This document shows, piece after piece, positions 1-64,000 of a stretch of DNA of 64,000 bases. How positions within the stretch are numbered: the first letter of the stretch is position 1; every line of letters starts with the position of its first letter. The notes below the pieces were generated by a model. The model ran no database searches, was not told the DNA's origin, and worked only from the letters and a program-made list of their open reading frames with translations. The position numbers and the translations under genes were made by a program. Source of the stretch: Clavelina lepadiformis (taxonomy: Eukaryota; Chordata; Ascidiacea; Aplousobranchia; Clavelinidae); contig NC_135245.1 of the NCBI RefSeq assembly GCF_947623445.1, positions 2,921,501 through 2,985,500 of the forward strand. Reading direction: 5' to 3'.

Positions 1-263
1 CACATTGTTTCATTGTGATCTACCCTACTCGTTAGGTGACCTCTAACTACTATTATTATCTGTGTACACCGTGGACTTCTCATTTGCGACTACTTCCGAA
101 CGAAGCCTTTGTATATCGTTGCAAATCCATTTATTCAAACATTCGCTCTGACAAAGGACGTAAGCACGTCGGAAACTAGTAAGCCTCAATAAAATTATGT
201 ATCTACGTGCAGTTTGTTTGCTTTGGGCAACCTCGTGGTATTTGAGAAGTATTCCAACACTAC

Positions 264-535
264 CTACTCTATATATGTGTATTGATTAATGGCTATTACG
301 CTAGAAACGTTGCAGCTCGCTGAGTTTAACTCAGAGATCGGAGCAAAAGATTCTGGGTTCAGATCGTCCTGTAGCCTTATGGTAATATCTTTCGTCTTTT
401 TAAAACGACTGATGTATTGCTGTTGATTATACACGTTACACCATATGTTGTGCATGTGCCACTTCGTAGCTTGTGTGCCTCGACATTGCACTCGCTGCGA
501 TAGGTTTCAGGTTCGATTCCCGTTTTTGGAAAAAT
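264..535 (+). repeat. tRNA-derived SINE-like repeat, copy 1
   Basis: Two tRNA-like halves lie in tandem. The first ends with a B-box-like GGGTTCAGATC near 356, the second with GGTTCGATTCC near 510. The same composite arrangement recurs at about 1015-1262, and the second half alone at about 2110-2245, so this is an interspersed repeat. Reverse-strand open frames across it are incidental. The family name is not known to me, and the ends are approximate. Confidence 0.5.
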
Positions 536-804
536 AAAACGAAATAAAGGGAGCACTTGAAGCACAGGGAGCCATGAAAGTTAATGACTTTAAGCGATCA
601 ACAATCTCTTAAACTGAGGCGCCTGCCAGCACGGGCCACAAGCAATCGAGTAGCGGTTGTGAAAAATTTTTTTAAAGCAAAACGCAATATAGCATTGAGG
701 TATAAAATCAGCCTTCTTGCATTACGACATAGAATGTGTACCTATTTCATACATGTATACCTTTCTTTGTCGTGCTGTATTGTGGTACAAGTTTTTTTAG
801 CCAC

Positions 805-876
805 GACTCCGTGGCGCAACGGTAGCATGTCTGACTCCAAATCAGAAGGTTGCGTGTTCAAATCACGTCGGGGTCA
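805..876 (+). tRNA. tRNA-Trp (CCA), possibly a tRNA-like relic
   Basis: The 72-nt segment folds as a cloverleaf. The acceptor stem GACTCCG pairs with CGGGGTC (one G-U), the anticodon stem is TCTGA/TCAGA, and the loop CTCCAAA carries anticodon CCA. The T-arm is GCGTG-TTCAAAT-CACGT and the discriminator is A. From memory it differs from vertebrate tRNA-Trp at about five positions. Two points weaken it as a working gene: a C-A mismatch in the D stem (GCGC against GCAT) and no run of four or more T immediately downstream. A degenerate copy with related flanks lies at 1630-1701. Confidence 0.65.
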
Positions 877-1014
877 CTTTAACTCATGGAATGGTTCTAG
901 GTCGATGCAACCACTGGAATTTTCAAGGTAGGTCGTCATTTACATCGGTTTAAATCGGCTTCTGGGATCGATTCAGCACATACATTTTTTTTCAAGTTTG
1001 TTTATGATGACCTA

Positions 1015-1262
1015 TTGATGATATGTGTGTTGATAAGGGATGATTACGCTTGGCCCGTTGTAGCTCGCGATACTTGACACAGACATCAGAACAATAGGTC
1101 GTGGGTTCAGGTCCCCTTGTAACCGTATGGTTATATCTTTCTTCTTTTCAAACTTGACAAAAAAACCACATCGTTTACTTGTGCCTCTTAATAGCTCGAG
1201 TGCTTCGACGCTCCACTCGGTGCGATAGGTTCCAGGTTCGATCCCCGGCCGCTGTCGGTTGA
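1015..1262 (+). repeat. tRNA-derived SINE-like repeat, copy 2
   Basis: This has the same two-part structure as the repeat at 264-535. One B-box-like block (GGGTTCAGGTCC) lies near 1102 and a second (GGTTCGATCCCCGG) near 1233. A TAGCTCG A-box-like stretch precedes the first. The two halves are each tRNA-like, so the element looks like a dimeric SINE. Confidence 0.5.
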
Positions 1263-1499
1263 ATAAAACGCAAGCAACTTGGCCCACGGCCACAAGTCAT
1301 GGGCCAATAAATGGCCATTGTCGCAACAATCTCTAGGACTGATCTCTGACTGTAACACCTGCTAGGATGGAACTTTGGGTTATGGAGTGGTGTAAAGGCG
1401 AATATTGTAACTTAAATGTTTACATAAAAATTATACCGTCTGTTTCAAAACATATATGTTTGAAATTAAAAACAAAACGAAAACACACATTTAGCATGA

Positions 1500-1720
1500 A
1501 CTTATTAACTTAGCCTTCTCGCATTACGACATATAGTATGTAATGTAGCATTACGACATTTAGTGTGTAATGTAGCTTGTATACCTTTAACGTCATGATT
1601 TGTCCTGCTACAACGTTTATCAACATGACGACTCCTTGGTACATCGCTAACGCGTCTAATTCTAGTTTACAAAGTTTCGTGTTCAAACCACGTTAGGGTC
1701 ACATCGACTTTTTATCTTAG
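1500..1720 (+). pseudogene. Degenerate tRNA-Trp cassette
   Basis: Positions 1630-1701 align end to end with the tRNA-Trp-like gene at 805-876 (GACTCC start, GTGTTCAAA T-loop, AGGGTCA end). The anticodon arm is ruined, so no CCA loop forms. The flanks are also related: the stretch from about 1512 (CCTTCTCGCATTACGACAT) matches the one from about 713. A segment containing the tRNA was therefore duplicated, not the tRNA alone. Confidence 0.6.
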
Positions 1721-1747
1721 TGTCATGAAATTGACGAACGGGCTAAT

Positions 1748-1874
1748 TCAACCCAGGAAGATTAAACCTAGAATAGTTTAACCCAGGATGAGTCAACCAA
1801 CATCTGTGGATCGAATAATCCTTGGGTTCGAATATGGTTTCATCGTAGGTTGGTTGAGTTATCCTGGGTTGAAT
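1748..1874. repeat. Imperfect inverted repeat around an AACCCAGGA motif
   Basis: The motif AACCCAGGA occurs directly twice (about 1749 and 1780) and once inverted (about 1865). The second copy extends to about 1802 and pairs with the stretch at about 1850-1874 over some 23 nt with a few mismatches, leaving a loop of roughly 48 nt. This could be a short MITE or a hairpin. No target duplication is clear. Confidence 0.4.
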
Positions 1875-2109
1875 CGATCGTGAGCTGAATTGACCGGCCA
1901 CCCTGACCAACAAAGGGTTATACGCAAAGCAGGTGCAAGACATTGCTTGCACGTTCGTTGTCTGCACCGGTCATAGAAATGACCACATGCTGGTGAGGAC
2001 AGTTGATTAAAGGCGCGTTGCGGCACGCGCTACTCATCACAGAAAACGCAGCAAAAGTTGTGGATTCATCTACCCGTGCAGCCATATGTGCTGCACCTTT
2101 CTCCTTTGC

Positions 2110-2245
2110 AAAACTTAGCAACTGATGCATCCTGGTTTGTTATATACGTTCCACCACATTGTGTATTTAAGTCACTTCGTAGCTCATGTGCTTCTACACT
2201 GCACTCGGTGCGATAGGTTCCAGGTTCGATCCCCGGCCTTGAGAG
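2110..2245 (+). repeat. tRNA-derived SINE-like repeat, half copy
   Basis: This matches the second half of the repeats at 264-535 and 1015-1262, including CACTCGGTGCGATAGGTTCC and GGTTCGATCCCCGGCC near 2224. Confidence 0.5.
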
Positions 2246-2439
2246 AAAAGATGGCAATGCAGGAAAGCGTAGCATAAAGCCAAATAACCTACAACTGGAA
2301 ACGAAACTCCTTCCAGGACGAGGAAATTAGGACTACGCACTGCCCTAATGATGAGCGTATTTTTTCATTTGGGTCGGTTATATTAAAGATATATATTTAA
2401 AATTTAAAGCAAAATGAATTCCGGCGTATAGCAGGATTG

Positions 2440-2810
2440 CATAAATTTTGCCCACTAGCATGGAGGTAGCGGGTTCGATACCCGGCTCGTGTAGCAGATG
2501 CGGTAAAAATATTTATGGCGTTATCACCTGCTTGGGTTAGCCGAGCCCGTACTAAATGTGACACCGATCCTGTCAGTTTCCACTGTTGTACCCCTGAACC
2601 TAACCTATACGGAAACGGCTTAAATAAGAACGCCTGTATGTGTTTCTTATCGTATCTCGACTGTCAGAATAACAGCATTGCCTGTTTCCCTCAACCTAAT
2701 ATTTGTCTATGTACCAACCCTACCTAACCCGATAAACAAGGACGAATTTTTGACTGCCTGAAGCCAAGAAAATAATTGGAACAGCGAAAACTTAAATGCG
2801 TTCTAACCTG
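2440..2810. other. Non-genic stretch with one B-box-like motif
   Basis: GGGTTCGATACCCGG at about 2470 resembles a tRNA B box and may be another SINE relic. A 70-codon open frame at 2515-2727 has no recognisable similarity, codon bias or neighbours in support. I see nothing else here. Confidence 0.35.
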
Positions 2811-4125
2811 CCTTCCTAAGGGCAAGCATCGAGAAAAATACATAAATTCCAGAGCACGGTAAGAAGAAATCTGCAAAAAGTGTCACGTTGTTGGGCAAGG
2901 AATTATTGAAATAACCACTGTCATGATATTCAACAAGAATCTAACACTGGCAACTTATGAGCTCTGTATCAAAGCCTTAAATAGCCATCGGTCTTATAAC
3001 AAATAAGTACACTCAAAGCTGCAGATGGAACCATACCAAGCAAAACAAAAGAAACAATTGTCAAGATGGGTGGGAAACTACTCACGACTGTATTTGCACC
3101 ACTCAGACAGATAAACGACGAGAAGCAAGCCAAGACACCAAGTTTTCTACCGATGCCTGAGCTAGAAAAATTGCCAAACTTCGAAGAGATCACAAATGCC
3201 GCAGCAGCATCAACACCCACTGGGAAAACCCCTGGTTCGGAAGGCAGCCCGGCTGATGTGTGACACGTGACAAAAATATCGCTCCACTTCTTTACACAGC
3301 TCTGTGCAAGTGCCGCAACAAGAAAGCACGAGACGCCAAGATTGCAATTTATAACAATATGTAAAAACAAAGTATGATAATGATTGTAACAACCGTAGAG
3401 GTATCTCTTTGCTCAGCATTGCTAGCAAAGTTTTTGTCCGAATAGTGTTCGCACGTTTATAAATCTTAGCAGACCGTATATAACCCAAATCACAAGGCGG
3501 TTTTATAAACAACAAGTCATCAATTGACATTTTTTACAAGCCGACTCATTCAGGAAAAATATCGAGAACGACAGTACTTCATCATCCTCATCAGATCACA
3601 ACGTGACGACACGGAAGCTGCTGTACAATTTAAAGGTTCCCTCTCAGAGAAATTTGCTGTGCACAATTGCCTTTACACACTCATGGCTGCTATGGCAAAC
3701 GCATGCGAAAGGTCACAGATCATCAGAATCAAAAAGCAGTTGTCAAGCAACCGATGGACAACATCGGTCACGAAATCACAGTAAAAAGCACCCTAGAAAA
3801 TGTAGACTCTTACATATATGCACCAGAGCGAAAGTTGGACGATGCCTTTCACAGATGTTGTTTGCGGCGCAGTTTAGAAGTCAAGTGGCGCAACAAGATC
3901 GAGAACAGCAGCGTGCTGGAGCGCACTGGCTGCAGCTCTTTAACCTAATACTTCAAAGCACGCCAACTCATGAATTGAAGACAAGGCCGCCGACTTCCAA
4001 AGAACATCCTCCACGGTATGAACTCATGTCTGGTTCCAGGCCCATTGCTCGATTTCTCCTGCATTTCCACGACAAGGTGAAACGGGATATGAAGCAGCTC
4101 CACCTTGACGCCAACATGTAACCTT
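2810..4125 (+). mobile_element. Decayed LINE (non-LTR reverse transcriptase) fragment, copy 1
   Basis: Pieces of a LINE ORF2 appear in the correct order on the plus strand. A thumb-like segment leads to a GKTPGSEGSPADV block (about 3220-3262), like the GKAPGxDGIPAEV block of such enzymes. CNNRRGISLLSIASKVF follows (about 3388-3440). A TSRLIQEKYRERQ block (about 3539) corresponds to FTARQLQEKCREQ. A C-terminal FHRCCLRRSLEVKWRNKI block lies at about 3848. DKVKRDMKQLHLD lies near the end. The RT catalytic YADD region is absent and the pieces fall in different frames, so the copy is internally deleted and frameshifted. A second copy is at 16110-17385, and the 3' tail recurs inside the ficolin 3' spacers. 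Confidence 0.75.
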
Positions 4126-6455
4126 CCTTTTCTTCGCAAATGCAAAATCTTTTGAACATTTGAAAGACGTTATTACTATTCAATGAATCCGTTTCTACTA
4201 TAGAGACAGCATATAAAACATCACAGCTAAAACGTATTTATGATTTTATTAAATGGATCGATAAAAACGAAGAAGTGACTATTTCACCCTCAGCAAACTC
4301 GTACATAGGTCGCGCAGCCCGTTGTTAAAGCTGTTTAGACTTTAATGGATATTAGTTTTAGTCTAGAAGATTTAGGTTTTAATTAATTATTTGTTAAAAT
4401 ACTGCTAACCAGAAACCGTGAAAAGTAGTTTTGAAAGTACGATTTTTCCGGTGAAATAGTGACAGCCTAAAAACAACTATTAAGCAAAATATAAATTCCT
4501 TATAGAAATATTTCATTAAACACTTGAACAAAGTAGATCCATTACAGAGAACATAATCTTATTTTGCGAGTTGTTTATCTGTCACAAAGATTTTGCTACA
4601 GACAGAAGTAGCATTAGTACGAAAGCTTCACTGCACTAGATGACAGAACATTTCTACAAAGTGTACGTCAATGGCGGGATGTTGAGAATTGATCCGAGAA
4701 TCATCGCTTGAACCTATAAACATTAATAGCTCGAGTCAAGATATAGTTTACGGTATTTTATAGTCAAAATTTTAAACTTAAGACCTTACTCCATGTTATA
4801 GTTTGACAATGTTGACGAAAATAAAACTTAAAAGCTATAATAGTTTCTCACAAAAAATTTAGGCTTATTCAGGACATGTGTTGTTACAAAAATACTGTAT
4901 GACAAGCCAAGGTCGTAACTTCAAAGAGTTTTAAAGCTACCTTGATGTAATATAACCTGGCAAGCTCTAAACTTCTTTAAATAACTGATATAGACGTCAA
5001 TCGAAAAGATTTTCAATAAACTAAAAATTCAGAATGACAGCTTTAAAAACTTCAACCATTTAGTTACAGCACATAAAAAAACTTGCTCATCATGAACAGT
5101 TAACGAAAAGGAAAAAGTGGCAAAATCCTAAGTTTTATAAAACATATAAGATGGTAATAACACAATTGTGCTACAACATGATAGGTTAGCATGACAACCA
5201 AATCTACAAAATAAGTTAGGTTAAGTTTTACAAGTTTACAGAAAATTTATCATTATCATAAGCATTTTTATCACCATCCACAAAATATTGAATGTTCAAC
5301 TCACCAAACGTACCAAGGCAAGCTTTCACTCTACGCTCCAATGTTGAGCTGACCAAGCCAACGCACAAGATCTCACAGCTGCGACCTTCTCAGTCATCGT
5401 TAAACTAAAATGACCACGAGTTTCTTTATTTGTCTGTGACGTCACCTGGCATTCGGCGGGGCACACGTTAATTAAAGCCTAATTTCCTGCCAAAATCATC
5501 CGCGAAAAACGCTAAGGAGTAACTTTGAGTTTAAAACCGCAATCTATGATGTCTATGATGCCTAGAGAAAATTAAATAAAAACCATCAAAGTTTACGCAA
5601 GAGACTTCAAGATGGAAACATTGACGTAATTATTTTGTCGTTTTACATTCACAAGACTCTCAATCTCTCTGTATGACGTCACGCTTGCGTAGTAATTTGC
5701 GTCAGAAGGTTATCATCATAAAAGTCACATAAAAGCATACCAGCAAATACTTCATTCCGTGCCATAAACAGAGTGTTTTCAGCAAAACAAAAACAATTTA
5801 GAACAAAAGACAAAAACGTTTGGCATATAGAAAGCATCATGCATGTTTGTGGGAGCGTGTGTATATTAATTTATGATGTTGAAGGCAAAATTGATTATGC
5901 GATTTACTTCTTTACCGCTTCTGCATTTCAACATTCGGAAGAATTTTGTGAATTAACTAATCTTACAATTTCGATATAATTGTCGTGAAAACTTGAGGAA
6001 TGTGTTGTAAACCAGAAAACTGTTCCAATATTTACCAAGTTAACTTTCAAAATTGGTTAATGAAATAATGTAAATTTTTTGTTGATAAACATAACTTGCT
6101 ACCTTTACTTGAAAAGGACAGAAGGACTGCTTTCTTTATGTCAAGGTTAATTAATATCAAACTTTACTATAGGACTAAAGCTTACTTTCTGCGCTTCGAA
6201 GAACGAAATTTTATCGTTAACAATAACTCAAACAATCTATATCTTATATATGGAGTTCAATTGCATGCCATGTAACTGGCTCAGAACATCATTATATCAC
6301 TGATTTTAATAACAATAGAAGATCGAACATTTAAACAAATGTAACAATTTTGTATTTCGTGTGTTTCTGGCATTTGCAAGCTACGAAAAAAAGCACAGAA
6401 AAAATGGCAAAGCAACTTGTATTTCACACCAGCAAGTTATTTCGCAGTATCAGAC
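4126..6455. repeat. Ficolin-array 3' spacer, copy 1
   Basis: This AT-rich spacer follows the last exon of gene A. It recurs with high similarity at about 17386-22200, 32046-34386, 48205-50648 and 60263-62615, always next to the last exon of a minus-strand ficolin gene. No coding gene is recognised, although a conserved CRE and short antisense ORF lie within it (5305-5444). An open frame at 5773-5979 is not kept open in the other copies. Confidence 0.8.
5305..5444 (-). other. Conserved antisense first-exon-like segment with CRE (unassigned)
   Basis: Reading the minus strand, a palindromic TGACGTCA (5437-5444) is followed about 40 nt later by an ATG (5397) opening a 23-residue ORF that begins M-T/A-E-K-V-A-A-V-R-S-C-A and stops at 5326. 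Shortly after comes a consensus splice donor, TTTG|GTGAGT, at 5305. CRE, ORF and donor recur in the other 3' spacers (CRE at 18438, 20030, 33370, 49583 and 61599), although the ATG is altered in the 49-kb copy. It resembles the promoter and first exon of an ancestral gene. No downstream exon was found. Confidence 0.4.
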
Positions 6456-8177
6456 TCAGTTTGGCTTAATCTTCATTTCGGCTTTCTTCATGGAATAGTA
6501 ATTACCCTTCCACGGATACCAGCACATTCCCTTTGAATTATCCTGTCCACCGGTCAAGTAAGGACCATTCAAGTTTGCCGCATGGCAGCGATTGTACCAC
6601 CAAGCTCCTTCGTAATTCCGAGCGCAGTGAGCTTCGTGTCGATCTAAATCTCTATCTTTGGTACTGAACGGAAGTCCGTTGTGCTGTTGCAAAGCATCTC
6701 CTGCAAAAACAAGTCTCCAATTAATGAATTTCTAAGCACCTGTTATTTTCTGAATGCCTACCAGTGGTAAGTTATCACATAAGAGTTAATGTTGCCAAAC
6801 TGCGGGCCCCTGTTGCCAGCCATAATGCCTTTTATGAATTAATGACTAACTTTTATACCATAAACTCTACACCCAATACCCATCCCATTTTAGTTTTTAT
6901 TTTGATATTAAGGTCGGGGTTCCCTGCGTTAGGGTTAGGATTTCTTAAAGCGATAGTAATAACAAATTCATATTATGAATTTAGGTAGCTTATAACCTTT
7001 TCATATAAAATATAAACATGTTGTTTTTAATAAACTATACCTGCATTTCCAGAATAGCCTGTCGCAGTTAGACGATAATTGGAATCCTCTGACCCGACTT
7101 CAAATGAACTTAAGTATAAACGGACTTTAAACGCCAATGACTACTTGAAGCACATAATGACTTTTTGAGTACGACTTACCTGTATTCGGCAAATGCTCGG
7201 TTGTTTTCAAAATCTTCAATATCCACCCGAAGACGATAATTGCCATTCTTAGTAAGCTGGTGAAGGTCATTTAAACCTATAAAAAGATAAACCATCTTAA
7301 AGACCTAGATTTGGAGAATATGCAACTAATTACAAAAAAAAATCTTAGCCGAGTTCCATTGTGAGATGCATATTTTGAATACAAACCAAGCCAATATTCT
7401 GAGTCAACTTTTCCAAATCCGCGTTGATAATCTTCCCAGTTTCTGTAAAAGTTTTCACTTCCATCAAATCGTCGATGAAAAACCTATAAATGAAGGAAGT
7501 TATGAAAAGTTGTAATATGCATATTTTTACCCGAATAATCTTACCAGCCATCCGCCGTTCTCCGTCTCCATGTCGCAGTAAACTTCCCTGACCTTGCCGT
7601 TAATGACAACGCTCTTCACTCCACTTGTTGTCATTCCTCTTTCAAACAAATCCTGACAATCGCCTGATACTCTGGTTAGATTAATTATTCGCTGATCTGT
7701 AAAAAGTTGTGTAATTGCCGTTTCAAGCTTTCACTGAATCTACATTTACAATGTTCTTCATACGCATATAAATATAGCAACAAATGAAAAATAAGTTGCA
7801 ATACGTATACAATTTTTAGAATAATTGTCTAACACCATCCATTTAATGATAAAAATATCTTTATAATAAGCAACTGATAAGTTCGTTTTACCGATTTTGT
7901 TTGTTAGTTGATCTTCCAAGTCGGTGATTGTCATCTGCAATTCCCTAAACTCCTGCATCCACGTGTCACTGGCTCCGGGCTCCCCCTTATCCCCCATATC
8001 ACCTTTCACTCCACGGTCACCAGGCGTTCCAACAGGGCCTTTTTTACCAGGGGCTCCGGGTAATCCCCTTTCACCCAAGTTGTCATCGTCCCCACACGTT
8101 AGAGTGACCTGGCGTGTGCCTTGTGTCGCAGTAAAAAATAAGAAATTAATTACTGCAAACTGCAAAGTAGACACCAT
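6456..8177 (-). CDS. Ficolin-like lectin A (collagen + fibrinogen domain), intact
   Basis: The exons, in transcript order, are 8177-7892, 7696-7545, 7483-7387, 7276-7180, 7108-7041 and 6700-6456, all with GT/AG borders and consistent phase, giving 314 residues. Residues 1 to about 20 are a signal peptide. Cys28 may link chains. Residues 35-70 are twelve Gly-X-Y triplets, 71-95 a heptad-rich neck, and about 108-314 a FReD domain with Cys pairs 109/136 and 259/272 and a Ca-site-like DRDLD at 249-253. The pocket segment is WWYNRCH. An extra Cys (KGMC, 293) marks the minus-strand class. Family role: secreted, Ca-dependent binding of acetylated glycans, often with complement activation. The ATG at 8177 is the first in frame; the upstream in-frame GTG is not credible in a eukaryote. 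Head-to-head partner: gene B. Confidence 0.9.
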
Positions 8178-8480
8178 CTTCACGACAAGCCCTGGTACAA
8201 GCTGAGGGTAGAATAAACTTTTTCTTGCTTAAAATGGAGCAACGGATCGATTAAGTTTGCTAATTGTCTTACTACCCTACGTAAGCTTTCAATATGATGA
8301 TCCTAGTATTAGCAACTGATGTCGTATTTATAGGCGTCAAAGTCGTTCACAGTGAAGAAAAAATGAGCAAAGAATTTTGATCAACTCCGTAATCCAAATC
8401 TACGTCAATGGAAAATTCTTCTGTTTTGAAAAAAATCTTATGACGTAAAAAAATAACCACATTGAACTTGGTTTGCGTCA
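8178..8480 (-). promoter_or_regulatory. Promoter and 5' leader of ficolin A, lacking the CRE
   Basis: On the minus strand a TATA box (TATAAATA, 8325-8332) lies about 150 nt before the ATG. A conserved 3' splice site, CCCTCAG|CTTGTACCAG, places a possible mRNA body or trans-splice start at 8201. Compared with F and H, about 100 nt is missing near 8380, and this removes the TGACGTCA box present in nearly all other copies. Confidence 0.6.
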
Positions 8481-9364
8481 TTTCAGTCTTATGTAAGTTA
8501 ATCCGTTGATGGATTTGACAAACTTCTGAAACAAAACCCGCCTTTAACTTGTTGTTGTTAAGATTTCAAAACCGCTGTAAAGCAATTGTGGTCACGACCA
8601 CCTGCACAATAAAAGTTTTCATTGCCTCGAGTGTTTCACAAATGCGTCATAGTAGCAATTAATACAACGTCATGTGTTTGATTCCGTCAAGGTAGAAACT
8701 GTTGAGTTGTTTTTATAAACTTCAGATATTATCATTAGGATATTTATTGCTGCTATTCGTTGCTGTTAAAATGAGTTACTTTAATTCGGTGGTTTTTGAT
8801 CTAATAAAATTTCAATTAAATTACAAAAAAGTTTTCGCTGTCGAGATTTATGCCGTTTATTGGGTTCAGAGATAATTACATTAAAATTGTTTTTTGACAA
8901 TAAACCTCCATGGCAACGATAAATTCGCTACGAGTAAGAAACCATCTTTTTGAGGCAATGCTTGATATTCCACAGATTTTATTGGTAGACAAGTGACAAC
9001 AAAAAATGTTTTTGACTCGGTGCAAATTAATCACTATTTCTTGAAAAAACGCAATGAAGATTGCACTAAACTGAATTGGAGTGCACTGATGCGTTGTCGC
9101 TTTTCTGTGCTTTTTGTCACAACTAGTAAAGAGAACAAATAAACACTAATTAAAATATAAATTTTAATAATTATGCTGTTTCCGGTCTTTTTGTGAAAAC
9201 ATTCCTTTTCTATTCCCTCTTCGGACAAAATGATAGCAGGAGAAATAGCGCAAAATATGGTGAAGTGATTAGTGATAAGGATTACTGACAAATAATGCAA
9301 AAAAGTCTTAATTGCACACAGGAACGAGAATAAACACCATAAATAAACACAATTTTACTGCCAA

Positions 9365-9590
9365 TGACTTACCCAATTATACTTCAATTGAGGGCCAAGA
9401 ATTATTTGTAACCTATAACGGTCAAAAATTTACGTGCAAATATTGCGGCTAAAAGAGGCAAAAATAGATTACCTTTGCCAAAAAAGCTGGTTTTCCCAAA
9501 ATTCAAGAATGTGTTGTTCAGAGATCCGGCGTGGAAAAGGTTAACAGTTATAGAAAGGAAGTCTTGGACACAGCCAAGGAAGTAAGTACG
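9365..9590 (+). mobile_element. Gag-like zinc-knuckle fossil, family unresolved
   Basis: The translation resembles the region leading into a C-x2-C knuckle (FTCKYC) of a retroelement gag or ORF1 protein. It is an old, broken fragment. Related copies lie at about 37610-37820 and 53725-53930, with a truncated one near 19070-19130. It was carried along as the array duplicated, so its insertion predates the duplications. Confidence 0.45.
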
Positions 9591-10369
9591 AATTAGGAAC
9601 CTAATTGTTATCTCCTGCTGAGCCCAGGATCACACAAGCAAGGACAATCTAAATTCTAAAGGCTGCAGTCGTGATCAGCAGTGACCAGTTAACCAATTTT
9701 TAACCAACCAATTAATTAAGATAAAGAAATTCAAGGAATTAATAAGACGAGATTGTTCGAGCTTTCGACGAAAATGACAGAGTGTTAAAATGACCACACA
9801 GCTCAGCAGATGATAAGCATCAAAGAATTTAATCCATGGGACTTGGCGATAAAAAGTCATCAGTTTCATGCATCAACCGCAACTTCTCTGCGTGTGTGCA
9901 CAAAGATGCTCATTCGTTCATTTCCTGCAAATGTACCGCAGATATTTTCCATTGCATCAACCTGCTGTGGCACTTTTGAATGCTTCCTCGTTCCCAAGAA
10001 TAAAATATCACATAAACACTCTGAAAATCATCAACGCATGAGAAAGATGCCGTGCTGTCAAACTTTCCAATCTTAAGTTACACTCGAAGAGAGTTTTCTA
10101 CATTACATTCGCTATCATCAGAGGCTCTCAATATAGCACACATGTGAAATAATCAACACCTTGCCAAGTCAATCATGAAGTAAGGGATATGTTAACCCTA
10201 AATATCTTTACAGAATTAAGTGTATAAGTGTCACGCCGAATTCCTGTAAGTTCAAGATATCCCGCTTTAACGGCTAAACAACTAGAGTCTATCTTCGCCC
10301 TTCAACCTCTTAATAAGATTCAATCTCTTAACTCGAACAAGTGTAGAATAAAAACAACGTTATTCTCAG

Positions 10370-10620
10370 CATCGTTAGTAAAAAAGAATCAACATTTTCT
10401 TAAAGATCCCAAACGTAGAATAAAAGTCAACTCTTGTTCACCAAATACCGTGCAATCCACTCTGATTAGTCGGCGAGATAAAAAATCGCGAGCGGTGTAA
10501 CATGCCTCGGGGAGGAGTTGTAGGAACAAAAGTAAAACGTGTACGTGTATTTAAAACTCACCCAAACGATAAAACGAGTCACAAGTGGCACCTGGGTAAG
10601 ACATAAAGTCACTCATTGCG
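10370..10620 (+). repeat. Dispersed repeat (spacer form)
   Basis: A block containing GTAACATGCCTCGGGGAGG and AAAACGTGTACGTGTAT recurs in the 5' spacers at about 27500-27630, 38510-38790 and 55750-56000. In a diverged form it also lies in intron 4 of the plus-strand genes (about 13530-13750, 26010-26210, 30540-30730 and 58750-58950). The family is not recognised. Confidence 0.55.
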
Positions 10621-10664
10621 TGTGGAAACTTAGGTGTTTGCAGATTGTGCAGAATACTTTATTA

Positions 10665-10775
10665 TTACCATGTTCACTTGCTTGAATATATTATCGCTCA
10701 ACGTGGCGGGGGTGAGAAAGCCGCAAAAAGGAGAAACTATTTTAATTTCCGTATTGGCTATTAACTTGGTGGTTG
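10665..10775 (+). mobile_element. LINE endonuclease N-terminal fragment
   Basis: The translation reads like the start of an L1-type endonuclease: ILSLNVAGVRKPQ, compare the KIVSLNVNGLR start of such enzymes. Only about 35 codons remain, followed directly by spacer sequence. Copies lie at about 27700, 38850 and 56060. The fragment predates the array duplications. Confidence 0.5.
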
Positions 10776-11540
10776 AACAAACGAAACTTATTTAAGTGGA
10801 AATATTTTCACAAAAGTGTGTATTTTTAGTTTTTCTGTTTGTATGTTTTAGTAAAATAATATATGTTCATATTTTATATGCTTTGTGTATGTGGTTATGT
10901 GTTTGTCTTACCTGGTATTAGTAAAAGAACAAAAAGACATAGGTTGGTACTCTGAAGGTTTACTTTTGTTTTGATATAATTTTTTGATATTTTTTACACC
11001 TGCTTTCGCAAACATAAGCTTGCTTCTTCATGTATACTAAGAAAATGATATTAGTAGTACGGTATATCAGTCTGACGTATGTGGAGTATATACTGCATAA
11101 CCAACTTATGTTTTTCATAAATTGTAAGATCTGTTTCTACAATATACGTATAATTTGTGTATCGTCTATAAAAGGATTTCTGCTTTTCGGTTTTATTTAT
11201 ATGCTATAATTTCTAAACAAGATCGGTGGAATATGTAGCCCTCCTTGTGTTATTCTATTTTGACATTTTAACATTGATATCTAATAACAGCTTGATGTCT
11301 CCATTTCAGGGATTTCCCGTATCTGATAACACCAACGCAAAACATTATCACGACATTGGATAATGATCTTCAGAATCATGGAAAAGAAATTATTTTGCAA
11401 ACATTTCTGTTACAGTTAGTTACAAGAGCTACATTTTGTTGTAAACAATGATCCGTTATTGTCCAATGCGTAAGTTGTTGTTTGGTGATGACGTGAACAT
11501 AAACTGGTCAGTTTAGAAACACTTCAATTAAACATAAACT

Positions 11541-12344
11541 ATTTGTAATTATCTCTGAACCCAATAAACCGCATAAATCTCGATAGCTTAATTTTTTGCA
11601 AAGTAGTTGAAATATTATTCGATCAAAAGTCACCAAATTAAATTAGCTCATTTTAACAGCAACGAATAGCAGCAATAAATATCCTAATGATGATATCTGA
11701 AATATATAAAAACATCTCAACGGTTTCTACCTTGACTGAATCAAACGCATGACGTTGTATTAATTGCTACTATGACGCATTTGTAAAACACTCGGGGCAA
11801 TGAAAACTTTCATTGTGCAATTGGTCGTGACCACAAATGCTTTACAGCGGTTTTGAAATCTTAACAACAATAAGTTAAAGGCGGGTTTTGTTTCAGAAGT
11901 TTGTCAAATCCATCAACGGATAAACTTACATAAGAGTGAAATGACGCAAACCTGGTTCAATGCGGTACGTTATTTTCTAACGTCATTAGATTCTTTTCAA
12001 GCCACAAAATCTTTCCATTGACGTAGGATTAGATTCCAGAGCTTATTTTTATTCGCAATAATCTGAGATGTGTGACGTAGAAACCAAAAGAGAGGTGAGT
12101 GGTGATGTCACACTATATTGGAAATATTTTATCAAAGTGAAAAGCAAGATGTTTTGTTTATCAGTTTTTCTACCACTGATGATTTTGGCGTCTATAAATA
12201 CAACTTCAATTGCTACCAAGACCATCATGTTAAAAGTTGATGTAGGGTTGCAAAACGATTATCAAGCTCAAGCGATCTGTTGCACTTTTTCAATCAAGAA
12301 AAAGTTTATTTTAGCTTCAGCTTGTACCAGCGTTTGTGGTGAAG
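11541..12344 (+). promoter_or_regulatory. 5' arm, promoter and leader of ficolin B
   Basis: The inverted-repeat arm of palindrome A/B leads into the core promoter. The CRE-like box is changed to TGATGTCA (12103-12110). The TATA box TATAAATA is at 12193-12200. An upstream ORF opens at about 12229 and overlaps the true start out of frame. A 3' splice site TTTTAGCTTCAG|CTTG ends at 12320, which would remove most of the leader if used for trans-splicing. Confidence 0.6.
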
Positions 12345-14583
12345 ATGAAGTCTACTGTGCAATTTACAGTAATTAATTTCTTATTTTTTACTGCGACACA
12401 AGGCACACGCCAGGTCACTCTAACGTGTGGGGCCGATGACAACTTGGGTGAAAGGGGATTACCCGGAGTCCCGGGCAAGAGGGGCCCCGTTGGAATACCT
12501 GGTGATCGTGGGGTAAAAGGCGATAAGGGAGATAAGGGGGAGCCCGGAGCCAGCGACACGTGGATGCAAGAATTTCGGAAATTGCAGATGAGAATCATTG
12601 ACCTGGAAGATCAACTCACAAACAAAATCGGTAAAACGAGTTTTTAGCAGTGCTATTGATATATACGTATTGATATAATACTTTATAGTGCTTATAGTTT
12701 ACAATATTTTTATAACGTCTAACCTGATAAATATTATTAAATTGATATTTTACAATTGCGCTAGATTTTAAGTTATTTTCTAAAACGCTTTTTCGTCAAT
12801 GACGAAGACTGTAGCTAAATAATGTTCAATGGAATCTTGATATTATATTTGCTTGATGTTTTACAGATCAGCGAATTATAAATCTAACGAGGACAGGAGA
12901 TTGCCAGGATTTGTTTGAGAGAGGAATGACAACAAGTGGAGTGAAGAACGTTGCCATTAATGGCAAGGTCAGAGAAGTTTACTGCGATATGGAGACGGAG
13001 AACGGCGGATGGTTGGTAAGATAATTTGGGTAAAATTTGCATATTACAATTTTTAATAACTTTTATCATTTATAGGTTTTTCATCGACGATTTGATGGAA
13101 GTGAAAACTTTTACAGAAACTGGGAAGATTATCAACGCGGATTCGGAAGGGTTGACTCAGAATATTGGCTGGGTTTGTTCTAAAACAAATAATGTGTAAA
13201 AGAAATTTTGACTTCTAAAATCGGTTGAACTTATCAATTTCCAAGTATAGATTTTCAATATTTTTATCTTTTTATAGGTTTAAATGACCTTCACCAGCTT
13301 ACTAAGAATGGCAATTATCGTCTTCGGGTGGATATTGAAGATTTTGAAAACAACCGAGCATTTGCCGAATACAGGTAAGTTTTACAAGAAAAGTTATTAT
13401 GTGTTTTGACACGCGAAATTCTCCTTGTCTCGTCCTTCCCGCTTATACGGCTAGTGAAAAATATTCAACATTTGCTCTTTAAAGTTGCAATAAAATAAAC
13501 TCGCTTATATGGAGTTAAAAAGTAACAGTCATCCCATCATCATAGTTAAAGCAACGGCCGTTCTTGAAAAACCAAAACGTAAAATAAAAACCTCTTGTCC
13601 ATAAATCTACAGCGCAATAAACTATAATTAAGGTGCGAGGTTAATAATCGTGAGCAGCGTAACATGCCTTGTAGAGGAGTTGCAGGTAATGGCGTAAACA
13701 GTGTACGTGTACAGAAAACTTATTCAAAACAATAAAAATGTCAGACGTTCGGTGAAATGTTAGTATAGACGTAGTAACACATTTTGCGTAATAATGGTCT
13801 CAATAAATACAAGTAGAAAATATGTAAAGATAAATCTAAAAACACGTCACAGTACAGTTCAAAACGAACACGCGTGTCCGCATGGTCACTATACTTAAAG
13901 ATTTGTAAAGAATGAAATTCGTGTCACTCTTTAGTAGTTTATGGCATCTAAAGTTTACTAATTTTTATTATATGTACTTTAGTTCATTTCAAGTCGGGTC
14001 AGAGGATTCCAATTATCGTCTAACTGCAACAGGCTACTCTGGAAATGCAGGTATAGTTTATTGACATCAGCTTCTGTATATTTCATTAATGGAAAGGTCG
14101 TTTACATAAAAGTTGAAACCGAGCTCGTTTGCTCCACGTATTTTGAGAACTTCCAACGGTTAAACAAAAGTCTCCAAACTCTTCTGAGTGTATTTCCACC
14201 GACATAATTTGGTAAGTAAAGAGACTTTAGCAGATTTGGAAATTCAGCTCTGAAGTTACAATTTACCACAGCTAAGAAATTTCCACTTATTCATAACTTT
14301 CCATAATTTGCTCAAAACTTAGAGATCTGTTTTTGCAGGGGATGCTTTGCAACGTCACAACGGAATTCCGTTTAGTACCAAAGATAGAGATTTAGATCGA
14401 TACAGTGGAAATTGTGCTACGAGTTACGAAGAAGCTTGGTGGTACAATCACTGTCATGCGGTGAATTTAAATGGGCTTTACTTGACTGGTGGACAGATCA
14501 CAGCAAAGGGAATGGTTTGGTATCTTTGGAAAAACAGTCACTATTCCTTGAAGAAAGCCGAAATGAAAATTAAACCAAACTGA
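12345..14583 (+). CDS. Ficolin-like lectin B, intact
   Basis: The exons are 12345-12630, 12867-13015, 13076-13172, 13278-13374, 13983-14050 and 14339-14583, giving 313 residues in phase throughout. Residues 1 to about 20 are a signal peptide. Cys28 is followed by Gly-X-Y triplets (35-70), a coiled-coil neck (71-95) and a FReD domain (about 107-313). The FReD Cys pairs are 108/135 and 258/271. DRDLD at 248-252 is the probable Ca site. The pocket segment is WWYNHCH, with His270 before the pocket Cys where most copies have Arg. The C-terminal subtype is [15 protein letters not shown], the plus-strand class, without the extra Cys. Exon 2 is one codon shorter than in most copies, as in G. Confidence 0.9.
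13500..13760 (+). repeat. Dispersed repeat in intron 4 of ficolin B
   Basis: This is the intronic form of the spacer repeat at 10370-10620, sharing GTAACATGCCTTG and the GTGTACGTGTA stretch. The same intron position is occupied in D, E and I but not in minus-strand genes or G. Confidence 0.5.
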
Positions 14584-15240
14584 ATCTTGTGGAAGTGTCC
14601 TCATACTTTATAATTTGCCATTGATTCTGTGTTTTTTTGTTCCATCTTGTAAATACTCTACAAATACACGGAGAAGAAAAGTTTAAAAATTGTTTAAGTT
14701 GTCCAATGTCAGATCTTTTATTTATACAGTGAGATCAGCGCTATGATGGAATCGTTCTTCAGTGATATAACATGCAATCCAATGTTCTAATTGCATTTTC
14801 AAAGCTTCCATTTGTCCCATAGATTGAGCACAAAACATAGCGCAACAAATGTTTAGTTTTAACAATTAACAAAGATAACAGCGTGTTGTCTAAGAAGGTC
14901 AGAAAACACTTGATTCTTGAAAATTGCAAATGAAAACATAAAGTTAGACGTCCAATGAAATCTGATGAAAAATGCTAAAACTAACCGGTTAGTTTGCACT
15001 CGAACATAAGCTATGATATGAAAATATGCACAATTTTAAGTAAATATCCATAAAAGGTAAAATTTTAAATCTGGCTAAATCTTTTGCATCTATTTCATAA
15101 ACGATTTTAGATGCACTAAAATTCGTCAGAAAATGTCTTTCTTCTTTTAGTAATTATAACTTGTTTATAATTATTTTGAATTTATTTCTCCATGTTACGT
15201 TAAAAGTAGGTAAAAACCAAGTTTGATGTCACTTTAACGG
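14584..15240. repeat. 3' flank of ficolin B
   Basis: This untranslated 3' flank is shared with D (from 27040), E (from 31569) and I (from 59781), including TTGTCCAATGTCAGATC. No gene is visible. Confidence 0.6.
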
Positions 15241-16109
15241 CGAGTCGTGACACCACAAAGATTAAAAAGAATTTAATAAAAACAATAACAACGGTGCAGT
15301 AACATAATTAATATTGTTAAACTGCAAACAAATCATTCCGTGGTGTTTCGCGTCACGCGTCGTCGCTCTCAATATTCCAGAATGCGTGTTTCACCCCCCT
15401 CGGCTTGCAATAAGGCACTCCTTGGCCTTACTCGGTGTTCGGGTAAAGTCGTGTCTGCTTTTGCACACGCCGTGGTCGTTGAAGCAGGCGTGTGGCAATC
15501 CGCTCCAAACGGACTTGGATTCTCTGCTGAGCTCTCATGGGTATCATCACCAAGACCGTTTTGCTTAACGCTTGGTTGCAATGTGGCCGTTCTCTCATCA
15601 TTTGGAACCCGTGAAGAAGGGCTTGGTTCTCGCGTACGCATCAAACAATGTCGGTAAAGATGTCACCTCAATTCGATGTGTTGACTGGTCCATTGAAGGA
15701 TCACAAAAGTCGTGACTTTGTTTGTTATTGTAGCGGTTTACCGTGGTTGGACGCCTTTTGGTTAAGGTTTCTCGAACCACACGTTGTGCTAACTTGATGC
15801 GTTCCTTGAGCTTGTGCAGATAATGAAAGAAATGAAACTGGTGGTTTGGTGAGCCTGCTCTCAATAGGTCCAACGGTTAACGGAACGGCCTTCCGAACAG
15901 GAGGTAGTGTGGTGACACACAGGTGCTTTCATGAACAGAAGCATTATAAGGAGTCACCAGCGCAGATAAAGCTTCATCTCAGCACTTATAGTCTTTCTGG
16001 ATATAAGACCGCAGCATAGAAAAAATGGTCCGATTATTCCGCTGGACTCCGCCATTTTCAGAAAGATGATAGGATGTGGTACGTGCTTTTTACGTATCAA
16101 TAAAAAGAT
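15241..16109. other. GC-richer single-copy stretch, unassigned
   Basis: This segment interrupts the array between the 3' flank of B and the second LINE fossil, and it has no counterpart elsewhere in the window. It is visibly GC-richer than its surroundings at about 15340-15660. Several overlapping frames are open in both directions there, as expected of GC-rich DNA, and none is convincing. It may be an unrecognised transposable element. Confidence 0.4.
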
Positions 16110-17385
16110 AATTGTACATTAACAACTCTAAGGGTAAACATCGAGAAAAATGAACAAATACCATAGAGCGCGATAAGAAAAAATCTACAAACAGTGTCAC
16201 GTTGTTGAACAAAGAACTATTGAAATGAACACTGTAATGAAATTCAACAAAGATCTAATACTGGCAACTTATGAGCTCTGTATCAAAGCCTTAAAGAGAC
16301 ATCGGTCTTATAACAAATATGTACACTCAAAGCTGCAGATGGAACCATAACAAGCAACACAAAAACAACCGTCAAGATGGGTGGGAAACTACACACAACT
16401 GTATTTGCACCACTCAGACAAATAAACGATGAGAAGCAAGCCAAGACACCAAGTTTTCTACCGACGCCTGAGCTAGAACAATTACCAAACTTCGAAGAGT
16501 TCACAAATGCCGCAGCAGCATCAACACCCACTGGGAAAGCCCCTGGTTCGATAGGCAGCCCGGCTGATCTGTGACGTGTGACAAATACATCGCTCCACTT
16601 CTTTACTCAGCTCTGTGCAAGCGCTGGAACAAAAACGCATGAGACGCCGAGAATTTTTTTATATATTGCTATAAATTGCAAAGTTGATAAGGGTGATTGT
16701 AACAACCGTAGAGGTATCTCTTTGCTCAGAGTTGCTAACAAAGTTTTTGTCCGAGTAGTGTTCGCACGTTTATAAATCTTAGCACACCGTTTATAACCCG
16801 AATCACAAGGCGGTTTTAAAAACAACAAGTCATGAATTGACATTTTTTACAAGCCGACTCATTCAGGAAAATGTCGAGAGCAACAGCGCTTCATTACTTC
16901 ATTCTCCTTAGATCACTACGTGATGGCACGGAAGCTGCTTTACAATTTAAAGGTTCCCTCTTGGAGAACTTTTCTGTAAACAGTTGCCTTCACACACTCA
17001 TGCATGGTTTAGCAAACGCATGCGAGAAGTCACAGATCATCAGAACAAAATGCAGTTGCCAAGCAACCGATGGACAGCATCGGCCACGAAATCACAGTAA
17101 AAACAACCCTAGAAAATGTAGACTCTTACATATATGCGCCAGAGTGAAAGTTGGACGACGCCTTACACAGATGCTGTTTGCGGCGCAGCTTAGAAGTCAA
17201 GTGGCGCAACAGGATCAGGAACAGCAGCGTGCTGGAGCGTACTGGCTGCAGCTCTTTACCCTAATACTTGAAAGCACGCCAACTCAGGAATTTTTGACTT
17301 GGCCGCCGACTTCATCTCTGATTCCAGGTCCATTGTTCTATTTCTCCTGCATTTCAAAGACAAGGTGAAACGGGATAAAATACTT
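16110..17385 (+). mobile_element. Decayed LINE fragment, copy 2
   Basis: This is the same element as at 2810-4125, with the same deletions. The GKAPGSIGSPADL block lies at about 16531-16570 and CNNRRGISLLRVANKVF at about 16698-16750, followed by scattered C-terminal pieces. The shared internal deletions show that the two are duplicates of one decayed insertion, not two insertions. Confidence 0.7.
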
Positions 17386-20300
17386 AAGTTCTGCTAACGA
17401 GAAACTGTGAAAAGTAGTTTTGAAAGCACAATTTTTCCGGGGAAATATTGACAGCATAAAAACAATGATTAATAAAATTACAAATTCCTTGAGAACATTA
17501 TGATAGAAATATTTCATTAAACACTTGAACAGAGTAGATCAACTACAGAAAACATAGTATGATTTTGCGAGTTGTTTATCTGTCAAAAGGTTTTTGCTAT
17601 GGCTTCAAACTCCGAAGGAAGTAGCATTTACATATGAAAACGTTACCGCGCTGGATGAAAGAACATTTCTACAAAGTGTACGTCAATGGCGGGATGTTGC
17701 AAATTGATCTGAGAATCATCGCTTGAGCCTATAAACATGAATGGCTCGAGTCAAAATATAGTTTACGCTAGTTTGTAGTCAAAAGTTAAGACCTTACTCC
17801 ATGTTATGGTTTGACAATGTTGACGAAAATAAAACTTATCGTAGTTGCTCACAAAAAATTTAGGCTTATTCATGACATGTGTTTTTACAAAAACACCTTA
17901 TGAAAGGCCAAGGTCATAAATTCCAAGAGTTTTAAAGCTACCTTGTAGTAATATAACCTGGCAAGCTCTAAACTTCTTTAAATAACTGATATAGACGTCA
18001 ATCGAAAAGATTTTCAGTAAACTAAAAATTCAGAATGACTGCCTTAAAAACTTCAACCATTTAGTTACAGCACATAAAAGAACTTGCTCATCATGAACAG
18101 TTAACGAAAAAGAAAAAGTGGCAAAATCCTAAGTTTTATAAAACATATAAGATGGTAATAACACAATTGTGCTACAACATGATAGGTTAGCATGACAACC
18201 AAATGTACAAAATAAGTTCGGTTAAGTTTTACAAGTTTACATAAAATTTATCATTATCATAAGCATTTTTATCACCATCCACAAAATATTGAATGTTCAA
18301 CTCACCAAACGTACCAACGCAAGCTTTCACTCTACGCTCCAATGTTGAGCTGACCAAGCCAACGCACAAGATCTCACAGCTGCGACCTTCTCAGTCATCG
18401 TTAAACTAAAATGACCACGAGTTTCTTTATTTGTCTGTGACGTCACCTGGCATTCGGCGGGGCACACGTTAATTAAAGCCTAATTTCCTGCCAAAATCAT
18501 CGATGGGTTTCCTGCGGTTTATTGGGTTCAGAGATAATTCCATTTAATTGATTTTTGACAATAAACCTCCATGGCAACGATAAATTCTCTACGAGTATAT
18601 AAGAAACCATCTTTTTTAAGCAATGCTTGATATTCCACATATTTAATTGGTTTTCCCCTGATTGGTAGACAAGTGACAACAAAAAAAATGTTTTTGATTC
18701 GGTGCAAATAAATCACTATTTCTTGAAGAAAACCGCAATGAAGATTGCACTAGACTAAGATGGAGTGGAGTACTGATGCGTTGTCGCTTTTCTGTGGTTT
18801 TTGTCACAAATAATAAATAGTACAAATAAGGACCAATTAAAGGATTAATTTTATTAATTATGCTGTTTCGGGTCGTTTGTGAAAACGATAAGTAAGCCTT
18901 TCTTGTTCTCACTTCGGACAAAATGATAACAGGAGAAATAGCGCAAAATTATGGTGAAGTGATTAGTGATAAGGATTACTGACAAATAGTGGAAAAAGTC
19001 TTAATTGCACACAGGAAACAGAATAGTCACCATAAATAAACAAAATTTTGCTTCCAATGACTTACCCAATTATACTTTAATTGAGAGCCAAGCAATGTTT
19101 GTTACCTATAACGGTCAAATATTTACCTATTTACTTTAATTCATACATAGTATGATTTTGCGAGTTGTTTATCTGTCAAAAGGTTTTTGCTATGGCTTCA
19201 AACTCCGAAGGAAGTAGCATTTACATATGAAAACTTTACCGCACTGGATGACAGAACATTTCTTCAAAGTGTACGTCAATGGCGGGATGTTGCAAATTGA
19301 TCTGAGAATCATCGCTTGAGCCTATAAACATGAATGGCTCGAGTCAAAATATAGTTTACGCTAGTTTGTAGTCAAAAGTTAAGACCTTACTCCATGTTAA
19401 GTTTCGACAATCTTGACGAAAATAAAACTTATCGTAGTTGCTTACAAAAAATTTAGGCTTATCCATGACATGTGTTTTTACAAAAACACCTTATGAAAGG
19501 CCAAGGTCATAAATTCAAAGAGTTTGAAAGCTAACTTGCAATAATATAACCTGGCAAGCTCTAAACTTCTTTAAATAACTGATATAGACGTCAATCGAAA
19601 ATGTTTTCAATAAACCAAAAATTCAAACTGACAGCCTTAAAACTTCTACCATTTAGTTACAGCACAATAAAGAACTTTCTCATCATGAACAGTTAACGAA
19701 AAGGAAAAAGTGGCAAAATTCAAAGTTTTATAAATCTTATAAGATGGCAATAACACAATTGTGCTACAACATGATACGTTATCGTGACAACCAAATTTAC
19801 AAAATAAGTTAGGTTAAGTTTTACAAGTTTACATAAAATTTATCATTATCATAATCGCTTTTATCACCATCAACAAAATATTGAATGTTCAACTCACCAA
19901 ACGTACTAATACAAGCTTTCACTCTACGCTCCAATGTTGAGCTGACCAAGCCAATGCACAAGATCTCACAGCTGCGACCTTCTCAGCCATCGTCAAACTA
20001 AAATGACCACGAGTTTCTTTATTTGTTTGTGACGTCACCTGGCATTCGACGGGGCGCGCGTTAATTAAAGTCTAGTTTCCTGCCAAAATCAACCGCGTAA
20101 AACGCTAAACGAGTAACTTTGAGTTTAAAACCGCAATCTATGATGTCCATGATGTCTACGATGTCCAGAGAAAATAAAATAAAAACCATCAAAGTTGAAA
20201 CCATCAATAAATTTCAAGATGGAAACATTGACATAATTATTTTGTCGTTTTACATTCATGAGACTTTCAATTTTCTGTATGACGTCATACTTACGTAGTA

Positions 20301-20805
20301 ATTCGCGTCAGAAGGTTATCATAATAAACGTCACATAAAAGCAAACCAGTAAACACTTCTTTCCTTGCCATAAACAAAGTGTTTTCGGCAAAAAATACAA
20401 TCTATAACAAAAGACAAAAACGTTTCGCATATAGAAAACATCATGCTGCGTGTTTGTGAGAGCGTGTGTATGTTAATTTATGATGTTGTTTATTTATTTA
20501 TTAACTTAGTTCATGGTGTTGTTGGCAAAATTCATTAAACGATTTATTTCTTCACCGCTTCTGCATTTCAACATTTGGAAAATTTATGTGAATTAACTAA
20601 TCTTATATTTTCGATAATTATCATGAAACTTTGAGGAATGTGTTGTAAACCAGAAAATTTTTTCAATATTTACCAAGTTAACTTTCAAAATTGGTTAATG
20701 AAATAGTGTAAATTTTTTGTTGATAAACACAACTTGCTACCTTTACTTGAAAAGGACAAAAGGGCTGTTTTCTTTTTGTGAAGGTTAATTAATATCAAAT
20801 TTTAC
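17386..20805. repeat. 3' spacer, rearranged copy 2
   Basis: This is the ficolin 3' spacer with a partial tandem duplication: 17545-18505 is repeated at 19145-20095. Between the two copies, 18508-19130 is a piece of 5' spacer matching about 8850-9430. The spacer then continues to the MULE insertion at 20806. No gene is recognised. Confidence 0.7.
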
Positions 20806-21898
20806 GGTTTGGTGACACTTAATCACGCGACACTTAATCACGCGACGCTTAATCACCGACACATAATCACTAGGACATTTAATCACGCGACATTTAATCA
20901 CACATTTACAATGTTTATTTACATTTACAATTTACAGCAATGTTATGCATGGGAAATGTAAGCAACTGCACGAAGATAGACTAAAATCTCGCTTGACAGA
21001 TAACGGTCAACTGTGTTTTGCACACGCAGTTTCAGTGCTTTGTACCGCATTGGAATAGAAGGTTGAGTACCAGCAATTCCTTGCAGAAACGTTGCACGTT
21101 GCATTTGAATGTCTTTTTCAATTCCCTGTATGAAAGTCCACAATGTCGGGTGGTGGCATTGAAAAAGCACTTGGAGAACAAACCTTCGACTGCATTTGTG
21201 GTTCTTGCAATGCAACCTGCTCCGGCTTCGTAATGATTCCAACTTTCGATTGGAAAGATGGCTGAGCCGTAATTTTCACCACGTCCCGGACGTCGTCTGC
21301 CTCTGATATATGTGTGTTCGAAATACGAAAGCAGCTCAGGCATCTTCTCGTGATCGGGCATGCTATCAGCTAAGATCAGAAATGACTAGACTACGTCAGA
21401 GGAAGGGACCATGGCTAAGGTTGGTAAACACCGAACAGCTGTTCTTAATTCGTCATTAGACTCGTAGTCACATTTCATGCCAATTTCATTAACTTTGCGC
21501 AGGACGCTTTGCGTTAGGTGGAAATAGAAATGTTCTGAAGAGATGAAATAGAAATGAAAAATAGAAAATGTTCTAAAAGAAAGACTAATAGCCTTTGGCT
21601 TTAGGCCAACCTTAAAAGCAATCCACATCGCCATCCCCACAGAGAGATGCACACGAGCTTGAATTACTGAATTTTCCTCACGCTTTTCCGACATCCAAGT
21701 GATTATGTGTCGCGTGATTAAATGTCGCGTGATTAAGTATCCAAGTCGCGTGATTAAATGTCCTAGTGATTAAGTATCCAAGTCGCGTGATTAAATGTCC
21801 TAGTGATTATGTGTCGCGTGATTAAGTGTCCTAGTGATTATGTGTCGGTGATTAAGCGTCGCGTGATTAAGTGTCGCGTGATTAAGTGTCGGTACACC
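20806..21898 (-). mobile_element. Mutator-like (MULE) DNA transposon, truncated
   Basis: The element is flanked by a perfect 9-bp target duplication AAATTTTAC (20797-20805 and 21899-21907); the uninterrupted site is seen near 50355. The terminal inverted repeats start GGTTTGGTGACAC and GGTGTACCGACAC. They continue as a tandem array of a CACGCGACACTTAAT-type unit, about 100 bp on the left (to about 20905) and about 200 bp on the right (from about 21692). The 1.09-kb element keeps only the C-terminal part of a MULE transposase on the minus strand. It sits in 3' spacer DNA and is absent from the other spacer copies, so it is younger than the duplication. Confidence 0.85.
20943..21694 (-). pseudogene. 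MULE transposase C-terminal remnant
   Basis: Minus-strand frames read, in order: a LRKVNEIGMKCDYESNDELR block (about 21440-21510), then MPDHEKMPELLSYFEHTYI (about 21305-21361), then IESWNHYEAGAGCIARTTNA (about 21190-21250), and finally FIQGIEKDIQMQRATFLQGI (about 21080-21140). This matches the order in animal MULE transposases. The pieces lie in more than one frame, and the N-terminal and catalytic core parts are missing, so it is not functional. Confidence 0.8.
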
Positions 21899-22223
21899 AA
21901 ATTTTACTGTAGAACTATAGCTTTCTTTCTGCGCTACGTATAGAAAGAAATCACTTCGTATAAATCGAAATCTCATCGTTAACAATAACTCAAACAATCT
22001 ATATCTTATGAACGAAGTTCCATTGCGTGCCATGTCACTGACACAAAATGTTATTATATCACTGATTTTACTAATAAGTCAGTAGAAGATCGAACATTTA
22101 ACCAAATGTAACAATTTTGTATTTCGTGTGTTTCTGGCATTTGCAAGCTACGAGAAAAAGTACAGGAAAAAATGGTAAAGCATCTTTTATTTTACACCAG
22201 CAAGTTATCTCGCAGTATCAAAC
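21899..22223. repeat. End of 3' spacer before orphan exon C
   Basis: This segment continues the spacer interrupted by the MULE and matches about 6160-6455 and 50360-50648. No gene. Confidence 0.7.
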
Positions 22224-22468
22224 TCATTTTGGTTTAATCTTCATTTCGGCTTTCTTCAAGGAATAGTAATTACCCTTCCACGGATACCAGCACATTCCCT
22301 TTGAATTGTCCTGTCCACCGGTCAAGTAAGGACCATTCCAGTTTGCCGCATGGCAGCGATTGTACCACCACGCTCCTTCGTAATTCTGAGCGCAGTGAAC
22401 TTCGTGTCGATCTAAATTTCTGTCCTTGGTACTAAACGGAAGTCCGTTGTGACGTTGCAAAGCATTCC
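22224..22468 (-). pseudogene. Ficolin C: orphan last exon
   Basis: This is a single open exon 6 of the minus-strand ficolin class (81 codons with stop), in phase with the other copies and carrying the [17 protein letters not shown] subtype. The usual intron 5 follows upstream until about 22805, where homology to the array stops before exon 5. Exons 1-5 are absent. The Ca-site Asp is changed (DRNLD instead of DRDLD), NLNG is NWNG, and the C-terminus is K rather than N. This is a relic of a deleted gene. Confidence 0.85.
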
Positions 22469-22805
22469 CTGCAAAAACAGGTCTCCAATTAATGAGTGAT
22501 TTCTAAGCACGTGTTATTTGCTGAACGCCTCCCAGTGGTAAGTTATTAATTAAGAGTAAATGTCGCCAAACTGCGGGGCCCTGTTGCCAGCCATAACGCC
22601 TTTTATGAATTAATGACTAACTTTTATACCATAATCTCTACCACAGTACTCATCCCATTTTAGTTTTCATTTTGATATTACGGTCGGGGTCCCCTGCGTT
22701 AAGGTTAGGATTTCTTAAAGCGATAGTAATAACAAATTCATATTATGAATTTAGGTAGCTTATGACCTTTCGATATAAAATATAAACACGTTGTGGTAAA
22801 TAAAG

Positions 22806-23720
22806 TGAATAATGAAATATACAGAAGATGTAGTGTCGTGTCTGACATTTTAACACTTTTTAATATTTTTGTTATTACTCTCCATTGCCGTAACTTTAGA
22901 ACCTGATCCCATTCCCTAAAAACACTTTCCGGTCAACTTCAACCTTGTTTGAACAAAATGTTGATTTTCATTTAAATGTTTTTTATTCATTCGAGATTGA
23001 TTCCCGTAGGTTATCACAATTTCGGGATAATGTCAAGTGAAGAAGTATCCATTATAAAAGTGCAACGGGACAGCGTTGTGGCCCCGTAACTTTGACCCTT
23101 AACGTCCACTGCCATGAACACTGAAGAGCTCTTTTGCCTGATATTTTTCTGGATTATGGTCGCCCTGGAGCATCTGATGTATTTCATTAAAACACAACAA
23201 GGATTTATCAGTTTTTACGCAAATTTCACAGTTTCCGAAGTAAGGGCTGCATAGAAAAGTTTAAATTCAATGTGACAGATGTAGTGTCTGACACTTTGTT
23301 GCGGACATTTTTCTGTTTTTGTATTGGAATAATGCTGCAAAGCCGTACCGCTCATCTATATTAGTGTACACTTGTGGTTTTGATTACAATTTCTCTGCCT
23401 CGTGCTTTTATGTGCAAATGCAATGAACCATACGAAGCAATGAATCGTTCAGCGTCGTTCAAGCGCAAACAAACTTAAAGGCAACAGTTCGTGAGAATCA
23501 GCGCAAACCGAAAACTCTAAAAATTTAACAATGACTCAAAAGTTCATCCATTGCGCCGGGACAATAAATTGCCAACATCAACTAACAATGGTAAAAATTA
23601 ACTTTGTCACAAATGATGTCACTGAATCGTGGTTAATTTAATCTAAAATTACCTAATCAAGGAAACTCACTTAAACTGTAACAACCAGCAGCATAAAACA
23701 CCTTGATGTTAATAGTTCAA
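22806..23720. repeat. Segment duplicated at 46690-47590, unassigned
   Basis: The segment starts exactly where the orphan exon C intron ends and runs to the 5' arm of gene D. It is shared only with the orphan 5' region at 46.7 kb. It contains no recognisable gene or transposon ends, only short open frames that differ between the two copies. Confidence 0.55.
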
Positions 23721-24360
23721 ATTCAGAAAAACAAATCCACTGGGTTTCCCACGACCGAGTCAAACGTATGACGTTGTATTGCTGCTATGACGCAATACTT
23801 GAAGAAACTCTCGACGCAATGAAGAGTTTATTCTGCAGATGATCGTGACCACAATTGCTTTACAGCGGTTTGGAAATATTAACAACAACAAATCAAAGGC
23901 CTGTTTTGTTTAAGAAGTTTGTCAAATCCATCAACGGATTAACTTACATAAGAGTGAAATGACGCAAACCTGGTTCAATGCGGTTATTTTCTAACGTCAT
24001 TAGATTCTTTTCAAGCCACAAAATTTTTCCATTGACGTAGGGTTGGATTCCGTAGCTGATTTTTATCAGCAATAATCCAAGATGTGTGACGTAGGATGCA
24101 AAATTGATGTGAGTGGTGACGTCAAACAAAGTTGGAAATATTTTATCAAAGCGAAAAACAAAATTTTGTTTGTTTATCATTTTTTCTACCACCGATGATT
24201 TTGGAGTCTATAAATACGACTTCATTTGCTACCAAGACCATCATGTTAACAGTTGATGTAAGGTTGCAAGACGATTATCAAGCCCAATCGATCTGTTGCA
24301 GTTTTTCAATCAAGAAAAGTTTTATTTTAGCCTCAGCTTGTATCAGGGTTGGTTGTGAAG
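23721..24360 (+). promoter_or_regulatory. Promoter and leader of ficolin D
   Basis: This is a standard array promoter: CRE TGACGTCA at 24117-24124, TATAAATA at 24209-24216, and an upstream ORF starting near 24244. The 3' splice site CCTCAG|CTTG ends at 24336. Confidence 0.6.
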
Positions 24361-27039
24361 ATGAAGTCTACTTTGCAGTTTGCAGTAATTAGTTTCTTAT
24401 TTTTTACTGCGACACAAGGCACACGCCAGGTCACTCTAACGTGTGGAGACGATGACAACTTGGGTGAACGGGGATTACCCGGAGCCCCTGGTAAAAAAAG
24501 GCCCCGTCGGAACCCCTGGTGATCGTGGGGGAAAAGGCGATATGGGGGATAAAGGGGAACCCGGGGCCAGCGACACGTGGATGCAGGAATTTCGAAAGTT
24601 GCAGATGAGAATCACTGACCTGGAAGATCAACTAACAAGCAAAATTGGTAAAACGAGTTTTTAGTAGTGTTCTTCATAAATATTTATATAATACTTTATA
24701 GTGCTTAAGGGGTCATGTCCCAATTCAAAGAGATAGGCTTTTCAATGCAAAGTACATTAAATTAAGAAGCTACCATCGCAAAACTACATCATAAATCTAT
24801 CCTGAATTTTGGCTTGCAACGAGATCTAGGTTATGACAGCCTACCGTTTTAATTTGGACAGAATCCATGTACTCAGTTTTCTATAACAACTGCCTAAGCT
24901 TTACAACAAATTTTTAGCTTAAAATTTTAGGACAAATACTCCAAAATACCAAAAATTCAAACCCACACAAAATTTACAACTTAGCCTAGACCTGGGACCA
25001 GCTATCGCCAAAACAATAAAAAACCAGTCCACTTCAACGTCACATGCTCATTGGACCGGAAAATTTTTTACTTTTTTTAATATGACGCTTTGAGTGCGAT
25101 ATTGTCACAATCACCGTGTTGCCGGCTCAAAATTGTCTTTCTATTGGGAAGTGACCCTTTAAAGTTTACAATACTTTGATAACGTCTAACCAGATAGATA
25201 TTATTAAATTGATATTTTACAATTGCGATAGCTTTGAAGTTATTTCTTAAAACGATTTTTCGTCAATGCCAAATACTGTAGCTAAATAAAGTTCCGTGAA
25301 ATGTTAATATTTTACTTACTTGATGTTTTACAGATCAGCAAATAATTAATTAATCTAACCAGAGCATCAGTCGATTGCCAGGACTTGTTTGAAAGAGGAA
25401 TGGCAACAAGTGGAGTGAAGAGCGTTGCCATTAACGGCAAGGCCAGGAAAGTTTATTGCGACATGGAGACGGAGAACGGCGGATGGCTGGTAAGATTATT
25501 TGGGTAAAGTTTGCATATTACAACTTTTCATAACTTCCTTCATTTATAGGTTTTTCATCGACGATTTGATGGAAGTGAAAACTTTTACAGAAACTGGGAA
25601 GATTATCAACGCGGATTTGGAAAAGTTGACTCAGAATATTGGCTTGGTTTGTTTTTAGACTTCTAGAATCGAATTAAACTTCTAAAATCGGTTGAACCTA
25701 TCAATTTCCAAATTTACATCTTCAAGGTTTTTTCTGCTCATAGGTTTAAATGACCTTCATCAGCTTACTAAGAATGGCAATTATCGTCTTCGGGTGGATA
25801 TTGAAGATTTTGAAAACAACCGAGCATTTGCCGAATACAGGTAAGTCGTACTTGGAAAGTCATTGTGTGCAGCTTTTGTCACGCCAAATTCTCCTTATCT
25901 CGTCCTTTTCGATAATACGACTAGTCAAAAAATTTCAATATTTTCTCTTTCAGCTTGTTATAAAATAAACTCGCTTACATGGAATTAAAAACAACAGTCA
26001 TCCCATCATCATAGTTAAAGCATCGGCCGTTTTTCGAAAACCAAAACGTAAATTAAAATCCTCTTGTCCATAAAACCACAGCGCAATCAACTATAATTAA
26101 GAGACAAGGTTAAGAATCGGTGATAGCGTAACATGCCTTGGGGAAGAGTTGCAGGTAATGGCGTAAACCGTGTACAGAAAATTTATTCAAAACAATAAAA
26201 AGTGTCACAAGTTCGGTAAAATCCTAATAAAAACGTAAAGTCACATATTTTACATAAAAATGGTCGCAACAATATGAGTAGAATATAGCTAAATATACAT
26301 CTAAAAACACATCACAGTACAGGTCAAAACGAACACGCGTGTCGGCATGGTAACTAAAATCAAAGACTTGTAAAACGTGAAATTTGTGACACTTTTTAGC
26401 AGTCAATACTTATGTCGTCTAAAAGTTGTACATTATATTTCAATTCATTTGTAGTCGGGTCAGAGGATTCCAATTATCGTCTAACTGCGACAGGCTACTC
26501 TGGAAATGCAGGTATAGTTTATTGACAACAGCTTCTGTATATTTCATTAATGGGAAGGTCGTTTACATAAAAGTTGAAACCGAGCTTGTTGGCGTCATGT
26601 ATTTTGAGAACTTTCAACGCTTAAACAAAAGTCTCCAAACTCTTCTCAACATATTTTCGCATAATCTGGTGAGTAACGGGATTTCAGCAGATTTGGAAGT
26701 TCAGCTCTGAAGTTCAGTTTACCACAGCTAAGAACTTTCCACTTATTCATCACTTTCTATAATTTGCTCAAAGCTTAGAGATCTGTTTTTGCAGGAGATG
26801 CTTTGCAACGTCACAACGGACTTCCGTTTAGTGCCAAGGATAGAGATTTAGATCGACACAGAGCAAATTGTGCTACGCTTTACGAAGGAGCTTGGTGGTA
26901 CAATCGTTGCCATGAAGCAAATTTAAATGGGCTTTACTTGACTGGTGGACAGATCACAGCAAAGGGAATGACTTGGTCTTCATGGAAAAACAGTCACTAT
27001 TCCTTGAAGAAAGCCGAAATGAAAATTAAACCAAACTGA
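24361..27039 (+). pseudogene. Ficolin-like D, disrupted
   Basis: All six exons are recognisable: 24361-24647, 25334-25489, 25550-25646, 25744-25840, about 26444-26511 and 26795-27039. There are three lesions. One extra A in a run of seven in the collagen exon (near 24497) shifts frame; other copies have six. Exon 2 has a 4-nt duplication near 25345 that creates a stop at once. The exon 5 acceptor CAG has become CAA (26442-26443), while a new AG arose 11 nt further in. Together they cannot restore a normal reading frame. The last exon is still open, with pocket WWYNRCH and HRANCA before it. A possible AATAAA lies at 27137-27142. A 450-bp MITE sits in intron 1. Confidence 0.85.
24709..25158. 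mobile_element. TTAA-flanked MITE (piggyBac-type) in intron 1 of ficolin D
   Basis: The 450-bp insertion is absent from intron 1 of B, E and I. It is flanked by TTAA on both sides (24705-24708, 25159-25162). The ends form imperfect inverted repeats: GGGGTCATGTCCCAAT on the left, and AGGGTCACTTCCCAAT when the right end is reverse-complemented. It has no coding capacity. TTAA targets and G-rich termini suit a non-autonomous piggyBac-like element. Confidence 0.75.
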
Positions 27040-29115
27040 ATGTGGAAGTGTCTTCATTCTTAGTGGAAGTGGAAGTGTCCTCTTATATATTGCCATTGAT
27101 TCTGTGTTTTTCGTTGCTTATTGTAAATATTTTACAAATAAACTGAAGAAAAAAGTTTAAAAAAAGGTTGATGTTGTCCAATGTCAGATCTTTTATTTAT
27201 GCAGTGAGATCAGCGCTATAATGGCATCGTTCTTCAGTGAGGAAACATGCAATCGAATGTTCTAATTGACATCTTCAAAGCTTCCATTTGTCCCATAGAT
27301 TGAGCAGAAAACATAGCGCAACAATTGTTTAATTTTAACAATTAACAAAGATAACAGCGTGTTGTCTAAGTACAGAAAACAGTTGCTTCTTGAAAATTGC
27401 AAATGAAAGCATAAAGTTAGACGTCCAATGAAATCTGACGAAAAATGCTAAAACTAGCCGGTTAGTTTGCGCTCGAACATAAGCTATGATATGAAAATGA
27501 TATGGGCAGTGTAACATGCCTCGGGGAGGAGTTTTAGAATAAAAAGTAAAACGTCTACGTGTATTTAAAACTCACCCAAATGATAAAACGAGTCACAAGT
27601 GGCACCTGGGTAAGACATTAGTACTACACAAAGTCACTCGCATTGCGTGTGGAAACTTAGGTGTTTGCAGATTGTGCTGAATACTTTATTATTACCATGT
27701 TCACTTGCTTGAAAATTTTATCGCTCAACGTGGCGGGGGTGAGAAAGCCGCAAAGAGGAGAAACTATTTTAATTTTCTTATTGGCTATTAACTTGGTGGT
27801 TGATCAAACAAAATTTATTTAAGTGGAAATATTTCACAAATATGTGTATTTTTGTATTTCTGTTTGCATGTTTTAGAAAAACAATATATGTTCACGTTTT
27901 ATATGCTTTGTGTATATGGTTATGTATTTGTCTTACCTGGTATTAGTAAAAGAACAAAAAGACATACGTTGGTACTCTGAAGGTTTACTTTTGTTTTGAT
28001 ATAATTTTTTGATATTTTTTACACGTGCTTTCGCAAACATAAGCTTGCTTCTTCAGGTGTACTAAGAAAATGGTATTAGTAGTACGGTGTACAAGTCTGA
28101 TGTATGTGGAGCATATACTGCATAACCAACATATGTTTTTCATAAATTGTAAGATCTGTTTCTACAATATACGTATAATATACAATATACGTGTATCGTC
28201 TATAAAAGGATTTCTGCTTTTCAGTTTTATTTATAAGCTATAATTTCTAAACAAGATCGGTGAAATCTGTAGCCCTCCTTGTGTTATTTTCAATTTGACA
28301 TTTTAACATTGATATCTAATAACAACTTGATGTCTCCATTTTGGGGATTCCCCGCATCTGATAACACCAACGCGCAACATTATCACGATTTTCAGAATCA
28401 TGGCAAAGAAATTATTTTGCTAAACTTTATGTTACGGTTAGTTACAATAGCTATATTTTGTTGTAAATAATGATCCGTTATTGTCCAATGGGTAAGTTGT
28501 TGTTTGGTGATAATGTGAACATAAGCTGGGCAGTTTAGAAACATTTCAATTAAACATAAACTATTTGTAATTATCTCTGAACACAATAAACCGCGTAAAC
28601 CTCGATAGCTTAATTTTTTGCAATTTAACTGAAATGTTATTCGATCAAAAATCACCGAATTAAAGTAACTCAGTTTAACAGCAACGAATAGCAGCAATAA
28701 ATATCCTAATGATAATATCTGAAATATATTAAAACAACTCAACATTTTCTACCTTGACTCAATCAAACGCATGACGTTGTATTGCTACTATGACGCATTT
28801 GTAAAACACTCGGGGCAATGAAAAATTTCATTCTGCAGATGGTCGTGACCACAATTACTTTACAGCGGTTTTGAAATCTTAACAACAATAAGTTAAAGGC
28901 GGGTTTTGTTTCAGAAGTTTGTCAAATCCATCAACGGATAAACTTACATAAGAGTGAAATGACGCAAACCTGGTTCAATGCGGTTATTTTCTAACGTCAT
29001 TAGATTCTTTTCAAGCCACAAAATCTTTCCATTGACGTGGGTTGGATTCCGGAGCTGATTTTCATTCGCAATAATCGGAGATATGTGACGTAGAAAGGAA
29101 AATTGAGGAGAGCGG
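27040..29115 (+). repeat. 3' flank of D fused to 5' spacer of E
   Basis: Positions 27040 to about 27495 match the 3' flank of plus-strand genes. At about 27497 the sequence switches abruptly to mid-5'-spacer (GGGCAGTGTAACATGCC), as found before I near 55850, and continues to gene E. A LINE endonuclease fragment lies at about 27700-27800. A whole minus-strand gene with its spacers appears to have been deleted at this junction. Confidence 0.65.
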
Positions 29116-29376
29116 TGACGTCAAGCAATCTTGAAAATATATAGCAATATAGTAATCTTGAAAATATCAAAGCGAAAAACAAGATGTTTTGTTGATCATT
29201 TTTTCTACCACCGATGATTTTGGCGTCTATAAATACGACTTCAATTCCAACCAAGACCATCATGTTAACAGTTGATGAAGGGTTGCAAGACGATTATCAA
29301 TCTCAAGCGATCTGTGGCAACATTTTAATCAAGAGCAGGTTTATTTTAGCCTAAGCTTGTACCAGGGTTTGTCGTG
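29116..29376 (+). promoter_or_regulatory. Promoter and leader of ficolin E
   Basis: CRE TGACGTCA at 29116-29123 is followed by TATAAATA at 29228-29235. The 3' splice site CCTAAG|CTTG ends at 29355. The upstream ORF seen in B, D and I is cut short here. Confidence 0.6.
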
Positions 29377-31568
29377 ATGATGAAGTCTACTTTGCAGTTT
29401 GCAGTAATTAATTTCTTATTTTTTACTGCGACACAAGGCACACGCCAGGTCACTCTAACGTGTGGGGACGATGACAACTTGGGTGAAAGGGGATTACCTG
29501 GAGCCCCTGGTAAAAAAGGTCCCGTTGGAATACCTGGTGATCGTGGGGTAAAAGGCAATAAAGGTGATAAAGGGGAGCCCGGAGCCAACGACACGTGGAT
29601 GCAGGAATTTCGAAAGTTGCAGATGAGAATCACTGACCTGGAAGATCAACTCACAAATAAAATCGGTAAAACGAGTTTTTAGCAGTGTTATTCATAAATA
29701 TTGATATAATACTTTATAGTGCTTCAAGTTTACAATATTTTTATAACGTCTAACCAGATAGATATTATTAAATTGATATTTTACAATTGCGATAGATTTT
29801 TAGTTATTTTCTAAAACGATTTTTCTCAGTGACGAATACTGTAGCTAAGTAATGTTCAATAAAACCTTGATATTATACTTACTTGATGTTTTACAGATCA
29901 GCGAATAATTAATCTAACCAGAGCATCAGGCGATTGCCAGGATTTGTTTGAAAGAGGAATGACAACAAGTGGAGTGAAGAGCGTTGTCATTAATGGCAAG
30001 GTCAGGGAAGTTTATTGCGACATGGAAACGGAGAACGGCGGATGGCTGGTAAGATTATTTTGGTAAAATTTGCACATTACAATTTTTAATAACTTCCTTC
30101 ATTTATAGGTTTTTCATCGACGATTTGATGGAAGTGAAAACTTTTACAGAAACTGGGAAGATTATCAACGCGGATTTGGAAGAGTTGACTCAGAGTATTG
30201 GCTGGGTTTGTTCCCAAACAAATAATTTCAATAGAAATGTGCAAAAGAAATTTAGACTCCTAAAATCGGTTGAACCTATCAATTTCCTAGTTTAAATCTT
30301 CAACGTTTTTTCTGCTCGTAGGTTTAAATGACCTTCACCAGCTTACTAAGAATGGCAATTATCGTCTTCGAGTGGATATTGAAGATTTTGAAAACAACCG
30401 AGCATTTGCCGAATACAAGTAAGTTTTACAAGGAAAGCCATTATGTGGTTTTGACAAGCCAAATTCTCCTTATCTTGTCCTTCAATCAACTCGCTTATAT
30501 GGAGTTAAAAAGTAACAGTCATCCCATCATCATAGTTAAAGCATCGGCCGTTCTTGAAAAACCAAAACGTAAAATAAAAACCTCTTGTCCATAAAACCGC
30601 AGCGCAATCAACTATAATTAAGAGACGAGGTTAAGAATCGGTGGTAGCGTAACATGCCTTGGGGAAGAGTTGCAGGTAATGGTGTAAACCGTGTACAGAA
30701 AATTTATTCAAAACAATAAAAAATATCACAAGTTCGGTAAAATCCTAATAAAAACGTAATTAAGTCACATATTTTACATAAAACTGGTCGCAACAATACA
30801 TGTAGAATATTGCTAAATATACATCTAAAAACACATCACAGTACAGGTCAAAAAGAACACGCGTGTCGGCATGGTAACTGCAATCAAAGATTTATAAAAC
30901 GTGTACATTGTGACACTTTTTAGTAGTCAATACTTATGGCGTCTAAAATTTGTACATTATATTTCAGTTCATTTGAAGTCGGGTCAGAGGATTCCAATTA
31001 TCGTCTAGCTGCGACAGGCTACTCTGGAAATGCAGGTATACTTTATTGACAACAGCTTCTGCATATTTCATTAATGGAAAGGTCGTAGACATAAAAGTTG
31101 AAACCCAGCTCGTTTGCTCCATGTGTTTTGAGAACATCAAACGCTTAAACAAAAGTCTCCAAACTTTTGTGAGTGTATTTCCACTGGCATAATCTGGTGA
31201 GTAACGGGATTTCAGCAGATTTGGAAGTTCAACTCTGAAGTTACAGTTTACCACAGCTAAGAACTTTCCACTTACTCGTCACTTTCTATAATTTGCTCAA
31301 AGCTTAGAGATCTGTTTTTGCAGGGGATGCTTTGCAAAATCACAACGGACTTCCGTTTAGTACCAAAGATAGAGATTTAGATCGATACAGTGGAAATTGT
31401 GCTACGAGTTACGAAGGAGCTTGGTGGTACAATACTTGCCATTGGGTAAACTTGAATGGGCTTTACTTGACTGGTGGACAGATAACAACAAAGGGAATGG
31501 TTTGGCTTCCATGGAAAAACAGCCACTATTCCTTGAAGAAAGCCGAAATGAAGATTAAACCAAACTGA
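29377..31568 (+). CDS. Ficolin-like lectin E, intact
   Basis: The exons are 29377-29665, 29897-30048, 30109-30205, 30322-30418, 30968-31035 and 31324-31568, giving 315 residues if the first of two adjacent ATGs is used. Signal peptide, single N-terminal Cys, 12 Gly-X-Y triplets, neck and FReD domain are all in frame. The exon 4 donor is CAA|GT rather than CAG|GT, changing one residue to Asn but keeping GT. The pocket segment is [13 protein letters not shown]. The last exon is of the plus-strand class ([17 protein letters not shown]). It lies in tandem behind D, the only direct-orientation neighbours in the array. Confidence 0.9.
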
Positions 31569-31969
31569 ATCTTGTGGAAGTGTCCTCATTCTTTATATTT
31601 TGCCATTGATTCTGTGTTGTTTTGTTCCATCTTGTAAATACTTTAGAAATACACGGAAGAAAAAAGTTTAAAAATTGTTTAAGTTGTCCAATGTCAGATC
31701 TTTTATTTATAGAGTGAGATCAGCGCTATGATGGCATCGTTGTTCAGTGACGTAACATGCAATCGAATATTCTAATTGACATCTTCAAAGCTTCCATTTG
31801 TTCCATAGATTGAGCACAAAACATAGCGCAACAAATGTTTAATTTTAGCAATTAACAAAGATAACAGCGTGTGGTCTAAGAAGAGCAGAAAACACTTGCT
31901 TCTTGAAAATTGCTTATGAAAGTACAACGTATAGTAGACGTCTAATGAAATCTGACGAAAAATGCTAAA
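31569..31969. repeat. 3' flank of ficolin E
   Basis: Nearly identical to the 3' flank of gene I (59781-60180) and similar to those of B and D. No gene. Confidence 0.6.
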
Positions 31970-32045
31970 ATCAGTTTTATCTCTACTTCATCTCCACGAC
32001 AAGGTCAAACGGGAGATGAAGCAGCTCCACCTTGACACTCTTCGC
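31970..32045 (+). mobile_element. LINE 3' tail relic
   Basis: The translation reads LHLHDKVKREMKQLHLD, the C-terminal block that ends the LINE fossil at 2810-4125. Only this tail is retained at the start of the 3' spacer. The gene I side has the same at about 60188-60255. Confidence 0.6.
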
Positions 32046-34386
32046 AAATACAACTCTCTTGTAAAGATTTGGAAGACGTTATTAATATTCAATGAATCCG
32101 TGTCTACTATGGAGGCAGCATATAAAACATCACACAGCTTAAAGGTATTTATGATTTTATTAAACAGATCGTTAAAACAAAGAAGGGTTTCTTTCACCCT
32201 TACCTAGCTCGTACGTAGGTAACGCAGCCCCTTGAAGCTCTTTAGACTTTAATGGATATTATTTTTAGTCTAGAAGTTTTATGTTAGGTTTAATTAATTC
32301 TTTGTTAGAATATTTAAGTTCTACTAACGAGAAGCCGTGAAAAATAGTTTTGAAAGTACGATTTTTCTGGTGAAATAGTGACAGCTTAAAACAACTATTA
32401 AGAAAAATATAAATTTCTTATAGAAATATTTCACTAAACACTTAAACAAAGTAGATCCATTACAAAGAACATAATCTTATTTTGCGAGCGGTTTATCTGT
32501 CAAAAAGATTTTGCTACAGACAAAAGTAGCATTTTAAGTATCTATATGAAAACTTCACTGCGCTGGATGACAGAACATTTCTACAAAGTGTACGTCATTG
32601 GCGGGATGTTGAGAATTGATCCGAGAATCATCGCTTGAACCTATAAACATTAGGCCTATTTGCTCGAGTCAAGATATAGTTTACGCTATTTTGTAACGAA
32701 ATTTTAAAGTTAAGACCTTATTCCGTGTTAAGTTTCGACAATGTTGACGAAAATAAAACTTGAAATCCTATAACAGTTGCCTACAAAATATTTGTGCTTA
32801 TTCACGAGATGTGTTTTTACATAAATACTGTATGACAAGCCAAGGTCATAATCAAACCAGGTTGAAAGCTAACTAGCAGTAATATAACCTGGCAAGCTCG
32901 AAACCAGTTTGAATGACTGAAATAGACGTCAATCGAAAATGTTTTCAATAGACCAAAAATTCAAACTGACTGCCTTAAAAACTTCAACCTATTTAGTTAT
33001 AGCACAATAAAAAACTTGATCATCATGAACAGTTAACGAAAAGGAAAAAGTGGCAAAATTCAAAGTTTTACAAAGCATTCAAGATGGCAATAACAAAACT
33101 GTGCTACAACATGATAGGTTAGCATGACAACCAAATGTACAAAATAAGTTAGGTTAAGTTTTACAAGTTTATATAAAATTTATCATTATCATCAGCATTT
33201 TTATCACCATCAACAAAATATTGAATGTTCAACTCACCAAACGTACCAAGGCAAGCTTTCACTCTACGCTCCAATGTTGAGCTGACCAAGCCAACGCACA
33301 AGATCTCACAGCTGCGACCTTCTCAGCCATCGTCAAACTAAAATGACCACGAGTTTCTTTATTTGTTTGTGACGTCACCTGGCATTCTACGAGGCGCGCG
33401 TTAATTAAAGTTTAGATTCTTGCTAAAATCAACCGCGTAATACGAAAAGGAGTAACTTTGAGTTTGAAGCCGCAATCTATGATGTCTATGATGTCTAAAG
33501 AAAATTAAATAAAAAACATCAAAGTTTACGAAAGAGACTTCAAGATGAAAACATTGACGAAATTATTTTGTCGTTTAACATTCACAAGACTCTCAATCTT
33601 TCTGTATGACGTCACGCTTGCGTAGTAATTTGCGTCAGAAGGTTATCATCATAAAAGTCACATAAAAGCATACCAGCAAATACTTCTTTCCGTGCCATAA
33701 ACAAAGAGTTTTCAGCAAAACAAAAACAATTTATAACAAAAGACAAAAACGTTTGGCATATAGTGGGCATTATGCATGTTTGTGGCAGCGTGTGTATGTT
33801 AATTTATGAATTGGTTGGCAAAATTGATTATGCGATTTACTTCTTCACCGCTTCTGCATTTTAACATTTGGAAAATTTTTGTGAATTAACAAAACTTACA
33901 TATTCGATAATTATCGTGAAAACTTGAGGAATGTGTTGTAAATCAGCAAACTGTTCCAATATTTACCAAGTTAACTTTCAAAATTGGTAAATGACTTAGT
34001 GTAGTTTTTTGTTAGGTATACATAACTCGCTACCTTTGCTTGAAAAGCACAAAAGAGCTGTTTTCTTTTTGTGAAGGTTAATTAATATCAAAATTTACTA
34101 TAGGACTATAACCTACTTTCTGCGCTTCGTAGAGCAAATTTTATCGTTAACAATAAATCAAAGAATCTATATCTTGTATATGGAGTTCAATTGCATGCCA
34201 TGTAACTGACTCAAAACGTCATTATATCACTGATTTTGATAACAATAGAAGACCGAACATTTAACAAAATTTAGCAATTTTGTATTTCGTGTGTTTCTGG
34301 CATTTGCAAGCTACGAAAAAAAGCACAGGAAAAAATGACAAAGCAACTTGCATTTCACACCAGCAAGTTATTTCGCAGTATCAGAC
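32046..34386. repeat. 3' spacer, copy 3
   Basis: This is the standard 3' spacer between E and F, with the conserved CRE at 33370-33377 and antisense ORF. It is almost the same as 60263-62615. No gene is recognised. Confidence 0.7.
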
Positions 34387-36270
34387 TCAGTTTGGTTTAA
34401 TCTTCATTTCGGCTTTCTTCAAGGAATAGTAATTACCCTTCCACGGATACCAGCACATTCCCTTTGAATTATCCTGTCCACCGGTCAAGTAAGGACCATT
34501 CAAGTTTGCCGCATGGCAGCGATTGTACCACCAAGCTCCTTCGTAATTCCGAGCGCAGTGAACTTCGTGTCGATCTAAATCTCTATCTTTGGTACTGAAC
34601 GGAAGTCCGTTGTGATGTTGCAAAGCATCCCCTGCAAAAACAGGTCTCCAATTAATGAATTTCTAAGCACCTGTTATTTTCTGAATGCCTACCAGTGGTA
34701 AGTTATTACATAAGAGTTAATGTTGCCAAACTGCGGGCCCCTGTTGCCAGCCATAATGCCTTTTATGAATTAATGACTAACTTTTATACCATAAACTCTA
34801 CACCCAATACCCATCCCATTTTAGTTCTCATTTTGATATTACGATCGGGGTCCCCTGCGTTAAGGTTAGGATTTCTTAAAGCGATAGTAATAACAAATTC
34901 ATTTTATGAATTTAGGTAGCTTATAACCTTTTCATATAAAATATGAACATGTTGTGGTAAATAAAGTATACCTGCATTTCCAGAGTAGCCTGTTGCAGTT
35001 AGACGATAATTGGAACCCTCTGACCCGACTTCAAATGAACTTAAGTATAAACAGACTTTAAACGCCAATGACTACTTGAAGCGCACAATGACTTTTCGAG
35101 TACGACTTACCTGTATTCGGCAAATGCTCGGTTGTTTTCAAAATCTTCAATATCAACCCGAAGACGATAATTGCCATTCTTAGTAAGCTGGTGAAGGTCA
35201 TTTAAACCTATAAAAAGATAAAAATATCGAAAACCGAAACTCGAGGTTTGATATGATCAAACGATTTTATTACGGTATGTTTTTAAACATTTCCTTGCAA
35301 TTTGTGTTTTACAACAAACCAACGGCTATTAAGCGACAAAAAAATATAAGCTAAATTTCTAGCCGTAATGTCTATACTATAGACTCTATGTATACTCTAT
35401 ACTACTAATATACTCTACACTCTACTAATATACTCTCTACTCTATATAGACTGAATAGCAATTTGTATTTTAGAACAAACCAAGCCAATATTCTGAGTCA
35501 ACTTTTCCAAACCCGCGTTGATAATCTTCCCAGTTTCTGTAAAAGTTTTCACTTCCATCAAATCGTCGATGAAAAACCTATAAATGAAGGAAATTATAAA
35601 AAATTGTAATGTGCAAGTTTTGCTCAAATAATCTTACCAGCCATCCGCCGTTCTCCGTCTCCATGTCGCAATAAACTTTCCTGGCCTTGCCCTTAATGGC
35701 AACGCTCTTCACTCCACTTGTTGTCATTCCTCTTTCAAACAAATCCTGACAATCGCCTGATACTCTGGTTAGATTAATTATTCGCTGATCTGTAAAAAGT
35801 TGTGTAATTGCAATTTCAAGCTTTCACTGAATCTACATTTACAATGTTTTTCAAATGCATATAAATATAGCAACAAATGAAAAATAAGTTGCAATACATA
35901 TAGAATTTTTAGAATAATTATCTAATACCATCCATTTAATGATAAAAATATCTTTATTATAAGCAACTGATAAGTTCGTTTTACCGATTTTGTTTGTTAG
36001 TTGATCTTCCAGGTCAGTGATTCTCATCTGCAATTTTTGAAATTCCTGCATCCACGTGTCACTGGCTCCGGGCTCCCCTTTATCCCCCATATCGCCTTTT
36101 ACTCCACGATCACCAGATATTCCAACGGCGCCTTTTTTACCAGGGGCTCCGGGTAATCCCCGTTCACCCAAGTTTTCATCGTCTCCACACGTTAGAGTGA
36201 CCTGTCGTGTGCCTTGTGTCGTAGTAAAAAATAAGAAATTAATTACTGCAAACTGCAAAGTAGACATCAT
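34387..36270 (-). CDS. Ficolin-like lectin F, intact
   Basis: The exons, in transcript order, are 36270-35985, 35789-35638, 35577-35481, 35207-35111, 35039-34972 and 34631-34387, all in phase (314 residues). Domain layout is as in A. The collagen block reads [13 protein letters not shown] where others have GPVGIPG, keeping the Gly period but losing two imino or neutral residues. The neck has QKLQMR. The pocket is WWYNRCH, and the minus-class end [17 protein letters not shown] has the extra Cys. Intron 3 is unusually long and nearly identical to that of G, its palindrome partner. Confidence 0.9.
35208..35480 (-). repeat. Variant intron 3 of F, shared with G
   Basis: Intron 3 has a roughly 200-nt replacement with an AGTATATTAGTAGAGT-type short tandem repeat (about 35370-35455) and a GCTTAATAGCCGTTGG stretch. 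The reverse complement is almost the same as 44578-44832 in G, apart from an 18-nt repeat-number difference and very few substitutions. A, H and J have a different intron 3. Confidence 0.75.
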
Positions 36271-36620
36271 CTTCACGACAAACCCTGGTACAAGCTGAGG
36301 GTAGAATAAACTTTTTCTTGCTTAAAATGGAGCAACGGATCGATTAAGTTTGCTAATCGTCTTACTACCCTACGTAAGCTTTCAATATGATGGTCCTAGT
36401 ATTAGCAACTGATGTCGTATTTATAGGCGTCGAAGTCGTTCACAGTGAAGAAAATGAGCAAAGCATTTTGTTTTTCATTTGAATGGAATCTTTCCAACGT
36501 TGTTTGACGTCACCACTCACCTCAGTTTATCTCTCTACGTCACACACTTCGGATTATTGCGGATAAAAATCAACTCCGGAATCCAAACCTTCGTCAATGG
36601 AAAATTTTTCTGTCTTGAAA
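36271..36620 (-). promoter_or_regulatory. Promoter and leader of ficolin F
   Basis: On the minus strand the CRE TGACGTCA (36505-36512) and TATAAATA (36418-36425) are followed by the conserved CCCTCAG|CTTGTACCAG acceptor. Nearly identical to the H promoter. Confidence 0.6.
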
Positions 36621-38954
36621 AGAATCTTATGACGTAAGAAAATAACCACATGGAACCAAGTTTGCGTCATTTCACTGCTATGTAAGTTAATCCGTTGATG
36701 GATTTGACAAACTTCTGAAACAAAAGCTGCCTTTAACTTGTTGTTGTTAAGATTTCAAAACCGCTGTAAAGCATTTGTAGTCACGACCACCTGCACAATA
36801 AAAGTTTTCATTGTCTCGAGTGTTTTACAAATGCGTCATAGTAGCAATACAACGTCATGCGTTTGATTCAGTCAAGGTAGAAACTGTTGAGTTGTTTTTA
36901 TAAACTTCAGATATTATCATTAGGATATTTATTGCTGCCATTCGTTGCTGTTAAAATGAGTTAATTTAATTAGGTGATTTTTGATCGAATAAAGTTTTAA
37001 TTAAGTTTGAAAAAATTTTCAGCTATCGAGATTTACGCGGCTTATTGGGTCCAGAGATAAATACAAATAATTTTTTTTTAATTGGAGCATGTCTAAAATG
37101 ACAATGTCATATTCACATTATCACCAGACAATAGCTTATCCAATGGACAATAACTCTCCATGGCAACGATAAATTCGCTACGAGTAGGAATCCATCTTTT
37201 TTAGGCAATGCTTGATATTCCACATATTTAAATGGTCTTCATCTGGTTGGTAGACAACAAAGAAATGTTTTGGACTCGGTACAAATAAATCACTATTCTT
37301 TTAAGAAAACTTCAATGAAGATTGCACTAAACTGAGATGCGGTGTAGTCCTGATGCGTTGTCGCTTTTTTGTGTTTTTTGTCACATCTAGTAAATAGTAC
37401 AAATAAACACAAAATAAAATTTTAATTGTTAATAAATGTGCTGTTTCCGGTCTTTTCGTGAAAACTTTCTTTTCTTAATTTCTTTTCGAACAAAATGATA
37501 GCATGAGAAATCCCGTAAAACTATGGTGAAGTGACAAAGACTACTGGCAAACAGTGCAAAAAAGTCTTAATTGCAAACAGGAACGAGAATAGTCATCATA
37601 AATAAGAATTTGGTTGCCATTGACTTACCCAATTATACTTCAATTGAAAGCCAAATATTTAAGCCAAAGATTTACGTGCAAATATTGCGGAGAAAGAAGC
37701 AAAAATACATTACCTGTGCCAAAATATCCCAAAATTGGAGAATGTGTTAGTCAGGTATCCAGCCCGGACAAGGTTACAAACAGTTGTAACAAGAAAGTCT
37801 TGGACATACCCTAGGAAGTAAGCATATAGCCGACGAAACGTTAATAGCCACGAAATAGGAAACTAATTGTTATCTCCTGCTGAGCCCAGGATCACACAAT
37901 TAAGCAAGGACAATCTAAAGGCTGCAGCTGTGATCAGCAGTGACCAGTTAACCAATTTGAATCAAGATAAAAAAAACTCAAGGAATTGATAAGACGAGAT
38001 TGTTCGAGCTTTCGACGAAAATGACAGAGTGTTAAAATGACCACACAGCTCAGCAGATGATAATCATCAAAGAATTTAATCCATGAGACTTGGCGATGAA
38101 AAGTCATCAGTTTCATGCATCAACCGCAACTTCTCTGCGTGTGTACACAGAGATGCTCATTCCTTCATTTCCTGGAGATGTACCGCAGATATTTTCCATT
38201 GCATCAACATGCTGTGGCACTTTTGAATGCTTCCTCGTGCCCAAGAATAAAATATCACATAAACACTCTGAAAATCATCAACGCATCAGAAAGATGCCGT
38301 GCTGTCAAACTTTCCAATCTTAAGTTACACTCGAAGAGAGTCTTCTACATTACATTCGCTATAATCAGCGACTCTCAATATATTCTCAATATCAGCGACT
38401 CTCAATATTCTTGTAAGTTCAAGATATCCCGTTTTAACGGCTAAACAACTAGAGTCTATCTTCGCCCTTCAACCTCTTAATAAGATTCAATCTCTTAACT
38501 CGAACAAGTGTAGAATAAAAACAACGGTATTCTCAGCATTGTCAGTAAAAAAGAATCAGCATTTTCTTTAAGATCCAAAACGTAGAATAAAAGTCAACTC
38601 TTGTTCACCAAACACCGTGCAATCCACTCTGATTAGTCGGCGAGATAAAAAATCGCGAGCGGTGTAACATGCCTCGGGGAAGAGTTGTAGAATAAAAAGT
38701 AAAACGTCTACGTGTATCTATAAAACTCACCTAAATGATGAAACGGGTCACAAGTGGCACCTGGGTAAGACATTAATACTACACAAAGTCACTCATTGCG
38801 TGTTAAAACTTAGGTGTTTGCAAATTGTGATGTATATTTTACTATTACCATGTTCACTTGCTTGAAAATTTTATCGCTCAACGTGGCGGGGGTGAGAAAG
38901 CCGCAAAGAAGGGAAACTATTTTAATTTCCATATTGGCTATTAACTTGGTGGTT
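36621..38954. repeat. 5' spacer of palindrome F/G, left part
   Basis: The first part is the palindrome arm (RC of about 43000-43480). The middle matches the H/I spacer over a long stretch (compare 52720-54480). It includes a gag-like zinc-knuckle fossil (about 37610-37820), the dispersed repeat (38510-38790) and a LINE endonuclease start (about 38850-38940, ILSLNVAGVRKPQRRETI). No host gene. Confidence 0.7.
37610..37820 (+). mobile_element. Gag-like zinc-knuckle fossil, family unresolved
   Basis: Copy of the fragment at 9365-9590, with FTCKYCGE recognisable. A short, broken fossil, nearly identical to the one at 53725-53930. Confidence 0.45.
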
Positions 38955-39026
38955 AACTGGGTGGAGGGGGAGAGACAAGCACCTTCATGTGATCCCCTCC
39001 GTCAGTACCATATCTAACAAGAAGAT

Positions 39027-39882
39027 ATGCGAAGCGAAGATTGTCAAAACCGAGCAATTACCCAGACCAGAGCTCACTGCAGGGTGGCGAGGGAAACGCC
39101 CTTCTCAGGGCGTGGCAGCTCTTCTGTCGAAAAGTACCGTAGACCAACCGTCCTGCAGCTGAACACCGAGGGCATCACCGCCAGCAAAATCAGTGTCATA
39201 GAACACCTGGCCAACAAACATCAAGCCCTCATCATCGTCCTCCAAGAGACCCACTGCACATCTATGGATAAGTTGGTAATAACCAACTTCAAACTCGCAG
39301 GCGCAATGCTCAGCAGGAAACACGGCCTCGCCACGTTTGTCCATGATCAACTGACAACTGAGCTGGACCCTAGAAGACCAATCCCCAGCCCAATCGGAAC
39401 TCGAGTGGCTCTGTGTAGACATAACAGGCTACAAGATCATCAATATCTACAAGCCCCCACCCTTGCGACTTACACCAGCAGCCATACCAGTGTTCCCCCA
39501 CCCCAGCCTCTACGTCGGTGACTTCAATAGCCACCACACGGACTGGGGTTACAAAACAACCAACAACGATGGAGAAAGCCTGGCTGCCTGGGCGGCCAAT
39601 AACAACCTCACCCTACTCCACGATCCTAAGGTTGCTGCTAGCTTCTTCTCCGGGCGTTGGAACAATGGTAAAAACCCAGACCTGGCATTCGCAAGTATGG
39701 GCTCCGATAGTCGACACCCGCACAGACGCGTGCTAGAGAAGTTCCCTAGGTCCCAACATCGACCCTCGCTTGTCACCGCCCCCAAACTCGCATTGCCTGT
39801 CCCGAGCAAGCTGGTTAAGCGTTGCAACTTCAGAAAGGCCGATTGGAAATGCTACGGCTTCAATTCTAAAAAAAGACGCTAA
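39027..39882 (+). pseudogene. LINE endonuclease domain, frameshifted
   Basis: The endonuclease is read in two frames. The first (39027 to about 39385) has VLQLNTEGITASKISVIEHL and the catalytic LQETH. The second (about 39390-39882) has GYKIINIYKPP, then LYVGDFNSHHTDWGY with the D-x-N motif, and KFPRSQHRPSLV with the late His. The catalytic residues are therefore all present, but a frame change near 39385 and another near 39865 separate them from each other and from the RT frame. The insertion is thus not intact as it stands. Confidence 0.85.
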
Positions 39883-42136
39883 GCGTCTACCTCCCCCACA
39901 CACCATCCATGTGGACGAAGCCTACCAGGATTTCTGCGACGCAATAACATCTGCGGCAAAAAAATCCATCCCCCGCGGCCGACGGAAGATCTACATACCG
40001 TGCTGGGATAAGGAGTGCCAAAGTCCCTACTGTGACTTTCTTGGTGCCCCTCAGGGTGACGACACCAACACATCAGCCACAGTTTTACTGGAAAGGCTTG
40101 ACCAAAAGAGGAAGCACCGCTGGACAGAGGCTGTCAACTCAATCGACTTCACACACTCTAGCCGCACAGCATGGTATACATTGAACAATCTCACTGGCAG
40201 GTCACGTGGATCTCGTCAAAAATGCCCTGTCTCGCCTAATGCCATCGCAACACAACTTGTGAAGAACGGGACGTTTAAAATGAGAAACCGTGACTCAGAC
40301 AGGTCTTTCCTCCAAGAAATGACGAACCTCTGGAAGGTGCCAACATCATACGAAGACAACATCTCTGGCGATTTTACTACGGAAGAATTCGCCGCCGCCC
40401 TCGAGCACACGAAGCCAGGTAAAGCTCCGGGCCTTAACCATTTATGCCCGGAGCTAATACTCCATGCTGCTCCCTCCCTGAAGTCCTGGTTAAAAGACTT
40501 CCTTTCCTGCTGCATGCGCCACCTGCGTATCCCTAAAATCTGGAGAAGATCTCTTGTGGTTGCAGTCCCTAAGCCGAAGAAGCCTCCAGGGGATCCAAAG
40601 AGCTATCGCCCCATCTCCTTGCTCTGCATCCCCTTCAAGATTCTCGAAAGACTCATCTACGCCCGTGTCGAACCGATAATAGACCCACAGCTCCCTCGGG
40701 AACAAGCTGGCTTCCGACACGAAAGATCAACCGTAGACCAGGTCACACTTATGACCCAAGACATCGAGGACAGCTTCTCAGCTAAGAAGAAGGCCGTCGC
40801 CGTGTTTGTTGATCTCTCGGCTGCCTATGACACCGTGTGGCACAACGGTCTTACCTGCAAGCTACTCCGTCTACTTCCTGACAGGCACATGGTCCACATG
40901 ATCATGGAACTCGTACAAAACCGTAGTTTCACCCTCACCACCGGCAGCGGCCCACGAAGTAGAATACGCCGACTCAGAAACGGCGTCCCACAGGGCTCCG
41001 TCTTGGCTCCTCTCCTGTTCAACATATACACCTATGACCTGCCCACCACCACCTCCAGGAAGTATGCCTATGCAGATGACCTGGCACTCCTGCATTCTGC
41101 CGGAGACTGGCAGTCGATGGAGAGGTATCTTAGACTAGACATGCAAACACTAACTGCATATCTCCAGAAATGGAAGCTGCAGCTCAGCAAGGCAAAGACA
41201 GTGTCGGCGGCCTTCCACCTTAACAACAAGGAAGCACAGCGTGAGATAAGCATCAGTATTGATGGGGAACACCTGTCCTACAGCGCCGAGCCTACCTACC
41301 TCGGCGTGACCTTGGACAGGGCACTCACGTATCGTCGAAACTTGGAGTCACTGCGCAATAAACTATCTGCGCGCGTCGCACTCCTAAGGCGGCTGGTGGG
41401 TTCAGGCTGGGGGTCCGGCGCAAAAACCCTTCGCACGGCCACCCTGGCACTTGTCCACTCCACCGCCGAGTACTGCGCACCAGTGCGGTGTCGTAGCTCT
41501 CACACCCGCCACATCAACACCGCCATCAACGACGCGCTGCGTATTGTGACTGGTTGCCTGCGTCCCCCTCCAACGGACTACTTACCAATCCTTGCAGGCA
41601 TCCAACCTGCTGAGCTACGCCGCAAAGGAACCATGATTTCTCTCGCTCGCCGCGCTTTGGACCCCGAACACCTTCTCCATACCCCACTCCAGCGACCACC
41701 ATCTGGAAAGCAGCGACTGAAATCAAGACACCTCTTTGTGCCAGCCGCACAACAGCTACTCAGTAGCGCAGAAGACCTTGGACTAAGTGCGGCGCACTGG
41801 ACGAACCACATGTGGAGCACGGAGTGGCAAAACAACACCTCCAGACTTTGTGACTTCATAGCCGACGCCGACCCAAACCCATCGGGAATGTCCCTCGCAA
41901 GACCTGCTTGGGTCAGGCTCAACCGCCTGCGCACCGGCGTCGGACGTTTTCGCTCAGATATGCACAAATGGGGACTGGCTCCCTCATCAAGATGCGAGTG
42001 TGGTGCCACAGAGCAGACAGCAGACCACGTCATCAATGACTGCCCAATCCATCGACCCCCACATGGTGTGCGTGGTCTGAAAACACTGGACGAAGACACA
42101 ATCACATGGCTAATGACGTCATGCCCAGAAATCTAG
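39770..42136 (+). CDS. LINE reverse transcriptase ORF (788 codons)
   Basis: One uninterrupted frame covers the RT. GKAPGLNHLCPELI (about 40420) is the RT lead-in and YRPISLLCIPFKILERLIYAR the fingers. AVFVDLSAAYDTVWH (about 40800) is motif A with the first catalytic Asp. NGVPQGSVLAPLLFNIY (about 40978) is motif B and YAYADDLALLH (about 41063) is motif C, the YADD box. LGVTLDRALTY is the thumb. The C-terminus has CECGATEQTADHVINDCPIH (about 41995-42054), a C-x-C-x7-H-x4-C type knuckle. The first part, before about 39865, is out of frame with the endonuclease, so the annotated Met is only the start of the open frame. Confidence 0.9.
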   Translation: MSPPPNSHCLSRASWLSVATSERPIGNATASILKKDAKRLPPPHTIHVDEAYQDFCDAITSAAKKSIPRGRRKIYIPCWDKECQSPYCDFLGAPQGDDTNTSATVLLERLDQKRKHRWTEAVNSIDFTHSSRTAWYTLNNLTGRSRGSRQKCPVSPNAIATQLVKNGTFKMRNRDSDRSFLQEMTNLWKVPTSYEDNISGDFTTEEFAAALEHTKPGKAPGLNHLCPELILHAAPSLKSWLKDFLSCCMRHLRIPKIWRRSLVVAVPKPKKPPGDPKSYRPISLLCIPFKILERLIYARVEPIIDPQLPREQAGFRHERSTVDQVTLMTQDIEDSFSAKKKAVAVFVDLSAAYDTVWHNGLTCKLLRLLPDRHMVHMIMELVQNRSFTLTTGSGPRSRIRRLRNGVPQGSVLAPLLFNIYTYDLPTTTSRKYAYADDLALLHSAGDWQSMERYLRLDMQTLTAYLQKWKLQLSKAKTVSAAFHLNNKEAQREISISIDGEHLSYSAEPTYLGVTLDRALTYRRNLESLRNKLSARVALLRRLVGSGWGSGAKTLRTATLALVHSTAEYCAPVRCRSSHTRHINTAINDALRIVTGCLRPPPTDYLPILAGIQPAELRRKGTMISLARRALDPEHLLHTPLQRPPSGKQRLKSRHLFVPAAQQLLSSAEDLGLSAAHWTNHMWSTEWQNNTSRLCDFIADADPNPSGMSLARPAWVRLNRLRTGVGRFRSDMHKWGLAPSSRCECGATEQTADHVINDCPIHRPPHGVRGLKTLDEDTITWLMTSCPEI

Positions 42137-42184
42137 TTGGGGAAAGAAGAAACGCTCAAACGACGAAGAAGAAACTTGGTGGTT

Positions 42185-43490
42185 GATCAAACGAAATTTA
42201 TTTAAGTGGCAATATTTTCACAAAAGTGTGTGTTTTTAGTATTTCTGTTTGCATGTTTTAGTAAAACAATATATGTTCACGTTTTATATGCTTTGTGTAT
42301 GTGGTTATGTTTTTGTCTTACCTGGTATTAGTAAAAGAAAAAAAAGACATACGTTGGTATTCTGAAGGTTAACTTTCTTTTTGATTTTTTCTACACGTGC
42401 GTTTGCAAACATAATCTTGCTTTTTCATGTGTACTAAGAAAATGGTATTAGTAGTACGGTATATCAGTCTGGTGTATGTGGCGCATATACTGCATAACCA
42501 ACGAATGTTTTTCCCATAAATTATAAGCTATGTCTCTACTACTGTTTCCACACAATACGTATAATTTGTGTATCGCCTATAAAAAACATTTCTGCTTTTC
42601 ATTTTAATTTACTATAATTTCTAAACAAGATCTGTGAAATATGTAGCCTTACTTATGTAATTTTTAATTTGACATTTTAACAGTGATATCTAATAACAAC
42701 TTGAAGTTCCTATTTCGGGGATTTCCCGTATCTGACAACATCAACGCACAACATGATCACGATTTAGGATAACGATCGTTTGGTGATGTCTAACCATGTA
42801 AGCCAGAACCATGTCAAAGAAATTATTTTGAGATACTTTACGGTTAGTTACAACAGCTACACTTTGTTGTAAATAATGATCCGTTTTTGTCTATTGGGTA
42901 AGATGTCGGTTGGTGATAACGTGCACATAACCTGGTGAGTTTAGAAACACTCCAATTAAACATAAATTATTCGTTATTATCTCTAAACCCAATAAACCGC
43001 GTAAATCTCGATAGCTTAATTTTTTCGCAATTTAATTGAAATGTTATTCCATCAAAAATCACCGAATTAAAGTAACTCGCTTTAACTGCAACGAATAACA
43101 GCAATAAATATCCTAATGGTAATATCTGAAAATTAGGCTATAAAAATAACTCAACAGTTTCTACCTTGACGGAATCAAACACATGACGTTGTATTGCTAC
43201 TATGACGCATTTGTGAAACACTCGAGGCAATGAAAACTTTCATTATGCAGGTGGTAGTGACCACAATTGCTTTAGAGCGGTTTTGAAATCTTAACAACAA
43301 CAAGTTAAAGGCGGGTTTTGTTTCAGAAGTTTGTCAAATCCATCAACGGATTAACTTACATAAGAGTGAAATGACACAAATTGGGTACAATGCGGTTATT
43401 TTCTTACGTCAATGAATGCTTTTCAAGCTACAAAATTTTCCATTGACGTAGGTTTGAATTCCGGAGTTGATTTTATCCGAATTAATCCCA
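42185..43490. repeat. 5' spacer of palindrome F/G, right part and arm
   Basis: The spacer continues after the LINE and matches about 10790-12060 and 27790-29100. The last 600 nt are the inverted arm partner of the F upstream region. No gene. Confidence 0.7.
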
Positions 43491-43765
43491 GTTAAATCAC
43501 GTAGCAAAAGAGGCCAAGGCGAGAAGTGACGTCAAACAAGATTGGAAGTTTTATATCACAATGGTAAACAAGTTGTTTTGTTTATCATTTCTCTACTGAC
43601 GATGATTTTGGTGCCCATAAATACGACATCATTTGCCATCAAAACCATCACACTGAAAGCTAAAAGATTGGCAAAACGATTAGCAATCCCAATCGATCTG
43701 TCGTACTATTTCGAGCAAGAAAAAGTTTATTCTGCTCTCAGCTTGTACCAGGGTTCGTCGTGAAG
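43491..43765 (+). promoter_or_regulatory. Promoter and leader of ficolin G
   Basis: CRE TGACGTCA at 43527-43534. The TATA position reads CATAAATA (43616-43623), weaker than the other copies. The acceptor CTCTCAG|CTTGTACCAG ends at 43741. The sequence between is more diverged than in any other copy. Confidence 0.55.
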
Positions 43766-45541
43766 ATGATGTCTACTTTGCAGTTTGCAGTAATTAATTT
43801 CTTATTTTTTACTGCGACACAAGGCACACGCCAGGTCACTCTAACGTGTGGAAACGATGACAACTTGGGTGAAAGGGGATTACCCGGAGCCCCTGGTAAA
43901 AAAGGCCCCGTTGGAATACCTGGTGATCGTGGGGTAAAAGGTGATATGGGGGATAAAGGGGAGCCCGGAGCCAGGGACACGTGGATGCAGGAATTTCGGA
44001 AATTGCAGATGAGAATCATTGACCTGGAAGATCAACTGACAAACAAAATTGGTAAAAGGAGTTTTCGCTTTCAATGTTGCGGTTTAAAGATATTGTTATT
44101 ATTATATATAGGTAGTATTGAATGAAATTTGTAGAATTTTTAATTTGTTTATTTGTTGGCTGACGTATTTCTAAAACAATCTTTTCCATATGAAGAACAT
44201 CGTAAAAATTTAGGTCCTGTAATTCGGTAATACAAGCTGAAAACTACAATTACACGACTTTTTACAGATCAGCGAATTTTAAATCTTACGAAAACACGAG
44301 ATTGCCAGGACTTGTTTGAGAGAGGAATGACAACAAGTGGAGTGAAGAGCGTTGCCATCAACGGCAAGGTCAGGGAAGTTTATTGCGACATGGAGACGGA
44401 GAACGGCGGATGGCTGGTAAGATTATTTGGGTAAAGTTTGCACATTACAATTTTTAATAACTTCCATCATTTATAGGTTTTTCATCGACGATTTGATGGA
44501 AGTGAAAACTTTTACAGAAACTGGGAAGATTATCAACGCGGATTTGGAAAAGTTAATTGACTCAGAATATTGGCTTGGTTTGTTCTAAAATACAAATTGC
44601 TATTCAGTCTATATAGAGTAGAGAGTATATTAGTAGAGTATAGAGTATATATAGAGTCTATAGTATAGACATTACGGCTAGAAATTTAGCTTATATTTTT
44701 TTGTCGCTTAATAGCCGTTGGTTTGTTGTAAAACACAAATTGCAAGGAAATGTTTAAAAACATACCGTAATAAAATCGTTTGATCATATCAAACCCCGAG
44801 TTTCGGTTTTCGATATTTTTATCTTTTTATAGGTTTAAATGACCTTCACCAGCTTACTAAGAATGGCAATTATCGTCTTCGGGTGGATATTGAAGATTTT
44901 GAAAACAACCGAGCATTTGCCGAATACAGGTAAGTTTTTTCCCAAAAGGTTTTTGATTTGAAACAATTTTATTTCTATAATTGGCAAGTATAATGTTTTT
45001 GTATACACTTTCAGTTCATTTGAAGTTGGATCGTTGGATTCTAATTATAGTCTAACTGCAACCGGCTATTCTGGAAATGCAGGTAATGGTCTACGTTATT
45101 TTTGGTATAAATACAACGGCTTGTTTGGAATTAACTTCAACGATTTTTGCCTGAAACTTTGCAAAGATTTTGGTGTCCCATATTATCGTGGAAAAGACTG
45201 AACCTAATGTGATACAGCTAACGACAGCGTATTTTTCAGATACTCCAGTTCTGTTATAAACTTCATTTATCACCTAACTGTCTGTATTTGTAGGGGATGC
45301 GTTGGAATATCACAATGGACTTCCGTTTAGTACCAAGGACAGAGATTTAGATCGACACAACGACATTCACTGCGCTCAGCGTTACGAAGGAGCTTGGTGG
45401 TACAATCGCTGCCATACGGCAAACTTGAATGGTCCTTACTTGACTGGTGGACAAGTCACACCGAAAGGAATGCCTTGGCATCCATGGAAAAACAGTCACT
45501 ACTCCTTGAAGAAAGCCGAGATGAAGATTAAACCAAATTGA
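43766..45541 (+). pseudogene. Ficolin-like G, hybrid subtype, frameshifted in exon 3
   Basis: The exons are 43766-44051, 44268-44416, 44477-44577, 44833-44929, 45015-45082 and 45294-45541. Exon 1 is normal (GARDTW at the end of the collagen block where others have GASDTW). Exon 3 is 101 nt instead of 97: AATT is inserted in AAGTTGACTC (near 44555), giving an immediate stop. The last exon is open and mixes the two classes, with [28 protein letters not shown] as in minus-strand genes but [14 protein letters not shown] as in plus-strand genes, plus one extra codon before the third Cys. Intron 3 is shared with F; introns 1, 4 and 5 are unlike the other copies. It was probably functional until recently. 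Confidence 0.8.
44578..44832 (+). repeat. Variant intron 3 of G, shared with F
   Basis: Reverse-complement partner of 35208-35480. It has a shorter AGAGTATA-type tandem repeat at about 44610-44665. Confidence 0.75.
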
Positions 45542-46689
45542 ATTTAGTAGTGTGAAAAAGAGTGACATTTCTCATGTTTTACCACATAAGTATTCTGTGG
45601 TTTATATGTGGAATCTTGTAAATGCTACAAATACACGAATGGTCAGCGCTACAATGGCATTTTAATTGAATGAGGTAACTTGCAGTTCGACTTTATATAA
45701 GTCTTTTCTTTCTTGACCAGCAGAGGAAAACTGTAAGTGTTTTCTTCACTCACACCGAGCAAGTTAGGTCTTAAAATCTATACTTGCCTATAAAGTTTTA
45801 CTTGTCCGAATCATTCCAATAGCCTGCAGTAAATCTGCAATGTGATGATAAAATTGGTATTAGGCTATGACAAGTTTTTAACTTTGAAGGGAAATTTATC
45901 GTTAAACTAATGAAATTATATTACGATTCACTCCAAATTTGAATTCATTTGTTTTTAAAGCCTACATATCTATACACGACTATATAGTCGTAATAGTAAT
46001 ATACTGTCCCGTTACTGTAATGCTTATAACTGTTCCCACCGACAGTCAGTGGTGCAGATTATGCCTTTCAAGACAGTGGGCGTTAAAATATTACATTCTG
46101 GGTTTCCTGCTGGTATCCATTTCGACGCATTCACTCGATAAACACGTTATGTGAAGAGGCACCAATAAAGACAGATTTCTGCCGCACAAAGTAGACCAGA
46201 GAGACTGGGCAGGTTTCAACATTATTTGTATTAACGTTATATTTTAATATAATGCCGTTTCGGTAATCAGTATCACACTGGTTACGTCATCGCTTCACGT
46301 GACTACAGTTTTACCGCGTGACATTTTGAACAGACATTACGTAACGCAGGCTTTTTAACCAATCGAAAACAAGATAGAATTCTTTGAATCAAAATGAAAA
46401 GACAAGGAACATGCAACCGTGAGAAAAGAACTGACGTTAAAACCACTTCTAATATTTTGTGCAAAACTTATCAAATAAAACTGTGGTCGCAGATTAGAAG
46501 GAACACAAGTTTGTAGCAGTTATAGCTCAGAAGGTTTTTGAATCAGTGCAAGTGTCGGGCAGCAGCTTGTGATTTCTTAATATTTGAAAAATTGTCGCTG
46601 CTTCGAAGTGGTTTAGATTGCATGACGTGCCACCTATGTCAATATATAGCACACTCAGCTTTGTATGCTTATTACATCAGTGTTTAATC
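45542..46689. other. Single-copy stretch downstream of G, nothing recognised
   Basis: This is unlike the 3' flanks of B, D, E and I, and no part recurs in the window. I see no credible gene, tRNA or transposon ends. Its uniqueness means that the right boundary of G is not the standard array junction. Confidence 0.5.
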
Positions 46690-48204
46690 TATGTTGAAAT
46701 GCAAGTTTAACACTTTTTAATATTTTTGATATTTCCGTCCACTGCCGTAACTTCAGAACATTAACCCTTTCCCGAAAAACACCTTCCGGTCAACTTCAAC
46801 CTTGTTTGAACAAAAAGTTGATTTTTATTTAATATGTGTTTTATGCATTCGAGATTGTTTCCGGTAGATTAATACAATTTCGGGATAATGTCAAGTGAAG
46901 AAGTCTCCATTATTAAAAGTGCAACGGGACAGCGTTGTGGCCCCCGTAACTTCGAATCTTAACGTCCATTGCCACGAACACTGAAGGGCTCTTTTGCCTG
47001 ATATTTTTCTGAATTATGGTCGCCCTAGAGAATCTGATGTATTTCATCAACAAACAACAAGGATTTATCAGGTTTTGCGCAAAAATCAATTTGTCCGAAG
47101 TAAGGGCTGCATATAAAAGTTTAAATTCAATGTGACAGATGTAGTGTCTGACTCTTTGTTGCGGACAATTTTGCTGTTTGTGTGGTGAAACATTGTTGCA
47201 AAGCAGTATCACTCATCCAAAATAGTGGACACTTGTGGTTCTGATTACAATTTCTCTGCCTAGTGCCTGTGGTTTTATATGAACAAATGCAATGAACCAT
47301 ACGAAGCAATGATTCGTTCAGCGTCATTCAAGCGTAAATAAATGTAAGTGAAACAGTTCGTGAGAATCAGCGCAAATCGAAAACTCTAAAAATGTAACAA
47401 TTATTTGGGTGACTCAAAAGGACATACGTCGTTCATCTATTGCGCGGGGACAATAAATCGCCAACATCAACTAACAATGGTAAAAATTAACTTTGTCATA
47501 AATGATGTCATTGATGATGATCATGATGTCATTTAAACTGTAACAAGCAGCAGCATAAAACACCTTGATGTTAATATTTCAAATTCTGAATAACATATCC
47601 ACTGGATTTTCCACAACCCCGTCAAACGCATGACGTTGTATTGCTGCTATGACGCAATAATTGAGGAAACACTCGAGGCAATGAAGAGTTCATTCTGCAG
47701 ATGATCGTGACCACAATTGCTTTACAGCGGTTTGGAAATCTTAACAACAACAAGTTAAAGGCGGGTTTTGTTTTAGAAGTTTGTCAAATCCATCAACAGA
47801 TTAACTTACATAAGAATTAAATGACGCAAACCTGGTTCAATATGGTTTTTATGTAAGGTCATTAGATTCTTTTCAAGCCAGAAAATCTTTCCATTGACGT
47901 TGGGTTGGATTCCGGAGTTGATTTTTATTCGCAATAATCTGAGATGTGTGACGTAGAAAGAAAAATTTAGGAGATTGGTGACGTCAAACAATGATGGAAA
48001 TACTTTATCAAAGCGAAAAACAAGATGTTTGTTTATCATTTTTTCTACCATCGATGATTTTGGCGTCTATAAATACGACTTCAATTGCTACCAAGACCAT
48101 CATGTTAACAGTTGGTGTAAGGTTGCAAAACGATTATCAAGCCCAAGCGATCTGTTGCACTTTCTCAATCAAGAAAAGGTTTATTTTAGCCTCAGCTTGT
48201 ACCA
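46690..48204 (+). pseudogene. Orphan ficolin 5' region (promoter without gene)
   Basis: This matches the region upstream of gene D (22850-24350) throughout. It includes the CRE (47979-47986), TATAAATA (48068-48075), the upstream ORF, and the CCTCAG|CTTGTACCAG acceptor (about 48190-48204). The sequence then jumps directly into the LINE tail and 3' spacer, so the start codon and all exons are absent. Junction: GTACC-AGCTCC, with AGCT shared by both parents. Confidence 0.8.
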
Positions 48205-50648
48205 GCTCCGCCTTAACACCAACATGTGACCTTCTTTCTCTTCGAGCATGCAAACTTTTTTGAAGCTTTGAAAGACGTTATTACTATTCAATGAATCCGT
48301 GTACACTAGGGAGACAGCGTATAAAACATGACACAGCTAAAACCTATTTATGGTTTTATTAAATAGATCGTTAAAAACAAAGAAGTGATTATTTCACCCT
48401 CAGCGACCTCGTACATAGGACACGCTGCCTGTTGTTAAAACTGTTAAGACTTTAATGGATATTAATTTTAGTCTAGAAGATTTAGGTTAGATTTAATGAA
48501 CTATTTGTTAAAATATTTAAGTTCTGCAAACCAGAAGCCGTGAAAAGTAGTTTTAAAAGTACCATTTTTCGGTGAAAGAGTGACAGCCTAAAAACAACAA
48601 TTAAGAAAAATACAACTTCCATGAGAACTTTATGATAGAAATATTTCACTAAACACATGAACAGAGCAGATCAACTACAGAGAACATATTGTTATTTTGA
48701 GAGTTGTTTAGCTGTCACACAGATTTTGCTACAGCCTCAAAACTCCGAAGGAAGTAGCATTTTAAATATGAAAACTTCACCGCACTGGATGACAGAACAT
48801 TTCTACAAAGTGTACGTCATTGGCGGGATGTTGACAATTGATCCGAGAATCATCGCTTGAACCTATAAACATTAATGGGTAAAGATATAGTGTACGCTAT
48901 TTTATATTCAAAACTTTAAAGTTAAGACCTTATTCCGTGTTAAGTTTCGATAATGTTGACGAAAATAAAACTTGTAAGCTATGATGGTTGCCTACAAAAT
49001 ATTTATGCTTATTCACGAGATGTGTTTTTACATAAATACTGTATGACAAGCCAAGGTCATAATCAAACCAGTTTTAAAGCTAACTAGCAGTAATATAACC
49101 TGGCAAGCTCGAAACCAGTTTGAATGACTGAAATAGACGTCAATCAAAAAATTTTTAATAGACCTAAAATTCAAAACTAACAGCTTTAAAAACTTCAACC
49201 ATTTAGTTACAGCGCAATAAAGAACTTGCTCATCACGAACAGTTAACGAAAAAAAAAAGTGCAAGGCTAAACCCAAAGTTTTGTAAAACATGTAAGATGG
49301 TAATAACACAATTGTGTTACAACATGATAGGTTAGCATCGCCACCAACTCCACAAAATAAGTTCGGTTAAGTTTTACAAGTTTACATAAAATTTACCATT
49401 ATCATCAGCATTTTTATCACCATCAACAAAATATTGAATGTTCAACTCACCAAACGTACCAAGGCAAGCTTTCACTCTACGCTCCAATGTTGAGCTGACC
49501 AAGCCAACGCACAAGATCTCACAACTGCGACCTTCTCAGCCACCGTCAAACTAAAATGACCACGAGTTTCTTTCTTTGTTTGTGACGTCACCTGGCATTC
49601 GACGGGGCGCGCGTTAATTAAAGTCTAATTTCCTGCCAAAATCATCCGCGTAAAACGCTAAGGAGTAACTTTGAGTTTGAAACCGCAATCTATGATATCT
49701 ATGATGTCTACGATGTCTAGAGAAAATAAAATAAAAACCATCAAAGTTGAAACCATCAATAAACTTCAAGATGGAAACATTGACATAATTATTTTGTCGT
49801 TTTACATTCATAAGACTCTCAATTTTTCGGTATGACGACACACTTGCGTAATTTTTCGCGTCAGAAGGTTATCATCATAAAAGTCACATAAAAGCATACC
49901 AGCAAATACTTCTTTCCTTGCCATAAACAGAGTGTTTTCAGCAAAAAAAATACAATCTATAACAAAAGACAAAAACGTTTCGCATATAGAAAACATCATG
50001 GTGCGTGTTTGTGGGGGCGTGGGTATGTTAATTTATGATGTTTGCTTATTTAGTTATTAATTTAGTTCATGGTATTGTTGGAAAAATTCATTAAACGATT
50101 TACTTCTTTACCGCTTCTGCGTTTCAACATTTGGAAAATTTTTGTGAATTAACAAAACTTACACTTTCGATAATTGTCGTGAAAACTTGAGGAATGTGCT
50201 GTAAACCTGAAAATTGTTTCAATGTTTACAAAGTTAACTTTCAAAATTGGTTAATGAAATAGTGTAAATTTTTTGTGGATAAACATAACTTGCTCTCTTT
50301 ACTTGAAAAGTACAAAAGGGCTGTTTTCTTTATGTGAAGGTTAATTAATATCAAATTTTACTGTAGGACTGTAACCTACTTATTGCGATTCGTAAATCGA
50401 AATTTTATCGTTAACAATAACTCAAACAATCTATATCTTATATATGGAGTTCAATTGCATGCCATGTAACTGGCTCAAAACGTCATTATATCACTGATTT
50501 TAATGACAATAGAAGACCGAACATTTAACCAAATGTAACAATTTTGTATTTCGTGTGTTTCTGGCATTTGCAAGCTGTGATAAAAGCACAGAAAAAATGA
50601 CAAAGCAACTTGCATTTCATACCAGCAAGTTATCTTGCAATATCAGAC
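48205..50648. repeat. 3' spacer, copy 4
   Basis: The spacer starts inside the LINE tail relic (CTCCGCCTTAACACCAAC) and runs to the last exon of H. It has the CRE at 49583-49590. No gene; a 67-codon open frame at 48657 is not conserved in other copies. Confidence 0.7.
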
Positions 50649-52369
50649 TCAGTTTGGTTTAATCTTCATTTCGGCTTTCTTCATCGAATAGTAATTACCC
50701 TTCCACGGATACCAGCACATTCCCTTTGAATTATCCTGTCCACCGGTCAAGTAAGGACCATTCAAGTTTGCCGTATGGCAGCGATTGTACCACCAAGCTC
50801 CTTCGTTATTCTGAGCGCAGTGAAATTCGTGTCGATCTAAATCTCTATCTTTGGTACTGAACGGAAGTCCGTTGTGATGTTGCAAAGCATCCCCTGCAAA
50901 AACAGGTCTCCAATTAATGAATTTCTAAGCACCTGTTATTTTCTGAATGCCTACCAGTGGTAAGTTATTACATAAGAGTTAATGTTGCCAAACTGCGGGC
51001 CCCTGTTGCCAGCCATACTGCCTTTTATGAATTAATGACTAACTTTTGTACCATAATCTCTACCACAGTACTCATCTCATTTTAGTTTTCATTTTGATAT
51101 TAAGGTCGGGGTTCCCTGCGTTAAGGTTAGGATTTCTTAAAGCGACAGTAATAACAAATTCATATTATGAATTTAGGTAGCTTATAACCTTTTCATATAA
51201 AATATAAACATGTTGTGGTAAATAAAGTATACCTGCATTTCCAGAGTAGCCTGTTGCAGTTAGACGATAATTGGAATTCTCTGACCCGACTTCAAATGAA
51301 CTTAAGTATAAACGGACTTTAAACGCCAATGACTACTTGAAGCACATAATGACTTTTTGATTACGACTTACCTGTATTCGGCAAATGCTCGTTTGTTTTC
51401 AAAATCTTCAATATCAACCCGAAGACGATAATTGCCATTCTTAGTAAGCTGGTGAAGGTCATTTAAACCTATAAAAAGATAAACCATCTTAAAGACCTAG
51501 ATTTGGAGAATATGCAACTAATTACAAAAAAACATCTTAGGCGAGTTCCATTGTGAGATGCATATTTTCAATACAAACCCAGCCAATATTCTGAGTCAAC
51601 TTTTCCAAACCCGCGTTGATAATCTTCCCAGTTTCTGTAAAAGTTTTCACTTCCATCAAATCGTCGATGAAAAACCTATAAATGAAGGAAGTTATGAAAA
51701 GTTGTAATATGGATATTTTTACCCGAATAATCTTACCAGCCATCCGCCGTTCTCCGTCTCCATGTCGCAATAAACTTCCCTGACCTTGCCGTTAATGACA
51801 ACGCTCTTCACTCCACTTGTTGTCATTCCTCTTTCAAACAAATCCTGACAATCGCCTGATACTCTGGTTAGATTAATTATTCGCTGATCTGTAAAAAGTT
51901 GTGTAATTGCAGTTTCAAGCTTTCACTGAATCTACATTTACAATGTTTTTCAAATGCATATAAATATAGCAACAAATGAAAAATAAGTTGCAATACGTAT
52001 ACAATTTTTAGAATAATTATCTAATACCATCCATTTAATGATAAAAATATCTTTATAATAAGCAACTGATAAGTTCGTTTTACCGATTTTGTTTGTTAGT
52101 TGATCTTCCAAGTCGGTGATTCTCATCCGCAATTCCCTAAATTCCTGCATCCATGTGTCGCTGGCTCCGGGCTCCCCTTTATCCCCCATGTCGCCTTTTA
52201 CCCCACGTTCACCAGGTATTCCAACGGGGCCTTTTTTACCAGGGGCTCCGGGTAATCCCCGTTCACCCAAGTTTTCATCGTCCCCACACGTTAGAGTGAC
52301 CTGTCGTGTGCCTTGTGTCGTAGTAAAAAATAAGAAATTAATTACTGCAAACTGCAAAGTAGACATCAT
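50649..52369 (-). CDS. Ficolin-like lectin H, intact
   Basis: The exons, in transcript order, are 52369-52084, 51888-51737, 51675-51579, 51468-51372, 51300-51233 and 50893-50649, all in phase (314 residues). Domain order is as in A. The collagen block has GERG in place of GDRG, and the neck reads [14 protein letters not shown]. The FReD has [10 protein letters not shown], pocket [13 protein letters not shown] and the minus-class [17 protein letters not shown] end with the extra Cys. Exon 1 and the upstream region are nearly identical to F; the introns resemble A and J more. Confidence 0.9.
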
Positions 52370-52720
52370 CTTCACCACAAGCCCTGGTACAAGCTGAGGG
52401 TAGAATAAACTTTTTCTTGCTTAAAATGGAGCAACGGATCGATTAAGTTTGCTAATCGTCTTACTACCCTACGTAAGCTTTCAATATGATGGTCCTAGTA
52501 TTAGCAACTGATGTCGTATTTATAGGCGTCGAAGTCGTTCACAGTGAAGAAAATGAGCAAAGCATTTTGTTTTTCATTTGAATGGAATCTTTCCAACGTT
52601 GTTTGACGTCACCACTCACCTCAGTTTATCTCCCTACGTCACACACTTCGGATTATTGCGGATAAAAATCAACTCCGGAATCCAAACCTAGGTCAATGGA
52701 AAATTTTTCTGGCTTGAAAA
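52370..52720 (-). promoter_or_regulatory. Promoter and leader of ficolin H
   Basis: Minus-strand CRE TGACGTCA (52604-52611) and TATAAATA (52517-52524), with acceptor CCCTCAG|CTTGTACCAG before the start. Nearly identical to F over more than 350 nt. Confidence 0.6.
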
Positions 52721-54505
52721 GAATCTTATGACGTAAAAAAATAACCGCATTGAACCTGGTTTGCGTCATTTCACTCAATGTAAGTTAATCCGTTGATGGA
52801 TTTGACAAACTTCTGAAACAAAACCCGCCTTTAACTTGTTGTTGTTAAGATTTCAAAACCGCTGTAAAGCATTTGTGGCCACGACCACCTGCACAATAAA
52901 AGTTTTCATTGCTTCGAGTGTTTTACAAATGCGTCATAGTAGCAATACAACGTCATGTGTTTGATTCAGTCAAGGTAGAAACCGTTGAGTTGTTTTTATA
53001 AACTTCAGATATTATCATTAGGATATTTATTGCTGCTATTCGTTGCTGTTAAAATGAGTTAATTTAATTCGGTGATTTTTGATCGAATAAAATTTTAATT
53101 AAGTTTGAAAAAATTTTCAGCAATTTCAAAAATTAAGCTATCGAGGTTTACGCGGTTTATTGGGTCCAGAGATAAATACAAATAATTTTTTTTAATTGGA
53201 GCTTGTCCAAAATGACAATGTCATATTCACATTATCACCAGACATGAGCTTATCCAATGGACAATAACTCTCCATGGCAACGATAAATTCGCTACGAGTA
53301 GGAATCCATCTTTTTTAGGCAATGCTTGATATTCCACATATTTAAATGGTCTTCATCTGGTTGGTAGACAACAAAGAAATGTTTTGGACTCGGTACAAAT
53401 AAATCACTATTCCTTGAAGAAAACTTCAATGAAGATTGCACTAAACTGAGATGCGGTGTAGTCCTGATGCGTTGTCGCTTTTTTGTGCTTTTTGTCACAT
53501 CTAGTAATTAGTACAAATAAACACAAAATAAAATTTTAATTGTTAATAAATGTGCTGTTTCCGGTCTTTTTGTGAAAACTTTCTTTTCTTAATTTCTTTT
53601 CGAACAAAATGATAGCATGAGAAATCGCGTAAAACTATGGTGAAGTGATAAAGACTACTGGCAAACAGTGCAAAAAAGTCTTAATTGCAAACAGGAACGA
53701 GAATAGTCATCATAAATAAGAGTTTGGTTTCCATTGACTTACCCAATTATACTTCAATTGAAAGCCAAATATTTAAGCCAAAGATTTACGTGCAAATATT
53801 GCGGAGAAAGAAGCAAAAATACATTACCTGTGCCAAAATATCCCAAAATTGGAGAATGTGTTAGTCAGGTATCCAGCCCGGACAAGGTTACAAACAGTTG
53901 TAACAAGAAAGTCTTGGACATACCCTAGGAAGTAAGCATATAGACGACGAAACGTTAATAGTCACGAATTAGGAAACTAATTGTTATCTCCTGCTGAGCC
54001 CAGGATCACACAAGCAAGGACAATCTAAAGGTTGCAGTTGTGATCAGCAGTGACCAGTTAACCAATTTGAATCAAGATAAAGAAACTCAAGGAATTTATA
54101 AGACGAGGTTGTTCGAGCTTTCGACGAAAATGACAGAGTGTTAAAATGACCACACAGCTCAGCAGATGATAATCATCAAAGAATTTAGTCCATGAGACTT
54201 GGCGATGAAAAGTCATCAGTTTGGTGTATCAACCGCAACTTCTCTGCGTGTGTGCACAGAGATGCTCATTCGTTCATTTCCTGGAGATGTAACGCAGATA
54301 TTTTCTATTGCATCAACCTGCTGTGGCACTTTTGAAATTCTTCCTCGACCGTGCCCAAGAATAAAATATCACAAAATACTCTTAAAATCAACAATGCATG
54401 GAAAAGGTGCCGTGCTGTCAAACTTTCCAATCTTAAGTTACACTCGAAAGGAGTCTTCTACATCACACTCGCCATCATCAGCCACTCTCAATATAGCGCA
54501 AATGT
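52721..54505. repeat. 5' spacer of palindrome H/I, left part
   Basis: Arm plus central spacer, nearly identical to 36620-38380. It contains a gag-like zinc-knuckle fossil at about 53725-53930. No host gene. Confidence 0.7.
53725..53930 (+). mobile_element. Gag-like zinc-knuckle fossil, family unresolved
   Basis: Near-identical copy of 37610-37820. A short, broken fossil carried by segmental duplication. Confidence 0.45.
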
Positions 54506-54513
54506 GTAATAAC

Positions 54514-55458
54514 TAGGGCCCGCAAAAGTCAATAAAGTCAAAAATTTTTAAGGACTTCGTCTGACCACGAATCAAAGAATAAAGTTGTTTTCAGCACCTA
54601 GGGGATTGTTTCTAAGAAGTTTATAGGTCAAAATAAAGTCAAAATTTACAACAAAGTCAAAATTTTCAATAAAGTCAAAATTTGTCAAATTATGGCTTTT
54701 GACAAAGTTTTTGTGTTTCTCGAGAGTAATTTTTGTAAAAATCCTCGTGGAAGCATTGTAAATCAGGAACTACGACACAATTAAACCATATTAACCCATA
54801 AAAGCAGGAAATAAGTCACAATGCCCACTTGGATCAGCAGTAACTTTTATCGCAAATTGTCCATTGTTTATTCATTGTTACGTATTTAAATAACTCTTAC
54901 AAAACACTTCCTCTTCATAAACGTGGTCTTTTCGAAGATCAACAGTTTGGATTTTAAGAATAGCCTACTGACATTCTGTAATACAAAAATGCCTAAGCAA
55001 GCTAAATCGTCTTCAGCAAAAGTTAGACAGATTTGTCGAGATTTTTCAGATGAATTTAATGCAACTCCCGGGGGTGATTTAAGGTGCAATTTCTGCGAGG
55101 TTATAGTGAAGTGCGATAAAAACTATTTTGTTGAAGGCCACAGGAAAAGTAAACACCATCAAGCTGAATTGGAGCAACAACAAGCATTCCCTGTTTAATT
55201 TGCTGTTTATTAGAATTTACCATGCGGAGAAAATCGAGTCAAAGTGCCCTTTTCACAAGGACAAAATAAAACAAGCTACCTAAATCTATCGCCAAAGAAC
55301 ACGACGCACTTTTTATAATCAATAAAACACCTTGACTTTTCGACAAAATATTACGTTTGGGTCTGAAATCGACAAAATATTATGTTTGGGTAACTGGAGG
55401 AAGAACTGTGGCCTCTACAAATAAGCAATTTCGTTAGGTCAAAATAAAAATGGCCCTA
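54514..55458 (+). mobile_element. hAT-type DNA transposon derivative
   Basis: The 945-bp insertion has a perfect 8-bp target duplication GTAATAAC (54506-54513, 55459-55466) and ends TAGGGCC...GGCCCTA, both typical of hAT elements. The equivalent site without insertion is near 10140-10160. The left subterminal region repeats a CAATAAAGTCAAAATTT-like motif several times (about 54530-54690). It encodes only an N-terminal zinc finger, so it cannot move by itself. Confidence 0.85.
54989..55198 (+). CDS. BED-like zinc-finger ORF of hAT element
   Basis: This 69-codon ORF begins MPKQAKSSSAKVRQICRDF and has a C-x2-C...H-x4-H arrangement (LRCNFCEVIVKCDK then EGHRKSKHH), like the DNA-binding finger at the N-terminus of hAT transposases and of the CGGBP1 type of proteins. 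No RNase H-like catalytic domain follows, and the ORF stops at 55198. An upstream in-frame ATG at 54923 would extend it by 22 codons. It is probably the residue of an internally deleted transposase. Confidence 0.6.
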   Translation: MPKQAKSSSAKVRQICRDFSDEFNATPGGDLRCNFCEVIVKCDKNYFVEGHRKSKHHQAELEQQQAFPV

Positions 55459-55466
55459 GTAATAAC

Positions 55467-57323
55467 CAAAACCTTGCCAAGTCAATCATGAAGCAAGGAA
55501 TGTGTTAACTCCAAATATCACTATAAGAATTAAGTGTGTAAGTGTTCTTAATACAATTAGCTACAAATATCTTTACACGATTAAGTGTAAGTGTCACACC
55601 AAATTCCTGTAAGTTCAGGATATCCCGCTTTAACGGCTAAACAACTTATAGCTTATCTTCACCCTTCAACCTCTTAATAAGATTCAATCTCTTAACTCGA
55701 ACATGTGAAGAATAAAAACAACGGTAATCTCAGCGTCGTCAATAAAAAAAGGATTTTACTTAAAGATCCCAAACGTAGAATAAAGTAAACTCTTGTTCAC
55801 CAAATACCGTGCAATCCACTTTGATTAGTCGGCGAGATAAAAAATCGCGGGCAGTGTAACATGCCTCGGGGAAGGAGTTCTGGAGTTGTAGAATAAAATG
55901 TAAAACGTGTACGTGTATCTAAAGCTCACCCAAATGATAAAACGGGTCACAAGTGGCACCTGGGTAAGACATTAATATTACACAAAGTCACTCGCATTGC
56001 GTGTGGAAACTTAGGTGTTTGCAGATTGTGCTGAATACTTTATTATTACCATGTTCACTTGCTTGAAAATTTTATCGCTCAACGTGGCGGGGGTGAGAAA
56101 GCCGCAAAGAGGAGAAACTATTTTAATTTCCTTATTCTATTAACTTGGTGGTTGATCAAACAAAATTTATTTAAGTGGAAATATTTCACAAATATGTGTA
56201 TTTTGGTTTTTCTGTTTGCATGTTTTAGTAAAATAATATATGTTCACGTTTCATATGCTTTGTGTATGTGGTTATGTGTTTGTCTTACCTGGTATTAGTA
56301 AAAGAACAAAAGGACATACGTTGGTACTCTGAAGGCTAACTTTCTTTTTGATTTTTTCTACACGTGCTTTCGCAAACATAAGCTTTCTTTTTCATGTGTA
56401 CTAAGAAAATGGTATTAGTAGTTATATGCTATAATTTCTAAACAAGATCGGTGAAATATGTAGCCCTCCTTGTGTTATTTTTAATTTGACATTTTAACAT
56501 TGATATCTAATAACAACTTGATGTCTCCATTTTGGGGATTCCCCTCATCTGACAACACCAACGCACAACACTATCACGATAGTGGATGACGATCTTCTGA
56601 ATCATGGAAGAGAAATTATTTTGCTAAACTTTATGTTACGGTTAGTTACAATAGCTACATTTTGTTGTAAAAAATGATCCATTATTGTCCAATGGGTAAG
56701 TTGTCGTTTGGTGATAATGTGAACATAAACTGGTCAGTTTAGAAACACTTCAGTTAAACATAAATTATTTGTAATTATCTCTGAACCAAATAAACCGCGT
56801 AAACCTCGATAGCTTAATTTTTTGCAATTTAGGCTAATTGAAATATTATTCGATCAAAAATCACCGAGTTAAAGTAACTCATTTTAACAGCAACGAATAG
56901 CAGCAATAAATATCCTAATGATAACATCTGAAATTTATAAAAACAACTCAACAGTTTCTACCTTCACTGAATCAAACGCATGACGTAGTATTGGTACTAT
57001 GACGCATTTGTGAAACACTCGGGGCAATGAAAACTTTCATTCTGCAGATGATCGTGGCCACAATTGCTTTACAGCGGTTTTGAAATCTTAACAACAACAA
57101 GTTAAAGGCGGGTTTTGTTTCAGAAGTTTGTCAAATCCATCAACGGATTAACTTACATTGAGTGAAGTGACGCAAACCTGGTTCAATGCGGTTATTTTCT
57201 TACGTCATTAGATTCTTTTCAAGCCACAAAATCTTTCCATTGACGTAGGATTAGATTCCAGAGCTTATTTTTATTCACAAAATTCGGAGATGCGTGACGT
57301 AGAAAAAAAATTGAGGTGAGTGG
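55467..57323. repeat. 5' spacer of palindrome H/I, right part and arm
   Basis: Matches 10150-12100 and 27500-29110. It holds the dispersed repeat (about 55750-56000) and the LINE endonuclease fragment (about 56050-56140). The last 600 nt are the inverted arm partner of the H upstream region. Confidence 0.7.
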
Positions 57324-57565
57324 TGACGTCAAACAATGCTGGAAATATTTTTTAAAGCGAAAAACAAGATGATTTGTTTATCAGTTTTTTCTACCACCGA
57401 TGATTTTGGCGTTTATAAATACGACTTCAATTGCAACCAAGACCATCATGTTAACAGTTGATGAAGGGTTGCAAAACGATTATCAAGCTCAAGCGATCTG
57501 TTGCAATTTTTCAATCAAGAAAAAGTTTATTTTAGCTTCAGCTTGTACGAGGGTTTGTCGTGAAG
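57324..57565 (+). promoter_or_regulatory. Promoter and leader of ficolin I
   Basis: CRE TGACGTCA at 57324-57331 and TATAAATA at 57414-57421. The upstream ORF from about 57448 runs past the true start in another frame to 57597. The acceptor GCTTCAG|CTTGTACGAG ends at 57541. Confidence 0.6.
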
Positions 57566-59780
57566 ATGATGTCTACTTTGCAGTTTGCAGTAATTAATTT
57601 CTTATTTTTTACTGCGATACAAGGCACACGACAGGTCACTTTAACGTGTGGGGACGATGACAACTTGGGTGAAAGGGGATTACCCGGAGCCCCTGGTAAA
57701 AAAGGCCCCGTTGGAATACCTGGTGATCGTGGGGTAAAAGGCGATAAGGGGGATAAAGGGGAGCCCGGAGCCAGCGACACATGGATGCAGGAGTTTCGGA
57801 AATTGCAGATGAGAATCACTGACTTGGAAGATCAACTCACAAACAAAATCGGTAAAACGAGTTTTCAGCAATGTTATTGATATATATTAAATATTGATAT
57901 ATTTTTATAGTGCTTAAAGTTTAAATTAAATTGATATTTTACAATTGCGATAGATTTTAAGTTATTTCTTAAAACGATTTTTCTTCAATGACGAATACTG
58001 TAGTTAAGTAATGTTCAATGAAATCTTTATATTATACGTACTTGATGTTTTACAGATCAGCGAATATTTAATCTGACCAGAGCATCAGTTGATTGCCAAC
58101 ACTTGTTTGAGAGAGGAATGACAACAAGTGGAGTGAAGAACGTTGTCATTAATGGCAAGGCCAGAGAAGTTTATTGCGAAATGGAAACGGAGAACGGCGG
58201 ATGGCTGGTAAGATTATTTGGGTATAAATATGCACATTGTAACTTTTCAAAACTTCCTTCATTTATAGGTTTTTCATCGACGATTTGATGGAAGTGAAAA
58301 CTTTTACAGAAACTGGGAAGATTATCAACGCGGATTCGGAAGGGTTGACTCAGAATATTGGCTGGGTTTGTTCCAAAACAAATAATTTCAATTGAAATGT
58401 GCAAAAGAAATTTAGACTCCTAAAATCGGTTGAACCTATCCATTTCCTAGTTTATATCTTCAACGTTTTTTCTGCTCATAGGTTTAAATGACCTTCACCA
58501 GCTTACTAAGAATGGCAATTATCGTCTTCGGGTGGATATTGAAGATTTTGAAAACAATCGAGCATTTGCCGAATACAGGTAAGTTTTATAAGGAAAGTGA
58601 TTATGTGCTTTTGTCATGCCAAATTCTCCTTGTCTCGTCCTTTTCGCTTTTACGCCTAGTCGAATATTTCCAACATTTGCTCTTTGAGCTTGTTATAAAA
58701 TAAACTCGCTTACATGGAATTAAAAAGTAACAGTCATCCCATCATCATAGTTAAAGCATCGGCCGTTTTTGAAAAACCAAAACGTAAAATAAAAACCTCT
58801 TGTCCATAAAACCGCAGCGCAATCAACTATAATTAAGAGACGAGGTTAAGAATCGCTGGAAGCTTAAAATGCCTTGGGGAAGAGTTGCAGGTAATGGCGT
58901 AAACCGTGTACAGAAAATTTATTCAAAACAATAAAAAATATCACAAGTTCGGTAAAATCCTAATAAAAACGTTAAGTCACATATTTTACAAAAAACTGGT
59001 CGCAACAATACATGTAGAATATTGCTAAATATACATCTAAAAACACATCACAGTACAGGTCAAAAAGAACACGCGTGTCGGCATGGTAACTGCAATCAAA
59101 GATTTATAAAACGTGTACATTGTGACACTTTTTAGTAGTCAATACTTATGGCGTCTAAAGTTTGTACTTTATATTTCAGTGCATTTAAAGTCGGGTCAGA
59201 GGATTCCAATTATCTTCTAACTGCGACAGGCTACTCTGGAAATGCAGGTATAGTTTATTGACAACATTTTCTGCATATTTCATTAATGAAAAGGTCGTTT
59301 ACATAAAAGTTGAAACCCAGCTCGTTTGCTCCATGTGTTTTGAGAACTTCCAACGCTTAAACAAAAGTCTCCAAACTTTTGTGAGTGTATTTCCACTGGC
59401 ATAATCTGGTGAGTAACGGGATTTGATCGGATTTGGAAGTTCAGCTCTGAAGTTACAGTTTACCACAGCTAAGAACTTTCCACTTACTCGTCACTTTTTA
59501 TAATTTGCTCAAAGCTTAGAGATCTGTTTTTGCAGGGGATGCTTTGCAACATCACAACGGACTTCCGTTTAGTACCAAAGATAGAGATTTAGATCGATAC
59601 AGTGGAAATTGTGCTACGAGTTACGAAGGAGCTTGGTGGTACAATGCTTGCCATTGGGTAAACTTGAATGGGCTTTACTTGACTGGTGGACAGATAACAG
59701 CAAAGGGAATGGTTTGGCGTCCATGGAAAAACAGCCACTATTCCTTGAAGAAAGCTGAAATGAAGATTAAACCAAACTGA
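57566..59780 (+). CDS. Ficolin-like lectin I, intact
   Basis: The exons are 57566-57851, 58056-58207, 58269-58365, 58482-58578, 59180-59247 and 59536-59780, in phase (314 residues). Signal peptide ([12 protein letters not shown] end), Cys28, 12 Gly-X-Y triplets, neck and FReD. Local differences include CQHLFERG for [18 protein letters not shown] for [16 protein letters not shown] for SSFEVG, and YLLTATG for YRLTATG. The pocket segment is [13 protein letters not shown], with Ala before the pocket Cys. The end is plus-class ([17 protein letters not shown]). The closest relative is E, and the downstream flank is nearly identical to that of E. Confidence 0.9.
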
Positions 59781-60187
59781 GTCTTGTGGAAGTGTCCTCA
59801 TTCTTTATATTTTGCCATTGATTCTGTGTTTTTTTGTTCCATCTTGTAAATACTTTAGAAATACACGGAAGAAAAAAGTTTAAAAATTGTTTAAGTTGTC
59901 CAATGTCAGATCTTTTATTTATAGAGTGAGATCAGCGCTATGATGGCATCGTTGTTCAGTGACGTAACATGCAATCGAATATTCTAATTGACATCTTCAA
60001 AGCTTCCATTTGTCCCATAGATTGAGCAGAAAACATAGCGCAACAAATGTTTAGTTTTAGCAATTAACAAAGATAACAGCGTGTGGTCTAAGAAGAGCAG
60101 AAAACACTTGCTTCTTGAAAATTGCTTATGAAAGTACAACGTAGTAGACGTCTAATGAAATCTGACGAAAAATGCTAAAATCAGTTT
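59781..60187. repeat. 3' flank of ficolin I
   Basis: Matches the flank of gene E nearly base for base (31569-31969). No gene. Confidence 0.6.
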
Positions 60188-60262
60188 TATCTCTACTGCA
60201 TCTCCACGACAAGGTCAAACGGGAGATGAAGCAGCTCCACCTTGACACCAACATGTGACCTT
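60188..60262 (+). mobile_element. LINE 3' tail relic
   Basis: LHLHDKVKREMKQLHLDTNM, the same tail as at 31970-32045 but retaining the ACACCAACATGTGACC stretch that E/F has lost. It is also the sequence joined to the orphan promoter at 48205. Confidence 0.6.
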
Positions 60263-62615
60263 CTTTCTCTTTTCGCAAATACAACTCTCTTGTAAAGATT
60301 TGGAAGACGTTATTAATATTCAATGAATCCGTGTCTACTATAGAGGCAGCATATAAAACATCACACAGCTTAAAGGTATTTATGATTTTATTAAACAGAT
60401 CGTTAAAACAAAGAAGGGTTTCTTTCACCCTTACCTAGCTCGTACGTAGGTAACGCAGCCCCTTGAAGCTCTTTAGACTTTAATGGATATTATTTTCAGT
60501 CTAGAAGTTTTATGTTAGGTTTAATTAATTCTTTGTTAGAATATTTAAGTTCTACTAACGAGAAGCCGTGAAAAATAGTTTTGAAAGTACGATTTTTCTG
60601 GTGAAATAGTGACAGCTTAAAACAACTATTAGGAAAAATATAAATTTCTTTTAGAAATATTTCACTAAACACTTAAACAAAGTAGATCCATTACAAAGAA
60701 CATAATCTTATTTTGCGAGCGGTTTATCTGTCAAAAAGATTTTGCTACAGACAAAAGTAGCATTTTAAGTATCTATGAAAACTTCACTGCGCTGGATGAC
60801 AGAACATTTCTACAAAGTGTACGTCATTGGCGGGATGTTGAGAATTGATCCGAGAATCATCGCTTGAACCTATAAACATTAGGCCTATTTGCTCGAGTCA
60901 AGATATAGTTTACGCTATTTTGTAACGAAATTTTAAAGTTAAGACCTTACTCCATATTAAGTTTCGACAATGTTGACGAAAATAAAACTTGAAATCCTAT
61001 AACAGTTGCCTACAAAATATTTGTGCTTATTAACGAGATGTGTTTTTACATAAATACTGTATGACAAACCAAGGTCATAATCAAACCATGTTGAAAGCTA
61101 CCTTGTAGTAATATAACCTGGCAAGCTCGAAACCCGTTTGAATAACTGAAATAGACGTCAATCGAAAATGTTTTCAATAGACCAAAAATTCAAACTGACT
61201 GCCTTAAAAATTTCAACCTATTTAGTTATAGCACAATAAAAAACTTGATCATCATGAACAGTTAACGAAAAGGAAAAAGTGGCAAAATTCAAAGTTTTAC
61301 AAAGCATTCAAGATGGCAATAACAAAACTGTGCTACAACATGATAGGTTAGCATGACAACCAAATGTACAAAATAAGTTCGGTTAAGTTTTACAAGTTTA
61401 CATAAAATTTATCATTATAATAAGCATTTTTATCACCATCCACAAAATATTGAATGTTCAACTCACCAAACGTACCAAGGCAAGCTTTCACTCTACGCTC
61501 CAATGTTGAGCTGACCAAGCCAACGCACAAGATCTCACAGCTGCGACCTTCTCAGCCATCGTCAAACTAAAATGACCACGAGTTTCTTTCTTTGTTTGTG
61601 ACGTCACCTGGCATTCTACGAGGCGCGCGTTAATTAAAGTTTAGATTCTTGCTAAAATCAACCGCGTAATACGAAAAGGAGTAACTTTGAGCTTGAAGCC
61701 GCAATCTATGATGTCTATGATGTCTAAAGAAAATTAAATAAAAAACATGAAAGTTTACGAAAGAGACTTCAAGATGAAAACATTGACGAAATTATTTTGT
61801 CGTTTAACATTCACAAGACTCTCAATCTTTCTGTATGACGTCACGCTTGCGTAGTAATTTGCGTCAGAAGGTTATCATCATAAAAGTCACATAAAAGCAT
61901 ACCAGCAAATACTTCTTTCCGTGCCATAAACAAAGAGTTTTCAGCAAAACAAAAACAATATATAACAAAAGACAAAAACGTTTGGCATATAGTGGGCATT
62001 ATGCATGTTTGTGGCAGCGTGTGTATGTTAATTTATGAATTGGTTGGCAAAATTGATTATGCGATTTACTTCTTCACCGCTTCTGCATTTTAACATTTGG
62101 AAAATTTTTGTGAATTAACAAAACTTACATATTCGATAATTATCGTGAAAACTTGAGGAATGTGCTGTAAACCAGAAAACTGTTCCAATATTTACCAAGT
62201 TAACTTTCAAAATTGGTAAATGAAATAGTGTAGTTTTTTGTTAGGTATACATAACTCGCTACCTTTGCTTGAAAAGCACAAAAGAGCTGTTTTCTTTTTG
62301 TGAAGGTTAATTAATATTAAAATTTACTATAGGACTATAACCTACTTTCTGCGCTTCGTAGAGCAAATTTTATCGTTAACAATAAATCAAAGAATCTATA
62401 TCTTGTATATGGAGTTCAATTGCATGCCATGTAACTGACTCAAAACGTCATTATATCAGTGATTTTGATAACAATAGAAGACCGAACATTTAACAAAATT
62501 TAGCAATTTTGTATTTCGTGTGTTTCTGGCATTTGCAAGCTACGAAAAAAAGCACAGGAAAAAATGACAAAGCAACTTGCATTTCACACCAGCAAGTTAT
62601 TTCGCAGTATCAGAC
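60263..62615. repeat. 3' spacer, copy 5
   Basis: Between I and J; nearly identical to 32046-34386, with the CRE at 61599-61606. No gene. Confidence 0.7.
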
Positions 62616-63856
62616 TCAGTTTGGTTTAATCTTCATTTCGGCTTTCTTCATGGAATAGTAATTACTCTTCCACGGATACCAGCACATTCCCTTTGAATTA
62701 TCCTGTCCACCGGTCAAGTAAGGACCATTCAAGTTTGCCGCATGGCAGCCATTGTACCACCAAGCTCCTTCGTAATTCCGAGCGCAGTGAACTTCGTGTC
62801 GATCTAAATCTCTATCTTTGGTACTGAACGGAAGTCCGTTGTGATGTTGCAAAGCATCCCCTGCAAAAACAGGTCTCCAATTAATGAATTTCTAAGCACC
62901 TGTTATTTTCTGAATGCCTACCAGTGGTAAGTTATTACATAAGAGTTAATGTTGCCAAACTGCGGGCCCCTGTTGCCAGCCATAATGCCTTTTATGAATT
63001 AATGACTAACTTTTATACCATAAACTCTACACCCAATACCCATCCCATTTTAGTTCTCATTTTGATATTACGATCGGGGTCCCCTGCGTTAAGGTTAGGA
63101 TTTCTTAAAGCGATAGTAATAACAAATTCATTTTATGAATTTAGGTAGCTTATAACCTTTTCATATAAAATATAAACATGTTGTGGTAAATAAAGTATAC
63201 CTGCATTTCCAGAGTAGCCTGTTGCAGTTAGACGATAATTGGAACCCTCTGACCCGACTTCAAATGAACTTAAGTATAAACAGACTTTAAACGCCAATGA
63301 CTACTTGAAGCGCACAATGACTTTTCGAGTACGACTTACCTGTATTCGGCAAATGCTCGGTTGTTTTCAAAATCTTCAATATCAACCCGAAGACGATAAT
63401 TGCCATTCTTAGTAAGCTGGTGAAGGTCATTTAAACCTATAAAAAGATAAACCATCTTAAAGACCTAGATTTGGAGAATATGCAACTAATTACAAAGAAA
63501 TATCTTAGCCGAGTTCCATTGTGAGATGCATATTTTGAATACAAACCAAGCCAATATTCTGAGTCAACTTTTCCAAACCCGCGTTGATAATCTTCCCAGT
63601 TTCTGTAAAAGTTTTCACTTCCATCAAATCGTCGATGAAAAACCTATAAATGAAGGAAATTATAAAAAATTGTAAGATGGATATTTTAACCCGAATAATC
63701 TTACCAGCCATCCGCCGTTCTCCGTTTCCATGTCACAGTAAACTTCCCTGGCCTTGCCGTTAATGACAACGCTCTTCACTCCACTTGTTGTCATTCCTCT
63801 TTCAAACAAATCCTGACAATCGCCTGATACTCTGGTTAAATTAATTATTCGCTGAT
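62616..63856 (-). CDS. Ficolin-like lectin J, partial (5' exon beyond window)
   Basis: Exons 2-6, in transcript order, are 63856-63705, 63643-63547, 63436-63340, 63268-63201 and 62860-62616, all in phase. Exon 1 (signal, collagen, neck) would begin roughly 50 nt beyond the right edge, judging from the 195-nt intron 1 of A and F. The FReD is complete. The last exon has WWYNGCH, with Gly before the pocket Cys, and WKSNYYS in place of WKGNYYS, with the minus-class extra Cys. Introns 4-5 and the 3' spacer are nearly identical to F, but intron 3 is of the A/H type. Confidence 0.85.
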
Positions 63857-64000
63857 CTGTAAAAAGTTTTGTAATTGCAATTTCAAGCTTTCACTGAATC
63901 TACATTTACAATGTTTTTCAAATGCATATAAATATAGCAACAAATGAAAAATAAGTTGCAATACTTATAGAATTTTTAGAATAATTATCTAATACCATCC

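Follow-up and report, generated by a model that had tools for sequence, protein, structure and literature searches.

The window analysed here, 64,000 nucleotides of chromosome 6 of Clavelina lepadiformis, contains ten ficolin-type genes or gene remnants (A to J), the number given in an initial annotation of the same DNA. They are part of an array of about 102 kb (-11.1 to 91.4 kb in window coordinates) which continues beyond both window ends, with genes K, L and N and remnants M and O on the right and one remnant on the left, and which, within a single contig, is flanked by a sulfate-transporter gene and an INTS2 gene. Seven of the window copies (A, B, E, F, H, I, and J) gave intact open models, two (D and G) are broken, and C is a remnant; across the whole array, 10 of 12 models are intact and five remnants accompany the broken copies D and G. 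The main features are listed below.

6456..8177, minus: gene A, six exons, intact 314-aa ficolin-type model with AG/GT internal splice sites and an open frame, minus class
8380..8880, minus: upstream element of A, portion of the TGACG-rich upstream region
8881..11543, no strand: A/B central spacer, 2.66 kb, from arm ends
12345..14583, plus: gene B, plus class, intact model of 313 aa in six exons, paired head-to-head with A
21898..22804, minus: gene remnant C, terminal exon (22230-22472) and intron 5, 88% to 6158-7034
24361..27039, plus: gene D, model broken by a one-base length change in exon 1 and by two exon starts that lack AG
29380..31568, plus: gene E, intact 314-aa model, plus class
34387..36270, minus: gene F, intact 314-aa model, minus class
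35208..35480, minus: intron 3 of F, G/K-type conversion tract within a minus-class gene
38955..42172, plus: non-LTR retrotransposon in the F/G spacer (Pfam RVT_1, 121 bits on 39737-42133)
43766..45541, plus: gene G, third class (shared with K), paired head-to-head with F, exon 3 disrupted by an insertion of 4 bases
47529..48205, plus: orphan, an upstream region whose plus gene has been lost, joined to H's 3' flank
50649..52369, minus: gene H, intact 314-aa model, minus class
57566..59780, plus: gene I, plus class, intact model of 314 aa, paired head-to-head with H
62616..64337, minus: gene J, intact 314-aa model, minus class, last 337 bp beyond the window, partner of K
71803-73594: gene K, partner of J, to the right of the window

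The strand order from A to J is - + - + + - + - + -. Thus, the proposed alternation of strands holds for most copies but is not strict, as D and E are both on the plus strand, and the proposed period of 12-14 kb per gene pair broadens to a spacing of about 12-16 kb between consecutive minus copies. Block duplications of 6-7 kb at 94% identity, together with the gene remnants, bear out the suggestion of copy-number change. For the upstream element of A, 13 matches were found in the genome, all inside the array (at 12 genes and at the 47.5-kb orphan), which speaks against a dispersed transposon. The orphan region resembles the gene upstream regions and stops about 14 bp short of the start-codon position. 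As far as open PMC papers go, we found no previous description of the array; the available part of PMC12373286, which deals with lancelets, contains neither "fibrinogen" nor "ficolin".

Palindrome arms and spacers

Self-comparison of the window (E<=1e-10) yielded 124 repeated pairs at least 200 bp long and recovered A/B, F/G, and H/I as head-to-head inverted repeats with spacers of about 2.5 kb after inserts are discounted, as had been described. The A/B arms (6452-8880 and 11544-14587) enclose 2.66 kb, those of F/G (about 34.4-37.1 and 42.9-45.6 kb) 5.7 kb including the retrotransposon of about 3.2 kb, and those of H/I (about 50.6-53.2 and 56.8-59.8 kb) 3.6 kb including an insert of about 1 kb. 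The A/B spacer, searched at 8881-10700, has other copies within the array and carries a dispersed repeat at about 10.2-10.6 kb, and the retrotransposon-bearing block of the F/G spacer is 97.6% alike in the J/K spacer.

Palindromes maintained by conversion, such as those of sex chromosomes, have nearly identical arms, whereas the longest alignable arm pieces here are 79.7% (A/B, 1267 columns), 83.5% (F/G, 2247), and 82.8% (H/I, 1957) identical. Within A/B, about 500 bp upstream of the genes are 89.0% identical and the terminal exons 81.0%; between strands, intron 5 and the 3' flank are 41-51% different. Palindrome arms are 80-84% alike compared to 84-95% for long direct copies of the same class, showing that an old, diverged pair was copied in tandem. 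Strand by itself does not keep copies alike, since G, which belongs to a different class, is only 81-84% identical to the other plus genes.

Protein architecture and the presumed ligand pocket

A complete gene consists of six exons encoding a signal peptide and 12 Gly-X-Y triplets, followed by a fibrinogen domain. Pfam searches with two of the ten intact models, A and I, detected Fibrinogen_C (PF00147; 264.8 and 254.7 bits, cut-off 22) and Collagen (PF01391; 27.0 and 27.2 bits, with a cut-off of 27.2 that leaves A just under), in agreement with the proposed ficolin-type identity, and all ten models share the uninterrupted stretch of 12 triplets. Mollusc FREPs carry an immunoglobulin-type domain ahead of the fibrinogen domain; this candidate was rejected, as Pfam detected no domain other than Collagen and Fibrinogen_C in the A and I models. 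The motif PGKxGP is present in nine of the ten intact copies (PGKKGA in F), with Lys or Arg as Xaa, a position of the collagen-stretch motif that is typically hydrophobic aliphatic or Met (PMC3179595, partial text).

Comparison of the gene A fibrinogen domain with the PDB gave FIBCD1 (E 2.4e-63), ficolin-1 (1.2e-58), and TL5A (2.5e-56). The calcium-site DxD (Asp393 and Asp395 in FIBCD1) is retained. The S1 acetyl pocket comprises Tyr405, His415, Tyr431, Ala432, and Trp/Tyr443 in FIBCD1 numbering (PMC3908420, in the part available). Tyr405 is retained in eight of the ten intact copies (Asn in H, Phe in N) and His415 in nine (Tyr in N). In contrast to FIBCD1, Tyr431 and Trp443 have no counterpart, as position 431 is empty and 443 is Asn or Ser in all ten; none of these copies had a complete S1 pocket in a hand check on the alignment, in which gap placement could shift the result. 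Since the pocket is incomplete, we do not claim acetyl binding and use "ficolin-type" for the architecture; with two pocket aromatics of known acetyl-binding relatives absent, ligand binding, and even lectin activity, is presumptive.

Class structure and exchange between copies

The tree of intron 5, exon 6, and the 3' flank divides the genes into three clades, each with 100/100 support: the minus genes A, F, H, and J; the plus genes B, D, E, I, L, and N; and G with K. Exon 6 and the surrounding DNA are class-specific, while class structure is almost absent from exon 1 and mixed in exon 2. The minus genes and B, E, I, and L have a synonymous divergence of 0.10 (0.045-0.164) in exons 3-5 vs 0.45 (0.24-0.74) in exon 6. 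Of the 16 amino-acid differences fixed between these two groups (A, F, H, J against B, E, I, L), 15 fall in exon 6, which covers 82 of 315 columns. As a new finding, exons 3-5 are nearly common to both strands and the terminal exon, with the presumed ligand pocket, is class-locked. Exon 5 also separates G and K from the minus genes (0.143), so not every class shares the common front, and synonymous constraint could also contribute to the low divergence of exons 3-5. Exon 1 of the minus genes has a dS of 0.207, above the adjoining intron 1 (0.032) and promoter (0.020; raw distances), and the exon-1 tree rejects holding N with the minus genes (AU p 0.017); exon 1 does not fit simple homogenisation. 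Averaged dN/dS gave no sign of positive selection on exon 6, the values being 0.17-0.41 between classes and 0.68 within the minus genes, all below 1; for exon 5, B, E, I, and L give a dN/dS of 2.03, based on just 0.5 synonymous and 2.8 other changes per pair.

Exchange has left several marks. Intron 3 of F is 99-100% identical to G/K but 39-77% to A/H/J in windows that align, and the adjoining windows are 98% and 100% identical to minus genes, a clear trace of exchange that involves F and either its partner G or K, the duplicate of G. The second clear trace is gene N, located outside the window, whose front is minus-class and whose back is plus-class: its 5' end groups with the minus genes (100/100), and holding N with them is rejected at the 3' end (AU p 1e-4). 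N shows recombination between inverted arms. Another chimera, L, groups with D at its 5' end and with E and I at its 3' end (100/99 each), and the PHI test indicates recombination in the coding sequence (p 0.0005, the floor of 2000 shuffles). A GENECONV-like run test (p<0.001) flagged 21 of 32 pairs on opposite strands and 16 of 34 on the same strand. Since the test takes no account of rate variation along the gene, and the slowly changing upstream block contains many of its longest opposite-strand runs, we rely on it solely to back up F-G/K and N.

Origin of the array and comparison with known systems

The initial annotation proposed arm-to-arm conversion. The F intron 3 tract and N attest to exchange between opposite-strand copies, but we regard conversion within each pair as unlikely to be the chief source of change. 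In an exact permutation test of four pairings (24 possible, 16 blocks), the true pairing had the lowest distance in six blocks (exon 1, intron 2, exon 3, intron 3, exon 4, and intron 4), ties being counted in its favour, whereas it ranked 4 to 23 in the other ten: exon 2 (4), near 3' flank (5), upstream (23, 10, and 13), intron 1 (21), exon 5 (19), intron 5 (17), exon 6 (13), and far 3' flank (10). Over all blocks it ranked second of 24, or third without intron 3, which is not significant. Moreover, the longest duplications and chimera L lie between direct copies, and the arms are less alike than long same-class direct copies, although the low similarity of G to other plus genes tempers this last point. 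Plain birth-and-death, with duplication, drift, decay, and strong purifying selection, would explain the exon 3-5 similarity by codon or splicing constraint and give the inverted order no role. The broken and remnant copies and a dN/dS of 0 to 0.42 in exons 1-4 (nine comparisons) are in line with this view, but coding constraint does not account for the non-coding F intron 3 tract, and both the strongly supported chimeras N and L and the PHI rejection of a single coding history speak against it, making it rather improbable as the whole account.

False head-to-head joins from collapsed or misplaced haplotypes might be suspected, as some blocks are 95-98% alike and haplotypic duplications were detected and taken out during assembly (PMC10884593, partial text). 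An artefact nevertheless seems very improbable: the same source gives HiFi reads at 117-fold and QV 67.4, the array sits within one contig between its two flanking genes, and arms that differ by 16-20% in the assembled sequence do not suggest an assembly-made palindrome. Outside the array, no identity exceeded 61% among the matches listed (126 of 630 candidates scored), and these included no close extra haplotype copies on other contigs.

We consider it likely, from sequence comparisons in one haplotype, that secreted ficolin-type lectin genes form a tandem array here, that its repeat unit is an old head-to-head pair, and that it diversifies innate lectins. The sequences show that the pair members diverged long before the array expanded and that growth proceeded mainly by duplication and exchange among same-strand copies, with exchange between inverted copies at least twice. 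Introns 1, 3, 4, and 5 and the 3' flanks, 28-51% apart between strands, are probably too diverged to recombine easily, which would limit cross-strand exchange to exon-anchored stretches in the gene front. The outcome would be a set of different lectin heads that have a collagen stalk and a promoter in common, with crossover or inversion reshuffling them from time to time. More tentatively, the array might act as a germline cassette in which exon-anchored cross-strand exchange, inversions, and unequal crossovers keep promoter and stalk common to three or more class-locked heads, with populations differing in head sets and orientations. Ascidian ficolins and MASPs, and a lectin complement pathway, have been reported (PMC5465252, in part), and the proteins are probably soluble recognition molecules feeding this pathway. 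The nearest counterparts are the ficolins of Halocynthia roretzi, Botrylloides, and Botryllus, the ficolin architecture being a collagen plus a fibrinogen domain; unlike here, the available part of that source describes transcripts only, without a head-to-head array. A shared stalk with a class-locked binding exon would offer a concrete, testable case of innate recognition diversified while homogenisation is avoided, and the single locus shows distinct contributions of inverted and direct repeats.

The sea urchin Sp185/333 (SpTransformer) proteins are unrelated to ficolin-type proteins. As partly described in PMC3091723 and PMC5103432, their genes resemble the array in being clustered immune genes with mixed orientations, segmental duplications, and mosaic structures for which gene conversion is proposed. 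They differ in being flanked by GA/GAT microsatellites, whereas the 13 rows of tandem repeats in our window include no microsatellite common to all genes, and in having almost no pseudogenes, compared to two broken copies and remnants here. Amphioxus VCBP2/5 are likewise protochordate immune genes with large inverted repeats or palindromes and LINE-like inserts, with haplotypes that vary in copy number and palindromes (PMC2632668, partial text); they encode immunoglobulin V and chitin-binding domains, in contrast to the ficolin-type proteins of our one haplotype. By this analogy, we read the array as a locus comparable to those of Sp185/333 and VCBP.

Layout and gene content of the array

The window lies on chromosome 6 (bases 2,921,501–2,985,500) of one assembled haplotype, in which 209 Mb in 95 contigs were searched; the available part of PMC10884593 gives the Clavelina lepadiformis assembly as 210.1 Mb in 102 scaffolds. 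Searches with six exon peptides against the window and 90 kb of flank, followed by exon modelling, revealed 12 six-exon ficolin-type genes, lettered from left to right: A−, B+, D+, E+, F−, G+, H−, I+, J−, K+, L+ and N+. K, L and N sit outside the window, and J extends 337 bp past its end. Ten of the 12 models are intact (313–314 aa, with AG and GT at every internal exon end), while D and G are broken. Together with five remnants, namely C, M, O, a copy at −11.1 kb and an orphan upstream region at 47.5–48.2 kb, the array extends from −11.1 to 91.4 kb in window coordinates.

−14.7 to −12.8 kb: sulfate-transporter gene, left neighbour of the array
94.2–97.3 kb: INTS2, right neighbour of the array
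Remnants C and M, minus strand: terminal exon left
Remnants O and the copy at −11.1 kb, plus strand
47529–48205: orphan upstream region of plus-gene type, ending just before the start codon and fused to the 3′ flank of H
38955–42172 (F/G spacer) and about 66.9–70.2 kb (J/K spacer): non-LTR retrotransposon copies

The orphan upstream region is the trace of a lost gene. The block holding the retrotransposon is 97.6% alike between the F/G and J/K spacers, and the element was probably inserted before its block was duplicated. Minisatellites with units of 15–45 bp adjoin remnant C at 20814–20901 and 21699–21893, some of them having GTGATTAA and GTCGC words in common.

Age of the head-to-head pair and the terminal exon

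Self-comparison of the window yielded 124 repeated pairs of at least 200 bp each and bears out the inverted arms proposed in the initial annotation, the longest pieces being 79.7% (A/B), 83.5% (F/G) and 82.8% (H/I) identical. Direct blocks of the same class of at least 1.4 kb show 84–95% identity; 28.2–35.2 kb matches 56.4–63.5 kb at 94.3% over 7.1 kb, and 42.2–48.2 kb matches 70.2–76.2 kb at 93.9%. G is only 81–84% identical to the other plus genes. Block-wise distances for the 12 genes, with between-class values given for the minus genes against B, E and I, showed that introns 1, 4 and 5 and the 3′ flank are class-specific (0.28–0.46 between classes, 0.03–0.08 within minus). Exons 1–5 differ by 0.02–0.09 between these classes, with the lowest values in exons 3–5 (0.02–0.05). 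In exon 2 the pattern is mixed, at 0.029 among the minus genes, 0.100 among B/E/I and 0.089 between the two, and exon 5 sets G and K apart (0.143 from the minus genes). In a tree of intron 5, exon 6 and the 3′ flank, the minus genes form a single clade, B, D, E, I, L and N a second and G with K a third, each at 100/100. These class-specific distances and the split of the tree by class show that the head-to-head pair predates the expansion of the array and that its units were then copied in tandem.

Synonymous divergence between the minus genes and B, E, I and L (eight of the ten intact genes, with K and N omitted as other classes; codon-bootstrap intervals in brackets) was 0.28 (0.19–0.39) in exon 1, 0.27 (0.14–0.47) in exon 2, 0.10 (0.05–0.16) in exons 3–5 and 0.45 (0.24–0.74) in exon 6. 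Fixed amino-acid differences number 0, 1, 0, 0, 0 and 15 in exons 1 to 6. The 15 differences in exon 6, at about 398–400, 403–404, 413, 417, 422, 429–430, 432, 436 and 442–444 in FIBCD1 numbering assigned by hand, fall partly within the S1 pocket region and partly next to it on this mapping. Since these differences are fixed and divergence in exons 3–5 is low, the two strands have a common stalk but different heads.

Exon 1 complicates this simple picture of a common front, or 5′ part, of the gene.

A 7892–8177, minus strand: exon 1
F 35985–36270, minus strand: exon 1
H 52084–52369, minus strand: exon 1
J 64052–64337, minus strand: exon 1

Among these genes its dS is 0.207, against raw distances of 0.020 and 0.032 in the DNA on either side, and its distance within minus (0.068) nearly equals that between minus and B/E/I (0.084). 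Our reading is that other copies contributed variants to exon 1 repeatedly, but a local mutation hotspot may also account for this divergence.

Exchange between copies

Opposite-strand copies have clearly exchanged sequence in F and N. Intron 3 of F (35208–35480) is 99–100% identical to G/K and 39–77% to A/H/J in windows that align, and the windows flanking it match the minus class at 98% and 100%. One window further out on the left, around intron 2, no class is favoured (minus 91%, G/K 93%, B/E/I 93%). The tract's right end lies within exon 4, where F has a base in common with H and J that differs from G and K, and its left end in exon 3 or beyond. Its donor is either G, the palindrome partner, or K, the duplicate of G.

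83526–90292, plus strand: gene N, a chimera

N is minus-like in its upstream DNA, intron 1 and exon 2, and plus-class from intron 3 on. Its exon 1 joins neither class, and a forced grouping with the minus genes was rejected (AU p 0.017). The upstream DNA also carries minus-side spacer sequence (82461–83215, inverted to 8380–9118, 91%), and M, its minus neighbour, retains the terminal exon only. Most simply, this would be read as an inter-arm inversion with a later deletion. L has a D front and an E/I back with a switch near the end of intron 4, and is the product of exchange between direct copies. Among the minus genes, A pairs with J and F with H at the front (0.010 each, 200 bp before the start codon), and F pairs with J at the back (0.003 in intron 5). 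A single history was rejected by the PHI test in four cases: at p 0.0005 (the floor) across the coding sequence, 0.015 in exon 1, 0.002 between −450 and −200 and 0.012 in the near 3′ flank. It was not rejected for −700 to −450 (0.65), −200 to −1 (0.22), intron 1 (0.72), exon 2 (0.08), intron 4 (0.29), intron 5 (0.18) or exon 6 (0.62).

The arm-to-arm conversion also suggested initially has local support in the G/K-type tract of F and in the minus-like front and plus-class back of N; the pairing test shows no partner effect across the whole arm. Among 24 possible pairings, the true one (A-B, F-G, H-I, J-K) ranked second over 15 blocks without the far 3′ flank and third without intron 3 as well, in a test that is weak because F/J and G/K are duplicates. 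In single blocks it came first in 6 (ties in its favour) and 4 to 23 in 10.

Predicted proteins, upstream regions and related loci

All intact models show a hydrophobic N-terminus with a single early cysteine (judged by eye), then 12 Gly-X-Y triplets followed by a fibrinogen domain (Pfam support for A and I). FIBCD1, tenascins, MFAP4, ficolins and tachylectin-5A are among the top PDB matches of A, and the calcium-site DxD is conserved. The FIBCD1 acetyl pocket includes Tyr405, His415, Tyr431 and Trp443, according to the available part of PMC3908420. Hand mapping from the PDB alignment of A and the sequences of the ten intact copies placed counterparts of Tyr405 in eight and of His415 in nine; those of Tyr431 and Trp443 were found in none of the ten. 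The MASP-type motif PGKxGP, taken from the accessible part of PMC3179595, occurs in nine of ten.

The 500 bp upstream of A gave 13 genome matches, all within the array. All 12 genes carry 4–8 TGACG motifs on either strand within 700 bp upstream (e.g., 8178–8877), although, the upstream copies being related, these are not 12 independent observations. Shuffle means were 0.87–1.27, and the observed number was reached by at least one of 300 shuffles for I and K; the whole 154 kb, promoters included, averages 1.58 per 700 bp. Sites of the CRE/ATF type are built around a TGACG core. A TATAAATA box lies at −152 or −155 in ten of 12 genes, G and K reading CATAAATA there. On sequence grounds, a shared inducible promoter is possible.

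Genome-wide family searches scored the best 150 of 521 and the best 126 of 630 candidates. Among the matches listed, ficolin-type exons alternate − + − + over about 66 kb at C4:8122088–8187903, of which 3 kb was read; this may be a second head-to-head locus. Two further ficolin-type genes stand in tandem on the same strand at C6:6485001–6492000, with about 41–64% identity to the array by exon. Many fibrinogen-domain matches were also among those listed at C3:22.5–25.1 Mb (mostly exon-sized, some long frames) and at C5:22.4–23.8 Mb and C9:12.9–13.3 Mb (mostly long open frames of about 230–260 aa).

Judged from the available parts of the sources, the Sp185/333 clusters (PMC3091723, PMC5103432) and the amphioxus VCBP cluster with its palindromes (PMC2632668) are among the closest in kind to the Clavelina array. 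In contrast to both, the Clavelina array has a regular head-to-head unit and a split between an exchanged front and a locked terminal exon.
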